Below, piece by piece: positions 1 to 64,000 of a DNA stretch of 64,000 nucleotides. Both the position numbers and the translations under genes were made by a program. Positions within the stretch are counted from its first letter, which is position 1, and each line of letters begins with the position of its first letter. The stretch comes from Microbacterium galbinum. GTDB lineage: Bacteria; Actinomycetota; Actinomycetes; Actinomycetales; Microbacteriaceae. Where the stretch lies: NCBI RefSeq assembly GCF_023091225.1, contig NZ_JAHWXM010000001.1:1550001-1614000 (forward strand), given 5' to 3'. The notes under the pieces are model-generated. The model was not told the DNA's origin and did not search any database. It was given only the letters and a program-made list of their open reading frames with translations.

Positions 1-126
1 CCGTCTCGGCTACCGACGTAGAAGCCGGACGCAACGCACGCCCACAAGGCGTCCGCTTGCGGAAGGAGACTCATCGTGTCATCGTACATGCGTCTTCGAC
101 AGCGCGGAGATGTTTCTCAGTGACGA

Positions 127-151
127 GCGCAGTTCGAGGTACTAACTGCGC
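127..151. terminator. Short hairpin at the end of the DUF7882 gene
   Basis: Inverted repeat GCGCAGTT (127-134) and AACTGCGC (144-151) with a 9-base loop. It overlaps the stop codon of the minus-strand DUF7882 gene. There is no clear U-tract, so it is only a possible terminator. I see no gene in bases 1-126. Confidence 0.35.
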
Positions 152-465
152 ACAGTGTCTGGTTGCGCGACCTCGATGGTCTCCTCGACAAGAGAAATTC
201 CACCGCTGCTGTTAGCGGAGTTCATCATGTCCTGGAGCCACCGGTTGTTGATCTTCGGCGACACCGCGTCGTCGAAGATGAAACGCATCGGGATTGAGGG
301 GTGAACCCAGATCGTCTCCCGCCCTGCACGCTCGGGGAGAACCCAGGACAGCGTGAAGGACTCGTTACGGCGCAGCTTGGTGGAGATCACGATCTTGAGG
401 TGAGCGAGCGCGCGATCTTCGATCTCGATCGGTTCCGCTTCGTTCGCGTAGTAGAGAGAGCCCAC
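142..465 (-). CDS. DUF7882 family protein
   Basis: Small cytoplasmic protein of about 107 residues. The N-terminal pattern MGSLYYANEAEPIEIEDR, followed by LAHLKIVISTKLRRNESF and a central TIWVHPSIPMRF, matches a family abundant in Microbacteriaceae as I recall it. Many records call this family an ATP-dependent DNA ligase, but no ligase active-site KxDG motif is present and the length is far too short, so that label should not be used. The GTG at 465 is preferred over the one at 474 because GAGAGGTGG lies at good spacing before it and the product then starts like its relatives. Function is unknown. It is probably chromosomal rather than part of the adjacent element. Confidence 0.7.
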   Translation of the reverse strand: MGSLYYANEAEPIEIEDRALAHLKIVISTKLRRNESFTLSWVLPERAGRETIWVHPSIPMRFIFDDAVSPKINNRWLQDMMNSANSSGGISLVEETIEVAQPDTVRS

Positions 466-563
466 AGCCCCCACCTCTCATTCCGAGTGTTCATCGAACG
501 CCGACTCGGCGCGCAAATCCTGCTCACTCTAAGCCCCAACGGTCACCGTCGCTGACCAGCGCC

Positions 564-600
564 GGGCGAGGGATCATCCCCCACGAATGATCCCTCACCC
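564..600. terminator. Hairpin, possible terminator or operator
   Basis: GAGGGATCAT (568-577) pairs with ATGATCCCTC (587-596). The stem is extended by GGG (564-566) with CCC (598-600). The loop has 9 bases. No U-tract follows on either strand. Confidence 0.4.
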
Positions 601-1150
601 GCCTCGCGGCTCGCGCCGGGTTACCCTGGCATGGGCACCCCGGCGTGGGCTGGGAAGCCCCAACCGGACCAGCGACCTCTTGACCTTCCCAGCACAGGGC
701 GCAAGCTGGCGCTTGAGGCCTGATCTGCAGCTCGGGGGAGTCGCAGACGCCGTGCCTCAGCCGAACCGGGTGCGCCTGGCTCCTTCGTTCGGATCGGAGG
801 AGCCAGGTACCCACGCGATGGCAAGGGGCTGGCGGCCGGCCTCACCCTGAGGGGGGGTACAAGAGGAGGCCGACCGCCAGCGATGCAGAGCGCCACGTTG
901 AGGGACGCACAACCGCCCTGCCACACAAACGTAAGCCCTCTGATGTCTCTGGTGACGCCCCTTGACGTATCCGAGGCACTGAGCAACACCTCATTGGGTA
1001 GTTCTTTCCTTTTGCTATCGAAGAGGACGGACGTACCATGCTTCGAGCGCGCAATCGATTTCATCGGTACCGCGTGAGGGCGGGGAGTCAGAGCGCGGAG
1101 GGGCTCACCTGTAGTCGGGAGGGCTGCAGCGACGATTCGTCCGACATGGG

Positions 1151-1185
1151 TTCGGCCCTCCACGTCTGGGGTGTGGAGGGCCGAA
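1151..1185. terminator. Strong perfect 13-bp hairpin
   Basis: TTCGGCCCTCCAC (1151-1163) pairs perfectly with GTGGAGGGCCGAA (1173-1185) around a 9-base loop. It may be a terminator or an RNA structural element. No gene ends directly at it. Confidence 0.45.
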
Positions 1186-1298
1186 TCGTCCCGCATGCCG
1201 GGGTTTTGACATCGCGGCCAACTCCCATCGGAGGCACCACTGGGGATGATGCCGGGAGCGGTCTGAGGTTCTCAGGGCGCACGCGTTGAAGAAGACAT

Positions 1299-1312
1299 TA
1301 CTAGACCGTCTA
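1299..1312. promoter_or_regulatory. TetR-type palindromic operator overlapping a promoter
   Basis: The inverted repeat CTAGAC-C-GTCTAG lies 10-20 bases upstream of an ATG at 1321. A TTGAAG (about 1287) and TAGATA (about 1309) could be the -35 and -10 boxes. That would place transcription start at or next to the ATG, giving a leaderless message with the operator over the -10 box. This layout is usual for autoregulated TetR-family genes in actinobacteria. No experimental support. Confidence 0.5.
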
Positions 1313-1320
1313 GATAAGTC

Positions 1321-1377
1321 AATGGCGAGGAAAATACCTCGTTTGAGCGTCGACCGCATCGGCCATAAGGGTCCGTG
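1321..1377 (+). pseudogene. Truncated TetR-family regulator start (candidate)
   Basis: The first residues, MARKIPRLSVDRI, read like the start of a TetR repressor (short basic lead, then the first helix). A palindromic operator and promoter sit directly upstream. After about 15 residues the frame loses any TetR character and runs antisense into the 3' end of the serine recombinase gene. The likely reading is that a serine-integrase element inserted just inside a tetR gene, with an element end between about 1360 and 1414. The missing tetR remainder is not found in the window. The similarity rests on only 13 residues, so this is tentative; the end coordinate is approximate. Confidence 0.3.
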
Positions 1378-1414
1378 CGAGCGGGGTAGGCCGCCGTCGC
1401 TAGAAGATGAGAGG

Positions 1415-2938
1415 CTAACTCCAGATCAGCTCGATCCTGTTGGCACTGCCCTCTCGACTCCCCTTGCGCCCTGCCGCCAGCCGATGCACGACTGGAGTGA
1501 CTACGCGGCGAATCACTCTGCGTTGCTCTGCGATGTCGAGGTACTGCCAGGTCGCGGCACGGTCGCTCGATCGCAGGAGTAGTTCGATGCTCGGGTCGAT
1601 GGGAAGCGAGTTTTGCAAGGCGCGTCGTGCGCGCTGGATGATTGGCCGTACTCGAGCCTCTTGATCAAGTAGGAGGTCGACGCGTCGAACAGCAGCCGCC
1701 TCCGCCCGAACCTTCTCAAGGTAGTTCTCGTTCTCGGAGATTGTCGCCAGCAAGGTCTCTCTATGCGCGAGGCTCTCCGTATCCACGGGGTCGGGTGTGA
1801 GAAAGAGATCGGGTTGCGTCATCCGAGCGAAAAGCTGCTCAAGTACCGTGTCTTCCAGAAACGATGCTCGGATGCTGGCGTGCCATCCTTTGGCGTCGGA
1901 GCCTCGTGGAATCCCCGGTATTCCGTAGCAGAAGTAGTACAGAGCCGTGCCGTCGCCAGCGGAACCGCTGACCTGTCGCCCACGGGGCTGGGAATTCCAT
2001 GACCTTAATGGCTGTCGACACACCCCACATTGCGCGATGTTCGACAAGAGGTGTTTCGCCGTGTGATCCCGCGGCCCCTTGCGACTTGGCCCCTCCATGA
2101 TGAGTTGCAGGTGCTGCCAGTCTGCGAACGCTATGAGCGCATCCCACATGCCGTCGCCGACGATCTCTCCCTTGTAGTCGCGTTTGCCGGCGTATGCCGG
2201 AATACGCAGCATCTGCTTCACGATGGACGGTGTCCAAGCGGCTGCCTCGTGTGAAGGCAGGCGACGTGAACCCCGAGTGGGAACCGGGCGGGCGTTGAAG
2301 TCGCGAGCGATTTGGTAGAAGGAGTCCCCCTCGAGCACGCGGCGCGCCGCCTCAACCACGACTGGCGCCTCTTCCGGGTGCGGCTCCACTCGGAGCAGTT
2401 CTCGCGTGAACTCGTCGTACACGCGGAGATAGCCGTAGATGTTCCTTCCGTGCGGGCGCCCAGCATCGGCTGAAGCCCGAGCGCTTCGTCGGCGCCGCTC
2501 AGACGTCTTATCAGACTCGTACTCCGCGTCCACAGCGTCTTCAAGAAGGCTGCGACGATCGCGGGCGTTGGCTGGATCGTAGATGCGGTTATGCGTGGTG
2601 ACCCAGATCCGCACGTTGCGCTCCCGGCAGAGGTCAACGAGATCTACCCACTCACCGACTCGACGCGACCCGCGGCTCGATTCCCAGATCGCGAGAACGT
2701 CTGCGTCGAATTCGTCAGCCTCGAGGTCAGTCACCAGACGTTTGAAGTCCTCGCGTTCCTTCTTGGCGTACCGGCTCGCACTCCTGTCAGCATCCCTGTA
2801 CGGCGGGAGGTCGTGAAGCCGCCACCCCTGCTCCTCGATCGACTTCTTGTTTTCACTGTGCTGTTGGTCGGGGCTTCGCCCCGTGCCGTGCACATCCCTC
2901 GAGACTCGCAGGTACTCGCGAACTGTGAGCTGTTTCAT
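1415..2938 (-). CDS. Large serine recombinase (site-specific integrase)
   Basis: A 507-residue recombinase of the large serine family, which joins attP and attB through a phosphoserine intermediate. The resolvase-type N-terminal domain (about 1-150) begins MKQLTVREYLRVSRD, with Ser13 as the expected nucleophile. A recombinase domain follows (about 170-280, NIYGYLRVYDEF then RIPAYAGKRDYKG), then a zinc-ribbon region with CGVC and a later FCYG, and a C-terminal coiled-coil stretch. The ATG at 2938 removes 49 upstream residues that do not look like the family. The gene stops close to the presumed element end. It is the second integrase type in this block, so two elements may be nested or abutting. 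Confidence 0.85.
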   Translation of the reverse strand: MKQLTVREYLRVSRDVHGTGRSPDQQHSENKKSIEEQGWRLHDLPPYRDADRSASRYAKKEREDFKRLVTDLEADEFDADVLAIWESSRGSRRVGEWVDLVDLCRERNVRIWVTTHNRIYDPANARDRRSLLEDAVDAEYESDKTSERRRRSARASADAGRPHGRNIYGYLRVYDEFTRELLRVEPHPEEAPVVVEAARRVLEGDSFYQIARDFNARPVPTRGSRRLPSHEAAAWTPSIVKQMLRIPAYAGKRDYKGEIVGDGMWDALIAFADWQHLQLIMEGPSRKGPRDHTAKHLLSNIAQCGVCRQPLRSWNSQPRGRQVSGSAGDGTALYYFCYGIPGIPRGSDAKGWHASIRASFLEDTVLEQLFARMTQPDLFLTPDPVDTESLAHRETLLATISENENYLEKVRAEAAAVRRVDLLLDQEARVRPIIQRARRALQNSLPIDPSIELLLRSSDRAATWQYLDIAEQRRVIRRVVTPVVHRLAAGRKGSREGSANRIELIWS

Positions 2939-3036
2939 CCACCAAGCAGACACCCGTGGCCGAGGGTTCGCAATGCGCGACGTCGGAGCCGAGACATACA
3001 ATCGAATCTCTCGGCCGGAGGAAGGAACTGCCGGCG

Positions 3037-3348
3037 ATGGGGAACCCAGGCTCCACGCTCTCCGCGTACCGCGACATGCAGTCACAAGCTCGATCGATCC
3101 TTGAAGCTGCGAAGCACGGTCCGCTGCAGAGCCTCACCGATCGTGAACTCGACATCCGCGAGCAGCCCGTCACGATTTACCCGAGGCCAGCCACCGTGCG
3201 TGCATGGGTGCGTTTCGGCCGCGAAGCCGTGCGCGTCGACGCGAAAGTGATGCGCTCCACTCCCCTCGCCGCCGGCATCGAGTTCCGCGCCGGCGACCAG
3301 ACGTTCCGGTGTTGGGTGTGGGGCAACGCAGTTTCGATGCCGAGCTAG
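3037..3348 (+). CDS. Hypothetical protein of the mobile block
   Basis: Small protein of 103 residues, divergent from the serine recombinase with a shared 98-base intergenic region. The ATG at 3037 is preceded by GGAGGAAGG. The product is hydrophilic at the N terminus and ends in a beta-rich part (AWVRFGREAVRVDAK, then FRCWVWGNAV). No family recognised. Base composition is lower in GC than the chromosome further right, consistent with transfer. Confidence 0.6.
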   Translation: MGNPGSTLSAYRDMQSQARSILEAAKHGPLQSLTDRELDIREQPVTIYPRPATVRAWVRFGREAVRVDAKVMRSTPLAAGIEFRAGDQTFRCWVWGNAVSMPS

Positions 3349-3437
3349 CCGTTAGCGCCGCCGAATATCGGCAACATAACAGCCATGCGGTCCGCGTGCC
3401 GTGCGACCAGGACGACCCAACCGCTAACGTGTGACGA

Positions 3438-4196
3438 GTGTTCACGATCATTGGATCCCTTGCCGACCGGTACTGGCCGGTCTTGGTGTCGGTCCTAGGT
3501 GCGATCGCTCTAGCTCTGTTCGGCACCGTATGGGTCGCTGCGGCGGATGTGATCGGGATGTTCTGGACGGTTACCTTCATCGTCGCTGCCGCGCTGCTGT
3601 CCGTGTTCGGCGGCGTGTTCATGGCGATCGCGCAGGAACTGCGGACCCAACGGACAGAGTCGGAGTTGCTCACCGTGATGCGCTCCACGATCATCCCCCT
3701 GGCCGAACAGGTCATCGTGGTGAAGAAGCCTGTCGTCGGAGTAGACATGGAGAATCTAGCTACCGAGCTCGCGCTCCATTGCCGAGCCCTCGTTCGAGAT
3801 AAGGACGCGATCTGTGATGTCAACGTCTACCGCGTGATGTCTCACGGACTTGATCGCGTCAACAGAGCCTCGCGGGAAGCTCGCATCAGTTTCAAGAACA
3901 CGACGAAGAACACCCCGCGAGCGATCGAAGAACGTCGTACCGTCGAGCGTGTGGTGGCGGGCGAAGTCACCTTCTGCCCCGACGTGAACAGCAAGAAGTG
4001 GCAGAAGCGGTTCTCGCTCGAGAAGAAGACTCGCGACTACCGCTGCTTCATCTCCGTTCCGGTCTTCAACGAGTCCCACAAGGTGATCGGGATGCTGTCG
4101 ATCAACAGCAGCCGCAAGGGCGGACTGAGCGACCTCCACAAGAGCCACATGGAGACGGCCGCAAAACTGTACGCGCGTGCAGCCGCCACTTCGTGA
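3438..4196 (+). CDS. Two-TM membrane protein with GAF-like domain
   Basis: A 252-residue protein with two hydrophobic segments at about residues 11-33 and 38-62. A linker and a C-terminal cytosolic domain (about 95-245) follow. Late strands such as RDYRCFISVPVFNESHKVIG and GMLSINSSRKGGL resemble a GAF small-molecule-sensing domain. The GTG at 3438 has a possible -10 box TAACGT eight bases upstream, so the message could be leaderless. No enzyme domain is fused and no nucleotide cyclase is adjacent. It could be a sensor or a membrane effector carried as cargo. GAF assignment is by pattern only. Confidence 0.6.
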   Translation: MFTIIGSLADRYWPVLVSVLGAIALALFGTVWVAAADVIGMFWTVTFIVAAALLSVFGGVFMAIAQELRTQRTESELLTVMRSTIIPLAEQVIVVKKPVVGVDMENLATELALHCRALVRDKDAICDVNVYRVMSHGLDRVNRASREARISFKNTTKNTPRAIEERRTVERVVAGEVTFCPDVNSKKWQKRFSLEKKTRDYRCFISVPVFNESHKVIGMLSINSSRKGGLSDLHKSHMETAAKLYARAAATS

Positions 4197-4288
4197 AAAT
4201 TAGCGCGTACATCACAGAAATCATCAGCCTTTCCACTCCTTGATGAGGCAGTATTGGAGTGGGGACGCAACCGAACAGGAGGAAGCTG

Positions 4289-4435
4289 ATGGCACATGAC
4301 CGTTACACCAAAGACGACGAAGCTCGTTTCCTCGAGATCATCGAACTCCGTGACGCCGTGCGAGCCGAAGAAGACCAGGCGGCGCATCGTCGGACCATGA
4401 AGCGAATCGGTTTCAGGCCAAACGAAGAGCAGTGA
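4289..4435 (+). CDS. Small charged protein (48 aa)
   Basis: A 48-residue product beginning MAHDRYTKDDEARFLEIIEL, very rich in Asp, Glu, Arg and His. It has an excellent ribosome binding site (AGGAGGAAG) before the ATG, and a strong terminator follows 13 bases after the stop. It lies 92 bases after the GAF membrane protein on the same strand and may be co-expressed. No homology recognised. Confidence 0.55.
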   Translation: MAHDRYTKDDEARFLEIIELRDAVRAEEDQAAHRRTMKRIGFRPNEEQ

Positions 4436-4448
4436 TCCATGAACACAG

Positions 4449-4475
4449 AGCCCCCGCCGCGTCGGGGGCTTTGTC
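4449..4475 (+). terminator. Rho-independent terminator
   Basis: AGCCCCC (4449-4455) pairs with GGGGGCT (4464-4470), followed by TTGTCGTCT. It closes the plus-strand cargo unit that includes the 48-residue gene. Confidence 0.75.
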
Positions 4476-4542
4476 GTCTACCTAGACAGCTCCGCCCTCG
4501 TCGCCACAAGCCCGCCCCAGCTGAAGCTAGGGCGAGCCAACA

Positions 4543-4582
4543 AGCGGGGATCGGAACTAAACCAAGTAGCTCCGATCCCGCT
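4543..4582 (-). terminator. Hairpin terminator after the minus-strand phage-like run
   Basis: AGCGGGGATCGGA (4543-4555) pairs with TCCGATCCCGCT (4571-4582) with one bulged G. It starts seven bases past the stop of the gene ending at 4590 and probably ends that minus-strand unit. Confidence 0.6.
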
Positions 4583-4589
4583 CTTAGTA

Positions 4590-4853
4590 TCACTCCTCTT
4601 CGTCGCCTCGTTCGATTGAGTCGGCCGCGCCCACCCCATCCTGCTCGAGCAGATCGACAAGGTTGCCGATCCCGAACGCGAGGTTGTGCACCTCTGCCGT
4701 CAGCTTCGCGATCATGGCGTGCTGCTGATCCGGCGAAAGACCAGGCCCACCGTTCTCTGTGTGCGACTGGTTCAGCTCCATGCTGAGCTTCAGCGCGTTC
4801 GTCTGAGCGTTGGAGAGGATCGTGCGGATGTCGTCGTACTTCTCGCTGAACAT
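4590..4853 (-). CDS. Small phage-related protein (87 aa)
   Basis: An 87-residue, mostly helical, acidic protein beginning MFSEKYDDIRTILSNAQ and ending DSIERGDEEE. It lies directly downstream of the tail-tip-like gene and shares its strand. Small proteins in this position are common at the end of tail modules in actinobacterial phages. No specific function can be assigned. Confidence 0.6.
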   Translation of the reverse strand: MFSEKYDDIRTILSNAQTNALKLSMELNQSHTENGGPGLSPDQQHAMIAKLTAEVHNLAFGIGNLVDLLEQDGVGAADSIERGDEEE

Positions 4854-4903
4854 GAGTGTCCCTTCAATCGTGGTGCAATGAAAACGCAGGTTTCCGACAT
4901 CGG

Positions 4904-5551
4904 TCAGGCTGCGCGGTAGAGCTTCCCGTTCGACGGATCAACCAGAACCGCCTTCGCCCCAGACGGTGCACCAGTCGGCAGCGAGTCCAAGATGATGTTC
5001 GGGGCCGCGATACGCGCCTGAGCCGTCGTCACCGAGATCGCCGCACCCGTAGCCCGCAACCATGCCGTGAGCGTATTCACAGAGATGTCCGCAGACCCAC
5101 CCGGGACCAGACCGATACTCGACGTGCCGCCCGTCAAACCCACAGCGACCTTCGCGCCATTCGACAACACCAGCTCACCGTTCTCCAACCACGCAGACCC
5201 CACAGTCACCCGGTTCGGCTCAACCGTCACATTGCCGGCAGTAACCTTCCCACCACCCGTGAGGTTCACGTTCCCTTGCTGCGTGGTGTTGCCCGTCTGG
5301 GTGACATTCCCCGTGATCGTCCCCGGACCCTCAAGCCGCCACGGACCCACCCACCGGAACTCCCCGTTACCGATCAACTGGCCCACGATCTGCAACGTGC
5401 CCCCTGAGTCGATCAGCAACAGCCCACCGATGAAACGTAGCCGGCCGTTCGTCACCGACGAGTTCTCGAGAGGACGCGCGTTCTGCAGTCGGCGCACTTC
5501 CTGTTGCAACTTCCGAACCTGCGCGAATCCATCCGACAGATCATCAGCCAT
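4904..5551 (-). CDS. Phage tail-tip / minor structural protein-like
   Basis: A 215-residue protein with a short N-terminal coiled coil (residues about 10-25, QVRKLQQEVRRLQNA). A long glycine- and threonine-rich, repeat-like beta region follows (GGLLLIDSGGTLQIVGQL, then EGPGTITGNVTQTGNTTQQG). This architecture is typical of small minor tail or receptor-interacting proteins in Microbacterium prophages, as I recall them. A good AGG-type site precedes the ATG. No tail tube, tape measure or baseplate gene is nearby, so it appears as an orphan left after deletion or as a captured gene. Confidence 0.6.
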   Translation of the reverse strand: MADDLSDGFAQVRKLQQEVRRLQNARPLENSSVTNGRLRFIGGLLLIDSGGTLQIVGQLIGNGEFRWVGPWRLEGPGTITGNVTQTGNTTQQGNVNLTGGGKVTAGNVTVEPNRVTVGSAWLENGELVLSNGAKVAVGLTGGTSSIGLVPGGSADISVNTLTAWLRATGAAISVTTAQARIAAPNIILDSLPTGAPSGAKAVLVDPSNGKLYRAA

Positions 5552-5689
5552 CTCATACCTCCAAAGTCATAAGTTCCTTCAACGTCATACGGGTGACAGC
5601 CCTGGCCACCCACCCCCTCCCACTGCCCCTCAAGTCGCTCCCGAGGCATTGCGAGATTCACGCACACAGGGATCGAAACGATCGGCCCT

Positions 5690-5980
5690 CTAAAGCCCGC
5701 CATGAGCGATTTCCCACGCCGGGTCGAAGGGGGCGTTAGGGATCGGGTGGGCCTCGTCTTCCTCTCGCATTCGGGCGAGATCTCCACCAGGCCACCCGTG
5801 CTTAGCGGAGTGCTGTTCTCGACGCGCCACCCACGACCCGCGGCGGTCGAGCCAGAGTTCGAACTGCTTCTTTCGCAGCACGTACGGCAACCCCGGGTCA
5901 TCGACAGGTGCGGGCGGCAGCGCATCGACTCCGAGCAATTCGACGTCCACCCCGAGGTCAGTTGTCTTCTTCCGCCGCAC
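5690..5980 (-). CDS. Phage-like hypothetical protein (96 aa)
   Basis: A 96-residue protein rich in Asp, Arg and Trp (QFELWLDRRGSWVARREQ). The GTG at 5980 lies behind GAAGGCGG. Its start overlaps the preceding 55-residue frame by 23 bases, in line with translational coupling. It is the last gene of the run that begins with the terminase small subunit-like gene; a large terminase would normally be expected here and is absent. Function unknown. Confidence 0.55.
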   Translation of the reverse strand: MRRKKTTDLGVDVELLGVDALPPAPVDDPGLPYVLRKKQFELWLDRRGSWVARREQHSAKHGWPGGDLARMREEDEAHPIPNAPFDPAWEIAHGGL

Positions 5981-6125
5981 GATTCACCGCCTTCGATCCC
6001 GAGTGTCCGTCGTTTCGGATCGGCGGCCACGGCAGGCCAGCCGCCCGCCGGCGCGCAGCGACCGCACGCATCAGAATCTCGACCGGCGTTTCTACGCGTT
6101 CACCGCCTTGCCGTTTTCGCCTCAT
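5958..6125 (-). CDS. Tiny basic protein (55 aa), ATGA-coupled
   Basis: A 55-residue frame starting MRRKRQGGERVETPVEILMR. Its ATG shares bases with the TGA of the gene ending at 6122, and its end overlaps the next GTG start. The double overlap and reasonable codon use support a real small gene. The product is strongly basic and might bind nucleic acid. No family recognised. Confidence 0.45.
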   Translation of the reverse strand: MRRKRQGGERVETPVEILMRAVAARRRAAGLPWPPIRNDGHSGSKAVNRAAEEDN

Positions 6126-6352
6126 CGGTCCTGCCCTTCATCGAGATCCGGGTACGGCGCCCGACGCCCCATACGGCGTGCACGCACATTCGCGCCCGGA
6201 CCCAAGACCGCGATGATGTCGGGCCACGCGTTCGGGTTCCTCTCCCACCACCGCTTCCGCGAGGCGAGCCAGTCCTGTAGCGGACCAGCATCGTCGAACA
6301 CGCGTAGCTCCGCAGGCACGGGTGTGGAGCTGTCCACACGCTTCCGACGCAT
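6122..6352 (-). CDS. Small phage-like protein (76 aa)
   Basis: A 76-residue product beginning MRRKRVDSSTPVPAELRVFD. It contains DWLASRKRWWERNPNAWPD, an aromatic and arginine-rich stretch. The start overlaps the end of the terminase small subunit-like gene and the end overlaps the next ATG, so it belongs to a tightly coupled operon. Function unknown; packaging-associated by context only. Confidence 0.55.
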   Translation of the reverse strand: MRRKRVDSSTPVPAELRVFDDAGPLQDWLASRKRWWERNPNAWPDIIAVLGPGANVRARRMGRRAPYPDLDEGQDR

Positions 6353-6693
6353 CAGGCGACCTTCCGCATCCGGTAGACGCCACGGGCGCCTGACGACGAC
6401 GGCAACGCGTCCTCCTCAAGCCCCGGAACCTGCAGGGTCGCAAGCAATCGGGCTAGGGCCAGTTGGTGCTGTCGGATCTCAGCAATCGCTGGATGCAACC
6501 GCATGCCCTGCGATGACGCGAGCATGGTCCCGTCGTCGGCGAGCTGTCGACGTAGCGTGACGATCATGTCGCGCACCCGGCACGCTTCCTCGAGCTGCGC
6601 AAGCTCATGACCGGCGAGGTCGAAGTCCGCCGTGATCGCGTCCCACAGTTTTCGTCCAGCGGCGTTCAGCCCGGACGGTCGTTTGACTGTCAT
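6352..6693 (-). CDS. Terminase small subunit-like protein (P27 type)
   Basis: A 113-residue protein with the layout of small terminase subunits: a short basic lead, then GLNAAGRKLWDAITADFDLAG and helical repeats (ELAQLEEACRVRDMIVTLRR, then HPAIAEIRQHQLALARLL). Such proteins recognise phage DNA for packaging together with a large ATPase subunit. No large terminase, portal or capsid gene occurs in the window. A small terminase alone fits either a deleted prophage or a satellite that redirects a helper phage. The family call is by pattern and moderately secure. Confidence 0.6.
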   Translation of the reverse strand: MTVKRPSGLNAAGRKLWDAITADFDLAGHELAQLEEACRVRDMIVTLRRQLADDGTMLASSQGMRLHPAIAEIRQHQLALARLLATLQVPGLEEDALPSSSGARGVYRMRKVA

Positions 6694-6769
6694 GACCGAT
6701 CTCCTTTCTGCCCTTCAAGGGCCAGTCGTTTCGTGAGCCGGGGAGGGATGCTCGCAATGCCTTGGGTGC

Positions 6770-6807
6770 GAGATGGGCACCCCGGGGAGGGTGGGGCGCC
6801 CATCTCT
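6770..6807. terminator. Strong hairpin between gene runs
   Basis: GAGATGGGC (6770-6778) pairs with GCCCATCTC (6799-6807), extended by CCCC/GGGG past a single mismatch. It lies immediately after the stop of the minus-strand gene at 6809 and separates two gene groups. On the plus strand it is followed by TTTC. Confidence 0.6.
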
Positions 6808-6808
6808 T

Positions 6809-7084
6809 TCACCAAGAGCTGATGCCGCGGTTCGAGACAGATACCGCACGCCTCGGACGGTTGCCGGCTTCGATGATGGAGGCGGGTTTGGCGGCTTCTA
6901 GCCCCGCGAAGTCCCCTGTGATCTGCAGGCTGATCTCCGTCGCTGGCGTCACCGCGATGAGCAGATCATCCGTCGGCGAGATCCAACCGCCTTTGCGTGA
7001 CTGGATCATCGCAGCCTCTCCCAGCACGCTCGCTTCCTCGTCGGGGAGCTCGAAGACGTGAGAACCGATCGTCACGACCCCCAT
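6809..7084 (-). CDS. Hypothetical protein of the mobile block (91 aa)
   Basis: A 91-residue protein beginning MGVVTIGSHVFELPDEEASV, mostly short beta strands. Its ATG overlaps the stop of the coiled-coil gene upstream (ATGA), so the two are translated together. No domain recognised. Confidence 0.55.
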   Translation of the reverse strand: MGVVTIGSHVFELPDEEASVLGEAAMIQSRKGGWISPTDDLLIAVTPATEISLQITGDFAGLEAAKPASIIEAGNRPRRAVSVSNRGISSW

Positions 7085-7632
7085 CAGTCGATGACCGATC
7101 CGTACGCCATCGATCGGCTGAGGACGTGACGAATGTCGTTGAGCGAGGTGTTCAGCGCACTGATGTCATTGACGACGCCAGCGGAGGCGGGGTAGCTCTT
7201 GCCGACCTCATCGATCGCATTCGGCCAGCCGGCGTCGAGTGACCGCCGCAGAATCGCGTTGGTCATTGACCGGTCTCCGCTGCGCACGCTGCGTTCGATG
7301 AGACGCAGCGCTTCAGCTTCGTCCTTGATGTTGTCGGCTCGATCCTGAGCATCTCGTTCCGCGATGATGTCACTCGACGAGATAGTCGACCCGAACAGCA
7401 CTCGCTGCGATGACTCGAGCTTCTCGTTGATCAGGCGCAGTTCCTCCGCCTGAAGTGCCGAAATGCGAGCGTCGGCGCGAGCCTTCGAATCCTTGATCTG
7501 CTCCTGCTTGCCCTGGAGGCTCAAGCTCTTGTCGTTGTGGACGGAGTTGCGAAGACTGCTGTGTGCTGCCCGAACTGCTGATGCTTCCGAACGCAGTCCG
7601 TCGAGCTTGCTTTCGAGGTAGTCAAGTGCCAT
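7084..7632 (-). CDS. Coiled-coil protein, unknown function
   Basis: A 182-residue, highly helical protein. Heptad-like segments run over about residues 1-80 (ALDYLESKLDGLRSEASAV, then KQEQIKDSKARADARISALQ), with further acidic helices (RADNIKDEAEALRLIERSV). The ATG at 7632 follows AAGGAGAAAACC; a longer frame upstream lacks such a site and is rejected. In phages, proteins of this look can be scaffolds or structural chaperones, but there is no capsid gene here. Confidence 0.6.
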   Translation of the reverse strand: MALDYLESKLDGLRSEASAVRAAHSSLRNSVHNDKSLSLQGKQEQIKDSKARADARISALQAEELRLINEKLESSQRVLFGSTISSSDIIAERDAQDRADNIKDEAEALRLIERSVRSGDRSMTNAILRRSLDAGWPNAIDEVGKSYPASAGVVNDISALNTSLNDIRHVLSRSMAYGSVID

Positions 7633-7643
7633 TGGTTTTCTCC

Positions 7644-7811
7644 TTAGTTGTTCATGTGGTCTGGGCACTGGTTGGTCCAGGTGCCGTTGGTGTTGGTGGA
7701 TGTCCACCCGTCTTGGTGTGCCTGTTGGATGAGCTGGAAGTTCGCGATCCGGTCCGTTGAGGCGAATGCCGCGTCGCACGAGTCGCAGAGCACCGCTTTG
7801 CGGATCGTCAC
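7644..7811 (-). CDS. Small zinc-knuckle-like protein (55 aa)
   Basis: A 55-residue frame with a CDSC motif near the N terminus and CPDH near the C terminus, a plausible zinc-binding set. The GTG at 7811 overlaps the TGA of the preceding gene and has AGGAAG upstream. Its stop lies 12 bases before the next start. Coupling on both sides supports it. Role unknown, perhaps nucleic-acid binding. Confidence 0.5.
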   Translation of the reverse strand: MTIRKAVLCDSCDAAFASTDRIANFQLIQQAHQDGWTSTNTNGTWTNQCPDHMNN

Positions 7812-7972
7812 GTGGCTTCCTGTTCGGTCGTCCAGTCCCGCGCAGGCTGGCGGTGACCTGATGCTTCGAGTTGCGAGTAGTACAGGGAGAGTTCGCTGGC
7901 GAATGCGATGGGGTTGTCCCAGGCGTTCGACATCGCTCGAAGGTTGAGTGGTTTCGGGGCTGCAGCGCCCAT
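7808..7972 (-). CDS. Small hypothetical protein (54 aa)
   Basis: A 54-residue product starting MGAAAPKPLNLRAMSN. The ATG at 7972 is preceded by GACAGGAGGAAG, a strong ribosome binding site. The stop overlaps the start of the zinc-knuckle-like gene. No recognisable domain. Confidence 0.55.
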   Translation of the reverse strand: MGAAAPKPLNLRAMSNAWDNPIAFASELSLYYSQLEASGHRQPARDWTTEQEAT

Positions 7973-7994
7973 GTTCTTCCTCCTGTCGTTGTTG

Positions 7995-8477
7995 TTATGC
8001 GAGTCGGTCGGCGTCCCGCAGGAAGCCGTAGTCGAAGACGCTCGCGGGGTCGCCTGCTGATTCCGCGAACTCTTTGCCGACGTCGCTGAGTTCCTCGTAC
8101 TCCGGATCACCTGCTTCCTGTCGCATCCATGGAAGAGAGTCGAAGTAGGGGTCAAAGCCTGATCGCACGAACTCTTGCCCTTGGGGTGAAAGGCGTTCGA
8201 CGTTGGGGTCGGTTTCGTCGAGCCCGCCGTCGTAGTTCCCTGCCCGCCCGAACTTGCTGTAGTAGTCGCGTATGAGGTCGCGGGCTTGCTGCACTGTGAG
8301 TGCCCGCCAGGCTTGTTCCACTTCTTGGGATGGAAGATCGCCGCTGATGATGATCCAGAGGTCTCGGAGCAGGGTTCGTTGCTTGGCCGTGGCTCGGTTC
8401 TGTCGGAGGTCGGTGAATGTTCGGCTGGTGCCACTGCTTGCAGTCGCACCTACTGTCTTGTGAGAGGTTCTTGTCAT
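7995..8477 (-). CDS. Hypothetical protein (160 aa)
   Basis: A 160-residue protein. The N-terminal 20 residues are Ser/Thr-rich, a helical middle follows (RTLLRDLWIIISGDLPSQE, then QARDLIRDYYSKFGRAGNYD), and the C terminus is acidic (DVGKEFAESAGDPASVFDYG). The ATG at 8477 follows the tandem-repeat tract. No family recognised. It is the first gene after the repeats and may be transcribed from within or beyond them. Confidence 0.55.
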   Translation of the reverse strand: MTRTSHKTVGATASSGTSRTFTDLRQNRATAKQRTLLRDLWIIISGDLPSQEVEQAWRALTVQQARDLIRDYYSKFGRAGNYDGGLDETDPNVERLSPQGQEFVRSGFDPYFDSLPWMRQEAGDPEYEELSDVGKEFAESAGDPASVFDYGFLRDADRLA

Positions 8478-8491
8478 AGGTTCTTGTTCCT

Positions 8492-8554
8492 GGTTCCCTT
8501 TTGCCGGGGTCGGGGTTCCCTTTTGCCGGGGTCGGGGTTCCCTTTTGCCGGGGT
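8492..8554. repeat. Tandem 22-bp direct repeats (about 2.9 copies)
   Basis: Three head-to-tail copies of a 22-base unit start at 8492, 8514 and 8536, each beginning GGTTCCCTTTTGCCGGGG. The third copy diverges after 19 bases. The tract lies exactly between the stop of the Rep-like gene and the leader of the next gene. Direct repeats next to a winged-helix initiator suggest iterons or an operator array, but slippage in a leader is also possible. Confidence 0.7.
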
Positions 8555-9130
8555 TCACGTGCTGAGCACGTGTTCGGTGGGTAGCTGCACCCTGTATCTG
8601 TTGATGCCTTGGCGTTTGCCCTGGCGCGGTTGATGCAGCCTGTGGATAAGTCCCGCAGTCTCGAGGGTGTCGAGCGCTGGAGCGAGTGTGCGGCGGGTAA
8701 CGCGTGCTTCGGCAAGTAGCGTCAGCCATGAGACGATCGCTTCCCCCGTGCGCCGATTACGCCGGGATAGCAGTACGAGATAGACGACCTTCTCTGCCGC
8801 AGTCAGCGGGGCTTCCCAGAGCCATCGCCGCGGCAACCGATAAAACCCGCCCTCGCGCGGCATCTCGTTGACCCGGTAATAGCTCGCGATGCCGTCGTAC
8901 AACTGCCTCTGGACGATGATGCCCGCCGAGCTGAGGCGCGGAATGACTTCGCGCGTCGTCCGTACCGACACACCCGCACCCTCCGAGATCACCGACTGAC
9001 TGGCGACTACTGTTCCGTCGTCTCGGTAAGGCAGGCACAGCAATGCGACGTAAACGAGAAGCTCGGTCTTCGTCCACCCGAGCCGGAACAGTTCGTTGGG
9101 AATCGGTGCCCATGCCTCATTGGGCTCCAT
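8555..9130 (-). CDS. Two-winged-helix protein, replication-initiator-like
   Basis: A 191-residue protein with two apparent winged-helix units. The first spans about residues 15-75 (LGWTKTELLVYVALLCLPYR, then VSVRTTREVIPRLSSAGII). The second spans about 108-170 (LTAAEKVVYLVLLSRRN, then VTRRTLAPALDTLETAGLI). Paired winged helices are the fold of many plasmid and phage initiators as well as some regulators. It overlaps the 42-residue gene upstream, and 22-bp tandem repeats begin at its stop codon. No helicase-loader or polymerase gene is adjacent. Initiator role is inferred. Confidence 0.55.
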   Translation of the reverse strand: MEPNEAWAPIPNELFRLGWTKTELLVYVALLCLPYRDDGTVVASQSVISEGAGVSVRTTREVIPRLSSAGIIVQRQLYDGIASYYRVNEMPREGGFYRLPRRWLWEAPLTAAEKVVYLVLLSRRNRRTGEAIVSWLTLLAEARVTRRTLAPALDTLETAGLIHRLHQPRQGKRQGINRYRVQLPTEHVLST

Positions 9131-9245
9131 CGCCAGCGGGGCGCTTTCTCTTCGACTTGTCGCGGGCGGCGGCCAGACGCTCCTGAGCTTCCCGGAACTT
9201 ACGCACCCGGATTTGTGCGGCGTTCTCCTTAGGTTTGTCGATCAT
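9117..9245 (-). CDS. Tiny basic protein (42 aa)
   Basis: A 42-residue product beginning MIDKPKENAAQIRVRKFREA and ending in a Lys/Arg-rich tail. The ATG at 9245 follows AGAGGGGATCAG. The end overlaps the start of the Rep-like gene. Probably a single helix with a basic tail; role unknown. Confidence 0.5.
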   Translation of the reverse strand: MIDKPKENAAQIRVRKFREAQERLAAARDKSKRKRPAGDGAQ

Positions 9246-9287
9246 CTGATCCCCTCTCTGGGGTCGGTCTTCAGTTGAAATGGAGCG

Positions 9288-9319
9288 CCTCCCCTCATCA
9301 GGCCGGTGATGAGGGGAGG
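9288..9319 (-). terminator. Perfect 13-bp hairpin terminator
   Basis: CCTCCCCTCATCA (9288-9300) pairs with TGATGAGGGGAGG (9307-9319) around a 6-base loop. It lies between the Lsr2-like gene and the tiny basic gene and separates the early-type run from the Rep-like run on the minus strand. Confidence 0.65.
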
Positions 9320-9337
9320 CGGGTCTGGGCGGTCGGG

Positions 9338-9790
9338 TTACGCCGCGGCGTTCTTCATCCACCCCTGCACGAGTAGGGCTTCCGCGACTTCTCGGAAGGA
9401 AACGGAAACGCCCTGTGGTGCGTGCGCGGCGATCGTGTCGGCGAGTTCATCGCGGATCGTCAACCACTCAGCCAGTGACCTCACCGGTGTGTCATTCGTC
9501 ACACCTGCGTCGGTGGTTCCTCGTTGCGGCTCCTGTGCTGGTTCCAAGGTGAGCTGTCCCGTCCGGATCAGCTCGGCCTCCACCATGTCGTCGGCGAGAG
9601 CGAAAAGATCGGGGCGTTCGTTACGCACCCGGAGTTCCGTTCCGCGGTCGACGTCGTAGCCGGGATTTGCTTCGAGATAGCATTCGCGGACGTGGAGAGG
9701 CAGTTTCCCGGTCTTGCTGACGGGGATGCCGTTCTTACGTGCCCAAGCTCGCACCGCCCCAGGGTCGGGCTTCACCTCGAGCGCATTCAT
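9338..9790 (-). CDS. Lsr2-type DNA-binding domain protein
   Basis: A 150-residue protein whose N-terminal 8-45 (PDPGAVRAWARKNGIPVSKT, then GKLPLHVRECYLEAN) matches the C-terminal DNA-binding domain of the actinobacterial nucleoid silencer Lsr2. The canonical RGR minor-groove hook is replaced by TGK here. The usual N-terminal oligomerisation domain of Lsr2 is missing, and a different C-terminal half follows (about 60-150, including RSLAEWLTIRDELADTIAA). Its ATG overlaps the end of the upstream gene. Likely an element-encoded DNA-binding or silencing factor; function inferred from the domain. Confidence 0.65.
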   Translation of the reverse strand: MNALEVKPDPGAVRAWARKNGIPVSKTGKLPLHVRECYLEANPGYDVDRGTELRVRNERPDLFALADDMVEAELIRTGQLTLEPAQEPQRGTTDAGVTNDTPVRSLAEWLTIRDELADTIAAHAPQGVSVSFREVAEALLVQGWMKNAAA

Positions 9791-10107
9791 TTCGTGCGCT
9801 CCGAGGCATCCTTGGCCTTCGCCGCGGCGACCTCTTCCGCGAACTTCGGATCGCTCAAGAGAGCATCCCGAAACTCCTTGAACTGCTCGGGAAGACTGGT
9901 GAGCATGACAGCCACGTCGTTGTACTCGGCAACGAAGTCCTCGGGGCGGTCGTTCAACCACTCCGACCAGTCGGGCATCCAATTGGTCATCGGCTTGCCG
10001 TTCAGGTCGACGGTGAGCATCATCCCGAAGCCGAGTTCGCGGGTGTGATGGCTCACATCCTCGGCGTGGATGTCGGCGGGCGTCTCGCACCAGCTCAGCC
10101 GGCACAT
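9787..10107 (-). CDS. Hypothetical protein (106 aa)
   Basis: A 106-residue acidic protein with two N-terminal cysteines and several histidines (MCRLSWCETPADIHAEDVSH), possibly metal-binding. A predicted helical C terminus follows (PEQFKEFRDALLSDPKFAEE). The ATG overlaps the TGA of the upstream gene (ATGA). No family recognised. Confidence 0.55.
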   Translation of the reverse strand: MCRLSWCETPADIHAEDVSHHTRELGFGMMLTVDLNGKPMTNWMPDWSEWLNDRPEDFVAEYNDVAVMLTSLPEQFKEFRDALLSDPKFAEEVAAAKAKDASERTK

Positions 10108-10601
10108 CAGATGTCCAGCCTCTGCAGCTCGGCATCCACACCGACGGGCCTCCGCAACAATCGCGGTTCCGCGCGCAACAACCCGGCCGCGGCAATGAGG
10201 TTCTGTGCGACGTCGAGCATCCACTGAGCCGCAGCGGCGCAGTCCGTGAACTCGTTCTCGCCGGGGAGGTAGACGTTCGGCGTGCCACCGTTGTAGAGAT
10301 CTACTTGTCCGGTCTCCAGCCACTTGCCGCCGCCATACAACTCGACGGCGCCGACGTCGACGGAGAACGAGAAGATGGTTCCCTCCACCTCGTCGTTGAT
10401 CTCGGAGAAGTCGATCTCTTCCGTCCAGGACGGCACCGCGGCAGAGATCTCTGGGTGGGCTTGCAGGAACGACGCCGCGTACTCGTCCCAGTCCGTGCTT
10501 TCCAGGCGCTTGGGGGGCGGGGTTGCCTGAGTAGTCCCCACCCCCTCACCCAACAAGGTGCGAGCGTCGGTGGCGTGGACTAGTGTGGTGTTACCAGTCA
10601 T
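10107..10601 (-). CDS. Hypothetical protein (164 aa)
   Basis: A 164-residue acidic protein with a mixed alpha/beta middle (EIDFSEINDEVEGTIFSFSV, then VGAVELYGGGKWLETGQVDL) and a helical C terminus (CAAAAQWMLDVAQNLIAAAG). Start and stop overlap both neighbouring genes by a few bases, indicating one operon running from the excisionase-like gene down to the Lsr2-like gene. No function assigned. Confidence 0.55.
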   Translation of the reverse strand: MTGNTTLVHATDARTLLGEGVGTTQATPPPKRLESTDWDEYAASFLQAHPEISAAVPSWTEEIDFSEINDEVEGTIFSFSVDVGAVELYGGGKWLETGQVDLYNGGTPNVYLPGENEFTDCAAAAQWMLDVAQNLIAAAGLLRAEPRLLRRPVGVDAELQRLDI

Positions 10602-10941
10602 TTTCGGATCCCTTCGAATTGGCTTGACCGTCGCCCTGTTCCAGCAGGACGGCGGTTTTTTTCTTGCTTCGGGTGAAGCCTGCGCGGTATGACTCGCGTT
10701 CGACTTCGATCAAGTTCGCAATGTGTTCGTCGATCGTCCGACGGGCTTTCTGTGGCCCGAAGACTCTCAACGCGTCCCTCGCCAGACGAACCATCTGGTT
10801 GCGGGAGGTGCCGACACAAATCAATTCGCCACCGTTGACGAATGACATGCCTTGGCGCTCTAGCTCGCCCATTGCGTAGACGATGAGCCGATCGACTTCG
10901 TGCGGGTCCAACTTCGCCCGCGGAGTAGATGCCGAGTACAT
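10591..10941 (-). CDS. Hypothetical protein (116 aa)
   Basis: A 116-residue protein beginning MYSASTPRAKLDPHEVDRLI. It has a helical body and a Lys-rich C-terminal part (TRSKKKTAVLLEQGDGQ). Its start lies eight bases after the end of the excisionase-like gene, without a strong ribosome site, so it may depend on coupling. No domain recognised. Confidence 0.5.
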   Translation of the reverse strand: MYSASTPRAKLDPHEVDRLIVYAMGELERQGMSFVNGGELICVGTSRNQMVRLARDALRVFGPQKARRTIDEHIANLIEVERESYRAGFTRSKKKTAVLLEQGDGQANSKGSENDW

Positions 10942-10948
10942 CTTGAGA

Positions 10949-11170
10949 TCAACCAGCCTCCGCGAACTGGCTGGTGCCGACACGCTCCGTTGACCGTAGC
11001 CAATCGAGTACGACATCACGGTCGTAGACAACGGTCTTGGCGGTCGGCTTGAAGTACGACGGCCCGCTGCCACTGAACCGCATCTGCGCGAGCTTCGCCC
11101 TGGTCATTCCGGGGATCAGCTCGCACACCTCTTCTGGTGCGAGGAGATCCCCGAATCCACTACGCGTCAT
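10949..11170 (-). CDS. Excisionase-like helix-turn-helix protein
   Basis: A 73-residue protein with a MerR/excisionase-type winged helix (LLAPEEVCELIPGMTRAKLA, then GPSYFKPTAKTVVYDRDVV). Such proteins bend att-site DNA and steer integrases toward excision, or activate element genes (AlpA type). The ATG at 11170 follows AAAGGAG. It is the first gene of the minus-strand operon and is divergent from the XRE regulator, a lysogeny-switch layout. Confidence 0.7.
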   Translation of the reverse strand: MTRSGFGDLLAPEEVCELIPGMTRAKLAQMRFSGSGPSYFKPTAKTVVYDRDVVLDWLRSTERVGTSQFAEAG

Positions 11171-11283
11171 GTGACACTCCTTTAGTTTGTCCAGCCCGGA
11201 TTTTTAACGCTACTTCAGTGTACACACCATTTCGATTTGACCGCAACCACTTCGTCACGCCCAATAAGCGTTACCTTGGATCC
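11171..11283. promoter_or_regulatory. Divergent control region of the element
   Basis: The 113-base gap between the excisionase-like operon and the XRE regulator. For the minus strand, TTGCGG (11246-11241) and TACACT (11222-11217) are 18 bases apart and could be -35 and -10. The perfect 8-bp palindrome GTGTACAC (11218-11225) overlaps that -10 and is a candidate repressor site. For the plus strand, TTACCT six bases before the ATG could be a leaderless -10. Confidence 0.45.
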
Positions 11284-11832
11284 ATGCCACATCCAGCCAA
11301 GGTGACGCGAAACGTTGATCAGACCTTCGGGGCAACCCTCCGGGAGGCGCGAGAGAAGCTTGGATTGTCACAGGCCGCTCTCGCCGAGACGATGCAGGGA
11401 CTCGGTTTCGACTTTCAACAGCAGACGATCTACAAGATCGAGTCAGGCAACCGCAGGGCCACGATCGGTGAGGCAGCCGGGTTTGCGCGGGCTCTGCAGA
11501 TCGACGATCTGAATACGCTGGTTTACGGCAAGAACTCCCTTGAGGTCACCCTGGTTCTGCGCCCAGTGGTGGCCGCGTCTGACGACCTTTTCTTCACTGC
11601 CCAGCGGCTCATGAAAGCACAGCTGACGCTCGGAGAGTTCCTCAGCGCCATCGATGACATCGAGGATCTTCCCGAACGTCAGGTTGAAAAGCTGCGCAAT
11701 GCGCTTCGCTTCGACGCAGTGGAGATTGCCGCGGAAGCGAAGTCTTTCGCACTGCGACAGCTCGAGGAGTCCGAGATGGACGAACCATTCAAGGCGATCA
11801 TCCGAGCGGCGTGGCAGTCCACCGGTGGCTAA
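11284..11832 (+). CDS. XRE-family transcriptional regulator
   Basis: A 182-residue protein with an N-terminal Cro/C1-type helix-turn-helix (about 12-75: GATLREAREKLGLSQAALAE, then QQQTIYKIESGNRRATIGEA). A helical C-terminal part may mediate dimerisation. It lacks a peptidase domain, so it is not a LexA-type self-cleaving repressor. It is divergent from the excisionase-like operon and overlaps the integrase start by 8 bases, so it likely acts as the element's master repressor. The ATG at 11284 is chosen because residues before it show no conserved character. Confidence 0.75.
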   Translation: MPHPAKVTRNVDQTFGATLREAREKLGLSQAALAETMQGLGFDFQQQTIYKIESGNRRATIGEAAGFARALQIDDLNTLVYGKNSLEVTLVLRPVVAASDDLFFTAQRLMKAQLTLGEFLSAIDDIEDLPERQVEKLRNALRFDAVEIAAEAKSFALRQLEESEMDEPFKAIIRAAWQSTGG

Positions 11833-12952
11833 GAGAGTTGTTCAAAACGTTTACTCGTATGCCGCGGTCAAGTCGCCTACGGGCCTTCTCTGGCGAGCGC
11901 GCTACCGTTCGCCGTCCCACAAGATCATCGAGAAACGCGGGTTTGCTGACAGGGACGCCGCTGAGGCGTGGCTGACCGCAGAGAAAGCAAAGCTGAACAC
12001 TGGCGAGTGGACTGACCCGCGGAAAGCTCGGGTCACGGTGGGCGCGCTGGCGCCAGCGTGGCTGGCGCTCAAGAAGACGAAGCTCAAGCCTTCGTCGTTT
12101 GCGCCGCTGGAAGCATCCTGGCGGAACTATGTCGCACCGCGATGGGCCGACGTCGAGCTTCGTCGCATCGTCAACAGTGAAGTGGCCGAGTGGGTCGGTG
12201 CGATCGAGAAGTCCCCGACGATGACGATCAGGGCTTACGGCGTCCTGAACGGAATTCTGAAGCAAGCGGTTCGTGACGGGCGGATCCCCCGCAACCCGGC
12301 AGCTGACATAGATAATCTGCCGCGCAAGGTGTCCCGACGTGAGCACCGCTACCTTGCACCACAGCAACTACACGCCGTAGCAGACGCCTCAGGGAAGCAC
12401 AGAGCGCTTGTGCTCATGCTCGGGTACTGCGGACTGCGGTGGGGCGAAGCGATCGCACTAAGAGGCCAGGACGTCGACCTAGCACGCCGTCGACTCTTGG
12501 TGCGTCGGAACGCAGTAGAGACGCTCGGCACGATTCACGAGGGAACCCCGAAGACGCGCGCCGGCGCGAGACAGGTTCCGATTCCGCGGATCGTGGCTGA
12601 TGCTCTGGCATCCGTGGTCAATGGCGATGACGACCTAGTGTTCCCCGGCCCGCACGGTAGCTATATGCGACGCGTTCGCGCTTCGGAGGGATCGAAGTCC
12701 TGGTGGAAGTCGGCGTTGCGAGCAGCGGGCGTCGAGCCGATGGTTCTACATGCACTGAGACACACCGCAGCCTCTATTGCTGTGAGTGCTGGCGGGAACG
12801 TGAAAGCCATCCAGCGGATGCTCGGTCACGAGTCCGCAGCCATGACGCTCGACATCTATGCGGATCTGTTCGACGACGACATCGACACGCTTTTGGATCG
12901 CATCGATGCGCTTGCCAACGCCGTGGTTGATGGCAAAAGCGTGGCAGATTGA
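11825..12952 (+). CDS. int: Tyrosine integrase
   Basis: A 375-residue phage-type tyrosine recombinase. It has an N-terminal arm-binding region (about 1-60, with SPTGLLWRARYRSPSH), a SAM-like core-binding domain (about 65-165) and a catalytic domain. Visible catalytic residues are Arg205 (CGLRWGEA), His309 and Arg312 (LHALRHTAAS), His335 (LGHESAAM) and Tyr345 (DIYADLF). The GTG at 11825 overlaps the regulator's stop, which explains the lack of a free leader. The gene ends 56 bases from the 3' end of tRNA-Ser(GCU), the classical place for such an integrase, and a bidirectional terminator lies between. Confidence 0.9.
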   Translation: MAKRVVQNVYSYAAVKSPTGLLWRARYRSPSHKIIEKRGFADRDAAEAWLTAEKAKLNTGEWTDPRKARVTVGALAPAWLALKKTKLKPSSFAPLEASWRNYVAPRWADVELRRIVNSEVAEWVGAIEKSPTMTIRAYGVLNGILKQAVRDGRIPRNPAADIDNLPRKVSRREHRYLAPQQLHAVADASGKHRALVLMLGYCGLRWGEAIALRGQDVDLARRRLLVRRNAVETLGTIHEGTPKTRAGARQVPIPRIVADALASVVNGDDDLVFPGPHGSYMRRVRASEGSKSWWKSALRAAGVEPMVLHALRHTAASIAVSAGGNVKAIQRMLGHESAAMTLDIYADLFDDDIDTLLDRIDALANAVVDGKSVAD

Positions 12953-12958
12953 AAAAGG

Positions 12959-12999
12959 AAAGGCCCGAATCCCAGTGTTTCCAAGGGGATCGGGCCTTT
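12959..12999. terminator. Bidirectional terminator between integrase and tRNA-Ser
   Basis: AAAGGCCCGA (12959-12968) pairs with TCGGGCCTTT (12990-12999), followed by CTT on the plus strand and preceded by A-rich sequence. It can serve both the integrase (plus) and the tRNA (minus). Confidence 0.8.
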
Positions 13000-13007
13000 C
13001 TTGAGTG

Positions 13008-13097
13008 CGGAGACGAGGGGATTTGAACCCCTGGACCCCTTAAAGAGGTCTCCACCTTAGCAGGGTGGTGCACTAGGCCGGACTATGCGACGTCTCC
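13008..13097 (-). tRNA. tRNA-Ser(GCU)
   Basis: Ninety bases with matching acceptor arms GGAGACG and CGTCTCC, a long variable arm typical of serine tRNAs, the T-arm GGTTCAAATCC and an anticodon stem CCACC/GGTGG. The loop CTGCTAA gives anticodon GCU. CCA is not encoded in full; G then CA follow the acceptor stem. The 3' end faces the integrase, so the distal part of the gene is the probable attB/attP identity region. I found no second copy of the 3' part in the window, so the far end of the element is unresolved. Confidence 0.95.
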
Positions 13098-13238
13098 AGG
13101 CATCCTCGCCCGAAAGCTCGGATGCACCTAGCCATCGTAACGGATTCCGCGGCATCCTACGAACCGGGACCGAACCCGGTCCGATCCCCGCCGGATTCCC
13201 CCGCTCGCCTTGCCCGACACCCGGCACGTACGGCAGGA

Positions 13239-13252
13239 TTGAAACGTACCAA
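13239..13252. promoter_or_regulatory. LacI-type operator before apnL
   Basis: TTGAAACGTACCAA lies 36 bases before the apnL start. It is closely related to the sites at 20687, 20810, 26228 and 35387. TTGCCC (13210-13215) and CAGGAT (13234-13239), 18 bases apart, form a possible promoter that the operator immediately follows, so binding would repress. Confidence 0.6.
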
Positions 13253-13287
13253 TCCGGGCGATGGCCCACCTCGTGCAAGGACGCATC

Positions 13288-15036
13288 ATGACGTGGAACC
13301 GCCCCGAACGCGACGAGCGCACCCTCGGGGACTGGACGATCGAGCGCCGCGACGATGAGCTCGCCGACCTGCAGTGGCGAGGGCATCGGGTGCTCCGCAG
13401 CATCCGCGCCGTGGTGCGCGACGGCGACTGGAACACCCTGCCCCTGACCGTCGGCGAGATCACCGGCGACGACTCGCGCCTCGAGATCGCCGTGCGCACG
13501 ACCGAGCCTGCGTTCGGGGGCGTGCTCCGCGCCACGGCCGACGCCGCCGAACTCGCCATCACCCTCGACCTGCGGGCGACGCGCGACGTCGACACCAACC
13601 GCACCGGACTCGTCGTTCTGCACCCACCTCAGGTCGCGGGAGCCGCCCTGCAGGTCGGCCACTCCGACGGCACGACCGAGCAGACCGCGTTCCCCGAGCG
13701 CATCAGCGCGCACCAGCCGGTCGTCGATATCACGTCCCTCGGCTGGACGCACGACGGCGCCGCGATCGACCTGGCGTTCGTCGGCGACGTGTTCGAGATG
13801 GAAGACCAGCGCAACTGGACGGATGCCTCGTTCAAGACCTACAACCGGCCACTCTCGCTCCCCTTCCCCTACCGCGTCATCGAGGGCGAGCACGTCGTGC
13901 AGGCCCTCCGGATCCAGGTTGAGGAAACGGCGGATGCCGAGATCCGCGCCGTTTCCGACACGATCCGCCTCACCCCTGCCGGCCCCTTCCCGTCGGTCGG
14001 GGTCGCCGCGGCATCCGCCCCCGATCCCGCTCCGGTCGTCGACCCCGTCGGCACGACCCTGCTCGTCGAGCTCGACCTCGCGAGTCGCGACTGGCGGGCG
14101 GCCATCGCCCGGGCCTCCACCTCCGGTCTCCCCCTCGACGTGCGCTTCGTGATCGACCCGGCGGCGCCCGAGAAGATATCGGATGCCGTCGCCGCCCTCG
14201 CGGGCATCGACCTCGTGCGCGCCACGGCCTTCCACCAGGTCAGCGATGCCCGGCACGTCTCAGACGGCGAGGCGATCGATCTGCTGCGCGCCGCCCTCGC
14301 CGCGCACGGCCGCACGCCCGCGGTGATCGGCGGCAGCCGCTCGCACTTCACCGAACTCAACCGCGAGCTGCACCGGCTGCCCGACGACCTCGACGGGATC
14401 GCGGTCACGGTCACCCCGCTGTTCCACTCGGCCGACACCGAGCAGATCGTCGAGTCCGTCTCGATGCAGCGCCTCGTCGCCGAAGAGACCGTCGTGCGCG
14501 CGGCCGGGCGCCCCGTGCACATCGGCCCGGTTTCGCTCCGCCCCCGCTTCAACGACGTGGCCGCCTCCGCCCAACCGCTGTCGCCGCATGACGACCTGCG
14601 CGACGGCTACGGCCCGCAGTTCACCGGAACCGACGACGACCGCCAGCAGGCGCCCGAACTCGCCGCCTGGACGATCGCGAGCGCCGCGGCCCTGGCCGTG
14701 CCCGGGGTCACCTCGCTCGTGTGGTTCGAGGAGTGGGGGCCGCGCGGCATCCGCTCGTCCGACGGAGAGGACTTGCCCGTCGCGTCCGCCCTGCACGCGC
14801 TCGCCGCCCTCGCGGCGCGCGACGGCGCGACGCTGCTCACCGGACCCAGCCCCGACGGGCTCCTGTGGGCGATCGGCGCCCGCACCGACGCCGGCGACGA
14901 CATCCTCGTGGCCAACATCGCCGACGAGCCGCGCTCCCTGCACATCTCGACCGACCGCGGCGAAGCAGCCGTCGCGCTCGCCCCTTCCGCCTTCAGCCGC
15001 ATCTCCCTCCCCCGAACCGAGGACCCGCACGCATGA
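13288..15036 (+). CDS. apnL: D-apionate lactonase-like protein
   Basis: A 582-residue cytoplasmic protein. The segment at residues about 170-185, EMEDQRNWTDASFKTY, together with RTGLVVLHPPQVAGAAL earlier, matches the ApnL family that hydrolyses D-apionolactone to D-apionate in oxidative D-apiose breakdown. No signal peptide is seen. The ATG at 13288 with AAGGACGC upstream is preferred over an ATG at 13261. It is followed by an overlapping GH63/MGH1-like gene. The locus also holds a RuBisCO-like protein and a DUF1537 kinase, later steps of the same route. A related sugar lactonase activity is the main alternative. Confidence 0.72.
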   Translation: MTWNRPERDERTLGDWTIERRDDELADLQWRGHRVLRSIRAVVRDGDWNTLPLTVGEITGDDSRLEIAVRTTEPAFGGVLRATADAAELAITLDLRATRDVDTNRTGLVVLHPPQVAGAALQVGHSDGTTEQTAFPERISAHQPVVDITSLGWTHDGAAIDLAFVGDVFEMEDQRNWTDASFKTYNRPLSLPFPYRVIEGEHVVQALRIQVEETADAEIRAVSDTIRLTPAGPFPSVGVAAASAPDPAPVVDPVGTTLLVELDLASRDWRAAIARASTSGLPLDVRFVIDPAAPEKISDAVAALAGIDLVRATAFHQVSDARHVSDGEAIDLLRAALAAHGRTPAVIGGSRSHFTELNRELHRLPDDLDGIAVTVTPLFHSADTEQIVESVSMQRLVAEETVVRAAGRPVHIGPVSLRPRFNDVAASAQPLSPHDDLRDGYGPQFTGTDDDRQQAPELAAWTIASAAALAVPGVTSLVWFEEWGPRGIRSSDGEDLPVASALHALAALAARDGATLLTGPSPDGLLWAIGARTDAGDDILVANIADEPRSLHISTDRGEAAVALAPSAFSRISLPRTEDPHA

Positions 15037-16298
15037 TCGACACCTGGAAGTCCGACCTCCGCACCTACGTCACCGAGCACGCGACGCAGATGACCCGCGA
15101 GCCCTCCGGCGTGCTCGCCCACCCGTACACGGTGCCCAGCTCGCCCGACTCCCCCTACTACTCGAACGCGCTGTGGGACTGGGACTCCTGGTTCATCAGC
15201 GTCGTGCTCGGCCAGGTCGAGCTCGAGACCGGCGAGGCGGGACGCTTCGGCCCCTACGAGGAGGGCACGATCCGCAACTTCCTCGACCACACCGACGCCG
15301 ACGGCGTGATGCCGCTGCTGCTCAAGCCCGAGGGTCCGCTGCTGCACGGCGACCCCTCGCGCGCCGCCGGGTTCTCGCAGAACATGCACAAGCCGATCAT
15401 CGCCCAGCAGGCCGCACTGCTCAGCCGTCGCCGGGGCAGCGCCGAGTGGATCAGTGACGGTATCCCGGTGATCCAGTCGTTCCTCGAGCGCTACCTCGAG
15501 AGCCACATCCACGCCGAGACGGGCCTGGCGTATTGGCAGACCGATTTCGCGATCGGCGTCGACAACGATCCCTCGGTCTACTACCGCCCCGACCGCAGCA
15601 CGGCCTCGATCTACCTGAACTCGCTGCTCTACCGCGAACTGCTCGCCTTCGGGTCGCTGCTCGAAGACCTCGACCGGCTGCCCGAGGCGAACCGCTGGCG
15701 CGGACGCGCGCAGGACCTCGCCGATGCGATCAACACGCACCTGTGGGACGAGCGCGACGGCACCTACTACAGCGCCGACCTGGCCTTCCGCGAGATCGAC
15801 GGCGACGACTGGCTGCACAGCGGCGCTCCGCGATCGTGGTCGGCGCTGCTGCTGCGGGTCGACAACTGGTCGAGCTTCCTGCCGCTGTGGGCGGGGTTCG
15901 CGTCGCAGGAGCAGGCCGAGCGGATGCGCGAGCGCCTGCAGGACACTCGCACGTTCCGGGCGAACTTCGGGGTGCGCACCCTGTCGCGCCTCGAGAAGCC
16001 TTACAACCTGCGTGCTTCGAACAACCCCTCCAACTGGCTCGGACCGGTGTGGGGCATCAGCAACTACCTCATCTTCCGAGGCCTCGAGAAGTACGGCTTC
16101 GCCGACGACGCCCGCGAGCTCGCGGAGCAGACCGTCGAGCTGTTCGGTCGAGACCTCGCCACGACAGGATGCCTGCACGAGTTCTACAACCCCGACACCG
16201 GGGAGGCGATCATGACGCGCAACTTCCAGAACTGGAACTTCCTCGTGCTCAACCTCATCGCGTACCTCGACGGACGCCCGGTCGTCGCGGAGTTCTGA
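15033..16298 (+). CDS. MGH1-like glycoside hydrolase (GH63-type alpha/alpha barrel)
   Basis: A 421-residue protein of the (alpha/alpha)6 type related to mannosylglycerate hydrolase and GH63 enzymes. The family pattern is seen in NALWDWDSWF (residues 45-54), the acidic loops after it, and NPSNWLGPVWGISNYLI near the C terminus. No signal peptide is visible, so it probably acts in the cytoplasm on imported oligosaccharides. Its ATG overlaps the apnL stop (ATGA), so both proteins are made together, which suggests a substrate linked to apiose. Exact substrate cannot be read from sequence. The gene meets the convergent lacI pair with only 22 bases between. Confidence 0.75.
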   Translation: MIDTWKSDLRTYVTEHATQMTREPSGVLAHPYTVPSSPDSPYYSNALWDWDSWFISVVLGQVELETGEAGRFGPYEEGTIRNFLDHTDADGVMPLLLKPEGPLLHGDPSRAAGFSQNMHKPIIAQQAALLSRRRGSAEWISDGIPVIQSFLERYLESHIHAETGLAYWQTDFAIGVDNDPSVYYRPDRSTASIYLNSLLYRELLAFGSLLEDLDRLPEANRWRGRAQDLADAINTHLWDERDGTYYSADLAFREIDGDDWLHSGAPRSWSALLLRVDNWSSFLPLWAGFASQEQAERMRERLQDTRTFRANFGVRTLSRLEKPYNLRASNNPSNWLGPVWGISNYLIFRGLEKYGFADDARELAEQTVELFGRDLATTGCLHEFYNPDTGEAIMTRNFQNWNFLVLNLIAYLDGRPVVAEF

Positions 16299-16320
16299 GG
16301 CCGCGCGGGCGGGCCAGGGC

Positions 16321-17325
16321 TCAGGCCGTCGAGGCGCGCGCGACGAGTTCGGGCTGGAACACGATGTGCTCGGGCGCACGGCCCGGGTCGTCGGCGCTCT
16401 CGAGCAGCAGGCGCATCGCCGTCTCGCCCATGAGGTTGCTCGGTTGCCGCACCGACGAGAGGGGCACGGCCGCAGCCGCCGCGAAGTCGATGTCGTCGAA
16501 GCCGATCAGAGCGACGTCCTGGGGCACGCGGATGCCGTTCGTCAGCAGTCCCTGCAGCACCCCGAGCGCCACGAGGTCGTTGGCGCAGAAGATCGCGTCG
16601 GGGCGTTCCGACGCCGCGAGTGCGGCGACCTGATCGCCCGCGAGACGACCGGCGTCGACCGTCGACGCCACCGAGGGAAGCGTGTCGAGCACGGCGCCGG
16701 GCACCCCCGCGATCGCGCGGCGTGCACCGCCGAGGCGGTCTTCCACCTGACGCATGTCGAGGGGGCCGCCGGCGAAGAGGATGCGACGACGACCGGTGTC
16801 GAGCAGGTGGCGAGCCGCGAGGTACCCGCCGGTCTCGTCGTCGACCGAGACGCTGCTGAACGAGTCGTCGGCGCCGCGCCGGTCGACGAGCACGGCGGGG
16901 ATGCCCCGGTCGCGCATCCGGCGCAGGCGCGGTCCCGCCTCCTGATAGGGCGAGAGCAGGATGCCGCGCACGCGCTGCTGCTCGAAGAGGTCGATGTGCC
17001 GGGCCTCCTGCGCGACGTCCTCGTCACTGTTGGCGAGCACGACCGAGAGTCCGTGTCGGGCGGCTTCGCGCTCGGCGCCGCGGGCGAGCTCGGTGAAGAA
17101 CGGGTTGCGCACGTCGAGCACCACCAGGCCGACCATCAGACTGTGCCCCGCGCGCAGTTGACGGGCGGCGTCGTTGCGCACGTACCCGAGCTCGGCGATC
17201 GCCTCGTGCACGCGCCGGACGGAGTCCTCTTTGACGCGGTCGACGTGGTTGAGCACGTTCGAGACGGTGCCCACCGACACCCCGGCGCGGTCGGCGACGT
17301 CGCGGATGCTCGCGGCCACGGTCAT
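16321..17325 (-). CDS. LacI-family transcriptional regulator 1
   Basis: A 334-residue sugar-responsive repressor. The N-terminal helix-turn-helix is ASIRDVADRAGVSVGTVSN with a hinge (VNVLNHVDRV-type region) before a periplasmic-binding-protein-like sensor domain (about 60-334, including IFCANDLVALGVLQGL and VALIGFDDIDFA). The ATG at 17325 overlaps the stop of the second LacI gene, so both are transcribed together. It probably binds the TGAAACG-type operators found around the locus. Which sugar it senses is unknown. Confidence 0.85.
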   Translation of the reverse strand: MTVAASIRDVADRAGVSVGTVSNVLNHVDRVKEDSVRRVHEAIAELGYVRNDAARQLRAGHSLMVGLVVLDVRNPFFTELARGAEREAARHGLSVVLANSDEDVAQEARHIDLFEQQRVRGILLSPYQEAGPRLRRMRDRGIPAVLVDRRGADDSFSSVSVDDETGGYLAARHLLDTGRRRILFAGGPLDMRQVEDRLGGARRAIAGVPGAVLDTLPSVASTVDAGRLAGDQVAALAASERPDAIFCANDLVALGVLQGLLTNGIRVPQDVALIGFDDIDFAAAAAVPLSSVRQPSNLMGETAMRLLLESADDPGRAPEHIVFQPELVARASTA

Positions 17326-18329
17326 GCCCTCCCGGTGCTCGCGCGCACCACGAGCTGGGGTTCGAACATCCGATGCGGCGCGGCGATCGCGTTGCCGCCG
17401 ATCGCATCGAAGAGCAGGTCGACCACGGCGATGCCGAAGCCGTCGTGGCGGCCCATGACGCTCGTGAGCGGGATGAGCGAGGCCTCCGCGAACTCGATGT
17501 CGTCGTAGCCGACGATCGCGGTCTGCCGCGGAACCTCGACCCCGCCGGCGACGAGCGCGTTCATGATGCCGAGCGCGAGGAGGTCGTTCGCGGCGAAGAT
17601 GCCATCGGGCATCATGTCCGACGGGCGCGAGAGCAGCGCCGCTCCGATCCGCTTGCCGCCGCGCACCGTGCGATCGGGCTCGTCCATCACCTCGAGCGTC
17701 GCCGCCCCGAACTCGCGCACGACCTCTCCCGCACCGGCCAGACGCCCCGAGACCTGCGGGATGTCGAGCGGGCCACCGACGAACAGCAGGCGACGGCATC
17801 CGACCTCGATCAGGTGCTGCATCGCCTGGCGCCCGCCCGAGACCTCGTCGAGCGAGACGGAGGGCTGCTCGTCGGACTGCCCGCGCTGGCCGACCAGCAC
17901 CGAGGGCGTGCCGCGACGGCGCACCTGCGCGAGGCGGTCTTCAACGGGCAGGTGCGACGACATGAGCAATCCCTGCACGCGGTACTGCTCGAAGAGCTGG
18001 ATGTAGTCGTTCTCGCGGTCGCGGCTTCGGTGAGAGTTGGCGAGGAACACGGTGAAGCCGAGCTCGCTGGCGCGCAGCTCGACGCTCTCGGCGATCTCGG
18101 CGAAGTACGGGTTGCTCACGTCGGGCGCGATGTAGCCGATCGCACTGCTCACCCCGAGGCGCAACTGCCGACCGGCGTTGCTGGGCACGAACCCGAGCGA
18201 GTCGATCGCGGCGCGGATGCGCTCGGCCTTGTCGGCCGAGACGCGGTCGGGGTGGTTGAGGTAGTTCGACACGGTACCCACGGCCACACCCGCGAGCACC
18301 GCCACGTCACGGATTCCGACTCGGGCCAT
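17322..18329 (-). CDS. LacI-family transcriptional regulator 2
   Basis: A 335-residue LacI repressor. Its recognition helix (AVGTVSNYLNHPDRV) is very similar to that of the adjacent regulator, while the sensor domain differs more. That suggests shared or overlapping operators with different inducers. AAGGAGG precedes the ATG at 18329. The pair lies between the apnL/GH63-like unit and the GH3 gene, all of which have the same operator type nearby. Likely represses this locus until a plant sugar is present. Confidence 0.85.
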   Translation of the reverse strand: MARVGIRDVAVLAGVAVGTVSNYLNHPDRVSADKAERIRAAIDSLGFVPSNAGRQLRLGVSSAIGYIAPDVSNPYFAEIAESVELRASELGFTVFLANSHRSRDRENDYIQLFEQYRVQGLLMSSHLPVEDRLAQVRRRGTPSVLVGQRGQSDEQPSVSLDEVSGGRQAMQHLIEVGCRRLLFVGGPLDIPQVSGRLAGAGEVVREFGAATLEVMDEPDRTVRGGKRIGAALLSRPSDMMPDGIFAANDLLALGIMNALVAGGVEVPRQTAIVGYDDIEFAEASLIPLTSVMGRHDGFGIAVVDLLFDAIGGNAIAAPHRMFEPQLVVRASTGRA

Positions 18330-18409
18330 GCGCGGCCTCCTTCGGCTCGGTGATCGATCAGTCACTTTACCGGCTCCTCTGCGACGCACCCGGAGCGGCA
18401 CACGCACGC

Positions 18410-20707
18410 TCAGCCACGGCGTTCCCAGACCGGTTCGTCGGCGATCGCGTCGACGCGCTGCACGTCTCCGATCAGGTCGATCTCGATGGCCTGCCCCTCG
18501 TCCGCGGCATCCGCGGCCACCCGTAGCACGATGCGACCGGGTTCGACGATGCGATGCCCCGCGACACCGGTGAAGGCGAAGGCGGCAGCGGGGATTCGCA
18601 CCCGCCACGTCTGCGCCTCCCCCGGGGCCAACCGCACCTTGTGGAACGCGACGAGCTGGCGGAGAGGACGCACGACCTGCGCCGCCGGGTCGCTCGCGTA
18701 GACCTGCAGCACGTCGGCTCCCTCGCGGTCGCCCGCGTTGCGCACCGTGACCTCGGCCTCGACGACGCCGTCGACGGCGACCCGGGTCTCTGCGACGCTC
18801 AGTCCGTCTCGCACGAAGGTCGTGTACCCGAGGCCGTGGCCGAACGGATGCCGCGGCGTCGGGTCGGCCGAGCTGACGCCGGTGAGCGATCCGAGCTTCG
18901 GGGCGAGGTAGCTGCCCGGCTGCGGGGTGCCCGGCCGGGGCATCTGCACGGGGAGACGGCCCGAGGGCGAGGTGACCCCGAGGAGAGCATCCGCGATGGC
19001 CGGCCCGCCCTCCTGCCCGGGGAAGAACGCCTGCACGACGGCCGCGCAGCGGTCGGCGGCGGCGCCGAGCGCGTAGGGGCGACCGGTCAGCAGCACGAGC
19101 ACGACCGGACGACCGGTCTCGACGAGCGCGTGGAGCAGCTGCTCCTGCACCCCGGGCAGACTCAGGTCCTCGCGGTCGCAGCCCTCGCCCGACGTGCCGC
19201 GTCCGAACATCCCGGAGTCGTCGCCCATCACCGCCACGACCACGTCCGCGGCGAGCGCGACCGCGACCGCCGCGTCGATCCCGGAGACGTCGTCGTCCAT
19301 GACGGCGCAGCCCTCGACGACATCGACCTCACCCGGCCAGCGCCCGCGCAGCGCCTCGGCGACCGTGGGCGCGGCGATCAGCGTATCGACCTCGGGATGC
19401 CGGGGCAGCACGTGCTTCACGAAGGAGTAGCACCCGAACACCGCCCCGAAGCGGTCGGCGTTCGGACCGACGACGGCGAGCCGTGGGGTGCGCCCTGCAT
19501 CGAGCGGCAGAACACCGTCGTTCTGGAGCAGCACGATCGAGGCATCCGCCATCTCGCGCGCGAGCGCGCGATTGGCCGCGGAGTCGAGGTCGACGGTCGC
19601 ATCGCCCTCGGGTGCGGCCGGCTCCAGCAACCCCAGATCGCGCTTCTGCCGCAGCACGCGGCGCAGAGCGCGGTCGACGAGCGACTCGTCGATCCGCCCG
19701 CTCTCGACCGCGGCGACGAGCGGCGCGAGGTAGTCGGAGCCGGTGGGGAGTTCGACGTCGATGCCGGCCGAGAGCGCGAGCACCGCCGCGTCTTCGCCAT
19801 CGGCGGCGACCCCGTGCATCGTCTCGAGGAACCGCACGGCGAAGTAGTCGGCGACCACGGTGCCGTCGAAGCCCCAGCGGTCGCGCAGGATGCCGGTGAG
19901 CAGGTCGGCGGATGCCGCGGCCGGAACCCCGTCGACGTCGTTGTAGGCGTTCATGACCGAGCGGGCCCCCGCGCGGATCGCCCGCTCGAACGGCGGCAGG
20001 TGGACATCGGCGAGTTCGCGCAAACCGACCGAGACCGGCGCGTGATTGCGGCCCGCCCGCGACCCCGAGTACCCGGCGAAGTGCTTGAGCGTGGCGACCA
20101 CCCCCGCCGATTCGAGGCCGCGCACGTAGGCACTGCCCACGACGCCGACCGTGAACGGGTCTTCGGCGATGCACTCCTCGACGCGTCCCCAACGGGCGTC
20201 GCGCACGACGTCGAGCACGGGGCCGAGCCCCTGATGCACGCCGAGCGCGCGCAGGTCCTCGCCGATCCGCCGGCTGAGACGTTCGGTGAGCGCCGGGTCG
20301 AACGCGGCGCCCCAGGCCAGCGGGGTCGGGTAGGTCGTCGCTCCCCAGGCGAGGACGCCGGTGAGGCACTCCTCGTGCACGAGAGCGCGGATGCCGGTGC
20401 GCTCGGTGAGAGCACTCTGGCGGCGGCGCAGCTCGGCGGTGCCCGCCTCGACCGTGATCGGCGTGGTTCCCCAGTGACGCGTGAGCTGGCCGAGGCCGTG
20501 CGCGGCGAACTCCTCGACGTGCATGCCGTCGGCGATCAGCTGATCCTGCATCGGGGCGGCGTTGTCGTCGCGGCGGGCGCCGGCCCACAGCCCCACCAGC
20601 TGGGCCGTCTTCTGCGCGAGCGTCATCTCGGCGATGAGTCGATCGACCGCGTCGTCGACGACCACCTCGTCGTCGACCGCGGCTGATTGTGACGTTTCAA
20701 TGCTCAT
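18410..20707 (-). CDS. Glycoside hydrolase family 3 enzyme
   Basis: A 765-residue GH3 enzyme. It has an N-terminal TIM-barrel-like domain (VDRLIAEMTLAQKTAQLVG), a nucleophile Asp287 in GTVVADYFAV, the KHFAGYSGS motif typical of the active site, a second alpha/beta domain (about 400-600) and a C-terminal fibronectin-III-like domain (EVTVRNAGDREGADVLQVY). No signal peptide, so cytoplasmic. The ATG at 20707 follows AAGGATG; an in-frame ATG at 20725 lacks a site. GH3 members cleave beta-glucosides, beta-xylosides or alpha-arabinosides; specificity is not readable. It is divergent from the sugar importer. Confidence 0.88.
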   Translation of the reverse strand: MSIETSQSAAVDDEVVVDDAVDRLIAEMTLAQKTAQLVGLWAGARRDDNAAPMQDQLIADGMHVEEFAAHGLGQLTRHWGTTPITVEAGTAELRRRQSALTERTGIRALVHEECLTGVLAWGATTYPTPLAWGAAFDPALTERLSRRIGEDLRALGVHQGLGPVLDVVRDARWGRVEECIAEDPFTVGVVGSAYVRGLESAGVVATLKHFAGYSGSRAGRNHAPVSVGLRELADVHLPPFERAIRAGARSVMNAYNDVDGVPAAASADLLTGILRDRWGFDGTVVADYFAVRFLETMHGVAADGEDAAVLALSAGIDVELPTGSDYLAPLVAAVESGRIDESLVDRALRRVLRQKRDLGLLEPAAPEGDATVDLDSAANRALAREMADASIVLLQNDGVLPLDAGRTPRLAVVGPNADRFGAVFGCYSFVKHVLPRHPEVDTLIAAPTVAEALRGRWPGEVDVVEGCAVMDDDVSGIDAAVAVALAADVVVAVMGDDSGMFGRGTSGEGCDREDLSLPGVQEQLLHALVETGRPVVLVLLTGRPYALGAAADRCAAVVQAFFPGQEGGPAIADALLGVTSPSGRLPVQMPRPGTPQPGSYLAPKLGSLTGVSSADPTPRHPFGHGLGYTTFVRDGLSVAETRVAVDGVVEAEVTVRNAGDREGADVLQVYASDPAAQVVRPLRQLVAFHKVRLAPGEAQTWRVRIPAAAFAFTGVAGHRIVEPGRIVLRVAADAADEGQAIEIDLIGDVQRVDAIADEPVWERRG
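20687..20700. promoter_or_regulatory. LacI-type operator inside the GH3 start region
   Basis: TTGTGACGTTTCAA on the plus strand (TTGAAACGTCACAA on the minus strand) is identical in sequence to the site at 26228. It lies over codons 3-7 of the GH3 gene, so it could act as a roadblock to GH3 transcription or loop with the site at 20810. Confidence 0.55.
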
Positions 20708-20775
20708 GGATTCATCCTTGCGCATCCGCCCGACGGCCGCCGAACTTCCTCACCGCGCCTCAGAACAGTTTTCGT

Positions 20776-20804
20776 TTGACAGGCCACAGATCTCCCCCTA
20801 ACAT
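20776..20804 (+). promoter_or_regulatory. Promoter of the ABC sugar importer
   Basis: TTGACA (20776-20781) and TAACAT (20799-20804) are separated by exactly 17 bases, close to the vegetative sigma consensus. The LacI-type operator follows five bases downstream. Confidence 0.75.
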
Positions 20805-20809
20805 CAGTT

Positions 20810-20823
20810 TTGAAACGTCTCAA
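20810..20823. promoter_or_regulatory. LacI-type operator at the importer promoter
   Basis: TTGAAACGTCTCAA starts six bases after the -10 box, over the expected transcription start. Repression by one of the two LacI proteins is the natural reading. Confidence 0.7.
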
Positions 20824-20852
20824 TAACGAGATATCACTTTCAAGGAGGAAAT

Positions 20853-22154
20853 GTGTTCACAGCAGAACGGCGGCGCCTTCGCAAGCCGCTCCTCAGCGTT
20901 GCCGCTCTGGCCAGCGCCGGGGTTCTCATCCTCTCCGGCTGCGCCGGTGACAGCGGATCGGGTGCGACCACCTTCGAGTTCCTGAAGAACTCCGAGAACA
21001 CCACCACGCAGCCGGTGCTAGAAGCCCTCGCCGGCGACCAGTGCGCCGCCGAAGAAGAGGCTATGCCCCTCGAGTTCAACTCGGCACCGCAGGCCGACCT
21101 CGACGCCCAGGTGCAGCTGCTCGCCACGCAGGACGAACTGCCCCCGATCTTCTCCGCCGGCGGCAACCCCTCCGAGGGCGCGAAGCTCGCCAAGGGCGGC
21201 TACCTCGTCGACTTCGACGAGAAGCTGACCGAGCTCGGCGTGCGCGACAAGATCGCCGAAGGCGCCGTGTCGACCATCAAGAAGCTCTACGGCGGCGAGT
21301 TCAACTTCCTGCCGTTCCAGTACAACATCGAGGGCATCTGGTACAACAAGCAGATCTTCGAGGAGCAGGGCTGGGACGTCCCCGAGAGCTGGGACGACCT
21401 CACCACCATCGCCGCCGAGGCCAAGGCCGCGGGCTACACGCCGTTCACGGCATCCGGCGAGCAGGGCTGGCCCATCACCCGCCTCATCTCGAGCTACCTC
21501 TTCCGCTCGGTCGGTGACGACGCGCTCGAGAAGGTCGCGTCCGGCGACGCCAAGCTGACCGACCCCGAGTACGTGGCCGCCGCGCAGGCGATCGCCGACC
21601 TCGGCGCCGAAGGCTACTTCGACGCGAACGTCACCTCGCTCGACATCGACAGCTCCTACAACGAGTTCCTCACGGGCAAGGCCGCCATGATCTACATGGG
21701 CAGCTGGATCCTCGGCAACATCAACGGAGACGGCAACCAGATCGGCGCCGACAACGTCGGGTTCTTCAACTTCCCGGCCGTCGAGGGTGGCAAGGGCACG
21801 CCCGACGCCTACCCGTCGAACGTCGGCCTGCCGGCCACGATGAGCAACGCCGCCTACAACGAGGGCACCGGCGCCTGGCTCGGCTGCATCGCCGAGAACT
21901 ACGGCAACGAGGCGCTCGAGCAGGGCCAGATCACCGGCTTCATCGCCGACGACGCCGACGTCGAGCTGCCCGCGATCTCGCAGACGATCGCCGACGAGAT
22001 CTCCACCAGCACCGACAGCGTGCTGTGGTTCGAGGCGCTCTTCAACGCGAAGGCGAGCAACATCTCGTCGACCAACGCCGCGCTGCTCGTCACGGGCCAG
22101 CTCACGGCCGAGGAGTTCATGACCCTCGTCCAGGACGCTCTCGACGCCGGTTGA
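20853..22154 (+). CDS. ABC sugar transporter substrate-binding lipoprotein
   Basis: A 433-residue binding protein of the carbohydrate uptake (CUT1) type. The lead peptide ends in the lipobox LILSGCAG with Cys30 as the lipidated residue, so it is anchored outside the membrane. The body shows typical features such as GIWYNKQIFEEQGWDVPESW and a GKAAMIYMGSW segment. The GTG at 20853 has AAGGAGGAAAT in front. Downstream permeases follow after a stable hairpin. No ATPase gene is present; a shared MsiK-type ATPase elsewhere is the usual actinobacterial solution. Confidence 0.9.
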   Translation: MFTAERRRLRKPLLSVAALASAGVLILSGCAGDSGSGATTFEFLKNSENTTTQPVLEALAGDQCAAEEEAMPLEFNSAPQADLDAQVQLLATQDELPPIFSAGGNPSEGAKLAKGGYLVDFDEKLTELGVRDKIAEGAVSTIKKLYGGEFNFLPFQYNIEGIWYNKQIFEEQGWDVPESWDDLTTIAAEAKAAGYTPFTASGEQGWPITRLISSYLFRSVGDDALEKVASGDAKLTDPEYVAAAQAIADLGAEGYFDANVTSLDIDSSYNEFLTGKAAMIYMGSWILGNINGDGNQIGADNVGFFNFPAVEGGKGTPDAYPSNVGLPATMSNAAYNEGTGAWLGCIAENYGNEALEQGQITGFIADDADVELPAISQTIADEISTSTDSVLWFEALFNAKASNISSTNAALLVTGQLTAEEFMTLVQDALDAG

Positions 22155-22159
22155 TCCGC

Positions 22160-22200
22160 ACCGGCTCCGCGCACTCGTACCCGGAGTGCGCGGAGCCGGT
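22160..22200 (+). terminator. Perfect 17-bp intercistronic hairpin
   Basis: ACCGGCTCCGCGCACTC (22160-22176) pairs with GAGTGCGCGGAGCCGGT (22184-22200) with a 7-base loop, then TCTCTCG. Placed between binding protein and permease genes, such stems usually attenuate read-through or protect the upstream message, giving excess binding protein. Confidence 0.75.
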
Positions 22201-22241
22201 TCTCTCGTCTCACCCCCTCTACACCCGAAAGGCCGCCACGC

Positions 22242-23123
22242 ATGAAGTCCGTCCTCGGCGACCGGAAGACGATCCTGCTGCTGCTCCTGCCGGCACTGGT
22301 CATCTATACGCTCATCACCATCGTCCCCGTGCTCTGGTCGTTCGGCCTCACGTTCTTCACCGGCAGCATCCTCGAAGGCTTCGAGTTCAACGGCATCGAG
22401 AACTTCCAGCGGCTCTTCTCCGACCAGTACGTCGCCGACGCCTTCTGGTTCACGATCCGCTACGCGCTGCTGACCACCCTGTTCCAGGTCGTGCTCGGCT
22501 TCGGACTCGCGCTGCTCTACCACTTCGTGCTCCGCCGCTCCTCGGTCATCGTCCGCACTCTGGTGTTCTTCCCCGTCGTGCTCCCGACCGTCGCGATCGG
22601 CATCCTGTACCAGAAGCTCTTCCAGTCGGCCCCCGGCGACGGCCTCGTCAACGAGCTGCTCGTGAACGTCGGCCTCAGCAACATCGACTGGCTCGGCGAC
22701 GGCGCGACCGCGTTCGTCGTCATCGTCATCATGGACGTCTGGCGCTCCGCCGGCTTCTACGGCATCCTCGTCTTCTCCGGCCTGCTCGACATCCCCGACG
22801 AGATCATCGAGTCGGCCCGTCTCGACGGCGCGAAGTCGTTCAGCCTCTTCCGCTACATCGTGCTCCCGATGTCGCTGCCGATCCTCTTCGCCTCGATGAT
22901 CTTCAGCATCAACGGCACGATCAAGGTCTTCGACTCGGTCTTCGCCCTCACCGGCGGCGGCCCCGGCAACGCGACCACGCCGCTGACGATGTACATGTAC
23001 CGCACGGCGTTCCAGTACAGCGACTTCGGCTACGGCTCGACCGTCGCCCTCGTGCTCACGATCATGTGTCTGCTGATCACGCTCGTCATCTTCCGCTCGT
23101 CGCGTCGCGACAACACCGTCTGA
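22242..23123 (+). CDS. ABC sugar transporter permease 1
   Basis: A 293-residue inner-membrane permease with six hydrophobic segments. The EAA-type loop IESARLDGAKSFSLFRYIVL contacts the ATPase. It belongs to the MalF-like CUT1 group. The ATG follows the hairpin by about 40 bases with GAAAGG upstream. It pairs with the next permease. Confidence 0.9.
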   Translation: MKSVLGDRKTILLLLLPALVIYTLITIVPVLWSFGLTFFTGSILEGFEFNGIENFQRLFSDQYVADAFWFTIRYALLTTLFQVVLGFGLALLYHFVLRRSSVIVRTLVFFPVVLPTVAIGILYQKLFQSAPGDGLVNELLVNVGLSNIDWLGDGATAFVVIVIMDVWRSAGFYGILVFSGLLDIPDEIIESARLDGAKSFSLFRYIVLPMSLPILFASMIFSINGTIKVFDSVFALTGGGPGNATTPLTMYMYRTAFQYSDFGYGSTVALVLTIMCLLITLVIFRSSRRDNTV

Positions 23124-23133
23124 GGACAGCATC

Positions 23134-24042
23134 ATGACCACCACACTCGACACGACGGCCGTTCCCAGCGCGAAGGCGTTCGTCCCGCACCGCCGCGGTC
23201 CCGCAGCGATCGCCCTCGGCATCCTGCGCAAGATCCCGACCTGGCTGACCATCGCGGTGCTCGTCATCGTGACGGCCTACCCGCTGTTCTGGATGTTCAT
23301 CAACTCGCTGAAGTCGAACAACGAGTTCCTCAACAACCCCTCGTACACGCTCCCCGAGAACTGGCGATGGGACAACTACGCCGTCGCCTGGGAGACCGGC
23401 AACCTCGCCACCACGATCACGAACTCGCTGATCGTCACGGTGCCGTCGCTCGTGTTCATCGTGCTGCTCGGCACGGCGGCGGGCTACGCGCTCGAGATCA
23501 TGGTCTTCAAGGGCCGCGCCTCGGTGCTGCTGCTGTTCCTGGCGGGCATCATGATCCCCGGGCAGATGATCATCCTGCCGCTGTTCAACGCCTTCTCGAA
23601 GATGGGCCTCAGCGGCTCGTACCTGCCGATGATCCTCATCTACGTCGCGGGCGGCCTTCCGCTCACGGTGTTCATGATGGCGACGTACTTCCGCGCGATC
23701 CCCCGCGAGATCTTCGAAGCCGCGACGATCGACGGCGCCTCGATGCTGCGTTCGTTCTTCGCGATCGGCCTGCCGATGATGAAGAACGCGATCTTCACGG
23801 TCGCGATCGTGCAGTTCTTCCTCATCTGGAACGACCTGCTCATCGCCCTCGTCTTCGGCGGCAAGAGGAGCCTCAACACGATCCAGGTCGGGCTCCTCAA
23901 CTTCTCGGGCGAATACGGCGCGATCAACTACGGCCCGCTGTTCGCCGCGATCTGCGTGACGGTGTTCGGCATCCTGATCATGTACCTCTTCCTCAACCAG
24001 CGCATCATGAAGGGCCTCGCGGCCGGCGCGGTCAAGGGCTGA
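23134..24042 (+). CDS. ABC sugar transporter permease 2
   Basis: A 302-residue MalG-like permease with six hydrophobic segments. The EAA loop is IFEAATIDGASMLRSFFAIG and the C terminus is GLAAGAVKG, as usual for this partner. The gene starts ten bases after permease 1 ends and is followed by a strong terminator, so the importer operon has three genes. Confidence 0.9.
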   Translation: MTTTLDTTAVPSAKAFVPHRRGPAAIALGILRKIPTWLTIAVLVIVTAYPLFWMFINSLKSNNEFLNNPSYTLPENWRWDNYAVAWETGNLATTITNSLIVTVPSLVFIVLLGTAAGYALEIMVFKGRASVLLLFLAGIMIPGQMIILPLFNAFSKMGLSGSYLPMILIYVAGGLPLTVFMMATYFRAIPREIFEAATIDGASMLRSFFAIGLPMMKNAIFTVAIVQFFLIWNDLLIALVFGGKRSLNTIQVGLLNFSGEYGAINYGPLFAAICVTVFGILIMYLFLNQRIMKGLAAGAVKG

Positions 24043-24058
24043 GACCCGCGACGACGAA

Positions 24059-24089
24059 GGGGGCGGATGCTGCGGCATCCGCCCCCTTT
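24059..24089 (+). terminator. Rho-independent terminator of the importer operon
   Basis: GGGGGCGGATGC (24059-24070) pairs with GCATCCGCCCCC (24075-24086) with a 4-base loop, followed by TTT. Confidence 0.88.
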
Positions 24090-24109
24090 CGCGTCCCCGT
24101 CCGGGTGGT

Positions 24110-24430
24110 GAGGGGTCACGACACGCCGCGCGCGGCCACGCGCCAGCGACGTGTCTCGACTCCTCGCTTACGACGAGGTCGCCGAGTCCGTCGAAGCCCC
24201 CGCCCGCGCACCAACGGAGGAGAACTCGCGAAAGGGAGGAGCGAATCCGCGAAACGCTCCTCCCCTGGGTGAGATCTCCTCCCGAACGGTGCAGTCCCGA
24301 GCTTCGTTCGCTCCGGGCTTGCGCGCGAGGGGTCAAGACACGCAGCGAGCGGATGCCACAACGCGGCGTGTCTTGACCCCTCGCGAGTGGGGCACTGAGG
24401 TCGACCAGACAGTGGGTCGCTGAGCCTGTC
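24110..24430. repeat. Intergenic repeat region with nested palindromes
   Basis: About 320 non-coding bases. The inner stem GGGAGGAGCG (24234-24243)/CGCTCCTCCC (24255-24264) sits within an outer stem GGAGGAGAACTC (24216-24227)/GAGATCTCCTCC (24271-24282). A perfect 20-bp inverted repeat, CGCGAGGGGTCAAGACACGC (24324-24343) with its complement at 24366-24385, follows. A related imperfect pair starts near 24113. The flanking TCGCTGAGCCTGTCGAAG motif is a common dispersed intergenic repeat in this bacterial group. No gene found. Confidence 0.65.
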
Positions 24431-24451
24431 GAAGCGTCCCCTCCGAGAGCG

Positions 24452-24820
24452 TCAGGCGCGGTCGTGGAGGGTGACGTGGTAGCCGTCGGGGTCGGCGAAG
24501 GTGAAGGTGCGCCCGAACGGTCCGTCAATGGGTGCGGCGACGATCGTGCGCCCATCGGCGACCAGGGCGTCGTGGATGCTCTGCACATCCGTCGCGTGCA
24601 GCCAGAGGGCGACGCCGATGCCGGGCTGCGCCGCTGCGGCGAGATCGGTTCCGGGCACGATGTCGCGCAGCGCGAACGCGATCGGCGTGGTCGTGAAGAC
24701 GACGGCGTGCGGAGGCCCGGCGGGCGAGCGCACGAGGCCGAGGTACTTCTCGTAGAACGCCTGCGAGGCGTCGAGGTCGCGCGTCTGCAGAGAGATGAAG
24801 TCGGGGCCGGTGACGGGCAT
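24452..24820 (-). CDS. VOC-family (glyoxalase/bleomycin-resistance-like) protein
   Basis: A 122-residue protein with the paired beta-alpha-beta-beta-beta units of the vicinal oxygen chelate fold (FISLQTRDLDASQAFYEKYL, then GRTFTFADPDGYHVTLHD). Members bind a metal and act on small reactive molecules, or bind drugs. Divergent from a marR gene, with two identical-type operators in the gap, so it is probably the target of that regulator. Substrate unknown. Confidence 0.85.
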   Translation of the reverse strand: MPVTGPDFISLQTRDLDASQAFYEKYLGLVRSPAGPPHAVVFTTTPIAFALRDIVPGTDLAAAAQPGIGVALWLHATDVQSIHDALVADGRTIVAAPIDGPFGRTFTFADPDGYHVTLHDRA

Positions 24821-24839
24821 GGGATACTCCTTCGATACG

Positions 24840-24855
24840 TGTCAGTTTTCTGACA
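24840..24855. promoter_or_regulatory. MarR operator 1
   Basis: The perfect inverted repeat TGTCAG-TTTT-CTGACA lies in the gap between the divergent VOC and marR genes. A second copy of the same arms follows 28 bases later (centre to centre). Confidence 0.75.
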
Positions 24856-24867
24856 TGCATCAATCTA

Positions 24868-24883
24868 TGTCAGAATACTGACA
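24868..24883. promoter_or_regulatory. MarR operator 2, touching the marR start codon
   Basis: TGTCAG-AATA-CTGACA has the same arms as operator 1 and ends on the first base of the marR ATG. Binding here would block marR directly, giving autorepression, and the marR message may be leaderless. Confidence 0.75.
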
Positions 24884-25332
24884 TGAGTCAAGACGGCATC
24901 CACCTGCCGACCTCCCTCGGGTATCTGCTGAAGGAGGCTGCGAGCGCCCTGCGATTCGCGATGGAAGAGGCCCTGCGCCCCCTCGACATGACCATCACGC
25001 GATACTCCTGCCTCGAACTACTCGCGCAGCGCCCCGGCCTCTCGAACTCCGACCTCGCCCGCGGCGCCTTCGTCACCCGGCAGTCGATGAACGTGCTGCT
25101 GCAGCAGCTCGAACGCGAGGGGCTCGTCGTGCGGGCATCCGAAGCCCCGGTCGGTAAGGCGCTCCCCACCGACCTCACGCTCGCCGGGCGCGACCTGCTC
25201 GCGCAGGCGACCGCCGCGGTGCGCGCGGTCGAGAAACGGATGCTGTCGAGCATGAGCGCCGACGATCAGCAGGTCGCGTTCCACCTGCTCCAGGGCATGG
25301 TGCGGTCGCTGCGCGCGGACACAGGCACGTGA
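24883..25332 (+). CDS. MarR-family transcriptional regulator
   Basis: A 149-residue winged-helix regulator. The helix-turn-helix lies at about residues 45-75 (GLSNSDLARGAFVTRQSMNV) with a wing after it (REGLVVRASE). Flanking helices should form the dimer. Two palindromic sites between it and the VOC gene are the likely operators. It ends three bases before the convergent epimerase-like gene. Confidence 0.88.
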   Translation: MSQDGIHLPTSLGYLLKEAASALRFAMEEALRPLDMTITRYSCLELLAQRPGLSNSDLARGAFVTRQSMNVLLQQLEREGLVVRASEAPVGKALPTDLTLAGRDLLAQATAAVRAVEKRMLSSMSADDQQVAFHLLQGMVRSLRADTGT

Positions 25333-25335
25333 GCG

Positions 25336-26166
25336 TCAGCGCCAGTCGTACCGGGCGCGGAACCCGAGTTCGTCCTGGATGCGGCGGGTCGACATGAGCG
25401 ATCCGAACTCGGCGAGATCCTCGGCCACGGGAACGCCGGGGAACCACCGTTCCGCGACCTCGCGCGAGGGCGCCGCATTGCCCGACTCGGGAGCTGCGAC
25501 GTTGTAGACGCGGAACCCGGGGGTCGCCGCCTCGAGCGCGAGCGCCACGGCTTCGGCTCCGTCGCGCGCGTCGACCCACGACCCCAGCAGGTCGCGGCGG
25601 TAGTCGGGCTCGGATGCCGCGGCGAAGGTGTCGTAGGCCTCGGGCGCGACGACGTTGGTGAAGCGCAGCGCGGTGATCGAGGCATCCGGATGCCATCCGA
25701 CGAGCTGCGCGGCCATCGCCTCTTCGACGACCTTGCCGAGGCCGTAGGTGTTGAACGCGCGCGTGTAGGTCTCGTCGACCGGGAGCGACGGCGGCGCGAC
25801 CTCGAAGGGGAAGCCCATGGCCGTGATGCTCGACGCGAGCACGACGGTGCGGATGCCGGCGCGATGCGCGGCGAGCAGCACGTGCGAGGAGACCAGCACG
25901 TTGTTCTCGAAGGTCGCGGCATCGGGCACGAGCCCGTTCACCGGAATCGCGGCGAGGTGCACGAGTGCGTCGATGCCCTCATGGCGCGCAGTCACCCCGA
26001 GCAGCGCGTCGAGCGTCTGCCCGTAGTCGGTGAGGTCCACGCGCGTGAAGCCCGCCCCGGCGGGGCCGGCGAGGTCGAAGCCGATGACCTCGGCTCCCCC
26101 GACGCGCAGTCGTTCGACCGTCGCGCGACCGAGCGTGCCGCTGCTTCCTGTGACCGCAATGACCAT
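25336..26166 (-). CDS. NAD-dependent epimerase/dehydratase family protein
   Basis: A 276-residue extended short-chain dehydrogenase. The NAD-binding motif is VTGSSGTLGRATVERL at residues 5-20, the active-site Ser lies in VVLASSITAMG, and the YGLGK segment gives the Tyr-Lys pair. Uronate dehydrogenases and sugar epimerases share this form. It is divergent from the GH78 operon across a region with two LacI-type operators, so it is probably part of the sugar regulon. A role as sugar or lactone-forming dehydrogenase in the pathway is possible but unproven. Confidence 0.8.
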   Translation of the reverse strand: MVIAVTGSSGTLGRATVERLRVGGAEVIGFDLAGPAGAGFTRVDLTDYGQTLDALLGVTARHEGIDALVHLAAIPVNGLVPDAATFENNVLVSSHVLLAAHRAGIRTVVLASSITAMGFPFEVAPPSLPVDETYTRAFNTYGLGKVVEEAMAAQLVGWHPDASITALRFTNVVAPEAYDTFAAASEPDYRRDLLGSWVDARDGAEAVALALEAATPGFRVYNVAAPESGNAAPSREVAERWFPGVPVAEDLAEFGSLMSTRRIQDELGFRARYDWR

Positions 26167-26227
26167 GGGGGACCTCCGCGTCCGAGTCTGGCACGTGATC
26201 GACCTCGCCGACCTCCATGCCCTAGTA

Positions 26228-26241
26228 TTGAAACGTCACAA
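26228..26241. promoter_or_regulatory. LacI-type operator, GH78/epimerase gap (site A)
   Basis: TTGAAACGTCACAA lies in the divergent gap. On the minus strand TAGAAT (26247-26242) overlaps its edge and could be the -10 box of the epimerase-like gene, which would then be repressed. Confidence 0.65.
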
Positions 26242-26281
26242 TTCTAACGCGATTCGCTACGACAACGCTTTGTCTGCGTCT

Positions 26282-26295
26282 CTGAAACGTTTCGA
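26282..26295. promoter_or_regulatory. LacI-type operator, GH78/epimerase gap (site B)
   Basis: CTGAAACGTTTCGA contains the perfect 10-bp palindrome GAAACGTTTC (26284-26293). It lies 18 bases before the GH78 start and 54 bases from site A, so it can control the long plus-strand operon. Confidence 0.65.
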
Positions 26296-26312
26296 AATCT
26301 TGGGAGTGTCCA

Positions 26313-28949
26313 ATGCCGGCCACCGTATCCGCCGTTCGCTTCGAGCATCACCGCGAGCCCCTGGGCATCGGCGAGTCACGCCCGCGCCTGTCGTGGGTGA
26401 TCGACACCGCTCCCACCGGATGGACGCACGCCGCCTCCCGCATCGAGATCGACACCGATGGCGCCGTCGAAACCTTCGAGATCGACTCCGACGCGCAGGT
26501 GCTCGTGCCGTGGCCGGGTCGGGCACTCCACTCGCGCGCCCGGGCATCCGTGCGCGTGCGGGTGCGCGGCACCGACGGCGAATGGAGCGACCCGAGCCCC
26601 TGGGCCACGGTCGAGACCGGACTGCTGCACCCCGAGGATTGGACCGCGGGCCCCATCGGCGCGATCTGGAACGAGAACCCGATGCGCGACGACCGCCGGC
26701 CCGCGCTCGTCCGCCGCGACTTCACCGTGCGCCCCGACCTCGTGCGCGCCCGCCTCTATGCGTCGGCCCACGGTCTCTACCAGGCCGAGATCAACGGCGA
26801 GCGTGTCGGCACCGACGTGCTCTCCCCCGGCTGGACCGTCTACCGCGAGCGCCTGCGCTACTACACCTACGACGTGACAGACCTGCTCGCCGAGGGCGAC
26901 AACGCGATCGGCGCGTGGCTCGGCGACGGCTGGTACCGCGGTCGTCTCGGGTGGCGCGGCGGCTTCCGCAACGTCTTCGGCGACGATCTCTCCTTCATCG
27001 GTCAGCTCGAGCTCACCTACGCCGACGGCACGACCGAGACCGTCGCAACCGACACGCGGTGGCGGTCGGCGCCGAGCCCGATCCTGCACTCGGGAATCTA
27101 CGACGGCGAAACCTACGACGCCCGCGAGGAGCTGCCGGGGTGGAGCCGCGCGGGGTACGACGACGGCGACTGGCAGCGCGTGCAGCTGCGCCGCCGCGAC
27201 CCCGCGACGCTCGTGGCACCGACCGGCCCGCCCGTGCGCGTGACCGAGGAGGTGCACCCGGTCACCGTGCTGCGCACCCCGGCCGGCAAGCGCGTGCTCG
27301 ACTTCGGGCAGAACCTCGTCGGCGTCGTGCGCCTGCGCTCCACGGCCGCCGCGGGCACGACCGTGACGCTCCGCACCGCCGAGGTGCTACAGGACGACGA
27401 GCTCTACACGCGCCCGCTGCGCGACGCGGTCTCGACCGACGTCTACACGTTCGCCGGGCGCCCCGAGGGCGAGGAGTGGGAACCGCGCTTCACCTATCAC
27501 GGCTTCCGCTACGTGGAGGTCGACGGCTGGCCCGGCGACATCGATGCGGATGCCGCGGCCGGCGCTCTCGTCGCCCGCGTGCTGCACACCGACATGGAGC
27601 GCACGGGCTGGTTCGAATCCTCGAACCCCCAGCTCGACCGCCTGCACGAGAACGTCGTCTGGGGCATGCGGGGAAACTTCGTCGACATCCCCTCCGATTG
27701 CCCGCAGCGCGACGAGCGCCTGGGATGGACCGGCGACATCCAGGTGTTCGCGCCGGCAGCATCCTTCCTGTACGACTCCTCCGGCATGCTCGCCGGCTGG
27801 CTGCGCGACCTGGAGGCCGAGCAACTGCCCGACGGCACCGTGCCCTGGTACGTGCCCGTCATCCCGGCCGACACCATGTGGACCCCGCAGCGCCCGGGTG
27901 CCGCCTGGGGCGATGCCGCGACCATCGTGCCGTGGACCCTGCACCGCCGCTTCGGCGATGAGGGCGTGCTGCGCGCGCAGTTCGACAGCGCCCGCGCGTG
28001 GGTCGATCTGCAGGCCGAGATCGCGGGTCCCTCGCGGCTGTGGGACACCGGGTTCCAGCTCGGCGACTGGCTCGACCCTGCTGCTCCCCCGCACGACCCG
28101 GCCGACGCCCTCACCGATCGCTACCTCGTCGCCTCGGGCTACTTCGCGTACTCGGCACGGCTGGTCGCCGACATGGCCGCGACGCTGGGCGAGACGACGG
28201 AGGCCGCGCACTACACCGCCCTCGCCGCCGAGGCGAAGGCGGCGTTCATCGGCGCCTATGTGGGCGACGACGGGCGGATGACCTCCGACGCGCAGACCGC
28301 CTACGCGCTCGCCCTCGAGTTCGACCTGCTCCCCGACGAGCTGCGCTCCCCCGCCGCCGCCCGGCTCGCGGCGCTCGTGCGCGCCGGGGGCAACCGCATC
28401 GGCACCGGGTTCGTGGGCACGCCGCTCGTGACCGACGCCCTCAGCGCGAACGGTCAGCTCGACGCCGCCTACGACCTTCTCCTCGAGAAGGAGTGCCCGT
28501 CGTGGCTGTACCAGGTGGGCATGGGCGCGACGACGGTCTGGGAGCGCTGGGACTCGATGCGCCCCGACGGCTCGGTGAACCCCGGGTCGATGACCTCGTT
28601 CAACCACTACGCGCTCGGCGCCGTGGTCGACTGGATGCACCGCGTGGTAGCCGGCCTCGCCGCCGATGCCCCGGGCTACCGTCGCATTCGCGTCGCGCCG
28701 CGCCCCGGCGGAGGGCTCACCTCGGCATCGGCCCGACACCGCACCCCGTTCGGCGAGGCCGCGGTCTCGTGGCGGATCGACGCCGGCGTGCTCCACGTCA
28801 CCGCCGAGCTGCCCGTCGGCACCACCGGCGTGCTCGCCCTCCCGGGACAGCCCGAGGAAGAAGTCGGGCACGGCACGCACACGCGTTCCGTCGCGGTCGA
28901 CAGAGCGGACGCCGACGCCACCGACTCCGCCGCGGAGGTGACCGCATGA
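26313..28949 (+). CDS. Alpha-L-rhamnosidase, GH78
   Basis: An 878-residue enzyme that releases terminal alpha-L-rhamnose. Several N-terminal beta domains (about 1-330) precede an (alpha/alpha)6 catalytic domain. This contains DIPSDCPQRDERLGWTGD at residues 458-475, the family signature with the acidic catalytic residues, and Glu744 in TVWERWDSM, the expected base. A C-terminal beta domain ends the protein. No signal peptide, so it acts on imported oligosaccharides or glycosides. It is the first gene of a five-gene operon with overlapping ends. Confidence 0.92.
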   Translation: MPATVSAVRFEHHREPLGIGESRPRLSWVIDTAPTGWTHAASRIEIDTDGAVETFEIDSDAQVLVPWPGRALHSRARASVRVRVRGTDGEWSDPSPWATVETGLLHPEDWTAGPIGAIWNENPMRDDRRPALVRRDFTVRPDLVRARLYASAHGLYQAEINGERVGTDVLSPGWTVYRERLRYYTYDVTDLLAEGDNAIGAWLGDGWYRGRLGWRGGFRNVFGDDLSFIGQLELTYADGTTETVATDTRWRSAPSPILHSGIYDGETYDAREELPGWSRAGYDDGDWQRVQLRRRDPATLVAPTGPPVRVTEEVHPVTVLRTPAGKRVLDFGQNLVGVVRLRSTAAAGTTVTLRTAEVLQDDELYTRPLRDAVSTDVYTFAGRPEGEEWEPRFTYHGFRYVEVDGWPGDIDADAAAGALVARVLHTDMERTGWFESSNPQLDRLHENVVWGMRGNFVDIPSDCPQRDERLGWTGDIQVFAPAASFLYDSSGMLAGWLRDLEAEQLPDGTVPWYVPVIPADTMWTPQRPGAAWGDAATIVPWTLHRRFGDEGVLRAQFDSARAWVDLQAEIAGPSRLWDTGFQLGDWLDPAAPPHDPADALTDRYLVASGYFAYSARLVADMAATLGETTEAAHYTALAAEAKAAFIGAYVGDDGRMTSDAQTAYALALEFDLLPDELRSPAAARLAALVRAGGNRIGTGFVGTPLVTDALSANGQLDAAYDLLLEKECPSWLYQVGMGATTVWERWDSMRPDGSVNPGSMTSFNHYALGAVVDWMHRVVAGLAADAPGYRRIRVAPRPGGGLTSASARHRTPFGEAAVSWRIDAGVLHVTAELPVGTTGVLALPGQPEEEVGHGTHTRSVAVDRADADATDSAAEVTA

Positions 28950-29635
28950 CCCGCGTCGCCTTCCTGCACACCGGGGCCGTCGTGATCGCCCCGGTCGTCG
29001 ACGCCGCCCGCGCGGCCCTGCCCGACGCGACGTTCGTGAACTACCTCGACGACCGGATCGTCGCCGATCTGGGCGACGCGGAGCGCGCGGCATCCGTCGC
29101 CGACCGTCTCGCGCACCTCGCCGGCGCCGCGCGCGATGCCGGAGCCGACGTCGTCATGCTCACGTGCTCGTCGATCTCGGGCTACGCGGCTCCCACCGCC
29201 GAGCGTGCCGGCATCCCCGTGCTGCGCATCGACGAGGCGATGGCCGATCGGGCCGTCGCCACGGGCGAACGCATCGCCGTGATCGCCACCCTCCCGACCA
29301 CCCTCGCCCCGACCGTCGCGCTGCTGCGCGAGCGCGCCGCGATCGCCGGTGTCGAGCCGACGATCCTCGACGAGGTCGTCGACGGGGCGTTCGCCGCGGT
29401 CTCGGGAGGGGATCGCCCGCAGCACGACGCACTCGTCGCCGCTGCGATCGAACGCCTGGCCGCCCACGCCGACGTCGTCGTGCTCGCCCAGGCCTCGATG
29501 GCCTCGGCGGCCGAGAGCGCCCGCGTCACCGTGCCGGTGCTCACCAGCATCGCGCCGGGGGTCGCACGACTCGCCGAGCTGCTCGCGAACGACGATCCCG
29601 ATACCCGCACCGCGACCCCGGAGGACGCCCGATGA
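28946..29635 (+). CDS. Asp/Glu racemase-family protein, one catalytic Cys missing
   Basis: A 229-residue protein of the aspartate/glutamate/hydantoin racemase superfamily. The first cysteine is present in VVMLTCSSISGY. The second position, usually a Cys, reads VVLAQASMAS and so lacks it. With only one cysteine the usual two-base racemisation is unlikely; the fold may serve as an isomerase, decarboxylase or lyase. Start and stop overlap GH78 and GH127 (ATGA both times). Its fixed place in this sugar operon suggests a role in handling a released sugar acid. Function unassigned. Confidence 0.7.
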   Translation: MTRVAFLHTGAVVIAPVVDAARAALPDATFVNYLDDRIVADLGDAERAASVADRLAHLAGAARDAGADVVMLTCSSISGYAAPTAERAGIPVLRIDEAMADRAVATGERIAVIATLPTTLAPTVALLRERAAIAGVEPTILDEVVDGAFAAVSGGDRPQHDALVAAAIERLAAHADVVVLAQASMASAAESARVTVPVLTSIAPGVARLAELLANDDPDTRTATPEDAR

Positions 29636-31614
29636 CCACCGGCATACGACCGCGCACGCTGACTCCGCTCGGCACCGACCACGCTCGCTGGGCGAGCGGT
29701 TTCTGGGGCGCCGTGCAGGAGCGCACCCGCGACGTCACCGTTCCGTCGATGTGGGACTCGCTCCGCGATCCCGCCGTGAGCGCGGGGCTGCGCAACTTCC
29801 GCATCGCCGCCGGCCTCGAGCCGGGCGAGCACGTCGGACCGCCCTTCATGGACGGCGACTTCTACAAGTGGATGGAAGCCGCGATCGCCCAGCTCGAGGT
29901 GCGCTCCGATCCGGCCCTCGCCGAGACGATCGACGAACTGGCACGACTCATCGCCTCGGTGCAGCGCGCCGACGGGTACCTGCACACGCCCACGCTGATC
30001 GCGGCGCTCGGGCCGGCGGCGGCCACCGACCTCGCCGACCGGTTCCACTTCGAGACCTACAACCTCGGCCACCTCATCACGATGTGCGTGCGCCATCACG
30101 AAGTCACCCGATCGCCGCTGCTGCTCGATGTCGCCGTGCGCGCCGCCGGGTACCTCGAGGATCTCGCCGAGAACAAGCCGGTCGAGCTCGCCCGCAGTGC
30201 GATCTGCCCCTCGCACTACATGGCCGTGATCGAGCTGTACCGCGCGACCGACGACCGCCGCTGGCTCGGGCTCGCCCAGGCGTTCCTGCGCGTACGCGAC
30301 GACTTCCAGGGCGGTGACGACAACCAGGATCGCCTCCCCGTGCGCGAGCAGTACGTGGTCGCCGGGCACGCCGTGCGGGCGAACTACCTGTACGCCGGGC
30401 TCGCCGACCTCGCTCTCGAGACCGGGGACGCCGACATCCTCGAGGTGCTCACGCGGCTCTGGGACGACGTGATCGACACCAAGCTCTACATCACCGGAGG
30501 TTGCGGCGCGCTCTACGACGGCGCCTCGCCCGACGGGCATCCGTGGCAGGAGCAGATCAGCCGCGTGCACCAGGCCTACGGCCGCGCGTATCAGCTGCCC
30601 CACACCACCGCGCACGCCGAGTCGTGCGCGAACATCGGCATGATCCTCTGGGCAGAGCGGATGCTGGCGCTCACCGGCGAGGCGCGCTTCGCCGACGTGA
30701 TCGAGCAGATCGCCTTCAACGCGCTGCTCGCCGGGATCAGCCTCGACGGCACCTCGTACTTCTACACGAACCCGCTGCGTCAGGTGCGCGAGCTGCCCTT
30801 CGAGCTGCGTCGTGCGGGCGACACGGGCCTGCACCCGGTGCCCGCCCCGCCGAAGTCCGACGAGCGTCTGCGCGAGCGGTACCTCAGCTGCTTCTGCTGT
30901 CCGCCGAACACGACCAGGACACTCTCGCGGTGGCACGAGCGTGCGGCGTCCGTCTCGGAGGCCGGTCTGCACGTGCACCAGTACGGCGGCAGCGAACTGC
31001 ACGCCGTGCTCGACGACGGGCGGATGCTCGCGCTCACCGAACACAGCGACTACCCGTGGGATGGACGGATCGTCTTCACCGTGACCGCGGTCGAAGCGGG
31101 CGGACTGCCCGTGCACCTGCGCATCCCCGGATGGTCGTCGGATGCCGCGCTCACGGTCGCGGGCGAACCCGTCGCGGCGAGCGCTCCCGGAACCTACACG
31201 CGGATCGATCGGCCCCTCGCGGTCGGCGACGAGATCGTGCTCGATCTGCCGATGCCGGTGCGCGTGCTGCGCGCCCACCGCCTCGCCGAGGAGGCCGCGA
31301 ACCAGGTCGCCGTGCAGCGCGGTCCGGTCGTCTACTGCGTCGAGGAGGCCGACCTCCCCGATGACGTTCTGCTCGAACAGGCGGCGCTGCGCCGCGGTGC
31401 GACGTTCGGCACCGAACGGATCGAGATCGACGGGCAGCGCCTTCTCGCCGTGACGACGACGCTCCAGGCCATTCCCGGCACCTCCGACGACGCCCTCTAC
31501 GCCGACATCGACGCGGCCCCGCTCGTCGAGATCCCGACCCGGCTCGTGCCGTACTTCGCGTGGGGCAATCGCGGCCCGGGCGAGATGTCGGTCTGGCTCC
31601 CGATCGTCTGGTGA
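29632..31614 (+). CDS. Beta-L-arabinofuranosidase-like hydrolase, GH127
   Basis: A 660-residue GH127 (former DUF1680) enzyme. An (alpha/alpha)6 barrel (about 1-430) holds the metal-cysteine centre: Glu330 and Cys332 in HAESCANIG, Cys422 and Cys423 in CFCCPPN, corresponding to the zinc ligands and nucleophilic Cys of the family. C-terminal beta domains follow. No signal peptide. Known members release beta-L-arabinofuranose, a decoration of plant hydroxyproline glycoproteins and of rhamnogalacturonan II, and related families take other unusual sugars. Coupled to the genes on both sides. Confidence 0.9.
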   Translation: MTTGIRPRTLTPLGTDHARWASGFWGAVQERTRDVTVPSMWDSLRDPAVSAGLRNFRIAAGLEPGEHVGPPFMDGDFYKWMEAAIAQLEVRSDPALAETIDELARLIASVQRADGYLHTPTLIAALGPAAATDLADRFHFETYNLGHLITMCVRHHEVTRSPLLLDVAVRAAGYLEDLAENKPVELARSAICPSHYMAVIELYRATDDRRWLGLAQAFLRVRDDFQGGDDNQDRLPVREQYVVAGHAVRANYLYAGLADLALETGDADILEVLTRLWDDVIDTKLYITGGCGALYDGASPDGHPWQEQISRVHQAYGRAYQLPHTTAHAESCANIGMILWAERMLALTGEARFADVIEQIAFNALLAGISLDGTSYFYTNPLRQVRELPFELRRAGDTGLHPVPAPPKSDERLRERYLSCFCCPPNTTRTLSRWHERAASVSEAGLHVHQYGGSELHAVLDDGRMLALTEHSDYPWDGRIVFTVTAVEAGGLPVHLRIPGWSSDAALTVAGEPVAASAPGTYTRIDRPLAVGDEIVLDLPMPVRVLRAHRLAEEAANQVAVQRGPVVYCVEEADLPDDVLLEQAALRRGATFGTERIEIDGQRLLAVTTTLQAIPGTSDDALYADIDAAPLVEIPTRLVPYFAWGNRGPGEMSVWLPIVW

Positions 31615-31618
31615 CCCG

Positions 31619-32872
31619 ATGAGCGACCACGTCACCGCGACCTACGTCATCGAGACCTCGCTGCCGCTGCAGCAGGCCGCCGAGACCCTCGCCGGGGAGC
31701 AGTCGACCGGCACCTTCGTGCGGGTCGAGCGCGAATCCGACGATCTGCGCGCCCGCTTCGCGGCGCAGGTCGTCGACCTCGAGGAGCTGCCCCTCACCGG
31801 CGACAGCGCCCTGCCCGGCACCGTCGGTGACCCGGCGCAGCGGCGGCGCGCCCGGATGCGTCTGCGCTTTCCGCTCGACAACTTCGGGCCGTCGATCCCG
31901 AACCTGCAGGCGGCCGTCGCCGGCAACCTGTTCGAGATCAAGGAGCTCGCGGCCGTCAAGCTGGTGGACCTCGACCTCCCCGCGGCCTTCGGCGAGCGCT
32001 ACGGCGGCCCCCGCTTCGGACTCGCCGGCACGCGCGAGCGGATGGGACGCCCGGACGGCGCGCTGATCGGCACGATCGTGAAGCCGAGCATCGGCCTCTC
32101 GCCGGCCGATCTCGCCGAGGTGGTGGGAGAGCTGGCCGAGGCGGGCGTGGACTTCATCAAGGACGACGAGCTGCAGGGCAACGGCCCCACCGCGCCGCTC
32201 GCCGAGCGGGTGGCCGCCGTGATGCCGGTGCTGAAGCGCTACGCCGACCGCACCGGGCGCATGCCCATGTACGCGTTCAACATCACCGACGACATCCATC
32301 TGCTCGAGCAGAACCACGACCTCGTGGTCGCCGCCGGGGGTACCTGCGTCATGGTGTGCATCAATATGGTGGGCCTCGCGGGCCTCGCGCACGTGCGGCG
32401 CTTCACGCAGGTGCCGATCCATGGCCACCGCGCGATGTTCGGCGCGATCAGCCGCTCCCCGCAGGTCGGCTTCTCGTTCCGAGCCTGGCAGAAGCTCGCG
32501 CGGCTCAGCGGCGCCGACCATCTGCACACCAACGGCATCTCGAACAAGTTCTACGAGTCCGACGACGAGGTGCTCGCGTCGATCGCCGTTGTGCGCACGC
32601 CGCTCGACGGGGTGGGCGACACGGTGCCGGTGTTGTCGTCGGGCCAGTGGGGAGGGCTCGCCCATGCGACCCGTCGCGCGGTCGGGTCGTCGGATCTGCT
32701 CGTGCTCGCGGGCGGCGGCATCCACGGTCATCCCGACGGCGCCGCGGCCGGCGTCGAGAGCATGCGCGCCGCCTGGGCCTCGGCCGAGCGCGGTGAGACG
32801 ACCGCGCAGGCGCTGGCGGCATCGCCCGAACTGCGTCGGGCGACCGAGCGTTTCGGGGCGGTCCGTGGCTGA
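31619..32872 (+). CDS. RuBisCO-like protein, 3-oxo-isoapionate-4-phosphate pathway type
   Basis: A 417-residue RuBisCO-like protein. The active-site lysine of the TIVKPSIGLS loop is Lys155, and the metal site FIKDDEL is Lys181-Asp182-Asp183-Glu184, so carbamylated-lysine chemistry with Mg is possible. Other RuBisCO features such as loop 6 are altered, so CO2 fixation is not expected. Neighbouring DUF1537 kinase (7-base overlap) is the genetic signature of D-apiose degradation, where this protein acts as 3-oxo-isoapionate-4-phosphate transcarboxylase/hydrolase (OiaX) or decarboxylase (OiaC). Which of the two cannot be decided by eye. Start chosen at the ATG four bases after GH127. Confidence 0.75.
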   Translation: MSDHVTATYVIETSLPLQQAAETLAGEQSTGTFVRVERESDDLRARFAAQVVDLEELPLTGDSALPGTVGDPAQRRRARMRLRFPLDNFGPSIPNLQAAVAGNLFEIKELAAVKLVDLDLPAAFGERYGGPRFGLAGTRERMGRPDGALIGTIVKPSIGLSPADLAEVVGELAEAGVDFIKDDELQGNGPTAPLAERVAAVMPVLKRYADRTGRMPMYAFNITDDIHLLEQNHDLVVAAGGTCVMVCINMVGLAGLAHVRRFTQVPIHGHRAMFGAISRSPQVGFSFRAWQKLARLSGADHLHTNGISNKFYESDDEVLASIAVVRTPLDGVGDTVPVLSSGQWGGLAHATRRAVGSSDLLVLAGGGIHGHPDGAAAGVESMRAAWASAERGETTAQALAASPELRRATERFGAVRG

Positions 32873-34136
32873 TTCGCCGCTGTCCCCGCCGGCCGTCGGC
32901 TACTACGGCGACGACGTCACCGGCAGCGTCGACGTGCTGCTGCAGTTCGCCCGGCACGGGGTGCGCGGATGCCTGTTCATCGGCACGCCCTCGGACGCGG
33001 CTCTCGCGGATGCCGCCGGCTCGCACGAGGTGGTCGGGATCGCCGGCATCGCCCGCTCGCTCTCGCCGGATGCGCTGGATGCCGAAGTGCGCCCCGCTCT
33101 CACGGCCCTGCGCGACCTGTCGCCCCGCATCGTTCAGTACAAGGCGTGCTCCACGGCCGACTCCTCTCCGACCGTCGGGAGCCTCGGCCGGGTGCTCGAG
33201 ATCGGCCGCGAGGTCTTCGGTTCACGAACCGTTCCGGTGCTCTTCGCCCAGCCCGACTTCGGCCGCTACACGGTCTTCGGCCACCACTTCGCGGCCGAGG
33301 GCGGCACCGTGCACCGGCTCGACCGCCAGCCGACCATGTCTCAGCATCCGTCGACGCCGATGGACGACTCCGACCTCGCGGCGCACCTCTCGCGGCAGAC
33401 CCCGCTGCCGATCGACGGTGTGCCGCTCACCCGGTACTCGACGGCGTCGTCGCTCGCCGCTGAGATCGACGGCTCCCCCACGGCCGCTCTCGTGCTCGAC
33501 GCCATCGACGACGCGCATCTCGCGCTGATCGGCACGGCGTTGGAAGAGCTGAGTACTGAACGGCATCCGCTCTTCGCGATCGGATCGGGCGGACTCAGCA
33601 GGGCGCTCGCGCTCGGGCGTCCGGCATCCGCCCTCGCCGACGAACGCACCGCCGGCGGCCCGGTGCTGGCCGTGTCCGGCAGCCGCTCGCCGCAGACCCG
33701 GCGCCAGATCGCCGCGGCGCAGGCGGCCGGCTGGGCAGTGCGCCCGCTCTCCCCGGATGCCGACGCACAGACCGAGGTCGTCGCGCTGTTGCGCGCGGGC
33801 CGCAGCGTCGCCCTCTCGTCGGAGGATGCCCCGGCGTTCGCCGGTCATCCCGAGGTACTGGCGGCGATCGCCGATGCGGCGACGTCCGTCATCCGCGGGG
33901 CTCTCGGCGCCGGGGCGACCCGCCGCCTGATCGTCTGCGGCGGCGACACGTCGAGCCGCGTCGTGCGCTCGCTCGGCATCGCGAGCCTGTCGATCGCCGC
34001 GAATCCCGGCGCGAACGTGGTGGTGCTGCGTGCCCGCAGTGACGATCCCTCGGTCGACGGCGTCGAAGTGCTCCTCAAGGGCGGGCAGGTCGGCGACGAC
34101 GGGCTGTTCGAGGCGGTGCGGGGTGGGGCTCGCTAG
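32865..34136 (+). CDS. oiaK: Four-carbon acid sugar kinase family (DUF1537), probable 3-oxo-isoapionate kinase
   Basis: A 423-residue kinase with the two-domain DUF1537 layout. The N-terminal substrate domain begins GYYGDDVTGSVDVLLQF, the ADDxTG-type motif. The C-terminal nucleotide domain has AVSGSRSPQTRRQI and VCGGDTSSRVV, the GGDT ATP-binding motif. Members phosphorylate sugar acids such as threonate and 3-oxo-isoapionate. The GTG at 32865 overlaps the RuBisCO-like gene, whose expected substrate is the phosphorylated product. The gene symbol is given on context and remains to be tested. Confidence 0.75.
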   Translation: MADSPLSPPAVGYYGDDVTGSVDVLLQFARHGVRGCLFIGTPSDAALADAAGSHEVVGIAGIARSLSPDALDAEVRPALTALRDLSPRIVQYKACSTADSSPTVGSLGRVLEIGREVFGSRTVPVLFAQPDFGRYTVFGHHFAAEGGTVHRLDRQPTMSQHPSTPMDDSDLAAHLSRQTPLPIDGVPLTRYSTASSLAAEIDGSPTAALVLDAIDDAHLALIGTALEELSTERHPLFAIGSGGLSRALALGRPASALADERTAGGPVLAVSGSRSPQTRRQIAAAQAAGWAVRPLSPDADAQTEVVALLRAGRSVALSSEDAPAFAGHPEVLAAIADAATSVIRGALGAGATRRLIVCGGDTSSRVVRSLGIASLSIAANPGANVVVLRARSDDPSVDGVEVLLKGGQVGDDGLFEAVRGGAR

Positions 34137-34606
34137 AGCGCGCGTCGATCGGGTGGCGTGCGCAGTTCCTTCGCGATGATCAGAGATGTCGGCACGTGCC
34201 CCGCCGCAAGCACGACAGCGCTGGCGGCGATGAACGGATTGCCCAGCAGCCCACTCGCAGCGAGGTAGACCAGCACGGGGAGCGCGGCCATCGGTACCGG
34301 CAGCGCCCACGTTCGCCGATAGAGCGAATCCGGGGTGCGCTCGACGACGTACCGTGCCCACAGGGCGTAGTACGCGACCAGCGCCAGCCCGCCGGGCACC
34401 GCCCACCACACGCTCATCGCGCCGGGGAGCGTGACGGCCGGCACGACCAGGCACAGCGCTTGGCCGCTGCGCTCCAGCACGGCGAGCACGCCGGGAACTC
34501 GCGGTCGGGGGAGCGGCGACCGCGGCGGAAGCAACCACAGCAGAAACGTGGGAGCCAGCACCGCCAGGGAAATACCCAAGCCCCACGGTGAGAATCCCAT
34601 GGCCAC
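34133..34606 (-). CDS. Small integral membrane protein
   Basis: A 157-residue protein with about four hydrophobic segments (GISLAVLAPTFLLWLL, LCLVVPAVTLPGAMSVWW, LPVPMAALPVLVYLAASGLL and later). It converges on the kinase gene with a 4-base overlap at their ends. GTG at 34606 or ATG at 34600 are both possible starts. No function recognised. Confidence 0.6.
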   Translation of the reverse strand: MAMGFSPWGLGISLAVLAPTFLLWLLPPRSPLPRPRVPGVLAVLERSGQALCLVVPAVTLPGAMSVWWAVPGGLALVAYYALWARYVVERTPDSLYRRTWALPVPMAALPVLVYLAASGLLGNPFIAASAVVLAAGHVPTSLIIAKELRTPPDRRAL

Positions 34607-34609
34607 AGG

Positions 34610-35323
34610 CTACCGAGCCACCCCTTCACCTCTGTCGCGCAGGATCCGGGAGAGACGACTCTTGCGCAGATTCTGCGCGACGATCCAGCCCACGTCGGGA
34701 TGGTCGGAATCCAGCCCGAGGAAGGCGTCCAGGGCTATGTCGGGGTCCGCCGACACGACGACGCTCCAGCAGTAGCCGAGGGTCTGGCGCAGGACTCGCA
34801 CGTCCGGAGCACGACGGCGCTCGCTCGGCCAGGTGACGAAGCGCGCCGTGGTCGTCGCGCAGACGCCGAGAGCATCGCCGACCGTTCGCGGGTCGCGCAG
34901 CAGCCGCGGCTCGCAGATCGCCGCAACCGCCGCGCGCTGGAGGAGCGGATCGGTCTCCTCCGCCCAGGACTTCACGATGGAGAGAAGCGCGGCGATGTCC
35001 CGATCGCCGAGAAGCTGCAGACCGATGACCGCTCCTTCGCGGACGCGCCACCGCTGGTCCTCGGCGTGGCCACGCAGTCGCCTGAGGACGTCGGCGTCGT
35101 CGGATCGAGCACCGCGGGATGCGGCGACGCACATCATCGCGAACTCGTCATCGGTCTTCTCGAGTTCGGCTATCACCGCCGGTTCGGCTGTGCGAGCTAC
35201 TGCGGAGACGAGTGCGAGGTTCGCGCGGGGACCGGGAAGCCCGGAATGCGCGATGAGGAATTCGGGCCACCCGGTGGAGGGGAGCGCCCGAAGCCTCGTC
35301 TCCCATTCGACGTCGTCGGTCAT
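34610..35323 (-). CDS. HEAT-repeat-like protein
   Basis: A 237-residue helical protein with repeated pairs of helices and the spacing of HEAT/DNA-alkylation-repair-like repeats (DADVLRRLRGHAEDQRWRVR, GAVIGLQLLGDRDIAALLS, LQRAAVAAICEPRLLRDP). Such scaffolds bind proteins or DNA. The ATG at 35323 is preferred over a longer frame that runs into the rhamnose promoter. Not obviously related to sugar use; it separates the two sugar operons. Confidence 0.65.
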   Translation of the reverse strand: MTDDVEWETRLRALPSTGWPEFLIAHSGLPGPRANLALVSAVARTAEPAVIAELEKTDDEFAMMCVAASRGARSDDADVLRRLRGHAEDQRWRVREGAVIGLQLLGDRDIAALLSIVKSWAEETDPLLQRAAVAAICEPRLLRDPRTVGDALGVCATTTARFVTWPSERRRAPDVRVLRQTLGYCWSVVVSADPDIALDAFLGLDSDHPDVGWIVAQNLRKSRLSRILRDRGEGVAR

Positions 35324-35357
35324 CGCCCGATGATACCCATTCGCTTGCCGTCGGCAG

Positions 35358-35386
35358 TTGACGGATCTCTCGTACTGCCGTAACTT
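35358..35386 (+). promoter_or_regulatory. Promoter of the rhamnose operon
   Basis: TTGACG (35358-35363) and TAACTT (35381-35386) are 17 bases apart, near consensus for the vegetative sigma factor. The operator begins right after the -10 box. Confidence 0.75.
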
Positions 35387-35400
35387 ATGAAACGATTCAT
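35387..35400. promoter_or_regulatory. LacI-type operator of the rhamnose operon
   Basis: ATGAAACGATTCAT has ATGAA/TTCAT arms and the same TGAAACG core as the other sites. It covers the probable transcription start, so the rha operon appears to be controlled by a LacI regulator rather than by an AraC-type RhaR/RhaS. Confidence 0.7.
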
Positions 35401-35421
35401 CTTTACAGAAAGCGAGTGACA

Positions 35422-36588
35422 ATGTCCGTCCTCACCCCTGACCACCTCGCCGCGCTCGAGAAGCAGGGCATCGAGCTTCCCAGCTGGGCTTTCGGCAACT
35501 CCGGCACGCGCTTCAAGGTGTTCGGCACCCCCGGCACGCCGCGCGACCCGTGGGAGAAGATCGCGGATGCCGCGCAGGTCAACACCTACACGGCTCTGGC
35601 GCCGAGCGTGGCGCTGCACATCCCGTGGGACCTCGTCGACTCGTTCTCCGACCTGCGCAAGCACGCCGAAGATCTCGGCGTGACGCTCGGCACGGTCAAC
35701 TCCAACACCTTCCAGGACGACGACTACAAGTTCGGCGCCCTCACCCATGAAGACGCCGCGATCCGCCGGAAGGCGATCGACCACCACCTCGCGTGCATCG
35801 ACGTCATGGATGCCACCGGCAGCCGCGACCTCAAGATCTGGCTCGCCGAGGGATCGAACTACCCCGGCCAGGCCGACCTGCGTGGCCGCCAGGACCGCCT
35901 GCAGGAATCGCTCCAGCAGATCTACGCCCGCCTCGGCGACGACCAGCGACTCGTGCTGGAGTACAAGTTCTTCGAGCCGGCGTTCTATCACACCGATGTT
36001 CCCGACTGGGGCACCTCGTACGCGCAGGTGGTCTCGCTCGGCGACAAGGCATCCGTCTGCCTCGACACCGGCCACCACGCCCCCGGCACGAACATCGAGT
36101 TCATCGTCATGCAGCTGCTGCGCCTCGGCAAGCTCGGATCGTTCGACTTCAACTCGCGCTTCTACGCCGATGACGACCTGATCGTCGGCGCCGCCGACCC
36201 GTTCCAGCTCTTCCGCATCCTCTTCGAGGTCGTGCGCGGCGGCGGTCTGAACAACCCCGATGTCGCGTTCATGCTCGACCAGTGCCACAACGTCGAAGAC
36301 AAGATCCCCGGCCAGATCCGCTCGGTGCTCAACGTGCAGGAGATGACCGCCCGCGCGCTGCTCGTCGACCGCGACGCCCTCACCGCCGCGCAGAAGTCCG
36401 GCGACGTGCTCGCCGCGAACGCGATCTTCATGGACGCGTTCTATACCGACGTGCGCCCCGCCCTCGCTGAGTGGCGCGAGTCGCGTGGCCTCGCCGCCGA
36501 CCCGATGGCCGCCTACGCGGCATCCGGCTACCAGCAGAAGATCGCCGCAGAACGAGTCGGTGGCGTGCAGGCCGGCTGGGGCGCCTGA
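35422..36588 (+). CDS. rhaI: L-rhamnose isomerase
   Basis: A 388-residue metal-dependent TIM-barrel isomerase converting L-rhamnose to L-rhamnulose in the cytoplasm. It is of the Pseudomonas/actinobacterial RhaI type. Conserved segments include EGSNYPGQADLRGRQDRLQE, CLDTGHHAPGTNIEFIV and FDFNSRFYADDDL, the last two carrying metal-binding His and Asp residues. ATG at 35422 with GAAAGCGAG upstream is preferred over GTG at 35416. First gene of the rhaI-rhaD-rhaB operon. Confidence 0.92.
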   Translation: MSVLTPDHLAALEKQGIELPSWAFGNSGTRFKVFGTPGTPRDPWEKIADAAQVNTYTALAPSVALHIPWDLVDSFSDLRKHAEDLGVTLGTVNSNTFQDDDYKFGALTHEDAAIRRKAIDHHLACIDVMDATGSRDLKIWLAEGSNYPGQADLRGRQDRLQESLQQIYARLGDDQRLVLEYKFFEPAFYHTDVPDWGTSYAQVVSLGDKASVCLDTGHHAPGTNIEFIVMQLLRLGKLGSFDFNSRFYADDDLIVGAADPFQLFRILFEVVRGGGLNNPDVAFMLDQCHNVEDKIPGQIRSVLNVQEMTARALLVDRDALTAAQKSGDVLAANAIFMDAFYTDVRPALAEWRESRGLAADPMAAYAASGYQQKIAAERVGGVQAGWGA

Positions 36589-36628
36589 GCGCGCCGTCCC
36601 TCGACCCCTCGATCAAGGAACACCACTC

Positions 36629-38665
36629 ATGACGAACCCGACCGCCGCCGACCTGATCGCGCGCAGCAACCGCCTGGGCGCCGACCCGAAGAACACCAAC
36701 TACGCCGGTGGCAATACCTCCGCCAAGGGCACCGAGATCGACCCCGTGACGGGGCAGCACGTCGAGCTGCTGTGGGTGAAGGGCTCGGGCGGCGACCTGG
36801 GCACCCTCACCGAGAAGGGCTTGGCCGTGCTGCGTCTCGACCGCATGCGCGCGCTGGTCGACGTGTACCCCGGCATCGACCGCGAAGACGAGATGGTCGC
36901 GGCATTCGACTACTGCCTGCACGGCAAGGGCGGAGCCGCTCCTTCGATCGACACGGCCATGCACGGACTCGTGGATGCCGCGCACGTCGACCACCTGCAC
37001 CCCGACTCCGGCATCGCGATCGCGACCGCCGCCGACGGCGAGGCCCTGACCTCGAAGATCTTCGGCGAGAAGGTCGTGTGGGTGCCGTGGCGCCGCCCGG
37101 GCTTCCAGCTCGGACTCGACATCGCCGAGATCAAGAAGGCGAACCCCCAGGCGATCGGCTGCATCCTCGGCGGCCACGGCATCACGGCGTGGGGCGACAC
37201 GTCCGACGAAGCCGAGGCGAACTCGCTGTGGATCATCGACACCGCAGCCTCGTACATCGCCGAGCACGGGAAGACCGACCCGTTCGGCGGCGTCCGCACC
37301 GGCTTCGAGGCACTGCCGTCCGGCGAGCGCCGCGAGCGCGCCGCCGCTCTGGCCGGCACGATCCGCGGCATCGCCTCGCACGACCGCGCGATGGTCGGCC
37401 ACTTCACGGATGCCGCGGAGGTGCTCGACTTCCTCGCCTCCGAGAAAGCCCCGGCCCTCGCCGCGCTCGGCACGAGCTGCCCCGACCACTTCCTGCGCAC
37501 CAAGGTCAAGCCGCTGATCCTCGACCTGCCGGCCACGGCATCCGCCGAGGAGCAGATCGCGCGCCTGCACGAGCTGCACGCCGAATACCGCGCCGACTAC
37601 CAGGCGTACTACGACGCACATGCGACCGCCGAGTCGCCCGCGATCCGCGGCGCCGACCCGCTCATCGTGCTCGTTCCCGGCGTGGGCATGTTCTCGTACG
37701 GCGCGAACAAGCAGACGGCGCGCGTCGCCGGCGAGTTCTACGTCAACGCGATCAACGTCATGCGCGGGGCCGAGGCGCTCTCGACCTACTCCCCCATCTC
37801 CGATGCCGAGAAGTTCGACATCGAGTACTGGGCGCTGGAGGAGGCCAAGCTGCAGCGGATGCCGAAGCCGAAGTCGCACCAGGGGCGCATCGCGTTCGTG
37901 ACCGGCGCGGCGTCCGGCATCGGCAAGGCCATCGCCACCCGTCTCGCGGCCGAGGGCGCCTGCGTCGTCATCGCCGACCTCGACCTCGAGAAGGCGCAGG
38001 CCGCGGCGACGGAGCTCGGAGGCACCGACGTCGCGATCGGCGTCGCGGCGAACGTGGCGGATGCCGACGCGATCCAGGCGGCTCTGAACGACGCCGTACT
38101 CGCGTTCGGCGGCGTGGACCTCGTCGTCAACAACGCCGGCCTCTCGCTCTCGAAGCCGCTGCTCGAGACCACCGAGAAGGACTGGGATCTGCAGCACGAC
38201 GTCATGGCGAAGGGCTCGTTCCTCGTGTCGAAGGCCGCCGCGCGTGTGCTCATCGACCAGAAGCTCGGCGGCGACATCATCTACATCTCGTCGAAGAACT
38301 CCGTCTTCGCCGGTCCGAACAACATCGCGTACTCGGCGACCAAGGCCGACCAGGCCCACCAGGTGCGGCTGTTGGCGGTCGAGCTCGGGGAGTACGGCAT
38401 CCGCGTCAACGGGATCAACCCCGACGGCGTCGTGCGCGGCTCGGGCATCTTCGCCTCGGGCTGGGGCGCCAACCGCGCCGCGACCTACGGGGTCGCCGAA
38501 GAGGACCTCGGCCAGTTCTACGCCAACCGCACGATCCTCAAGCGCGAGGTCGTTCCCGAGAACGTGGCGGATGCCGTGTACGTGCTGACCGGCCCCGAAC
38601 TGAGCCGCACCACCGGCCTGCACATCCCGGTCGACTCCGGCGTCGCCGCCGCGTTCCTGCGATGA
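36629..38665 (+). CDS. rhaD: Bifunctional rhamnulose-1-phosphate aldolase / alcohol (lactaldehyde) dehydrogenase
   Basis: A 678-residue fusion. The N-terminal class II aldolase domain (about 1-410) contains HVDHLHPDSGIAIATA and GGHGITAWG, the zinc-binding His region. The C-terminal short-chain dehydrogenase (about 418-678) has TGAASGIGKAIATRL at 425-439 and the catalytic YSATK. It splits L-rhamnulose-1-phosphate into dihydroxyacetone phosphate and L-lactaldehyde, and the second domain then oxidises lactaldehyde. AAGGAACAC precedes the ATG. Length and order match the bifunctional RhaD/RhaE type. Confidence 0.92.
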   Translation: MTNPTAADLIARSNRLGADPKNTNYAGGNTSAKGTEIDPVTGQHVELLWVKGSGGDLGTLTEKGLAVLRLDRMRALVDVYPGIDREDEMVAAFDYCLHGKGGAAPSIDTAMHGLVDAAHVDHLHPDSGIAIATAADGEALTSKIFGEKVVWVPWRRPGFQLGLDIAEIKKANPQAIGCILGGHGITAWGDTSDEAEANSLWIIDTAASYIAEHGKTDPFGGVRTGFEALPSGERRERAAALAGTIRGIASHDRAMVGHFTDAAEVLDFLASEKAPALAALGTSCPDHFLRTKVKPLILDLPATASAEEQIARLHELHAEYRADYQAYYDAHATAESPAIRGADPLIVLVPGVGMFSYGANKQTARVAGEFYVNAINVMRGAEALSTYSPISDAEKFDIEYWALEEAKLQRMPKPKSHQGRIAFVTGAASGIGKAIATRLAAEGACVVIADLDLEKAQAAATELGGTDVAIGVAANVADADAIQAALNDAVLAFGGVDLVVNNAGLSLSKPLLETTEKDWDLQHDVMAKGSFLVSKAAARVLIDQKLGGDIIYISSKNSVFAGPNNIAYSATKADQAHQVRLLAVELGEYGIRVNGINPDGVVRGSGIFASGWGANRAATYGVAEEDLGQFYANRTILKREVVPENVADAVYVLTGPELSRTTGLHIPVDSGVAAAFLR

Positions 38666-40071
38666 GCACCCGCGCCGTCGCGGCCGTCGACCTCGGCGCG
38701 ACCAGCGGCCGGGTGATGATCGGCCGCATCGGCGACGGCGTGCTCGACCTCGAGCCCGTCTCGCGGTTCCCGAACGGTCCCGTCGAACGCGCCGACGGCC
38801 TGCACTGGGACTTCGAGGCCCTCTCCGAGAACGTGCTCGACGGCCTGGCCGAGGCGGTCCGCCGCGAGCCCGGGATCGAGAGCATCGGGATCGATTCCTG
38901 GGCCGTCGACTACGGGCTGATCGCGGGCGGGAAAGTGCTCGCCGAGCCGTTCCACTACCGCGACGAGCGATCCGCTCGCGGCGTCGCGGAGGTGCACGAG
39001 ATCGTCGCGTTCGACGAGCTCTACCGCCGCAACGGCCTGCAGTTCCTGCCGTTCAACACGCTCTATCAGCTGCGCGTCGACGACCGCGCTCCCGAGGCCG
39101 AGAGCGCGCTGCTCGTGCCCGACCTGCTCGCCTTCCTCCTCACGGGCGCGCGCGTGGCCGAGCGCACCAATGCCTCGACCACCGGGCTCCTCCGCGTCGA
39201 CGACGCGGAGTGGGACACCGACCTCGCCTCCCGTCTCGGCATCGCTCCCGCGCTCCTGCCCGCACTCGTCGACCCCGGCGCGCTCATCGGCACCCTGCGT
39301 CCGCAGATCGCCCGCCGGATCGGCGCCGACCTCCCGGTGATCGCGGTCGGCTCGCACGACACGGCCTCCGCCGTCGCCGCGGTTCCGATGACGTCTCCCT
39401 CCGCCGCGTACATCTCGTGCGGCACGTGGGGACTCGTCGGCGTCGAGCTCGCGGAGCCCGTGCTGACGGATGCCGCCCGCGCGGCGAACTTCACGCACGA
39501 GCGCGGTGTCGACGGGCGTTTCCGGTTCCTGCACAACGTGGCGGGCCTGTGGCTGCTGAGCGAGACCGTGCGGGCCTGGGAGGCCGAGGACGGCGCTCCG
39601 ATCGATCTGGTCGCTCTGCTGGCCGCGGCATCCGCCGTCACCGCACCCGTGCCGACCTTCGACGCGAACGACCCGTCGCTCTCGGCGCCGGGTGGCATGC
39701 CCGCGCGTATCGGCGCCCTGCTCGCCGCGAGCGGGCAGACGGCCCCGACCGACCGACCCGCGTTCGCGCGCAGCATCGTCGAGTCGATCGCGGTGGCGTT
39801 CGCAGAAGCTGTGGCGACGGCATCCGCTCTCACCGGGCGCCGCCTCGACGTCGTGCACATCGTCGGCGGCGGATCCCTCAACACCCTGCTGTGCCAGGCG
39901 ACCGCCGACCGCACCGGGCTCCCGGTGCTCGCCGGCCCCGTCGAGGCCACAGCGCTCGGCAACGTGCTCGTGCAGGCGCGGGCGCTCGGTGCAGCGCCGG
40001 CGACGCTCGAGGAGCTGCGTGCCCTCGTGGCCGCGACGCATGCCCCCGTGCGCTACACGCCGCACACCTGA
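38662..40071 (+). CDS. rhaB: Rhamnulokinase
   Basis: A 469-residue FGGY-family sugar kinase. The N-terminal phosphate loop is VDLGATSGRVMIGR, the substrate-site region SIGIDSWAVDYGLI, and the second domain has SHDTASAVAAVP and IVGGGSLNTLLCQ. It phosphorylates L-rhamnulose to L-rhamnulose-1-phosphate. Its ATG overlaps the rhaD stop. No mutarotase gene (rhaM) or dedicated rhamnose transporter is present in the operon. Confidence 0.92.
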   Translation: MSTRAVAAVDLGATSGRVMIGRIGDGVLDLEPVSRFPNGPVERADGLHWDFEALSENVLDGLAEAVRREPGIESIGIDSWAVDYGLIAGGKVLAEPFHYRDERSARGVAEVHEIVAFDELYRRNGLQFLPFNTLYQLRVDDRAPEAESALLVPDLLAFLLTGARVAERTNASTTGLLRVDDAEWDTDLASRLGIAPALLPALVDPGALIGTLRPQIARRIGADLPVIAVGSHDTASAVAAVPMTSPSAAYISCGTWGLVGVELAEPVLTDAARAANFTHERGVDGRFRFLHNVAGLWLLSETVRAWEAEDGAPIDLVALLAAASAVTAPVPTFDANDPSLSAPGGMPARIGALLAASGQTAPTDRPAFARSIVESIAVAFAEAVATASALTGRRLDVVHIVGGGSLNTLLCQATADRTGLPVLAGPVEATALGNVLVQARALGAAPATLEELRALVAATHAPVRYTPHT

Positions 40072-40078
40072 CCGTCGG

Positions 40079-41365
40079 TCAGCGCACGTTGCCGTTCGAG
40101 CAGGTCTGCTGCGCGGCCGAGTTGCCCTTGATGGTGTCGGGGAGCGCCACGACGTTGTCGGGCGTCGCCGGCTCGGTCGGAGCAGCCTCCTCGGTCGGAG
40201 CCGTCTCCTCGGTGGGGGCCGTCTCCTCGGGGGTCGTCTCGGCAGGCGTGGGCTCCTGCACGATCACACCGTCGTTGCTGGTGTTCTGGTGCGTGATCTG
40301 CAGCTGCGCGTTCGCCTCGATCGCGTCGAAGAGATCGCCGGCGGCCGTGTAGTTCGGCACCACCTTGTTGGCGTTCTGCGAGTCGGTGCCCGTCGGGTAC
40401 TGCACGAACACGATGTCCTCGAACGGGACCTCCTTGACCGCGAGGGCGATCTGCACGATCGTCATCGGGTCGTCCAGCGTCGTGCTCGTCTCGAGGTTGC
40501 TGAGACCGACGTGCGCGAGCTTCAGCATGGTGCCCACGTTGCCGAGGGTCTCGCCGCTGATGAGCTTGCGCGCCAGGCTCGACATGTACTGCTGCTGGTT
40601 GCCGATGCGGCCCAGGTCGCTGCCGTCGCCGACACCGTGACGGGTGCGCAGGAACTGCAGAGCCTCGAGGCCCTGCACCGTGTGGGTGCCGGCCGCCAGG
40701 TCGAGGCCCGTGTAGCGATCGCGGATCGGGTTTGCGAGGCACACGTCGACGCCGCCGATCGCGTTCGTGATCTCGATCACGCCGCCGAAGGTGACGGATG
40801 CCGCGAACTGCACCTCTTGACCGGTGAGCTCGGAGATCGTCTTCGCGACGCAGTTGAGACCGCCGTCGCTGTAGGCCACGTTGAGCGGCTGCTTGCTCAT
40901 CGCGGAGTGCACGTTGCCGTCGTCGTCGGTGCACTCGGGGATGGGGATCATGAGGTCGCGCGGGAAGCTGACGACCGTGATGCGGCGGGGGTTATCGGAG
41001 ACGTGCACGAGCAGGTTGACGTCGTTGAGGTTGCCCTCCGAGTCGTTGCCGCTGCAGCGGTCACCGAAATAGCCGGCGTACGCCTCTTCGCAGGTGTCGA
41101 CACCCGCGAGCACGAAGTTGAATCCGCCCTCGTACTCGCTGATGTCCGGCGGAACCGCATCGGCCGACTGGCCCTCGAGTTCGACGGAGTTCGCGAGCTG
41201 CGTGCTGCGCAGGTCGTATACGACGTACGCCGCAACGCCCACACCGCTCACCAGCACCACCGCGAGTCCGATCGCGATGAACTTCAGCAGCTGGCTGAGG
41301 GGTCCCGGCGAGTGCAACTGGCCGTGGCGCGCGATCGTTCGACGGCGTCGGGTGTTCTCGGTCAC
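40079..41365 (-). CDS. LytR-CpsA-Psr (LCP) family cell-wall ligase
   Basis: A 428-residue membrane-anchored enzyme. A single transmembrane segment at about residues 26-48 places the LCP domain outside. The domain has FNFVLAGVDTCEEAY, DVNLLVHVSDNPRRITVVSF with Arg and Asp of the active site, and GLEALQFLRTRHG. LCP enzymes transfer glycopolymers from lipid carriers to peptidoglycan. The tail carries Thr-Pro-Glu-rich repeats (TPEETAPTEETAPTEEAAPT), probably a wall-spanning linker. It converges on rhaB and follows a tRNA gene. Confidence 0.9.
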   Translation of the reverse strand: MTENTRRRRTIARHGQLHSPGPLSQLLKFIAIGLAVVLVSGVGVAAYVVYDLRSTQLANSVELEGQSADAVPPDISEYEGGFNFVLAGVDTCEEAYAGYFGDRCSGNDSEGNLNDVNLLVHVSDNPRRITVVSFPRDLMIPIPECTDDDGNVHSAMSKQPLNVAYSDGGLNCVAKTISELTGQEVQFAASVTFGGVIEITNAIGGVDVCLANPIRDRYTGLDLAAGTHTVQGLEALQFLRTRHGVGDGSDLGRIGNQQQYMSSLARKLISGETLGNVGTMLKLAHVGLSNLETSTTLDDPMTIVQIALAVKEVPFEDIVFVQYPTGTDSQNANKVVPNYTAAGDLFDAIEANAQLQITHQNTSNDGVIVQEPTPAETTPEETAPTEETAPTEEAAPTEPATPDNVVALPDTIKGNSAAQQTCSNGNVR

Positions 41366-41415
41366 ACGGTGCCTTTCGGTTCTGCCTGCGGTGAGGGGGC
41401 ACCGGGCTCAGGAAG

Positions 41416-41500
41416 CGGAGGGTGTGGGATTCGAACCCACGAGACATCTCTGCCCACTGGTTTTCAAGACCAGCTCCATCGGCCGCTCGGACAACCCTCC
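41416..41500 (-). tRNA. tRNA-Ser(UGA)
   Basis: Eighty-five bases with acceptor arms GGAGGGT and its complement, a long variable arm and the T-arm GGTTCGAATCC. The anticodon stem CTGGT/ACCAG encloses CTTGAAA, giving anticodon UGA. CCA is not encoded. No integrase or foreign gene is beside it, unlike the serine tRNA at 13,008. Confidence 0.95.
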
Positions 41501-41542
41501 CGACAGACGGATCTGCCGACAAGCCGTGAGTCTAGCCGAGTT

Positions 41543-42364
41543 CTATTCTCCCGCGCTGACCTGGGCGGGCGCTGGAAGTGTATTCAGCGCACTCGCCAGC
41601 CCGCCGTCGACGACGTCGTCGGTGATCTCGGATGCCGCATCCTTCACCTCGGCCGGCGCCTGCCCCATGCCGACCGCGCGCCCGCCGAGCGTGCGCGCCC
41701 AGCCGAACATGCCGATGTCGTTGCGCCCGTCACCCGCGACGAGCACGCGCTCCCCGACGAGGCCGAGCTCTTCGCGCACGCGCTCCAGCGCAGTGCCCTT
41801 GTCGACCCCCTGCGGGGCGATGTCGAGCCAGGCCGTCCACCCGATCGCGTACGAGACCTCGTTCAGGCCGGCATCCGCCACCAGCCGATGGAAGTCCTCC
41901 TCGTCGTGACCGGGCGAGACCACGACGATGCGCGACACGGGCTCGGCCGCGAGCTCCTCGAAGCTCACCCGCCGGCCGCCGTCGAGCGTCCAGTCGTCGA
42001 GCTGGTCGGTGAAGAGCCGCTGGCCCGAGGCGAGCTCGACCATGTAGCGGGCGTCCGGCAGGCGCTCGCGCAGAAGGGCGAGCGCGGGCGAGGGGTCGAA
42101 GGTCTCGACGTTCCAGCGCTCCCAGTCGTCGCCGACGCGGCGCATCGTGACGGCGCCGTTCGAGCAGACGACGTACTCGGCGTCGAGTTCGAGCTGCTCG
42201 ACGTACCGGCGGGTGGCCATCCAGCTGCGACCGGTGGCGATCGTCACGACGTGACCGGCATCGCGGAGGCGCGCGACGGCCTCGGGAACGCCCGGGCTCA
42301 TCGTCTCGTCCTGGAGCAGGATGGTGCCGTCGACGTCGAGCGCGACGAGCCAGGGCGCGGTCAT
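41543..42364 (-). CDS. HAD-superfamily (Cof-type) phosphatase
   Basis: A 273-residue hydrolase with the HAD motif [11 protein letters not shown] near the N terminus, ITATGRSWM-type motif II (TIATGRS), a C2-type cap, and motif [12 protein letters not shown]. Members dephosphorylate sugar phosphates or flavin precursors. The ATG overlaps the serS stop, a common arrangement in this group. Substrate unknown. Confidence 0.85.
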
Positions 42365-43680
42365 GCGGTGACCTTCGACGTCGCCTTCGTGTTCTCCGGC
42401 GTCAGAACCTCGAGCCCGCCGAGGTAGGGGCGCAGCACCTCGGGCACGCGCACCGAGCCGTCGGCCTGCTGGTGCGTTTCGAGCAGCGCCACGATCCAGC
42501 GGGTGGTCGCGAGCGTGCCGTTCAGCGTCGCGACGTGCTGGGTCTTCGGTGCGGAGCCGGAGTCCGCCCCGTCGACGACCGGCCGGTGGCGCACGTCGAG
42601 GCGGCGCGCCTGATAGGTCGTGCAGTTCGACGTCGACGTCAGCTCGCGGAACGCGCCCTGCGTGGGCACCCAGGCCTCGATGTCGTACTTGCGCGCGGCG
42701 CTCGATCCGAGGTCGCCCGCGGCGACGTCGATCACGCGGTAGGCGAGGCCGAGCGAGGTCAGCATCTCCTCCTGCAGGGCCACGAGGCGCAGGTGCTCGG
42801 CCTCGGCATCCTCCGCCTCCGTGTAGACGAACATCTCGAGCTTGTTGAACTGGTGCACGCGGATGATGCCGCGGGTGTCCTTGCCGTGCGATCCGGCCTC
42901 GCGGCGGTAGCAGGTCGACCAGCCGGCATAGCGCAGCGCGCCGTCCGACAGGTCGACGATCTCGTCCTTGTGGTACCCGGCGAGGGCGACCTCGCTGGTG
43001 CCGACGAGGTAGAGGTCGTCGCCCTTGTCGAGGTGGTAGACCTCGTCGGCGTGCTCGCCGAGGAAGCCGGTGCCCTGCATGATCTCGGGGCGCACGAGCG
43101 TCGGCGTGATGAGCGGCACGAAGCCGTTCTGCAGCGCTTTGTCGAGCGCGAGGTTCATGAGCGCGATCTCGAGACGGGCGCCGATGCCGCGCAGGAAGTA
43201 GAAGCGGGCGCCCGAGACCTTCGCCCCGCGCTCCATGTCGATCGCCCCGAGGATCTCGCCGATCTCGAGGTGGTCGCGCGGCTCGAAGTCGAACGAGGGC
43301 ACCTCGCCGACGCGACGCAGCTCGACGAAGTCGGCCTCGCCACCGGCGGGCACGCCGTCGATCACGACGTTCTCGATGCGGGCCAGGGCGGCGGATGCTG
43401 CCTCTCCGGCGTCGTTCGCGACCTGCTGCGCCTGCTTGACGCGCTCGGCGAGCTCCTTGCCCTGCGCGACGAGCGCGGGCTTCTCCTCCTTCGGCGCCTT
43501 GGCGATGACCTTACCGAACGCGTTCTGCTCGGCCCGCAGCTCCTCGAACGCGGCGAGCGCCGCGCGGCGCGATCGATCGGCCTCGAGTGCGATGTCGACG
43601 GTGGCCTGGTCGTTGCCGCGCGCGGCCTGCGAGCGGCGGACGAGATCAGGGTGGTCGCGGAGAAGAGCGAGGTCGATCAT
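42361..43680 (-). CDS. serS: Seryl-tRNA synthetase
   Basis: A 439-residue class II synthetase. The N-terminal coiled-coil arm (about 25-105) binds the long variable arm of serine tRNAs. The catalytic core has motif 2 [17 protein letters not shown] and the later [12 protein letters not shown] with [15 protein letters not shown] as motif 3. Length is standard. It charges the two serine tRNAs in this window among others. Confidence 0.95.
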
Positions 43681-43802
43681 TCCACGATTCTACGGGGGTC
43701 TCCCACCCCCTCAGGCTCGCCGGATGTCACACCCGGGGCCGTGCATCGTCTTTCTCCTCGGTGGTCGGCATCCGGCCGATCGCCGCTGTGGAAGGAATAC
43801 CC

Positions 43803-44183
43803 ATGACCACCCGTGTCACCTCGCTCGACCAGCTGAACCTGGCCTTCGCCGACCGCTTCAACGCCCGCGACCTCGACGGCCTGATGGCCCTGAACACCGC
43901 CGACGTCGTCTTCGTCCCGGCTCCCGGCACCCCGGTGACCGGCGAGGCCGCCGTCCGCGGCGCGCTCGAGCAGTTCCTCGGTCTCGACCTGCCGATCTCG
44001 ATGACCGTCCGCCACGTGTTCGAGAGCGCCGGCACCGGCCTCGCGATCGCCGACTGGACGATCACGGGCACAGGCCCCGACGGATCCGAGATCGCCCTCG
44101 CCGGCACGACCGCCGACGTGGCCGTCTTCGATGAGGAGCACGGCTGGCGCTACGCGGTCGACAACCCCTTCGGCACCGTCTGA
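43803..44183 (+). CDS. NTF2/SnoaL-like protein
   Basis: A 126-residue protein of the cone-shaped alpha+beta barrel fold. The typical start is LNLAFADRFNARDLDGLMAL, followed by GEAAVRGALEQFLG and a beta sheet ending in DNPFGTV. These proteins are small enzymes or ligand binders of unknown specificity. GAAGGAATACCC precedes the ATG. Confidence 0.8.
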   Translation: MTTRVTSLDQLNLAFADRFNARDLDGLMALNTADVVFVPAPGTPVTGEAAVRGALEQFLGLDLPISMTVRHVFESAGTGLAIADWTITGTGPDGSEIALAGTTADVAVFDEEHGWRYAVDNPFGTV

Positions 44184-44205
44184 CCCGCGCAGCGCGGTCT
44201 CCTGC

Positions 44206-44312
44206 GAGCCCGTCGAGACCCACCATGCGCGTCGAAACCCATCGGTGCCGACGTCAACGACGGTGGGTCTCGGCGGGCTCGATGGGTCTCGACGGGCTCG
44301 ATGGGTCTCGAC
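44206..44312. repeat. Intergenic palindrome with 19-bp tandem repeats
   Basis: GAGCCCGTCGAGACCCA (44206-44222) is the perfect complement of 44283-44299. A 19-bp unit GATGGGTCTCGACGGGCTC is repeated from 44262 to about 44312 in 2.7 copies. It lies between two convergent genes and may serve as a terminator. It resembles dispersed intergenic repeats of related genomes. Confidence 0.65.
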
Positions 44313-44352
44313 GCCCGGACCAGGGCGTCACCCCGGGGCCGAGAAGAACCCG

Positions 44353-44892
44353 TCAGTCCGCGCCCATGCCGCTCTGCCGGCAGGCGCCGAGCGCCTTGCG
44401 TGCGCGGGCGACGCGCTGGCGGACCGCCGCGGCGTCGATCCCGAGGCGCTCCGCCGCTTCGCCGGCCGACAACCCGTCGACGGCGGTGAGCAGCAGTGGC
44501 TCCCGCAACGAGTCGGGGAGGTCGTGCAGAGCGGCGAGCGCACCGTCGAGGATCACGCGGATCTCGGCGGCTCCGGCCACGTTCACGGCGTCGGGCATCT
44601 CGTCGTCGAGCTCGGTCTGCGGGCGGCGTGCCCGCTGACGGGAGAGGTCGATCGCGACGTTGCGCGCGATCGCGTCGAGCCACGAGCACACCCTTCCCGG
44701 CTCGGGAGTCTCCAGGTGGGCGACCGATCTCCAGGCGCGCAAGAGCGCCATCTGGGCGGCGTCGTCGGCATCGTCCACGGGCACGCCGAGCGAGATGCTG
44801 CGGCGCCGGAGTCGATCGGGCTCGTCCGTGATCATCTCGGTCAGCAGTGCACGCGCATCGCCGATCGACTCGCTCTTCGCCTGCGCACCCAT
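44353..44892 (-). CDS. RNA polymerase sigma factor, ECF-like
   Basis: A 179-residue sigma-70 family factor. Region 2 runs over about residues 30-95 (DADDAAQMALLRAWRSVAHL, then LDAIARNVAIDLSRQ) and region 4 over about 115-170 (DSLREPLLLTAVDGLSAGEA, then RLGIDAAAVRQRVARARKAL). No anti-sigma gene is adjacent. ATG at 44892 has GGGGAGGGG upstream; an earlier GTG/ATG at 44949 would add 19 unlikely residues. Target promoters unknown. Confidence 0.85.
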   Translation of the reverse strand: MGAQAKSESIGDARALLTEMITDEPDRLRRRSISLGVPVDDADDAAQMALLRAWRSVAHLETPEPGRVCSWLDAIARNVAIDLSRQRARRPQTELDDEMPDAVNVAGAAEIRVILDGALAALHDLPDSLREPLLLTAVDGLSAGEAAERLGIDAAAVRQRVARARKALGACRQSGMGAD

Positions 44893-44969
44893 TCCGGCCC
44901 CTCCCCAGAGCGCTCGGGCACCCGTCCCCGTGTCACCTGCATGACACATGCCGGGAATAGAGTATCGCC

Positions 44970-45968
44970 ATGACGAAGCCCCCGGCCGCGAGACGACAGG
45001 CCGCGCTCGTCTACAACCCGATCAAGGTCGACGAGAAGAGACTGCGCGCTGCCGTGCGCGAGCTCTCGAAGGCCGAGGGGTGGGAGCATCCGGCGTTCTA
45101 TCCGACGACGATCCAGGATGCCGGGCAGGGTGCCACGGCGCAGGCTCTCGCCCGTGGGGTCGACGTCGTGCTCGTCGCCGGTGGCGACGGCACCGTGCGC
45201 GCGGTCTCCGAGGCCATCGCGAACACCGGTGTTCCCCTCGCGATCCTGCCGAGCGGCACAGGCAACCTGCTCGCACGCAACCTGGCGTTGCCGCTGGGCT
45301 CGCCCGACGACATGATCCGTGCGGCGCTGACCGGATCCCGCCACGCGATCGACATCGGATGGGCGCGCATCACGCGTGAGAGCGGTGACGAGAGCGAGCA
45401 CGCCTTCGTGGTGCTGGCCGGAATCGGACTCGACGCCGACATGATCGCGAACACCCGCCCCGACCTCAAGAAGTCGGTCGGGTGGATCGCCTACGTCGAC
45501 GGCGCCGCGCGCTCGCTCGCCAACGCCTCGCCCTTCCGCTCGGTGTATCAGATCGACGACGGCCGCCTGCATTCGACGAAGGTGCACAGCATCCTCTTCG
45601 CCAACTGCGGCACCCTGCCCGCGGGCATCGCCCTGGTGCCGGATGCCTCGATCTCCGACGGAACCCTCGACGTCGCCGTGATCCGGCCCTCCGGTGCGTT
45701 CGGCTGGTTCAACGTCTGGCGCAGGATCTGGTGGGAGAACTCGGTGCTGCGGCGCTTCGCCGCCGGCAGGCGCATCCTCGAGCGCCGGGGGAAGGATGCC
45801 GCGGTGCACTACTTCCAGGGCCTCGCCGCGGAGGCTGCGACGTCGGTGCCCACGCCGGTCGAGCTCGACGGTGACGAGTTCGGCAATGCCGTGCGCATCA
45901 CGTGCCGGGTCGATCCGAGCGCGCTCCTGCTCGCGCTGCCGGAGGGGCATCCGGTCGACGCGCTCTGA
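44970..45968 (+). CDS. Diacylglycerol/lipid kinase family protein
   Basis: A 332-residue kinase of the DAGK catalytic fold. The glycine-rich nucleotide motif is VVLVAGGDGTVRAVSEAIAN and the following PSGTGNLLARNLALPL is the classical second motif. It is likely to phosphorylate a lipid at the membrane surface, perhaps diacylglycerol. TAGAGT seven bases upstream of the ATG suggests a leaderless message. Divergent from the sigma-factor gene. Confidence 0.9.
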   Translation: MTKPPAARRQAALVYNPIKVDEKRLRAAVRELSKAEGWEHPAFYPTTIQDAGQGATAQALARGVDVVLVAGGDGTVRAVSEAIANTGVPLAILPSGTGNLLARNLALPLGSPDDMIRAALTGSRHAIDIGWARITRESGDESEHAFVVLAGIGLDADMIANTRPDLKKSVGWIAYVDGAARSLANASPFRSVYQIDDGRLHSTKVHSILFANCGTLPAGIALVPDASISDGTLDVAVIRPSGAFGWFNVWRRIWWENSVLRRFAAGRRILERRGKDAAVHYFQGLAAEAATSVPTPVELDGDEFGNAVRITCRVDPSALLLALPEGHPVDAL

Positions 45969-46034
45969 CACGCGGCTTTCCTTCCGGTGCTCCGCAGCGA
46001 GGTGCTCCGCCGGCGATGCGCTCAGCCGGCGGTG

Positions 46035-46763
46035 TCAGTCGGCGAGCACCGACACCGTGCCGTCGAGGCCACCGCCCACGAGGGTGAGGGTGAAGCCGTC
46101 GTCATCGACCGCGTCGTCGCCGAACGAGAGGATCGTCGCACGCGGCGCCATGTCCATGGTGCAGATCTGGGTGTCGTCGGTGACGAAGGTCGCCGTGCCC
46201 GCGTTGCCCGAACCCTCGAGCGACTCGACGACCGGCGGGCATCCCGACGAGCCCCAGGTGAGCAGCACGAGGCTGCCGTCGTCGAACCATCCGGCGGAGG
46301 GCTGGTACTCGGTCGACTCCCCGGGAACGCCGGTGACGGGTGCCCCGCCGATCTCGGCGTCATCCGAGATATCGCCGTAGGTGACCTGCAGCGTGATGTC
46401 CTTCGTCGGATCCACACCGGCGGGCAGGCCGCCGATGCTGGCGCGCTGCACCATGTCCTGGGTGCAGACCTGGTCGGCTGCGCCGTCGACGAGCGTCACC
46501 GAGACGTTCTGGCCCTCGGCGGTCACCGTGTCGACCTGCGGAACGCACGTCGAGGAGCCCCAGGTGACGACGGCGAACATGCGGCCCTCGTCGAGCAGTG
46601 CGGCCTCGACGTCGGCGAAGTCGTCATCGCCGGCCCCGGGCGCGGTCGATGCACCGGGTGTGCTCGTGGGCGAGGTCGATCCGGGGGTGGCGGTGCACCC
46701 GGCGATCAGCAGCGCCGCGGCGAAAGCGGAGAGGACGGCGACGACGCGCGAGGGAGTGACCAT
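46035..46763 (-). CDS. Secreted lipoprotein, unknown function
   Basis: A 242-residue protein with a lipoprotein signal ending LLIAGCTATPG (Cys at about residue 23) and a Ser/Thr/Pro-rich linker. Two related halves follow, each with a TWGSSTC/TWGSSGC motif and a later VCTQDM/ICTMDM motif. The paired cysteines likely form disulfides, so an internal duplication is clear. Function unknown; exported and membrane-anchored. Confidence 0.8.
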   Translation of the reverse strand: MVTPSRVVAVLSAFAAALLIAGCTATPGSTSPTSTPGASTAPGAGDDDFADVEAALLDEGRMFAVVTWGSSTCVPQVDTVTAEGQNVSVTLVDGAADQVCTQDMVQRASIGGLPAGVDPTKDITLQVTYGDISDDAEIGGAPVTGVPGESTEYQPSAGWFDDGSLVLLTWGSSGCPPVVESLEGSGNAGTATFVTDDTQICTMDMAPRATILSFGDDAVDDDGFTLTLVGGGLDGTVSVLAD

Positions 46764-46809
46764 GCCCCCAGGGTACCGGTGGCGATATTCCATCGGAAGT
46801 CGGGAGCGA

Positions 46810-48270
46810 TCACTGCAGGGCGGAGGTGAGGCGCGCCAGGTTGTCCAGCACGGTCGAGCGCAGCGGCTGCTGCATCCACTCCTCGAGGGTGAGCTCCCGG
46901 CTGAGCGACCGATAGGTGTCTTCGACCTCGCGCATCTCGGCGACGAACTCCTCGCCGCGCACGAGCATGGAGACCTCGAGGTTGAGACCGAAGGAGCGCA
47001 TGTCCATATTGCTCGAGCCGATGACCGCGACCTCGTCGTCGACCGTCAGGCTCTTGGTGTGCAGGATGTACGGCTTGCGGTACATCCAGATGCGCACGCC
47101 CGCCTTGAGCAGCACCTCGTAGTAGCTGCGCTGCGCGTGGTAGACCATGGCCTGATCGCCCTCTTCCGAGACGAACAACTCGACCTCGACACCGCGGTCG
47201 ACGGCCGCGGTGACGGCGAGCAGCAGGGCCTCGTCCGGCACGAAGTACGGGCTCACGATCATGATGCGATTCTTCGCCGCATACAGCAGGCCGAGGAAGA
47301 GACGCAGGTTGTTCTCGACCTCGAACCCGGGGCCCGAGGGCACGACCTGGCAGTCGAGGTCCCCCGATCCGATGTCGGCGTGGGCGATGTCGATCTCCTC
47401 CAGCACGATGTCGGTCTCGCTGTACCAGTCACTGAGGAAGATCGCGTTGACGCTGAGCACGACCGGCCCGTCGAGGCGCACCATGAGGTCGACCCAGTGC
47501 AGGCCCCGCTTGATGTTCTTCGGCAGGTTGTAGGTCGAGTCGGTGACGTTCTGCGAGCCGAGGAAGGCGGTCACGCCGTCGACCACGAGCAGCTTGCGGT
47601 GGTTGCGCAGATCGGGGCGCTGCATCCGCCCCTTGAACGGCTGCACCGGGAGCATGAGGTGCCAGTCGGCGCCCATGGCGTTGAGGCGCCGGATCGTCTG
47701 CTTGTAGCGCGGCTTCCAGCGATTGGCCCAGTGGTCGAGAAGCACCCGCACCGAGACGCCGCGCGCCGCGACCTCCTCGAGCGCACGGAAGAAGTTGTCG
47801 GTCGAGGCATCCGATTGCAGGATGTAGAACTCGACGTGCACGTAGTCCTTCGCCTCGCGGATGGCGTCGGCCATCGCGTCGAGCGACTCCTGGTAGTCGG
47901 AGATCAGGTGCGCTCCGTTGTCGCCCGAGAGCGGCAGAGCGCCGAGGCGCTGGTTCATCTCGACCAGCGGACCGAACCAGTCCGGCGCGTGGGGACGGAG
48001 GGTTCCGAAGTGCAGGTGCTCGCTGGTCGCGGCGATGTACTCGTTGATCTGGTCCTGCTTGCGGCGGCGGGCGCGCGGCAGTCGCGGGTTTCCGATCACG
48101 AGGAACAGGAAGACCCCGACGAACGGGATGAAGAAGATCGCCAGCAGCCAGGCCATCGCAGCCGTGGGGCGGCGGTTGCGCGGGATGACGATGATCGCCG
48201 TGATGCGGATGGTCAGATCGAGCACCACGAGGAACGCCGTGATCGCCCAGGCGACGCCCTCCGCGGTCAT
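46810..48270 (-). CDS. cls: Cardiolipin synthase
   Basis: A 486-residue phospholipase-D-type enzyme with two N-terminal transmembrane segments (about 5-30 and 38-60). It has two HKD motifs, NHRKLLVVDGVTAFLGSQN and LHTKSLTVDDEVAVIGSSN, the second with the expected His-Lys-Asp. It joins two phosphatidylglycerol molecules, or CDP-diacylglycerol and phosphatidylglycerol, to make cardiolipin at the membrane. Confidence 0.92.
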   Translation of the reverse strand: MTAEGVAWAITAFLVVLDLTIRITAIIVIPRNRRPTAAMAWLLAIFFIPFVGVFLFLVIGNPRLPRARRRKQDQINEYIAATSEHLHFGTLRPHAPDWFGPLVEMNQRLGALPLSGDNGAHLISDYQESLDAMADAIREAKDYVHVEFYILQSDASTDNFFRALEEVAARGVSVRVLLDHWANRWKPRYKQTIRRLNAMGADWHLMLPVQPFKGRMQRPDLRNHRKLLVVDGVTAFLGSQNVTDSTYNLPKNIKRGLHWVDLMVRLDGPVVLSVNAIFLSDWYSETDIVLEEIDIAHADIGSGDLDCQVVPSGPGFEVENNLRLFLGLLYAAKNRIMIVSPYFVPDEALLLAVTAAVDRGVEVELFVSEEGDQAMVYHAQRSYYEVLLKAGVRIWMYRKPYILHTKSLTVDDEVAVIGSSNMDMRSFGLNLEVSMLVRGEEFVAEMREVEDTYRSLSRELTLEEWMQQPLRSTVLDNLARLTSALQ

Positions 48271-48369
48271 ACTGCTCTCTTCCTGACGGACCTCACCGAT
48301 GAAGGGTTCCGTCGCGCATCACCGTCCGGCGGTGTTCGCTTCACAGTAGCGGATGGGTGGGACAGTGCC

Positions 48370-48543
48370 TCAGGAGCGCGGGGGAAGACCGCGGGCCGCG
48401 CGCTCCTCCGCCTCGATCTGCGCGTGCACCTTGCGTTCGGTGCGGTCGAATCGCAGGATGCCGCGGAGCACCATGAAGAAGATGGCGCTGACCCCGAGGG
48501 TCGGAAGGATCGACCACGCGGCGGCGACCCAGAAGTTGTCCAT
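48370..48543 (-). CDS. Small single-pass membrane protein (57 aa)
   Basis: A 57-residue product with one transmembrane segment (ILPTLGVSAIFFMVLRGIL) and a charged cytoplasmic helix (RFDRTERKVHAQIEAEERAA). This pattern is very common as a short conserved actinobacterial membrane protein. GGGGGT precedes the ATG at 48543. Function unknown. Confidence 0.7.
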   Translation of the reverse strand: MDNFWVAAAWSILPTLGVSAIFFMVLRGILRFDRTERKVHAQIEAEERAARGLPPRS

Positions 48544-48657
48544 ACCCCCATGGTACGCGACCTCACTCCTCCTGCGCCGATCCGAAGGGCGGGGCAATCC
48601 CTCCACAGGCCCGGTTTTCCGGAACGGGCGGATGCCGCCACCGGGCACACTCGCCTC

Positions 48658-49768
48658 ATGAACACCGTCCTCCGTGCCGCAGATTCCGCCGAGTTCCTCG
48701 GCATCGTCCCCCTCCTCGCCGGCTTCACGCCCCGACGCAGCATCGTCATGCTCCCCTTCCAGGGCTCCCGCGCCTACGGCGCGATGCGCATCGACCTTCC
48801 CCGCGACGACGTGCCGCTCGAGCACTACGCGGATACCGCGATCGGCCTCGTCTCACGCGTGGCCGCGATCGACGCGGTCGCCGTCGTCGCCTACGTCGAC
48901 GAGGCGGCTCAGAGCACACCGGACGGGTGGGTCCTCCCCCACGCCGTCGCCCTCGACGAACTGCTCGGTTGCGCCGAGGACGCCGGCCTCCGCATCGTCG
49001 ACGCGCTGTGCGTCACGCCCGGCGGATGGGCGAGCTACCTCGAAGAGGAACCTCTTCTGCATCCCGTCGAGCCGGTGCGCGCCGAGAGGGTGCCCGGCAT
49101 CGGAGACGTCTCGGGCGATCAGAACTCCGGTGCCGTGCTCCCCGTCGCCGACCTCGCGCAGAAGGAGCGCGTCGGGCGGGCTCTGCGCGACCTCTCCGAA
49201 CTGCTCGGGCGCCCGGCGTCGTCGCTGTCCGACGACGAGAACCCCGAGGCCCTGGCCGCCCTCGCGATCCTCGACGACGTGCCCGCGTTCTACGAGCAGC
49301 TGCTCGACTCCCGTGGCGATCTGCCGCCCTTCGCGGTCGCCGCACTGCTGTGGTGCCTCGAGCGCCCCGTCTACCGAGACGTGGCACTGCTGCAGTGGGC
49401 GTCGGACCACGCCTCCGGTCGACGATCGCTCGGGGCGCAGCTCGACTTCGCCCAGCACGGCCGGTCGATCCCCGACGAGCTCGGCGACATCTTCCTCGGG
49501 CGCGGTCCTACACCCGATCCCGATCGGCTCAGCTTCGCCCTCGACGTCGTGCGCACCGCCGCGTCGCGCGCACCGCGTGCCGCCCGCCCCGCCCCGCTCA
49601 CTGCGGCGGCGTGGCTCTCGTGGGCGCTCGGCCGGTCCACGCACGCGGCGCACTACCTCGACCTGGTGCGCGAGATCGACCCCGACTACGGACTCGCCGC
49701 GCTCGTGGGATCGATGATCAACGCCGCAGTGCTGCCGGAATGGACCTTCCGACGCACCGCGGGGCGGA

Positions 49769-49776
<8 letters not shown>
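48658..49776 (+). CDS. DUF4192 family protein
   Basis: A 372-residue protein of the actinobacterial DUF4192 family. It begins MNTVLRAADSAEFLGIVPLL and continues AGFTPRRSIVMLPFQGSRAY, the conserved lead of this family, with a helical C-terminal half. No catalytic motif known. It converges on lysS with an 8-base overlap. Confidence 0.85.
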
Positions 49777-51328
<1,552 letters not shown>

Positions 51329-51407
51329 TCGGGGCTCCTTGGAAAAGTCGTTCCAGTTTACCGAGGCCGTAGGCCGATCCGAGGCCGAGGCTGGGTAGCC
51401 TCGAAGA

Positions 51408-53225
51408 ATGGCCGCCCCACGGATCCTCCGCGCCCTCGCCACCACCGCCGCCGTCGCCGGCCTCGTGTTGCTCGCATCGAGCCCCGCGAGCGCCCGAGCA
51501 TCCGTCTCCGCCGACGTCGACGACTTCTCCTACGCGTCGTGGGACGCCACCTACACGGTGGGCGTCGACGACGAGGGCCGAGCCACCATGCACGTCACCG
51601 AGGAGCTCGTCGCCCGATTCCCCGACTTCGACCAGAACCGCGGGATCGTCCGCGGTCTCGCCACCTCCTACGAGAACGCGGGCATCGACACCCGCATCCT
51701 CTCCGTCACCGATGAGACGGGCGCCGACGTTCCCTACGAGACCGACACCGACGATGGCGTGCTCTACGTGCTCACCGGCGACGACGACTACGTGCAGGGG
51801 CTTCAGACCTACGTGATCGAGTACGAGATGCGCGACGTCGTCCTCGCCGCCGAGACCGGAGTCGACGAGTTCTACTGGGACCTCCTCCCCCTCGACAGCA
51901 CGCAGGCGATCGAGTCCTTCCGCGCCGACATCCTCTTCGACGACACCCTGACCGCCGCCCTCACCGGCGCCAGCCGCTGCTACGAGGGATACTCCGGGTC
52001 GTCGGAGGCATGCACGCTCGAAGGCCCGACGGACACCGCCGACGGCGCCCTCTTCCGCGTCGAATCGGGCGAGCGCGCCGCCGGCGACGGAGTGACCGTC
52101 GCGATCGGCTTCGACGCGGGTACCGTCACGCAACCCGCTGCCCGCACCCCGAACCCGGTCACCGACGTCGCACCGATGTTCGCCGCGGTCGGCGGCCTGG
52201 GACTGACGGTCGCGAGCTGGTTCGCCGTCTCGGCGGTGCGCAGGAGGCGACGCACCGCCACCGGCATCGTCGTGGCCCAGTACGACGTGCCGGATGCGAT
52301 GCCCCCGCTGCTCGCGGCCGCGATCCTGCCCGGCGCGAAGGCCGTGATCCCCGCCGAGATCGTGCACCTCGCCGTCCGCGGGGTGCTGCGGATCGAGGAA
52401 GGCGCCGAGCCCGAGCGGCCGCGGCTGCGACGCCTTCCCGACGGACGTCTCCCCGACCAGCTCGACGCGGATGCGGTCGACAACCTGTTCCTCGGCGCCG
52501 ACGACACCGGCGTCGTCGACATCCCCGCCGCGAGCGAGACCTTCGCCGCGCGCATGGGCGTCCTGCAGGCGCTGGGCAAGAAGCAGGCCGAGACCCGCGG
52601 GCTCACCGTGCGCGAGCGCGCCCGCGGCGCCGTGATCCTGCAGTGGATCGCGATCGCCGTCGCCGCGATCGGACTGGCGGTGGCGATCTGGGGCGTCGCC
52701 ACCGGTCGGGTCGGAGCGATTCCGGCGCTCGTGGTCGTCGCCTTCGGGGCCTTCTTCGTGCTCCTGGCGAGCCTCTACGCATTCTCGAAGCACGTCATGC
52801 TCACCGCGGAGGGTGCCCGGCAGTACGAGTATCTGCAGGGGGTGCGCGAGTTCATCCGCGTCGCCGAGGCCGACCGTCTGCAGATGCTGCAGTCGTACAC
52901 GGGGGCGGAGCGCCGGCAGGACGGCAGCGCGAACGTCATCGTGCTCTACGAGCGTCTGCTCCCCTACGCGATGCTCTTCGGCATGGAAGACGAATGGGGC
53001 AAGGTGCTCGAGCACGCGTACACGTACGAGCAGCGGGGTCCCGGCTGGATCGGCGACGGTCGCTCACCGTACCTGAGCACCTCACTCGCGGCCTTCGCCG
53101 TCTCCACCGCATCGGCATCGTCGTACACGGCCCCGTCGACCGGCAGCTCGTCGAGCTTCGGCGGCTCGAGCGGCGGCGGGTTCTCCGGCGGCGGAGGAGG
53201 CGGCGGCTTCTCCGGCGGACGCTGA
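51408..53225 (+). CDS. DUF2207 membrane protein
   Basis: A 605-residue protein with a signal peptide (LLASSPASARASVSAD). An extracytoplasmic beta domain (about 35-250, TMHVTEELVARFPDFDQNRG), transmembrane segments near 260 and 410-450, and a cytoplasmic part follow. The C terminus is Ser/Gly-rich (GGGFSGGGGGGGFSGG). This is the DUF2207 layout. Function unknown. It interrupts the usual run between lysS and the DUF2520 gene. Confidence 0.88.
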   Translation: MAAPRILRALATTAAVAGLVLLASSPASARASVSADVDDFSYASWDATYTVGVDDEGRATMHVTEELVARFPDFDQNRGIVRGLATSYENAGIDTRILSVTDETGADVPYETDTDDGVLYVLTGDDDYVQGLQTYVIEYEMRDVVLAAETGVDEFYWDLLPLDSTQAIESFRADILFDDTLTAALTGASRCYEGYSGSSEACTLEGPTDTADGALFRVESGERAAGDGVTVAIGFDAGTVTQPAARTPNPVTDVAPMFAAVGGLGLTVASWFAVSAVRRRRRTATGIVVAQYDVPDAMPPLLAAAILPGAKAVIPAEIVHLAVRGVLRIEEGAEPERPRLRRLPDGRLPDQLDADAVDNLFLGADDTGVVDIPAASETFAARMGVLQALGKKQAETRGLTVRERARGAVILQWIAIAVAAIGLAVAIWGVATGRVGAIPALVVVAFGAFFVLLASLYAFSKHVMLTAEGARQYEYLQGVREFIRVAEADRLQMLQSYTGAERRQDGSANVIVLYERLLPYAMLFGMEDEWGKVLEHAYTYEQRGPGWIGDGRSPYLSTSLAAFAVSTASASSYTAPSTGSSSSFGGSSGGGFSGGGGGGGFSGGR

Positions 53226-53265
53226 CCCGCACCTCGCGCTCCCCTCACGCGTTCGCGGGCGCCCG

Positions 53266-53961
53266 TCAGAGCAAAGGCGGAGGATCGGATGCTTCGCGCA
53301 GCGCCCGTTCGACGGTGGACTGCACGAGGGCCGAGAGGTAGCCGCCGGGGTTGTCGATGCCGATCTCGCGGAGGCGACCCGTGGCCTGTCCGATGATCGA
53401 GCGCGAGAACTCGGTCGCCGTCTGAATCGCATCGGCGTAGGCGGCGCGATCCGCCTCGGCCACGACGACCGGCTCGCAACCGATCTCGACGGCGAGGGCC
53501 TGGGCGATCGGCAGGACGGCCGCGGGAGCGGTGACCGCCGCGAACCCCGCCTGCAACTGACGCAGATCGATCGAGGTTCCGGTGAACGTGATCGCCGGGT
53601 GTACGGCGAGCGGGATCGCCCCCTTCGCGGCGGCGGGACGCAGTACCTCGATACCGAAGGCGGGGTCGGTGTGCAGCACGAGCTGGCCGATCTGCCATCC
53701 GCCGACCTCGGCGATACCGGCGACGAGCGATTCCAACTGGTCGTGCGGCACCGCGATCACCACGAGCTCGGCGCGGCGCACGACCTCGAGTGCGTCGAGC
53801 ACGGGCACGTCGGGCAGAACGGCCGACGCCCGCTCGTCGTCGGATCCGCTCGTGATCCCCACGACCGCATGCCCGGCGCCGCCGAGGGCCGCGCCGATGA
53901 CGGGCCCCACGAGACCCGCGCCGATGATGCCGACGCCGAGGCGTCCGTCGCGCTCCACCAC
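53266..53961 (-). CDS. Rossmann-like / DUF2520 domain protein
   Basis: A 231-residue protein with an N-terminal NAD(P)-binding motif (LGVGIIGAGLVGPVIGAAL) and a helical DUF2520 C-terminal part (AADRAAYADAIQTATEFSRS type). In many actinobacteria it lies beside panC and lysS. The GTG at 53961 overlaps the PH-domain gene and has GGAGGAGTGAC upstream. Enzymatic role not established. Confidence 0.85.
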   Translation of the reverse strand: MVERDGRLGVGIIGAGLVGPVIGAALGGAGHAVVGITSGSDDERASAVLPDVPVLDALEVVRRAELVVIAVPHDQLESLVAGIAEVGGWQIGQLVLHTDPAFGIEVLRPAAAKGAIPLAVHPAITFTGTSIDLRQLQAGFAAVTAPAAVLPIAQALAVEIGCEPVVVAEADRAAYADAIQTATEFSRSIIGQATGRLREIGIDNPGGYLSALVQSTVERALREASDPPPLL

Positions 53962-53962
53962 G

Positions 53963-55882
53963 TCACTCCTCCGTCGACGCAGGAGGTGCGGGAGGGGCGG
54001 CAGGCGCGGGCGGTGCCGGCGGCTGAGGAGCAGCCGACGCCGGAGGAGCGGGCGGTGCCGGAGGAGCAGGCGGCACCGGAGCAGCAGGCGGCGCACCCGA
54101 AGGCAGCGGCGGAACCGGCGGTGCACCCGCATCCGCACCGGGCTGCCCCGCGTACGGCGGAGGCACCGGCGCATACGGCGGCGGTACGGGCGCACCCGCG
54201 GCCGCGGCATCCGCTTCTCCTGCATGCTCGCTCCAGCGGTGCGAGGTGTCGCGCGCAGCCGCGGCAGCAGCCCGGCTCGAGACGTCGCCGATCAGTGCAA
54301 GGGCGTCGTCGCGCTCGAGGCCCGAGAGGATGCCGTGGATCGGACCGGGAACCGTGTGCACCTGCGCGCCGCTGACGCGCTGCGCACGGTCGATCGGTCC
54401 CTGCGAGAGCGAGACGCCCTGCAGCCGCGCGAGCGGGAACACCGCGAGCTTGCGCCACATGACGCCGCGACGCAGGATCAGGCCGAAGTCGGTGACCGTG
54501 TAGCCGTGGCGCTTCCACGAGAGGGGGCGACGCCATCCGGCGCGACGCGGCATGGTGCGGTACGGGTCGCCCTCGACCGGTCCGAGGATGCCGTGCTCCC
54601 AGATGAGCGGGATGTCGGCCGCCGGCACGTCGGGCAGGATCAGCCCGAGCACCCGCTCGACGTCTGCCCGCTTGCCGACCGGCAGCACGATGTTGAACTG
54701 CTGCGCACTGCCCGAGGACTGCTGCGCGGCGCTCTTGCCGCTCATGCGGTTGATCTTGATCGACCACCAGCCGAACGGGCGCCACAGCAGCGACTGCGTG
54801 ACCTCGACCGCGAAGATACGGCCCGGGGGCAGCGTCTCGGTCACCGTCGTGAGCAGACCGTAGGTGATGCGCACGCCGTCCGGCGTCGGAGCGATCGAGT
54901 ACCGGAGCGACTTCGAGATCTGCGCCCAGGTGATACCCACGACGGCGATGACGAGGGGGATGCCGATGCCGAGCGCGAGCCCCAGCGAGATGAAGCTCCC
55001 GCCCACGTCTCCGTCGAGCAGGGCACCGAAGAACATGAACCCCATCGTGATGCCGAAGATCAGCGCGAAGAAGACGAACCACAGCACGCCCGCGAGCAGC
55101 TGCGAGCCGACCAGTCGGCCGGTCGGGATCTTCACGACGCTCTCGGGCGCCACGTCTTCGAGATCGACGCCGGCGATGAGTCCCGTGACGCCGTGGTTCA
55201 TCGAGTCGACGAGCTGGGCGCGGGTGGTCGTCGGCCCGGCGGGTGCACCGGATGCCGCGGCCTGCCGCGCCGCACGCACGCCCGACGCGAGGCGCAGAAT
55301 GTCGGCGCGCACGGCCTCGGCCCGCGGGGTGGCGAGGTACTCGAGCTCGACGTTCGCGTCGGTTCCGGCGCCGACGACCTCGAGCTTGGCGAGGCCGATG
55401 ATGCGCGCCGGGAACGGCCGCGTGAGGTTGACGCCCTGCACGCGGTCGAGCGGGGCGCGGCGGTGCGAGCGGAAGATGATGCCTTTGCGCACCTCGACGT
55501 GGTCGCCGGTGATGCGGAACTGCTGGAAGCGCCAGACGAACCAGAAGATCGCGACCAGCACGATCAGGAGCCCGAGCACCGCCAGAAGGGCGATGAGGAT
55601 CAGGTTGTTCTCGAGCACCCAGTCGACCGGGTCGCCCGAGGAGTAGTCGCTGTAGTGCGTGTCGCTCGGCGTCGTGATGTTCACGAACCAGGCGATCACC
55701 CGGTCGCGCAGGTTCGCGAACGTGATGCCCGCGACGATCAGCAGCACCAGCCCGCCCTTGAACAGGGGCGTAAGCGGATGCATCCGATGCCATTCGCCGT
55801 CGGCGAGGTTCGACGAATCCGCCTTCCCGGCGGGCGCGGCGTCCGCCGGCGTCGGCGGGGCGGGGAACTGCGGCTCGCTCAC
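53963..55882 (-). CDS. PH-domain membrane protein with Pro/Ala-rich tail
   Basis: A 639-residue protein of the bacterial PH (bPH2, YdbT-like) type. It has several transmembrane pairs (KGGLVLLIVAGITFANL, ILIALLAVLGLLIVLVAIF, LLAGVLWFVFFALIFGITMG) alternating with PH-like beta domains (VEVRKGIIFRSHRRAPLDRV, DFGLILRRGVMWRKLAVF). The last 110 residues are low-complexity Pro/Ala (repeated APPAPPAP). GTG at 55882 overlaps the preceding PH gene. Function unknown. Confidence 0.85.
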   Translation of the reverse strand: MSEPQFPAPPTPADAAPAGKADSSNLADGEWHRMHPLTPLFKGGLVLLIVAGITFANLRDRVIAWFVNITTPSDTHYSDYSSGDPVDWVLENNLILIALLAVLGLLIVLVAIFWFVWRFQQFRITGDHVEVRKGIIFRSHRRAPLDRVQGVNLTRPFPARIIGLAKLEVVGAGTDANVELEYLATPRAEAVRADILRLASGVRAARQAAASGAPAGPTTTRAQLVDSMNHGVTGLIAGVDLEDVAPESVVKIPTGRLVGSQLLAGVLWFVFFALIFGITMGFMFFGALLDGDVGGSFISLGLALGIGIPLVIAVVGITWAQISKSLRYSIAPTPDGVRITYGLLTTVTETLPPGRIFAVEVTQSLLWRPFGWWSIKINRMSGKSAAQQSSGSAQQFNIVLPVGKRADVERVLGLILPDVPAADIPLIWEHGILGPVEGDPYRTMPRRAGWRRPLSWKRHGYTVTDFGLILRRGVMWRKLAVFPLARLQGVSLSQGPIDRAQRVSGAQVHTVPGPIHGILSGLERDDALALIGDVSSRAAAAAARDTSHRWSEHAGEADAAAAGAPVPPPYAPVPPPYAGQPGADAGAPPVPPLPSGAPPAAPVPPAPPAPPAPPASAAPQPPAPPAPAAPPAPPASTEE

Positions 55883-56460
55883 AGGCCGGTCCGGCGGGTC
55901 TCGGCGACCTCGATGAGCGTGTCGCGCAGCGCCTCGGCCGCGGCCTGCGTGAGGCCGGGGATCTGGACGCCGGTGGTCGCGGCGGCGGTGACCATCTTGA
56001 GCTGCGAGATGCCGAAGCCGCGGTCGACCGGACCCTGCGTGATGTCGACGAGCTGCATGCGCCCGTAGGGCACGGCGATCATGCGCTGCCAGAGGATGCC
56101 CTTGCGGAAGACGATGTCGTCGGCGCGCAGCATGTAGCCGATCGCCCGCGCCTGCCGCGGCAGGATGATCATCGTCACGACGATCAGCAGCGTCAGAGCG
56201 GCGCCGGGGATCCACACCCAGCTCTGGTGCAGCACGAGAGCGAGCACAGCGGCGGCGACGATCACGACGACGAGCAGGAGCGCGTTCTGCAGCAGCTGCG
56301 AGATGGCGTAGCGCGGCGAGATCTGGTGCCAGGTGCCGTCGAGCTCGAGGCGGGCCTCGCTGCGCGCCGTGCGGAGAGAGGTGTACACCCCCTGGTCGAG
56401 GGCGGCGAGGTCAGTGCCCTCGGCCGGGTTCAGGGGCGCGTTCTCTGGGCTCTGAGTCAT
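55879..56460 (-). CDS. PH-domain membrane protein, short partner
   Basis: A 193-residue protein with two adjacent transmembrane segments (about 62-105) and one PH-like domain (DDIVFRKGILWQRMIAVPYG, then MQLVDITQGPVDRGFGI). It overlaps both neighbours and forms a pair with the larger PH-domain protein, as in other actinobacteria. Function unknown. Confidence 0.85.
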   Translation of the reverse strand: MTQSPENAPLNPAEGTDLAALDQGVYTSLRTARSEARLELDGTWHQISPRYAISQLLQNALLLVVVIVAAAVLALVLHQSWVWIPGAALTLLIVVTMIILPRQARAIGYMLRADDIVFRKGILWQRMIAVPYGRMQLVDITQGPVDRGFGISQLKMVTAAATTGVQIPGLTQAAAEALRDTLIEVAETRRTGL

Positions 56461-56893
56461 CAGGATCCTTCGGCAGGGTGCAGAACTGTTCGGCGACGAG
56501 GGCGGCGACCACGAGCACGATTGCTCCCGCGATCAGGGCGATCATCGCCACTGTCGACCCTACCGGGGGATCGATCGGCCGTGTCAGGAGGAAGCCCAGG
56601 AGGCCGGCGCCGAAGCCCGCGAGCAGGGCTCCGAGCAGGCTCGAGGCGCGAGCGAGCGTCGCGGCGCGCAGCGCACGGAACGGATCGATGCGGATGCCGG
56701 TGCGCACGCTGCGCCGCACCGGCCAGGCGACGGCGAGCGCCGCCGCCGCGATCAGCACGAGCAGCACGGGGAGGAAGATCGAAGGGGTGAAGGTCGCGCG
56801 CCCCATCGCCGTCAGCAGCTGATCGAGGAGGAACCCGAGACCGGCGCCGACGACGGCGAGGATGACGAGGAGCCCGGCGGAGGTACGCTGCAT
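56411..56893 (-). CDS. DUF3180 family membrane protein
   Basis: A 160-residue protein with four transmembrane segments in two pairs (LLVILAVVGAGLGFLLDQL, IFLPVLLVLIAAAALAVAW, then two more). It ends in a charged tail that overlaps the next gene by 50 bases. DUF3180 is a standard neighbour of folK in actinobacteria. Confidence 0.85.
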   Translation of the reverse strand: MQRTSAGLLVILAVVGAGLGFLLDQLLTAMGRATFTPSIFLPVLLVLIAAAALAVAWPVRRSVRTGIRIDPFRALRAATLARASSLLGALLAGFGAGLLGFLLTRPIDPPVGSTVAMIALIAGAIVLVVAALVAEQFCTLPKDPDDSEPRERAPEPGRGH

Positions 56894-57429
56894 CACTCCC
56901 CCTGTGCGCGCAGCGCGGCGGCGAGGTCGGCGATGCGGCCGTGACCTGCGAGCTCGGCGTCGGGGTCGACGTCGAGCCAGGGGTCGAGCACGAAGAGCCG
57001 CTCGAACGCACGCGGGTGCGGCAGCACGATGCGCGGGTCGTCGGAGACCTCGTCGCCGTACGCGATGAGGTCGAGGTCGAGGGTGCGGTCGCCCCACCGC
57101 TCGTGGCGCTCGCGCCCGTTCTCGTCTTCGATCGCATGCAGCATGCCGAGCAGGATCTCGGGGGCGAGACGCGTGGTCACCAGGGCGACCGCGTTCACGT
57201 AGCCCGGCGCGTCGGGGTCGGGCCCGTCGACGCGCAGGGCGACGGTCTCGTGCAGCGGAGAGAGTCGTACGTCGGTGACCAGGGGAAGGCGCGCGATGCG
57301 CTCGGCCGCGGCGGTGATCGTGGCGTGCCGGTCGCCGAGGTTGGCGCCGAGGGCGACGACGGCCGTGACCGGCTCGCGACCGGGGCCCGGCAGCGGAACC
57401 TCGGGCGGTCGGGTGAGGTTGCGGCTCAT
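56893..57429 (-). CDS. folK: 2-amino-4-hydroxy-6-hydroxymethyldihydropteridine diphosphokinase
   Basis: A 178-residue enzyme of folate synthesis that activates the pterin with ATP. The pattern [15 protein letters not shown] and [16 protein letters not shown] with [15 protein letters not shown] is the HPPK signature. Overlaps folB and DUF3180 genes by a few bases. Confidence 0.95.
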
Positions 57430-57812
57430 GCGGCGCCTCCTGCCGTGGTGCGCCCGCGTGTGAGAACCACCGAGACGTCGGCGAACGTGAGGGGAATGGG
57501 GGCGTGCGGCTTGTGCACCGTGACGGTGACGTCGTGCACCCGCTCGTCGCCGAGGACGGCGTCGGCGATGCGCGACGCGAGCGTCTCGATCAGGTCGACC
57601 GGCTCTCCCGCGACGATCGCCGCCACCTTCTCGGCCAACTCGCCGTAGTGCACCGTGTCGACCACGTCGTCGGATGCCGCGGCCGGGGCGAGGTCGAGAC
57701 GCAGGCGCAGGTCGATCGTGAACTCCTGCCCGTCGGCGCGCTCGTGGTCGTACACACCGTGCCGGCCGAACACCGTCAGCCCGGTCAGCACGATCTCATC
57801 GAGGGAGTCCAT
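57426..57812 (-). CDS. folB: Dihydroneopterin aldolase
   Basis: A 128-residue enzyme cleaving dihydroneopterin to the hydroxymethyl pterin and glycolaldehyde. The start [20 protein letters not shown] with the catalytic region, [16 protein letters not shown] and a late VHKPHAPIP (catalytic Lys) match the family. Start at ATG 57812. Overlaps folK. Confidence 0.95.
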
Positions 57813-57856
57813 CACCCCAGCGTACGCGGGAGCACCGACGACGCAGCGGCCGGCGC

Positions 57857-58660
57857 TCAGCGCCCTTCCCAGGCGTGCGCGATCGCGAGCGCGTCGCGGG
57901 TCGCGGCCACGTCGTGCACGCGCACCGCCCACACGCCGGCGCGCAGCGCGAGAGCGCTGGTCACGGCGGTCGCGAGGTCGCGACGCTGCTCGGTGACGTC
58001 GGCATCCGCCTGGCCCAACGTCTCGGCCAGGAACCGCTTGCGTGAGGTGCCGATGAGCACGCGGGGTCCCAGGGCGACGATGTCGTCGAGTCCCCGCAGC
58101 AGATCCCAGTTCTGCGCACCCGCCTTGGCGAATCCGATGCCCGGGTCGAGGATCACCCGCGACGGTGCGATGCCCGCCGCGGCGGCTTCGCCCAGGCGCT
58201 CCTGCAGCTCTCCGGCGACCTCGCGCGCGATGCGATGGTAGTCGGCGCGGGCGTACATGTCGTCGGAGAAACCGCGCCAGTGCCCGATCGCGTAGTCGGC
58301 ACCGGACTCGGCGACGGCCGCGCGCATCTCGGGGTCGGCGAGTCCACCCGACACGTCGTTGACGATGCGGGCTCCCGCGCGCACCGCGGCCGCCGCCGTC
58401 GAGGCGTTGATCGTGTCGATGCTGAGAGCGACGCCGGTCGCGGCCAGCTGCTCGATCACCGGGATCACGCGCGACTGCTCGGTGGCGGCGTCCACACGCT
58501 CCGCGCCGGGACGCGTCGACTCCCCGCCGATGTCGAGCACGGTGGCGCCGTCGGCGCGCAGCTTCAGTGCCCGCGCGACCGCCGAGTCGACGTCGAGGTA
58601 GCGTCCGCCGTCGCTGAACGAGTCGGGCGTGACGTTGACGATGCCCCAGATGCCGGTCAC
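57857..58660 (-). CDS. folP: Dihydropteroate synthase
   Basis: A 267-residue TIM-barrel enzyme joining the pterin to p-aminobenzoate, the sulfonamide target. Motifs [35 protein letters not shown] and GTSRKRFL are all present. GTG at 58660 overlaps the folE stop. Confidence 0.96.
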
Positions 58661-59256
58661 GAGAGCGCGCCGGACGACGGACCGATGAGGGCGATGAGCT
58701 CGGCGCGCGCGATCGGGTCCTCGTAGATGCCGCGGGCGGCGATGGTGAGGGTGGATGCCTCGGGTTGGCGTCCGCCACGCATCGTCACGCACCCGTGGCT
58801 GGCGTCGAGCACGACGAGCACGCCGCGGGTGTCGAGGTTCTCGGCGATCGTGTCGGCGATCTGCTCGCCCAGCCGCTCCTGCACCTGCGGGCGGGCGGCG
58901 AGGATCTCGACGACCCGCACCAGCGCACCCAGACCCACGACCTGCTCCCCCGGGAGGTAGGCCAGGTGGGCGCGGCCGGCGAAGGGCAGCAGATGGTGCT
59001 CGCACACCGAACGGAAGCGGATGTCGCGCAGCAGCACCGCGCCCGAGGGCAGCGTGTCGGGGGCGGGGCCCCGGGTCACGCTGATCGTGCGCTCGAGCGG
59101 AGCCGCGGCATCCTCGCCGACGCCGCCGAAGAACTCCGCGTACAGCTCGGCCATGCGCGCGGGCGTCTGGCGCAGTCCCGGACGATCCGGGTCTTCACCG
59201 ATCGCCTCGAGCAGCTCACGCGTCAGCCGCTCGATCCGCGCCCTGTCGACGCCCAC
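58657..59256 (-). CDS. folE: GTP cyclohydrolase I
   Basis: A 199-residue enzyme opening the GTP ring at the start of folate synthesis. It has the zinc site [18 protein letters not shown] and [10 protein letters not shown] near the end. The GTG at 59256 starts 4 bases inside the ftsH end and gives a family-length protein; the longer upstream frame is antisense-like ftsH sequence. Confidence 0.95.
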
Positions 59257-59258
59257 GA

Positions 59259-61256
<1,998 letters not shown>

Positions 61257-61320
61257 GATCGGATCAGCGTATCGCGCGCGTACTAGGCGCCTGCTGTGCG
61301 TTCACCCACGGCGTAGCGCG

Positions 61321-61872
<552 letters not shown>

Positions 61873-61975
61873 GGATCGATTTTAGGCGATCGATGACGCC
61901 GCTCTCCCCCTGCCCCGGCATCCGCACTACTCTGAGCCGTGAGACGGGCGGAAGCCCACCGACGGAAGGATTCCC

Positions 61976-62572
61976 ATGGCTCTCGACGACATCCTGAAGC
62001 AGGTCCCGATCGACGACATCGCGAAGCAGCTCGGCGTCTCACCCGACGTCGCGAAGACCGCGGTCGAGCAGGGCGGTGCGGTGCTTCTCGGAGGGCTCGC
62101 GAAGAACGCCTCGACCGACGAGGGCTCGGCGGCGATCCAGAAGGCGCTGAAGAAGCACGAGGGCACGGGCGGCGCCGCCTCGATCAAGGACATCGATCAG
62201 GCCGACGGCGACAAGATCGTCACGCACATCCTCGGAGCCGAGGAGAAGAAGAAGGTCACCGAGAAGCTCACGCAGTCCGACAAGACGGCGGGCATCGACT
62301 TCGGCAAGCTCCTGCCGATCCTCGCGCCGATCGTGATGGGTCTGATCGCGAACGCCGGCAAGGGCAAGAGCGGCTCCGCCTCGACCGAGTCGCAGGGCGG
62401 CGGCGGGATCGGCGACATCATCGGCGGTCTGCTCGGCGGCGGCAACGGCAACTCCGGCGGCGGTGGCGTCGGCGACATCATCGGCGGGCTGCTGGGCGGC
62501 GGCAACAAGTCGGGTGACGGCGGCATCGATCTGGGCAACATCGTCGGCGGCCTCTTCGGCGGCAAGAAGTAA
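61976..62572 (+). CDS. DUF937 family protein with glycine-rich repeats
   Basis: A 198-residue protein. The N-terminal 130 residues are helical (LDDILKQVPIDDIAKQLGV, GAVLLGGLAKNAST) as in the DUF937 family. The C-terminal 60 residues are two near-identical units with GDIIGGLLGGGN and a third, divergent one (LGNIVGGLFGG). ATG at 61976 has GGAAGG upstream, and TACTCT about 45 bases before it is a possible -10 box. Function unknown. Confidence 0.85.
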   Translation: MALDDILKQVPIDDIAKQLGVSPDVAKTAVEQGGAVLLGGLAKNASTDEGSAAIQKALKKHEGTGGAASIKDIDQADGDKIVTHILGAEEKKKVTEKLTQSDKTAGIDFGKLLPILAPIVMGLIANAGKGKSGSASTESQGGGGIGDIIGGLLGGGNGNSGGGGVGDIIGGLLGGGNKSGDGGIDLGNIVGGLFGGKK

Positions 62573-62592
62573 CGTGCGCCGCCCGCCGCAGG

Positions 62593-63588
62593 TCAGGTGC
62601 GCGCCGTGAAGACGATGCGCCCACCGCGGCGGGCGGCGGCGCACCCGGGCAGGTCGATCGGGCCCTGACCCGACCAGTCGGTCACCAGGCGCGCGACCTC
62701 CAGCGTCTGCAGCCGGGTGAGGCTCACCCCGAACTCGCTGTCGACCACGAGGCGGATCACGCGATTGCGCAGGGCCGCGGGGTTCGCGGCGAGCGCCGCG
62801 ACGCTCACCGAGATGCCGGCCTCGGCGTGCTCGACGATGTCTTCGATGGTCTCGTGGATCATCTCGTCGAACGCCTCGGCGTCTTCGCGCAGCTGTTCGG
62901 CGGTGCGCGCGAGGGCCTCGGCGATCCCCGGCCCGATCTCGGTCTCGAGCACGCGGAGCACGCGCTCGCGCACCCGCACCCGGGAGAAACGATCGTCGAG
63001 GTTGTGGGGGTCGTCCCAGACATCGAGAGCGGATGCCGCGCAGAAGGCGCGCGTCGTCGTGCGACGCACCGCCAGCAACGGGCGCATCCAGCGCACGCCG
63101 TCGTCGTCCTCCCGCACGGGCGCCATGCCCTGCAGGCTCGCGGCTCCGGCGCCGCGGGCCAGCCCGAGCAGAACTGTCTCCGCCTGGTCGTCGAGCGTGT
63201 GGCCGAGCAGCACCGCTCGCGCGCCGACCTCGTCGGCGACATCCCGCAGCGCCCGATAGCGCGCGTCCCGCGCCGCCGACTCGGGGCCGTCGTCGGTCGC
63301 GTCGTCGACCTCGACCCGCACGACGCGGGCTTCGAGACCGAGGGCCGTCGCCTGCTCGGCGGCCCGCGCGGCGACGGCATCCGATCCCGTCTGAAGGGCG
63401 TGATCGACGGTGACGGCGGTCGCGCGGATGCCGACCTTCGGCGCCTCGAAGGCGACCGCGGCGGTCAGTGCCAGGGAGTCCGCTCCCCCGGACAGAGCCA
63501 CCACGACGGCGGCACCCTCGGGCAGATCGGCCAGTGCGGTGCGCACGGCGCGGCGGATCTCGGCGATGGCGGGGTCGAGTGACGGCAT
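62593..63588 (-). CDS. tilS: tRNA(Ile)-lysidine synthase
   Basis: A 331-residue enzyme adding lysine to C34 of tRNA-Ile(CAU). The PP-loop is VALSGGADSLAL at residues about 29-40, and LLGHTLDDQAETVLLGL and RVRERVLRVLE are typical. The C-terminal domain of longer TilS proteins is reduced, as usual in actinobacteria. Convergent with the DUF937 gene. Confidence 0.93.
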   Translation of the reverse strand: MPSLDPAIAEIRRAVRTALADLPEGAAVVVALSGGADSLALTAAVAFEAPKVGIRATAVTVDHALQTGSDAVAARAAEQATALGLEARVVRVEVDDATDDGPESAARDARYRALRDVADEVGARAVLLGHTLDDQAETVLLGLARGAGAASLQGMAPVREDDDGVRWMRPLLAVRRTTTRAFCAASALDVWDDPHNLDDRFSRVRVRERVLRVLETEIGPGIAEALARTAEQLREDAEAFDEMIHETIEDIVEHAEAGISVSVAALAANPAALRNRVIRLVVDSEFGVSLTRLQTLEVARLVTDWSGQGPIDLPGCAAARRGGRIVFTART

Positions 63589-63656
63589 CCCTCCACGCTA
63601 GGGCACGGCATCCGCGGGGCGTGCGCCCGCCCCTGCGGCGGCACTATCCTGACGCC

Positions 63657-64000
63657 GTGACCGCACCGCACCGCACCCCGCCGTTCCGCACCGAGCGGTT
63701 CAAGGCCTTCGTCGACGCCGTCGTCGCGATCGCGATGACGCTGCTCATCCTGCCGCTCATGGAGGCGGTGTCGGATGCCGCGTCCGGCAAGCTGACGACG
63801 GCGGAGTTCTTCCACGAGCACTCGGGGCAGTTGCTGAGCTTCGCACTGAGCTTCCTGCTCATCGCGACCTTCTGGATGGGACACCACAGTCAGTACCGCG
63901 ATGTGGAGCGGATCACCACGCCGCTGATCTGGATCAACGTGGCGTGGATGGCCACGATCGTGTGGCTGCCCGTGCCGACGGCCATGCTGGGGCAGATCGA
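63657..64000 (+). CDS. TMEM175-like (DUF1211) membrane protein, cut by the window end
   Basis: The first 114 residues of a potassium-channel-like protein of the TMEM175/DUF1211 family. TM1 contains RFKAFVDAVVAIAMTLLI, the family motif, but with Val where Ser is usual in the RxxxFSD signature. Further segments LLSFALSFLLIATFWMGHH and PLIWINVAWMATIVW are visible. TATCCT seven bases before the GTG suggests a leaderless message. The 3' end lies outside the window. Confidence 0.8.
   Translation, partial: MTAPHRTPPFRTERFKAFVDAVVAIAMTLLILPLMEAVSDAASGKLTTAEFFHEHSGQLLSFALSFLLIATFWMGHHSQYRDVERITTPLIWINVAWMATIVWLPVPTAMLGQI

Follow-up and report, generated by a model that had tools for sequence, protein, structure and literature searches.

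What plant sugars does this locus serve, and do the RuBisCO-like protein (RLP) and the sugar acid kinase at its center act on apiose? The window, a stretch of 64,000 nucleotides of Microbacterium galbinum DNA, was read in a preliminary description as a combined locus for the use of apiose, rhamnose and arabinofuranose. All of the families named there are present in their places by gene calls and family profile matches (Table 1). A plausible lactonase, the rhamnose set, a likely co-regulation of the units and a link to rhamnogalacturonan II (RG-II) are supported, while the roles assigned to the RLP, the kinase and the GH127 enzyme are not. With moderate confidence, based on gene content and context, we read the locus as a LacI-controlled regulon for RG-II side-chain sugars, in which a cassette of GH127, RLP, kinase and racemase-fold protein would degrade aceric acid and apiose would be handled elsewhere.

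Organization and regulation of the locus

Table 1. Predicted features of the locus, in window coordinates.
Feature	Position	Strand	Evidence
LacI-type operator before apnL-like gene	13239..13252	.	2 mismatches
ApnL-like lactonase, 591 aa, probably acting with the distant ApnO operon	13261..15036	+	NF049900 190.9 bits, cut-off 750
GH63/MGH1-like glycoside hydrolase, 421 aa	15033..16298	+	PF22422 110 bits
LacI-family regulator 1	16321..17325	-	PF00356, PF13377
LacI-family regulator 2	17322..18329	-	PF00356, PF13377
GH3, beta-xylosidase/alpha-L-arabinosidase type, 751 aa	18410..20665	-	NF052329 1044.6 bits, cut-off 1050
LacI-type operator, GH3/importer gap	20687..20700	.	2 mismatches
LacI-type operator, GH3/importer gap	20810..20823	.	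1 mismatch
ABC importer substrate-binding protein	20853..22154	+	PF01547 86 bits
ABC importer permease 1	22242..23123	+	PF00528
ABC importer permease 2	23134..24042	+	PF00528
NAD-dependent epimerase/dehydratase-like SDR, 276 aa	25336..26166	-	PF01370 73.9 bits
LacI-type operator, SDR/GH78 gap	26228..26241	.	2 mismatches
LacI-type operator, SDR/GH78 gap	26282..26295	.	2 mismatches
GH78 alpha-L-rhamnosidase, 878 aa, opening five-gene operon	26313..28949	+	PF17389 401 bits
Asp/Glu-racemase-fold protein, 229 aa, proposed isomerase/epimerase	28946..29635	+	PF01177 63.9 bits
GH127, aceric acid hydrolase type, 660 aa	29632..31614	+	NF049879 741.8 bits, cut-off 950
RLP, 417 aa, proposed decarboxylase (phosphorylated aceric acid ketose)	31619..32872	+	PF00016 219.5 bits
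DUF1537 (SBD_N/NBD_C) sugar acid kinase, 423 aa	32865..34136	+	PF07005 161 bits
LacI-type operator before rhaI	35387..35400	.	0 mismatches
rhaI, L-rhamnose isomerase	35422..36588	+	TIGR02635 628.4 bits, cut-off 531.35
rhaD, bifunctional rhamnulose-1-phosphate aldolase/short-chain dehydrogenase	36629..38665	+	NF006188 1331.5 bits, TIGR02632 1022.4 bits
rhaB-like rhamnulokinase	38662..40071	+	TIGR02627 382.2 bits, cut-off 527.95

The operon of GH78, GH127, RLP and kinase also contains an Asp/Glu-racemase-like gene. This gene and the SDR gene were omitted from the preliminary description; the SDR gene adjoins GH78 in relatives (L021, L117, L118) as well. The start of GH127, initially called at 29713, is probably the ATG at 29632, which has a likely ribosome site. 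For the GH63/MGH1-like enzyme, the MGH1-like family is the top Pfam match and GH63 scores lower (49 bits). The importer (20853-24042) consists of a binding protein, whose N terminus looks lipoprotein-like by eye, and two permeases; none of the genes called in the locus encodes an ATPase. No signal peptide was seen by eye in GH78, GH127 or GH3.

Two LacI-family regulators together span 16321-18329. Across the window, counting both strands, the operator pattern WTGAAACGWTTCAW (mismatches counted per site) is matched 12 times, at 6 positions, where 0.43 matches are expected, and none of 100 shuffled controls reached 12. All six sites sit in promoter gaps of the locus, and the first begins at the first base of the stretch previously named. 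Elsewhere in the genome there is one two-strand operator-like site (L136), and no sugar gene was seen by eye within its 3 kb. The six predicted operators suggest a single regulon, making co-regulation of the units likely.

In the rhamnose set, RhaI and the bifunctional RhaD-dehydrogenase exceed their curated cut-offs, RhaD doing so for both of its models (TIGR02632 cut-off 567.75), which bears out the rhamnose assignment. RhaB misses the TIGR02627 cut-off, yet this is its top-scoring model. Known actinobacterial rhaI-rhaD-rhaB sets are alike in these enzymes; here, by contrast, the rhamnose genes have predicted LacI-type operators in common with the putative aceric acid operon.

The GH127 enzyme resembles an aceric acid hydrolase

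The GH127 enzyme had been assigned to L-arabinofuranose, but by model and by PDB match its nearest relative is an aceric acid hydrolase. The closest PDB chain is 5mqo (581 bits; runner-up 324), which is titled beta-L-arabinofuranosidase and which we take to be the BT1003 structure. The Glu and Cys motifs of the BT1003-type enzyme are kept. Across 299 genomes of the family, aceric-type GH127 enzymes score 638-765 bits with NF049879 and the next 435 and below. An ordinary beta-L-arabinofuranosidase was rejected as the identity of the window enzyme, since the other GH127 enzymes listed for the family score about 338-435 with this model and the window enzyme 741-742. A phylum-wide test yielded nothing further above 560 bits apart from the window itself, and in Planctomycetota 3 of 189 genomes have an aceric-type GH127 of at least 743 bits. 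Two published accounts place aceric acid in RG-II and its release with GH127 (PMC10850190, PMC5698469). BT1003 of Bacteroides thetaiotaomicron, covered in those sources and modeled by NF049879, is matched by both the top model and the PDB hit; the window enzyme differs in scoring 742 bits against the cut-off of 950 and in sharing an operon with an RLP and a kinase.

Several observations weigh against the aceric acid assignment. Actinobacterial GH127 enzymes fall below the curated cut-off, and those at 511-558 bits in seven other genomes of the phylum are accompanied by an RLP in only one, on a separate contig. In addition, according to PMC5698469, a distant BT1003 homologue in Zobellia serves carrageenan use. 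Because of these low scores and this other role, homology of the GH127 does not settle its substrate.

Conserved linkage of the cassette

Gene linkage adds a second line of evidence. Within the 299 family genomes, the seven with an aceric-type GH127 are the same seven that have this RLP clade (at least 62% identity), and the two genes lie at most 1.3 kb apart in all seven. Among 27 loci from three phyla with both an aceric-type GH127 and an RLP, the racemase-fold gene is present in 27 and the DUF1537 kinase in 26, the exception being L047, where the contig ends. GH127 and RLP are on one strand with a gap of at most 72 bp in 23 of the 27. A GH2 beta-galactosidase occurs in 15 of the 27, and a GH2 enzyme active on Gal-beta-1,2-aceric acid has been published (PMC11739564); the gene is absent from the window's locus, which counts against the aceric reading. 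At the planctomycete locus L110 there is in addition a gene resembling fucose isomerase (PF02952, 32 bits, cut-off 29.3), together with a class II aldolase that scores best, though far under the cut-off, with the RhaD-type bifunctional family. These would supply the two steps that the route proposed below requires.

The racemase-fold protein gave a confident predicted model (pLDDT 94.4) with fold matches. Of its cysteines, only C74 is invariant among 17 sequences; at the second position the motif is LAQ(A/G)S, whereas 3qvj, an allantoin/hydantoin racemase, has Cys there, and the protein therefore lacks the two-cysteine signature of Asp/Glu racemases. As a point against the aceric reading, the gene is also found in 15 of 64 RLP loci without an aceric-type GH127, three of them with ApnO. 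A role as a simple ApnO substitute was discarded, both genes being near the RLP in the acidobacterial loci L089, L099 and L100.

It is quite improbable, in our estimation, that the cassette degrades some other plant branched or 2-carboxy-3-keto sugar acid, with a GH127 specific for neither aceric acid nor L-arabinofuranose. The low GH127 score and the Zobellia homologue would fit this, as would 11 loci of Paenibacillus, Cohnella and Kribbella in which RLP relatives lie close to c3, a remote relative of GH127. The predicted c3 model is poor (pLDDT 56.7; TM-scores to GH127 0.33-0.38), so that its kinship to GH127 is indicated mainly by hhalign (92.6%, E 4.5e-7) and a common Glu/Cys motif. On the other side, GH127 enzymes linked to the same genes score above the cut-off in the Chloroflexota locus L101 (1019.5 bits) and just under it in L110 (943 bits), and no other acid of this kind is known to us from plant walls.

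The RLP falls outside the ApnO-linked apiose group

Oxidative apiose breakdown was the role first given to the RLP and the kinase, and their top models are indeed OiaX (NF042437, 402.1 bits) and OiaK (NF042436, 258.5 bits), each under a curated cut-off of 700. We regard it as unlikely, if better placed than the preceding alternative, that they are diverged OiaX and OiaK fed by ApnL and a distant ApnO, with GH127 their neighbor only through RG-II. In its favor, the sole ApnO-operon RLP scored (L027) also misses the OiaX cut-off, at 448.6 bits, and the L027 kinase likewise misses that of OiaK, at 395.8 bits. Since the GH127-linked RLP of L110 reaches 513.5 bits, the OiaX score does not tell the groups apart.

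A quick tree of 91 RLP rows, a check set in advance, argues against the apiose assignment. In this tree, which was built without characterised OiaX and in which RLPs are classed by ApnO or GH127 linkage, the window RLP lies outside the ApnO-linked group, within an actinobacterial group of 29 rows (support 93). Aceric-type GH127 linkage is seen for 25 of the 29, and in no row of the group does ApnO lie within 6 kb; the remaining four (three from Kribbella, and L055, whose contig is cut) are without GH127 in the stretch examined. Residues K155, K181, D183, E184, H268, H270 and K310, presumably the catalytic ones of the RuBisCO type, are the same in all 27 aceric-linked and all 27 ApnO-linked RLPs.

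Fourteen alignment columns separate the actinobacterial aceric-linked RLPs from the ApnO-linked ones. The GH127-linked RLP of L101 has the ApnO type at every one of these columns (14 of 14) and the aceric type at none, and that of L110 has the ApnO type at 6 of 14 and the aceric type at 1. The columns were rejected as specificity residues because their pattern tracks the tree rather than gene context, which speaks against convergence in these two loci. The L101 RLP may itself be an apiose RLP, given its ApnO-type columns and an ApnO homologue (41%) on another contig of that genome. A single-clade origin of the aceric-linked RLPs was rejected (p-AU 0.00096, for a group picked after tree inspection), and GH127-RLP linkage therefore fits three separate origins. 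An earlier one-clade test on the 27 rows alone (p-AU 1e-53) was set aside as confounded by four nested rows. The window genome has a single RLP.

Apiose breakdown is most likely encoded elsewhere

The ApnL proteins of ApnO operons are also below the NF049900 cut-off (220.5 bits in L027, 212 in L115), and orthologues of the window protein, at 41-53% identity, lie beside ApnO in relatives (41-52% for those near ApnO in L115, L116, L117, L118, L120, L121 and L122), so the ApnL assignment is plausible. The ApnO operon of the window genome, about 0.76 Mb away, carries its own DhaK-type kinase, RpiB- and TIM-type isomerases and a PF01261-type enzyme, and no RLP. A LerI label for the PF01261 gene was discarded, its product being only a sugar-isomerase-like barrel; going by its position in the operon, it may be OiaC-like. 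Apiose is most likely broken down through ApnL and this separate RLP-free operon.

The aceric-type cassette and the ApnL/ApnO system are each found without the other, which counts against an apiose role for the RLP and kinase. ApnO was not found in three genomes that have the cassette (G107, Desertihabitans L049 and Bythopirellula L110). Four genomes (G273, G016, G106 and G003) have ApnL and ApnO with no RLP match, and of the 51 genomes of the family in which an ApnL-like protein was matched, 41 gave no RLP match. Conversely, an ApnO homologue is present in six of the seven cassette genomes of the family (the window genome and five of its six relatives), three of which have it at a distance of 12-16 kb from the RLP, and in five of six further named actinobacteria; in L056, ApnO and the cassette RLP are within 10 kb. 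The cassette might thus be fed from apiose. Consistent with this, in three of the seven cassette genomes a genome search placed apiosidase-like genes at roughly 8-17 kb from the RLP, and in a fourth, G179, such a gene, missed by that search, was found by hmmscan adjoining ApnL. A genome-wide profile search of the window genome found no PF13204 apiosidase.

A proposed route for aceric acid

For the preferred aceric acid reading, a route can be drawn up from the genes present and their linkage, the position of the RLP in the tree, its conserved catalytic residues and the operators, from which we infer all substrates and reactions. The importer would take up small oligosaccharides, and GH78, GH127 and GH3 would free their sugars in the cytoplasm. 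Rhamnose would pass through RhaI, RhaB and RhaD. GH127 would liberate aceric acid (3-C-carboxy-5-deoxy-L-xylose), which an isomerase, with no gene of the window firmly assigned to this step, would convert to the 2-ketose HOCH2-CO-C(OH)(COO-)-CHOH-CH3. The DUF1537 kinase would phosphorylate this ketose at C1. Decarboxylation by the RLP, at the tertiary carbon, would then yield a 5-deoxy-pentulose 1-phosphate. Finally, a RhaD-type class II aldolase, for which rhaD is a candidate, would cleave the product to DHAP and acetaldehyde. The racemase-fold protein may carry out the isomerization or, alternatively, epimerize the product at C3. OiaX-type chemistry is expected to involve CO2 loss from a phosphorylated 2-carboxy-3-keto compound. 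The nearest known enzymes act on 3-oxo-isoapionate, of which the aceric acid ketose is the homologue with one carbon more.

More tentatively, we suggest that this is an undescribed catabolism of aceric acid with a new RLP function, ketose 1-phosphate decarboxylation, which would occur in Actinomycetota and also in Planctomycetota and Chloroflexota, the latter two having recruited their RLPs separately. No description of aceric acid breakdown after release was found in our searches of open-access papers.

Comparison with known systems

The oxidative D-apiose pathway with OiaK and OiaX was reportedly described by Carter et al. 2018 (Nat Chem Biol). It is also covered in PMC6302742. The cassette is similar in its DUF1537 kinase and in an RLP of the same branch, with the checked RuBisCO-type residues retained. 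It differs in lacking ApnO, in having an aceric-type GH127 and a racemase-fold gene, in the placement of its RLP outside the ApnO-linked group, and in a proposed substrate that is longer by one carbon. A 5-deoxyribose type of salvage, proposed in the same source (PMC6302742), uses an aldolase to split 5-deoxyribulose 1-phosphate into acetaldehyde and DHAP. A final aldolase step on a 5-deoxy-pentulose 1-phosphate is proposed here too, but the phosphate ester would arise from RLP decarboxylation.

If correct, the aceric acid route would fill a gap in the fate of this RG-II sugar after its release by GH127, give the RuBisCO-like family a further function, and provide a marker cassette for bacteria that use RG-II. 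It would also point to an annotation trap, as such RLPs and kinases resemble apiose enzymes by top model and the GH127 can be mistaken for an arabinofuranosidase. A protein search with the window RLP gave 6783 hits among 7996 scored.

Organization of the sugar locus

On sequence evidence, the most likely reading of the sugar locus, held with moderate confidence, is that it forms a regulon for side chains of rhamnogalacturonan II, one part of which is a cassette for aceric acid. The Microbacterium galbinum genome measures 3.57 Mb, and the window covers positions 1,550,001-1,614,000 of its contig 1. Two tRNA genes enclose the named genes, and between them Pfam and NCBIfam searches recovered every family that the preliminary description had listed; the interpretation given there is supported in part. 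The core operon is tight, with adjacent genes overlapping or separated by 4 bases. It holds the four members of the cassette: an aceric-type GH127, a RuBisCO-like protein (RLP), a DUF1537 kinase and an Asp/Glu-racemase-fold gene. The ATG chosen as the GH127 start is preceded by a likely ribosome site and lies ahead of the initial gene call at 29713. The RLP shares 99% identity with the one from L034, another Microbacterium galbinum locus.

Positions of features in the window and in comparison loci
Feature	Position	Strand	Remark
Apparent mobile element	1-12952		GC about 0.61-0.62
Serine recombinase	1415-3085		
Tyrosine integrase	11654-12952		adjoins first tRNA gene
tRNA gene	13008-13097		
GH78	26313-28949	+	first gene of core operon
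Asp/Glu-racemase-like	28946-29635	+	core operon
GH127	29632-31614	+	core operon; 660 aa; start ATG 29632
RLP	31619-32872	+	core operon
DUF1537 kinase	32865-34136	+	core operon
Kinase-rhaI gap	34137-35421		1.3 kb
Doubtful ORF	34610-35176	-	sole ORF in gap
tRNA gene	41416-41500		
ApnO homologue, same genome	2,339,474		44% identity to ApnO of locus L027
c3 gene, locus L057	7545-9269		conserved HETC and CC motifs
Third RLP context, locus L031	8442-12728		also in locus L029
RLPs, loci L032 and L033	about 9300-10600		30-31% identity

The doubtful ORF between the kinase and rhaI has a weak HEAT match, under its cut-off. The first part of the window, with its integrase and recombinase, looks like a tRNA-integrated mobile element abutting the sugar locus; GC past 12 kb is 0.66-0.72.

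Identity of the GH127

The only NCBIfam match of the window GH127 is NF049879, aceric acid hydrolase, at 742 bits against a curated cut-off of 950. Compared with solved structures, its best chain is 5mqo, which we take to be BT1003, at 581 bits; the next score 324, 256 and about 250. By these matches the enzyme is of the aceric acid hydrolase type. In a published tree, nearly all characterised enzymes are beta-L-arabinofuranosidases, and BT1003, an aceric acid hydrolase, is the exception (PMC10850190). Kinship with BT1003 is insufficient to prove the substrate, because a distant homologue in Zobellia is described as serving carrageenan use (PMC5698469).

Linkage of the RLP to GH127

RLP matches at E 1e-20 or better occur in 18 of 299 genomes of the same family, seven of which have an RLP at 62-100% identity and five at 46-49%. 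NF049879 gives seven matches at 638-765 bits in the same 299 genomes, followed by a drop to 435. The two sets of seven are exactly the same genomes, and in every one the RLP and GH127 lie within 1.3 kb. ApnL and ApnO, both apiose enzymes, accompany three of the five RLPs of 46-49% identity (loci L027, L028 and L030).

A quick tree was made of 91 RLPs, drawn from 80 named loci, 13 fetched stretches and the window, leaving out L046 and L048 (copies of L023 and L025) and L075 (a 281 aa piece). An aceric-type GH127 lies in the stretch of 27 of the 91, and 25 of these fall in one actinobacterial group of 29, several being close kin and hence non-independent. The other four members of the group are three Kribbella loci with c3, a remote GH127 relative, and one locus on a cut contig (L055). 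The remaining two GH127-linked RLPs, from Bythopirellula (L110) and an Anaerolineae MAG (L101), are placed amid ApnO-linked ones. A constraint uniting the 27 with these other four members in one clade, a group picked after the tree was seen, was rejected (p-AU 0.00096), and the linkage of GH127 and RLP therefore fits three origins. The racemase-fold gene is present in all 27 of these loci and the kinase in 26. Judged by linkage and tree placement, the window RLP goes with the aceric-type GH127, not with ApnO.

Several observations stand against the aceric acid reading. At 14 columns separating the groups, the L101 RLP has the ApnO-type residue in all 14 and the L110 RLP in six; therefore, sequence alone gives no shared specificity signature. 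The L101 genome encodes an ApnO homologue on a different contig, and the L101 RLP may act on apiose; of all GH127s compared, that of L101 gives the strongest match to aceric acid hydrolase. ApnO homologues also occur in six of the seven family genomes with the cassette and in five of six further named actinobacteria. In the 64 RLP loci lacking an aceric-type GH127, the racemase-fold gene occurs 15 times, ApnO 29 times and the two together three times; among the 27 loci with such a GH127, ApnO lies in the stretch of one (L056). Finally, other genomes of the phylum have seven GH127s scoring 511-558 bits, and their distribution does not follow that of an RLP.

A probable separate apiose operon

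The window's genome contains a single RLP and a single ApnO homologue. The latter lies far from the locus, and its operon also encodes a GntR regulator, a DhaK-type kinase, RpiB, TIM and a PF01261 barrel; neither an RLP nor a DUF1537 gene is among the genes of that operon. Relatives, including genomes G273, G016 and G106 (loci L120-L122), have ApnO and the PF01261 gene near ApnL orthologues, and DhaK- and RpiB-type genes are found in G273 and G106 and are absent from the G016 stretch. In G003 (L123, genes called only in part), ApnL and ApnO lie within one 18 kb stretch. None of these four genomes gave an RLP match in the search of 299 family genomes at E 1e-20. More widely, 51 of the 299 have an ApnL-like match, and 41 of these 51 gave no match to the RLP. 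Conversely, searches for ApnO gave no match in three genomes that carry the RLP cassette: G107, Desertihabitans L049 and Bythopirellula L110. The preliminary description had taken ApnL, the RLP and the kinase together as apiose enzymes. We read ApnL as an apiose enzyme that would work with the distant ApnO operon; given these genomes with one system and not the other, the RLP and kinase are read as serving a non-apiose role. Both systems occur in one island of Humibacter G179, as expected of a rhamnogalacturonan II user, with an apiosidase-like gene that the genome-wide profile search did not report.

A proposed route for aceric acid

In the open-access literature searched, passages on aceric acid gave no description of the breakdown of the free sugar, and titles and abstract openings, including those on Microbacterium with rhamnogalacturonan II, mention nothing of it. 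In the known oxidative apiose route, OiaK and OiaX are the kinase and RLP. 3-Oxo-isoapionate is HOCH2-CO-C(OH)(COO-)-CH2OH, and the 2-ketose of aceric acid is HOCH2-CO-C(OH)(COO-)-CHOH-CH3; the reacting part would thus be identical, with one extra carbon. The DUF1537 kinase, which is of the OiaK branch, could put a phosphate on the same hydroxyl of the aceric acid ketose, and the RLP, of the OiaX branch, could take off the same carboxylate. A product with the L-xylulose C3-C4 arrangement would be the one that RhaD forms from DHAP and acetaldehyde. The RhaD gene adjoins the cassette in the window and is found in all seven family genomes with the cassette. The L110 cassette itself includes a fucose-isomerase-like gene and also encodes a class II aldolase; for this aldolase the best models belong to the RhaD-type bifunctional family, at scores far under the cut-offs.

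Protonation by the RLP on the other face would require a C3 epimerase, a step that a cofactor-free racemase fold would suit. Of the two cysteines found in two-cysteine racemases, the racemase-fold protein retains one, and its predicted fold is confidently racemase-like (pLDDT 94.4). In three acidobacterial loci (L089, L099 and L100), ApnO and the racemase-fold gene lie near one RLP. An epimerase role would explain this arrangement, which hints at a step downstream of the RLP, with the ketose phosphate as the substrate of the racemase-fold protein; the protein may be either an isomerase or a C3 epimerase.

GH2 beta-galactosidases are present in 15 of the 27 cassette loci, and their PDB matches are beta-galactosidases. 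A Bacteroides GH2 is described as active on the Gal-beta-1,2-aceric acid of rhamnogalacturonan II (PMC11739564). The window locus has no GH2 of this kind among its genes, and a genome-wide profile search found no PF13204 apiosidase; the organism may therefore take up oligosaccharides trimmed by other organisms.

Shared operators

The operator pattern WTGAAACGWTTCAW was written from palindromes in promoter gaps, with up to two mismatches allowed. Within the 64 kb of the window it occurs at six positions, giving 12 strand matches where 0.43 would be expected, and every position is in a promoter gap of the sugar locus: one before apnL, two in the GH3/importer gap, two in the SDR/GH78 gap and one before rhaI. 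Two of the six served to write the pattern, and four are independent of it. The whole genome has 13 positions, the six of the locus included; by eye, the single two-strand site outside the locus has no sugar gene nearby, and none of the genome-wide sites lies near the distant ApnO operon. Two-strand sites also lie upstream of orthologous rhaI (L035, L045), SBP (L021, L035, L036) and GH78 (L021, L036) in relatives. They occur in 12 of 103 loci, a count in which L034 is nearly identical to the window, L046 duplicates L023, and four are Bacillota where chance is likely. The shared LacI-type operators suggest that the locus is one regulon. The L045 record bears the name Planococcus sp., but its RLP falls with those of Microbacterium in the tree, and it is probably a misnamed actinobacterium.

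Other RLP contexts

The c3 family, of 574 aa and without a Pfam match, is found in 11 RLP loci of Paenibacillus, Cohnella and Kribbella. By sequence it looks like a remote GH127 relative and is a candidate new glycosidase family. The L031 and L029 stretches, in which no ApnO, racemase-fold or GH127 match was found, have a Zn-alcohol-dehydrogenase-like gene, an RLP and a DUF1537 kinase. The RLPs of L032 and L033 lie in a distinct neighbourhood common to both genomes.
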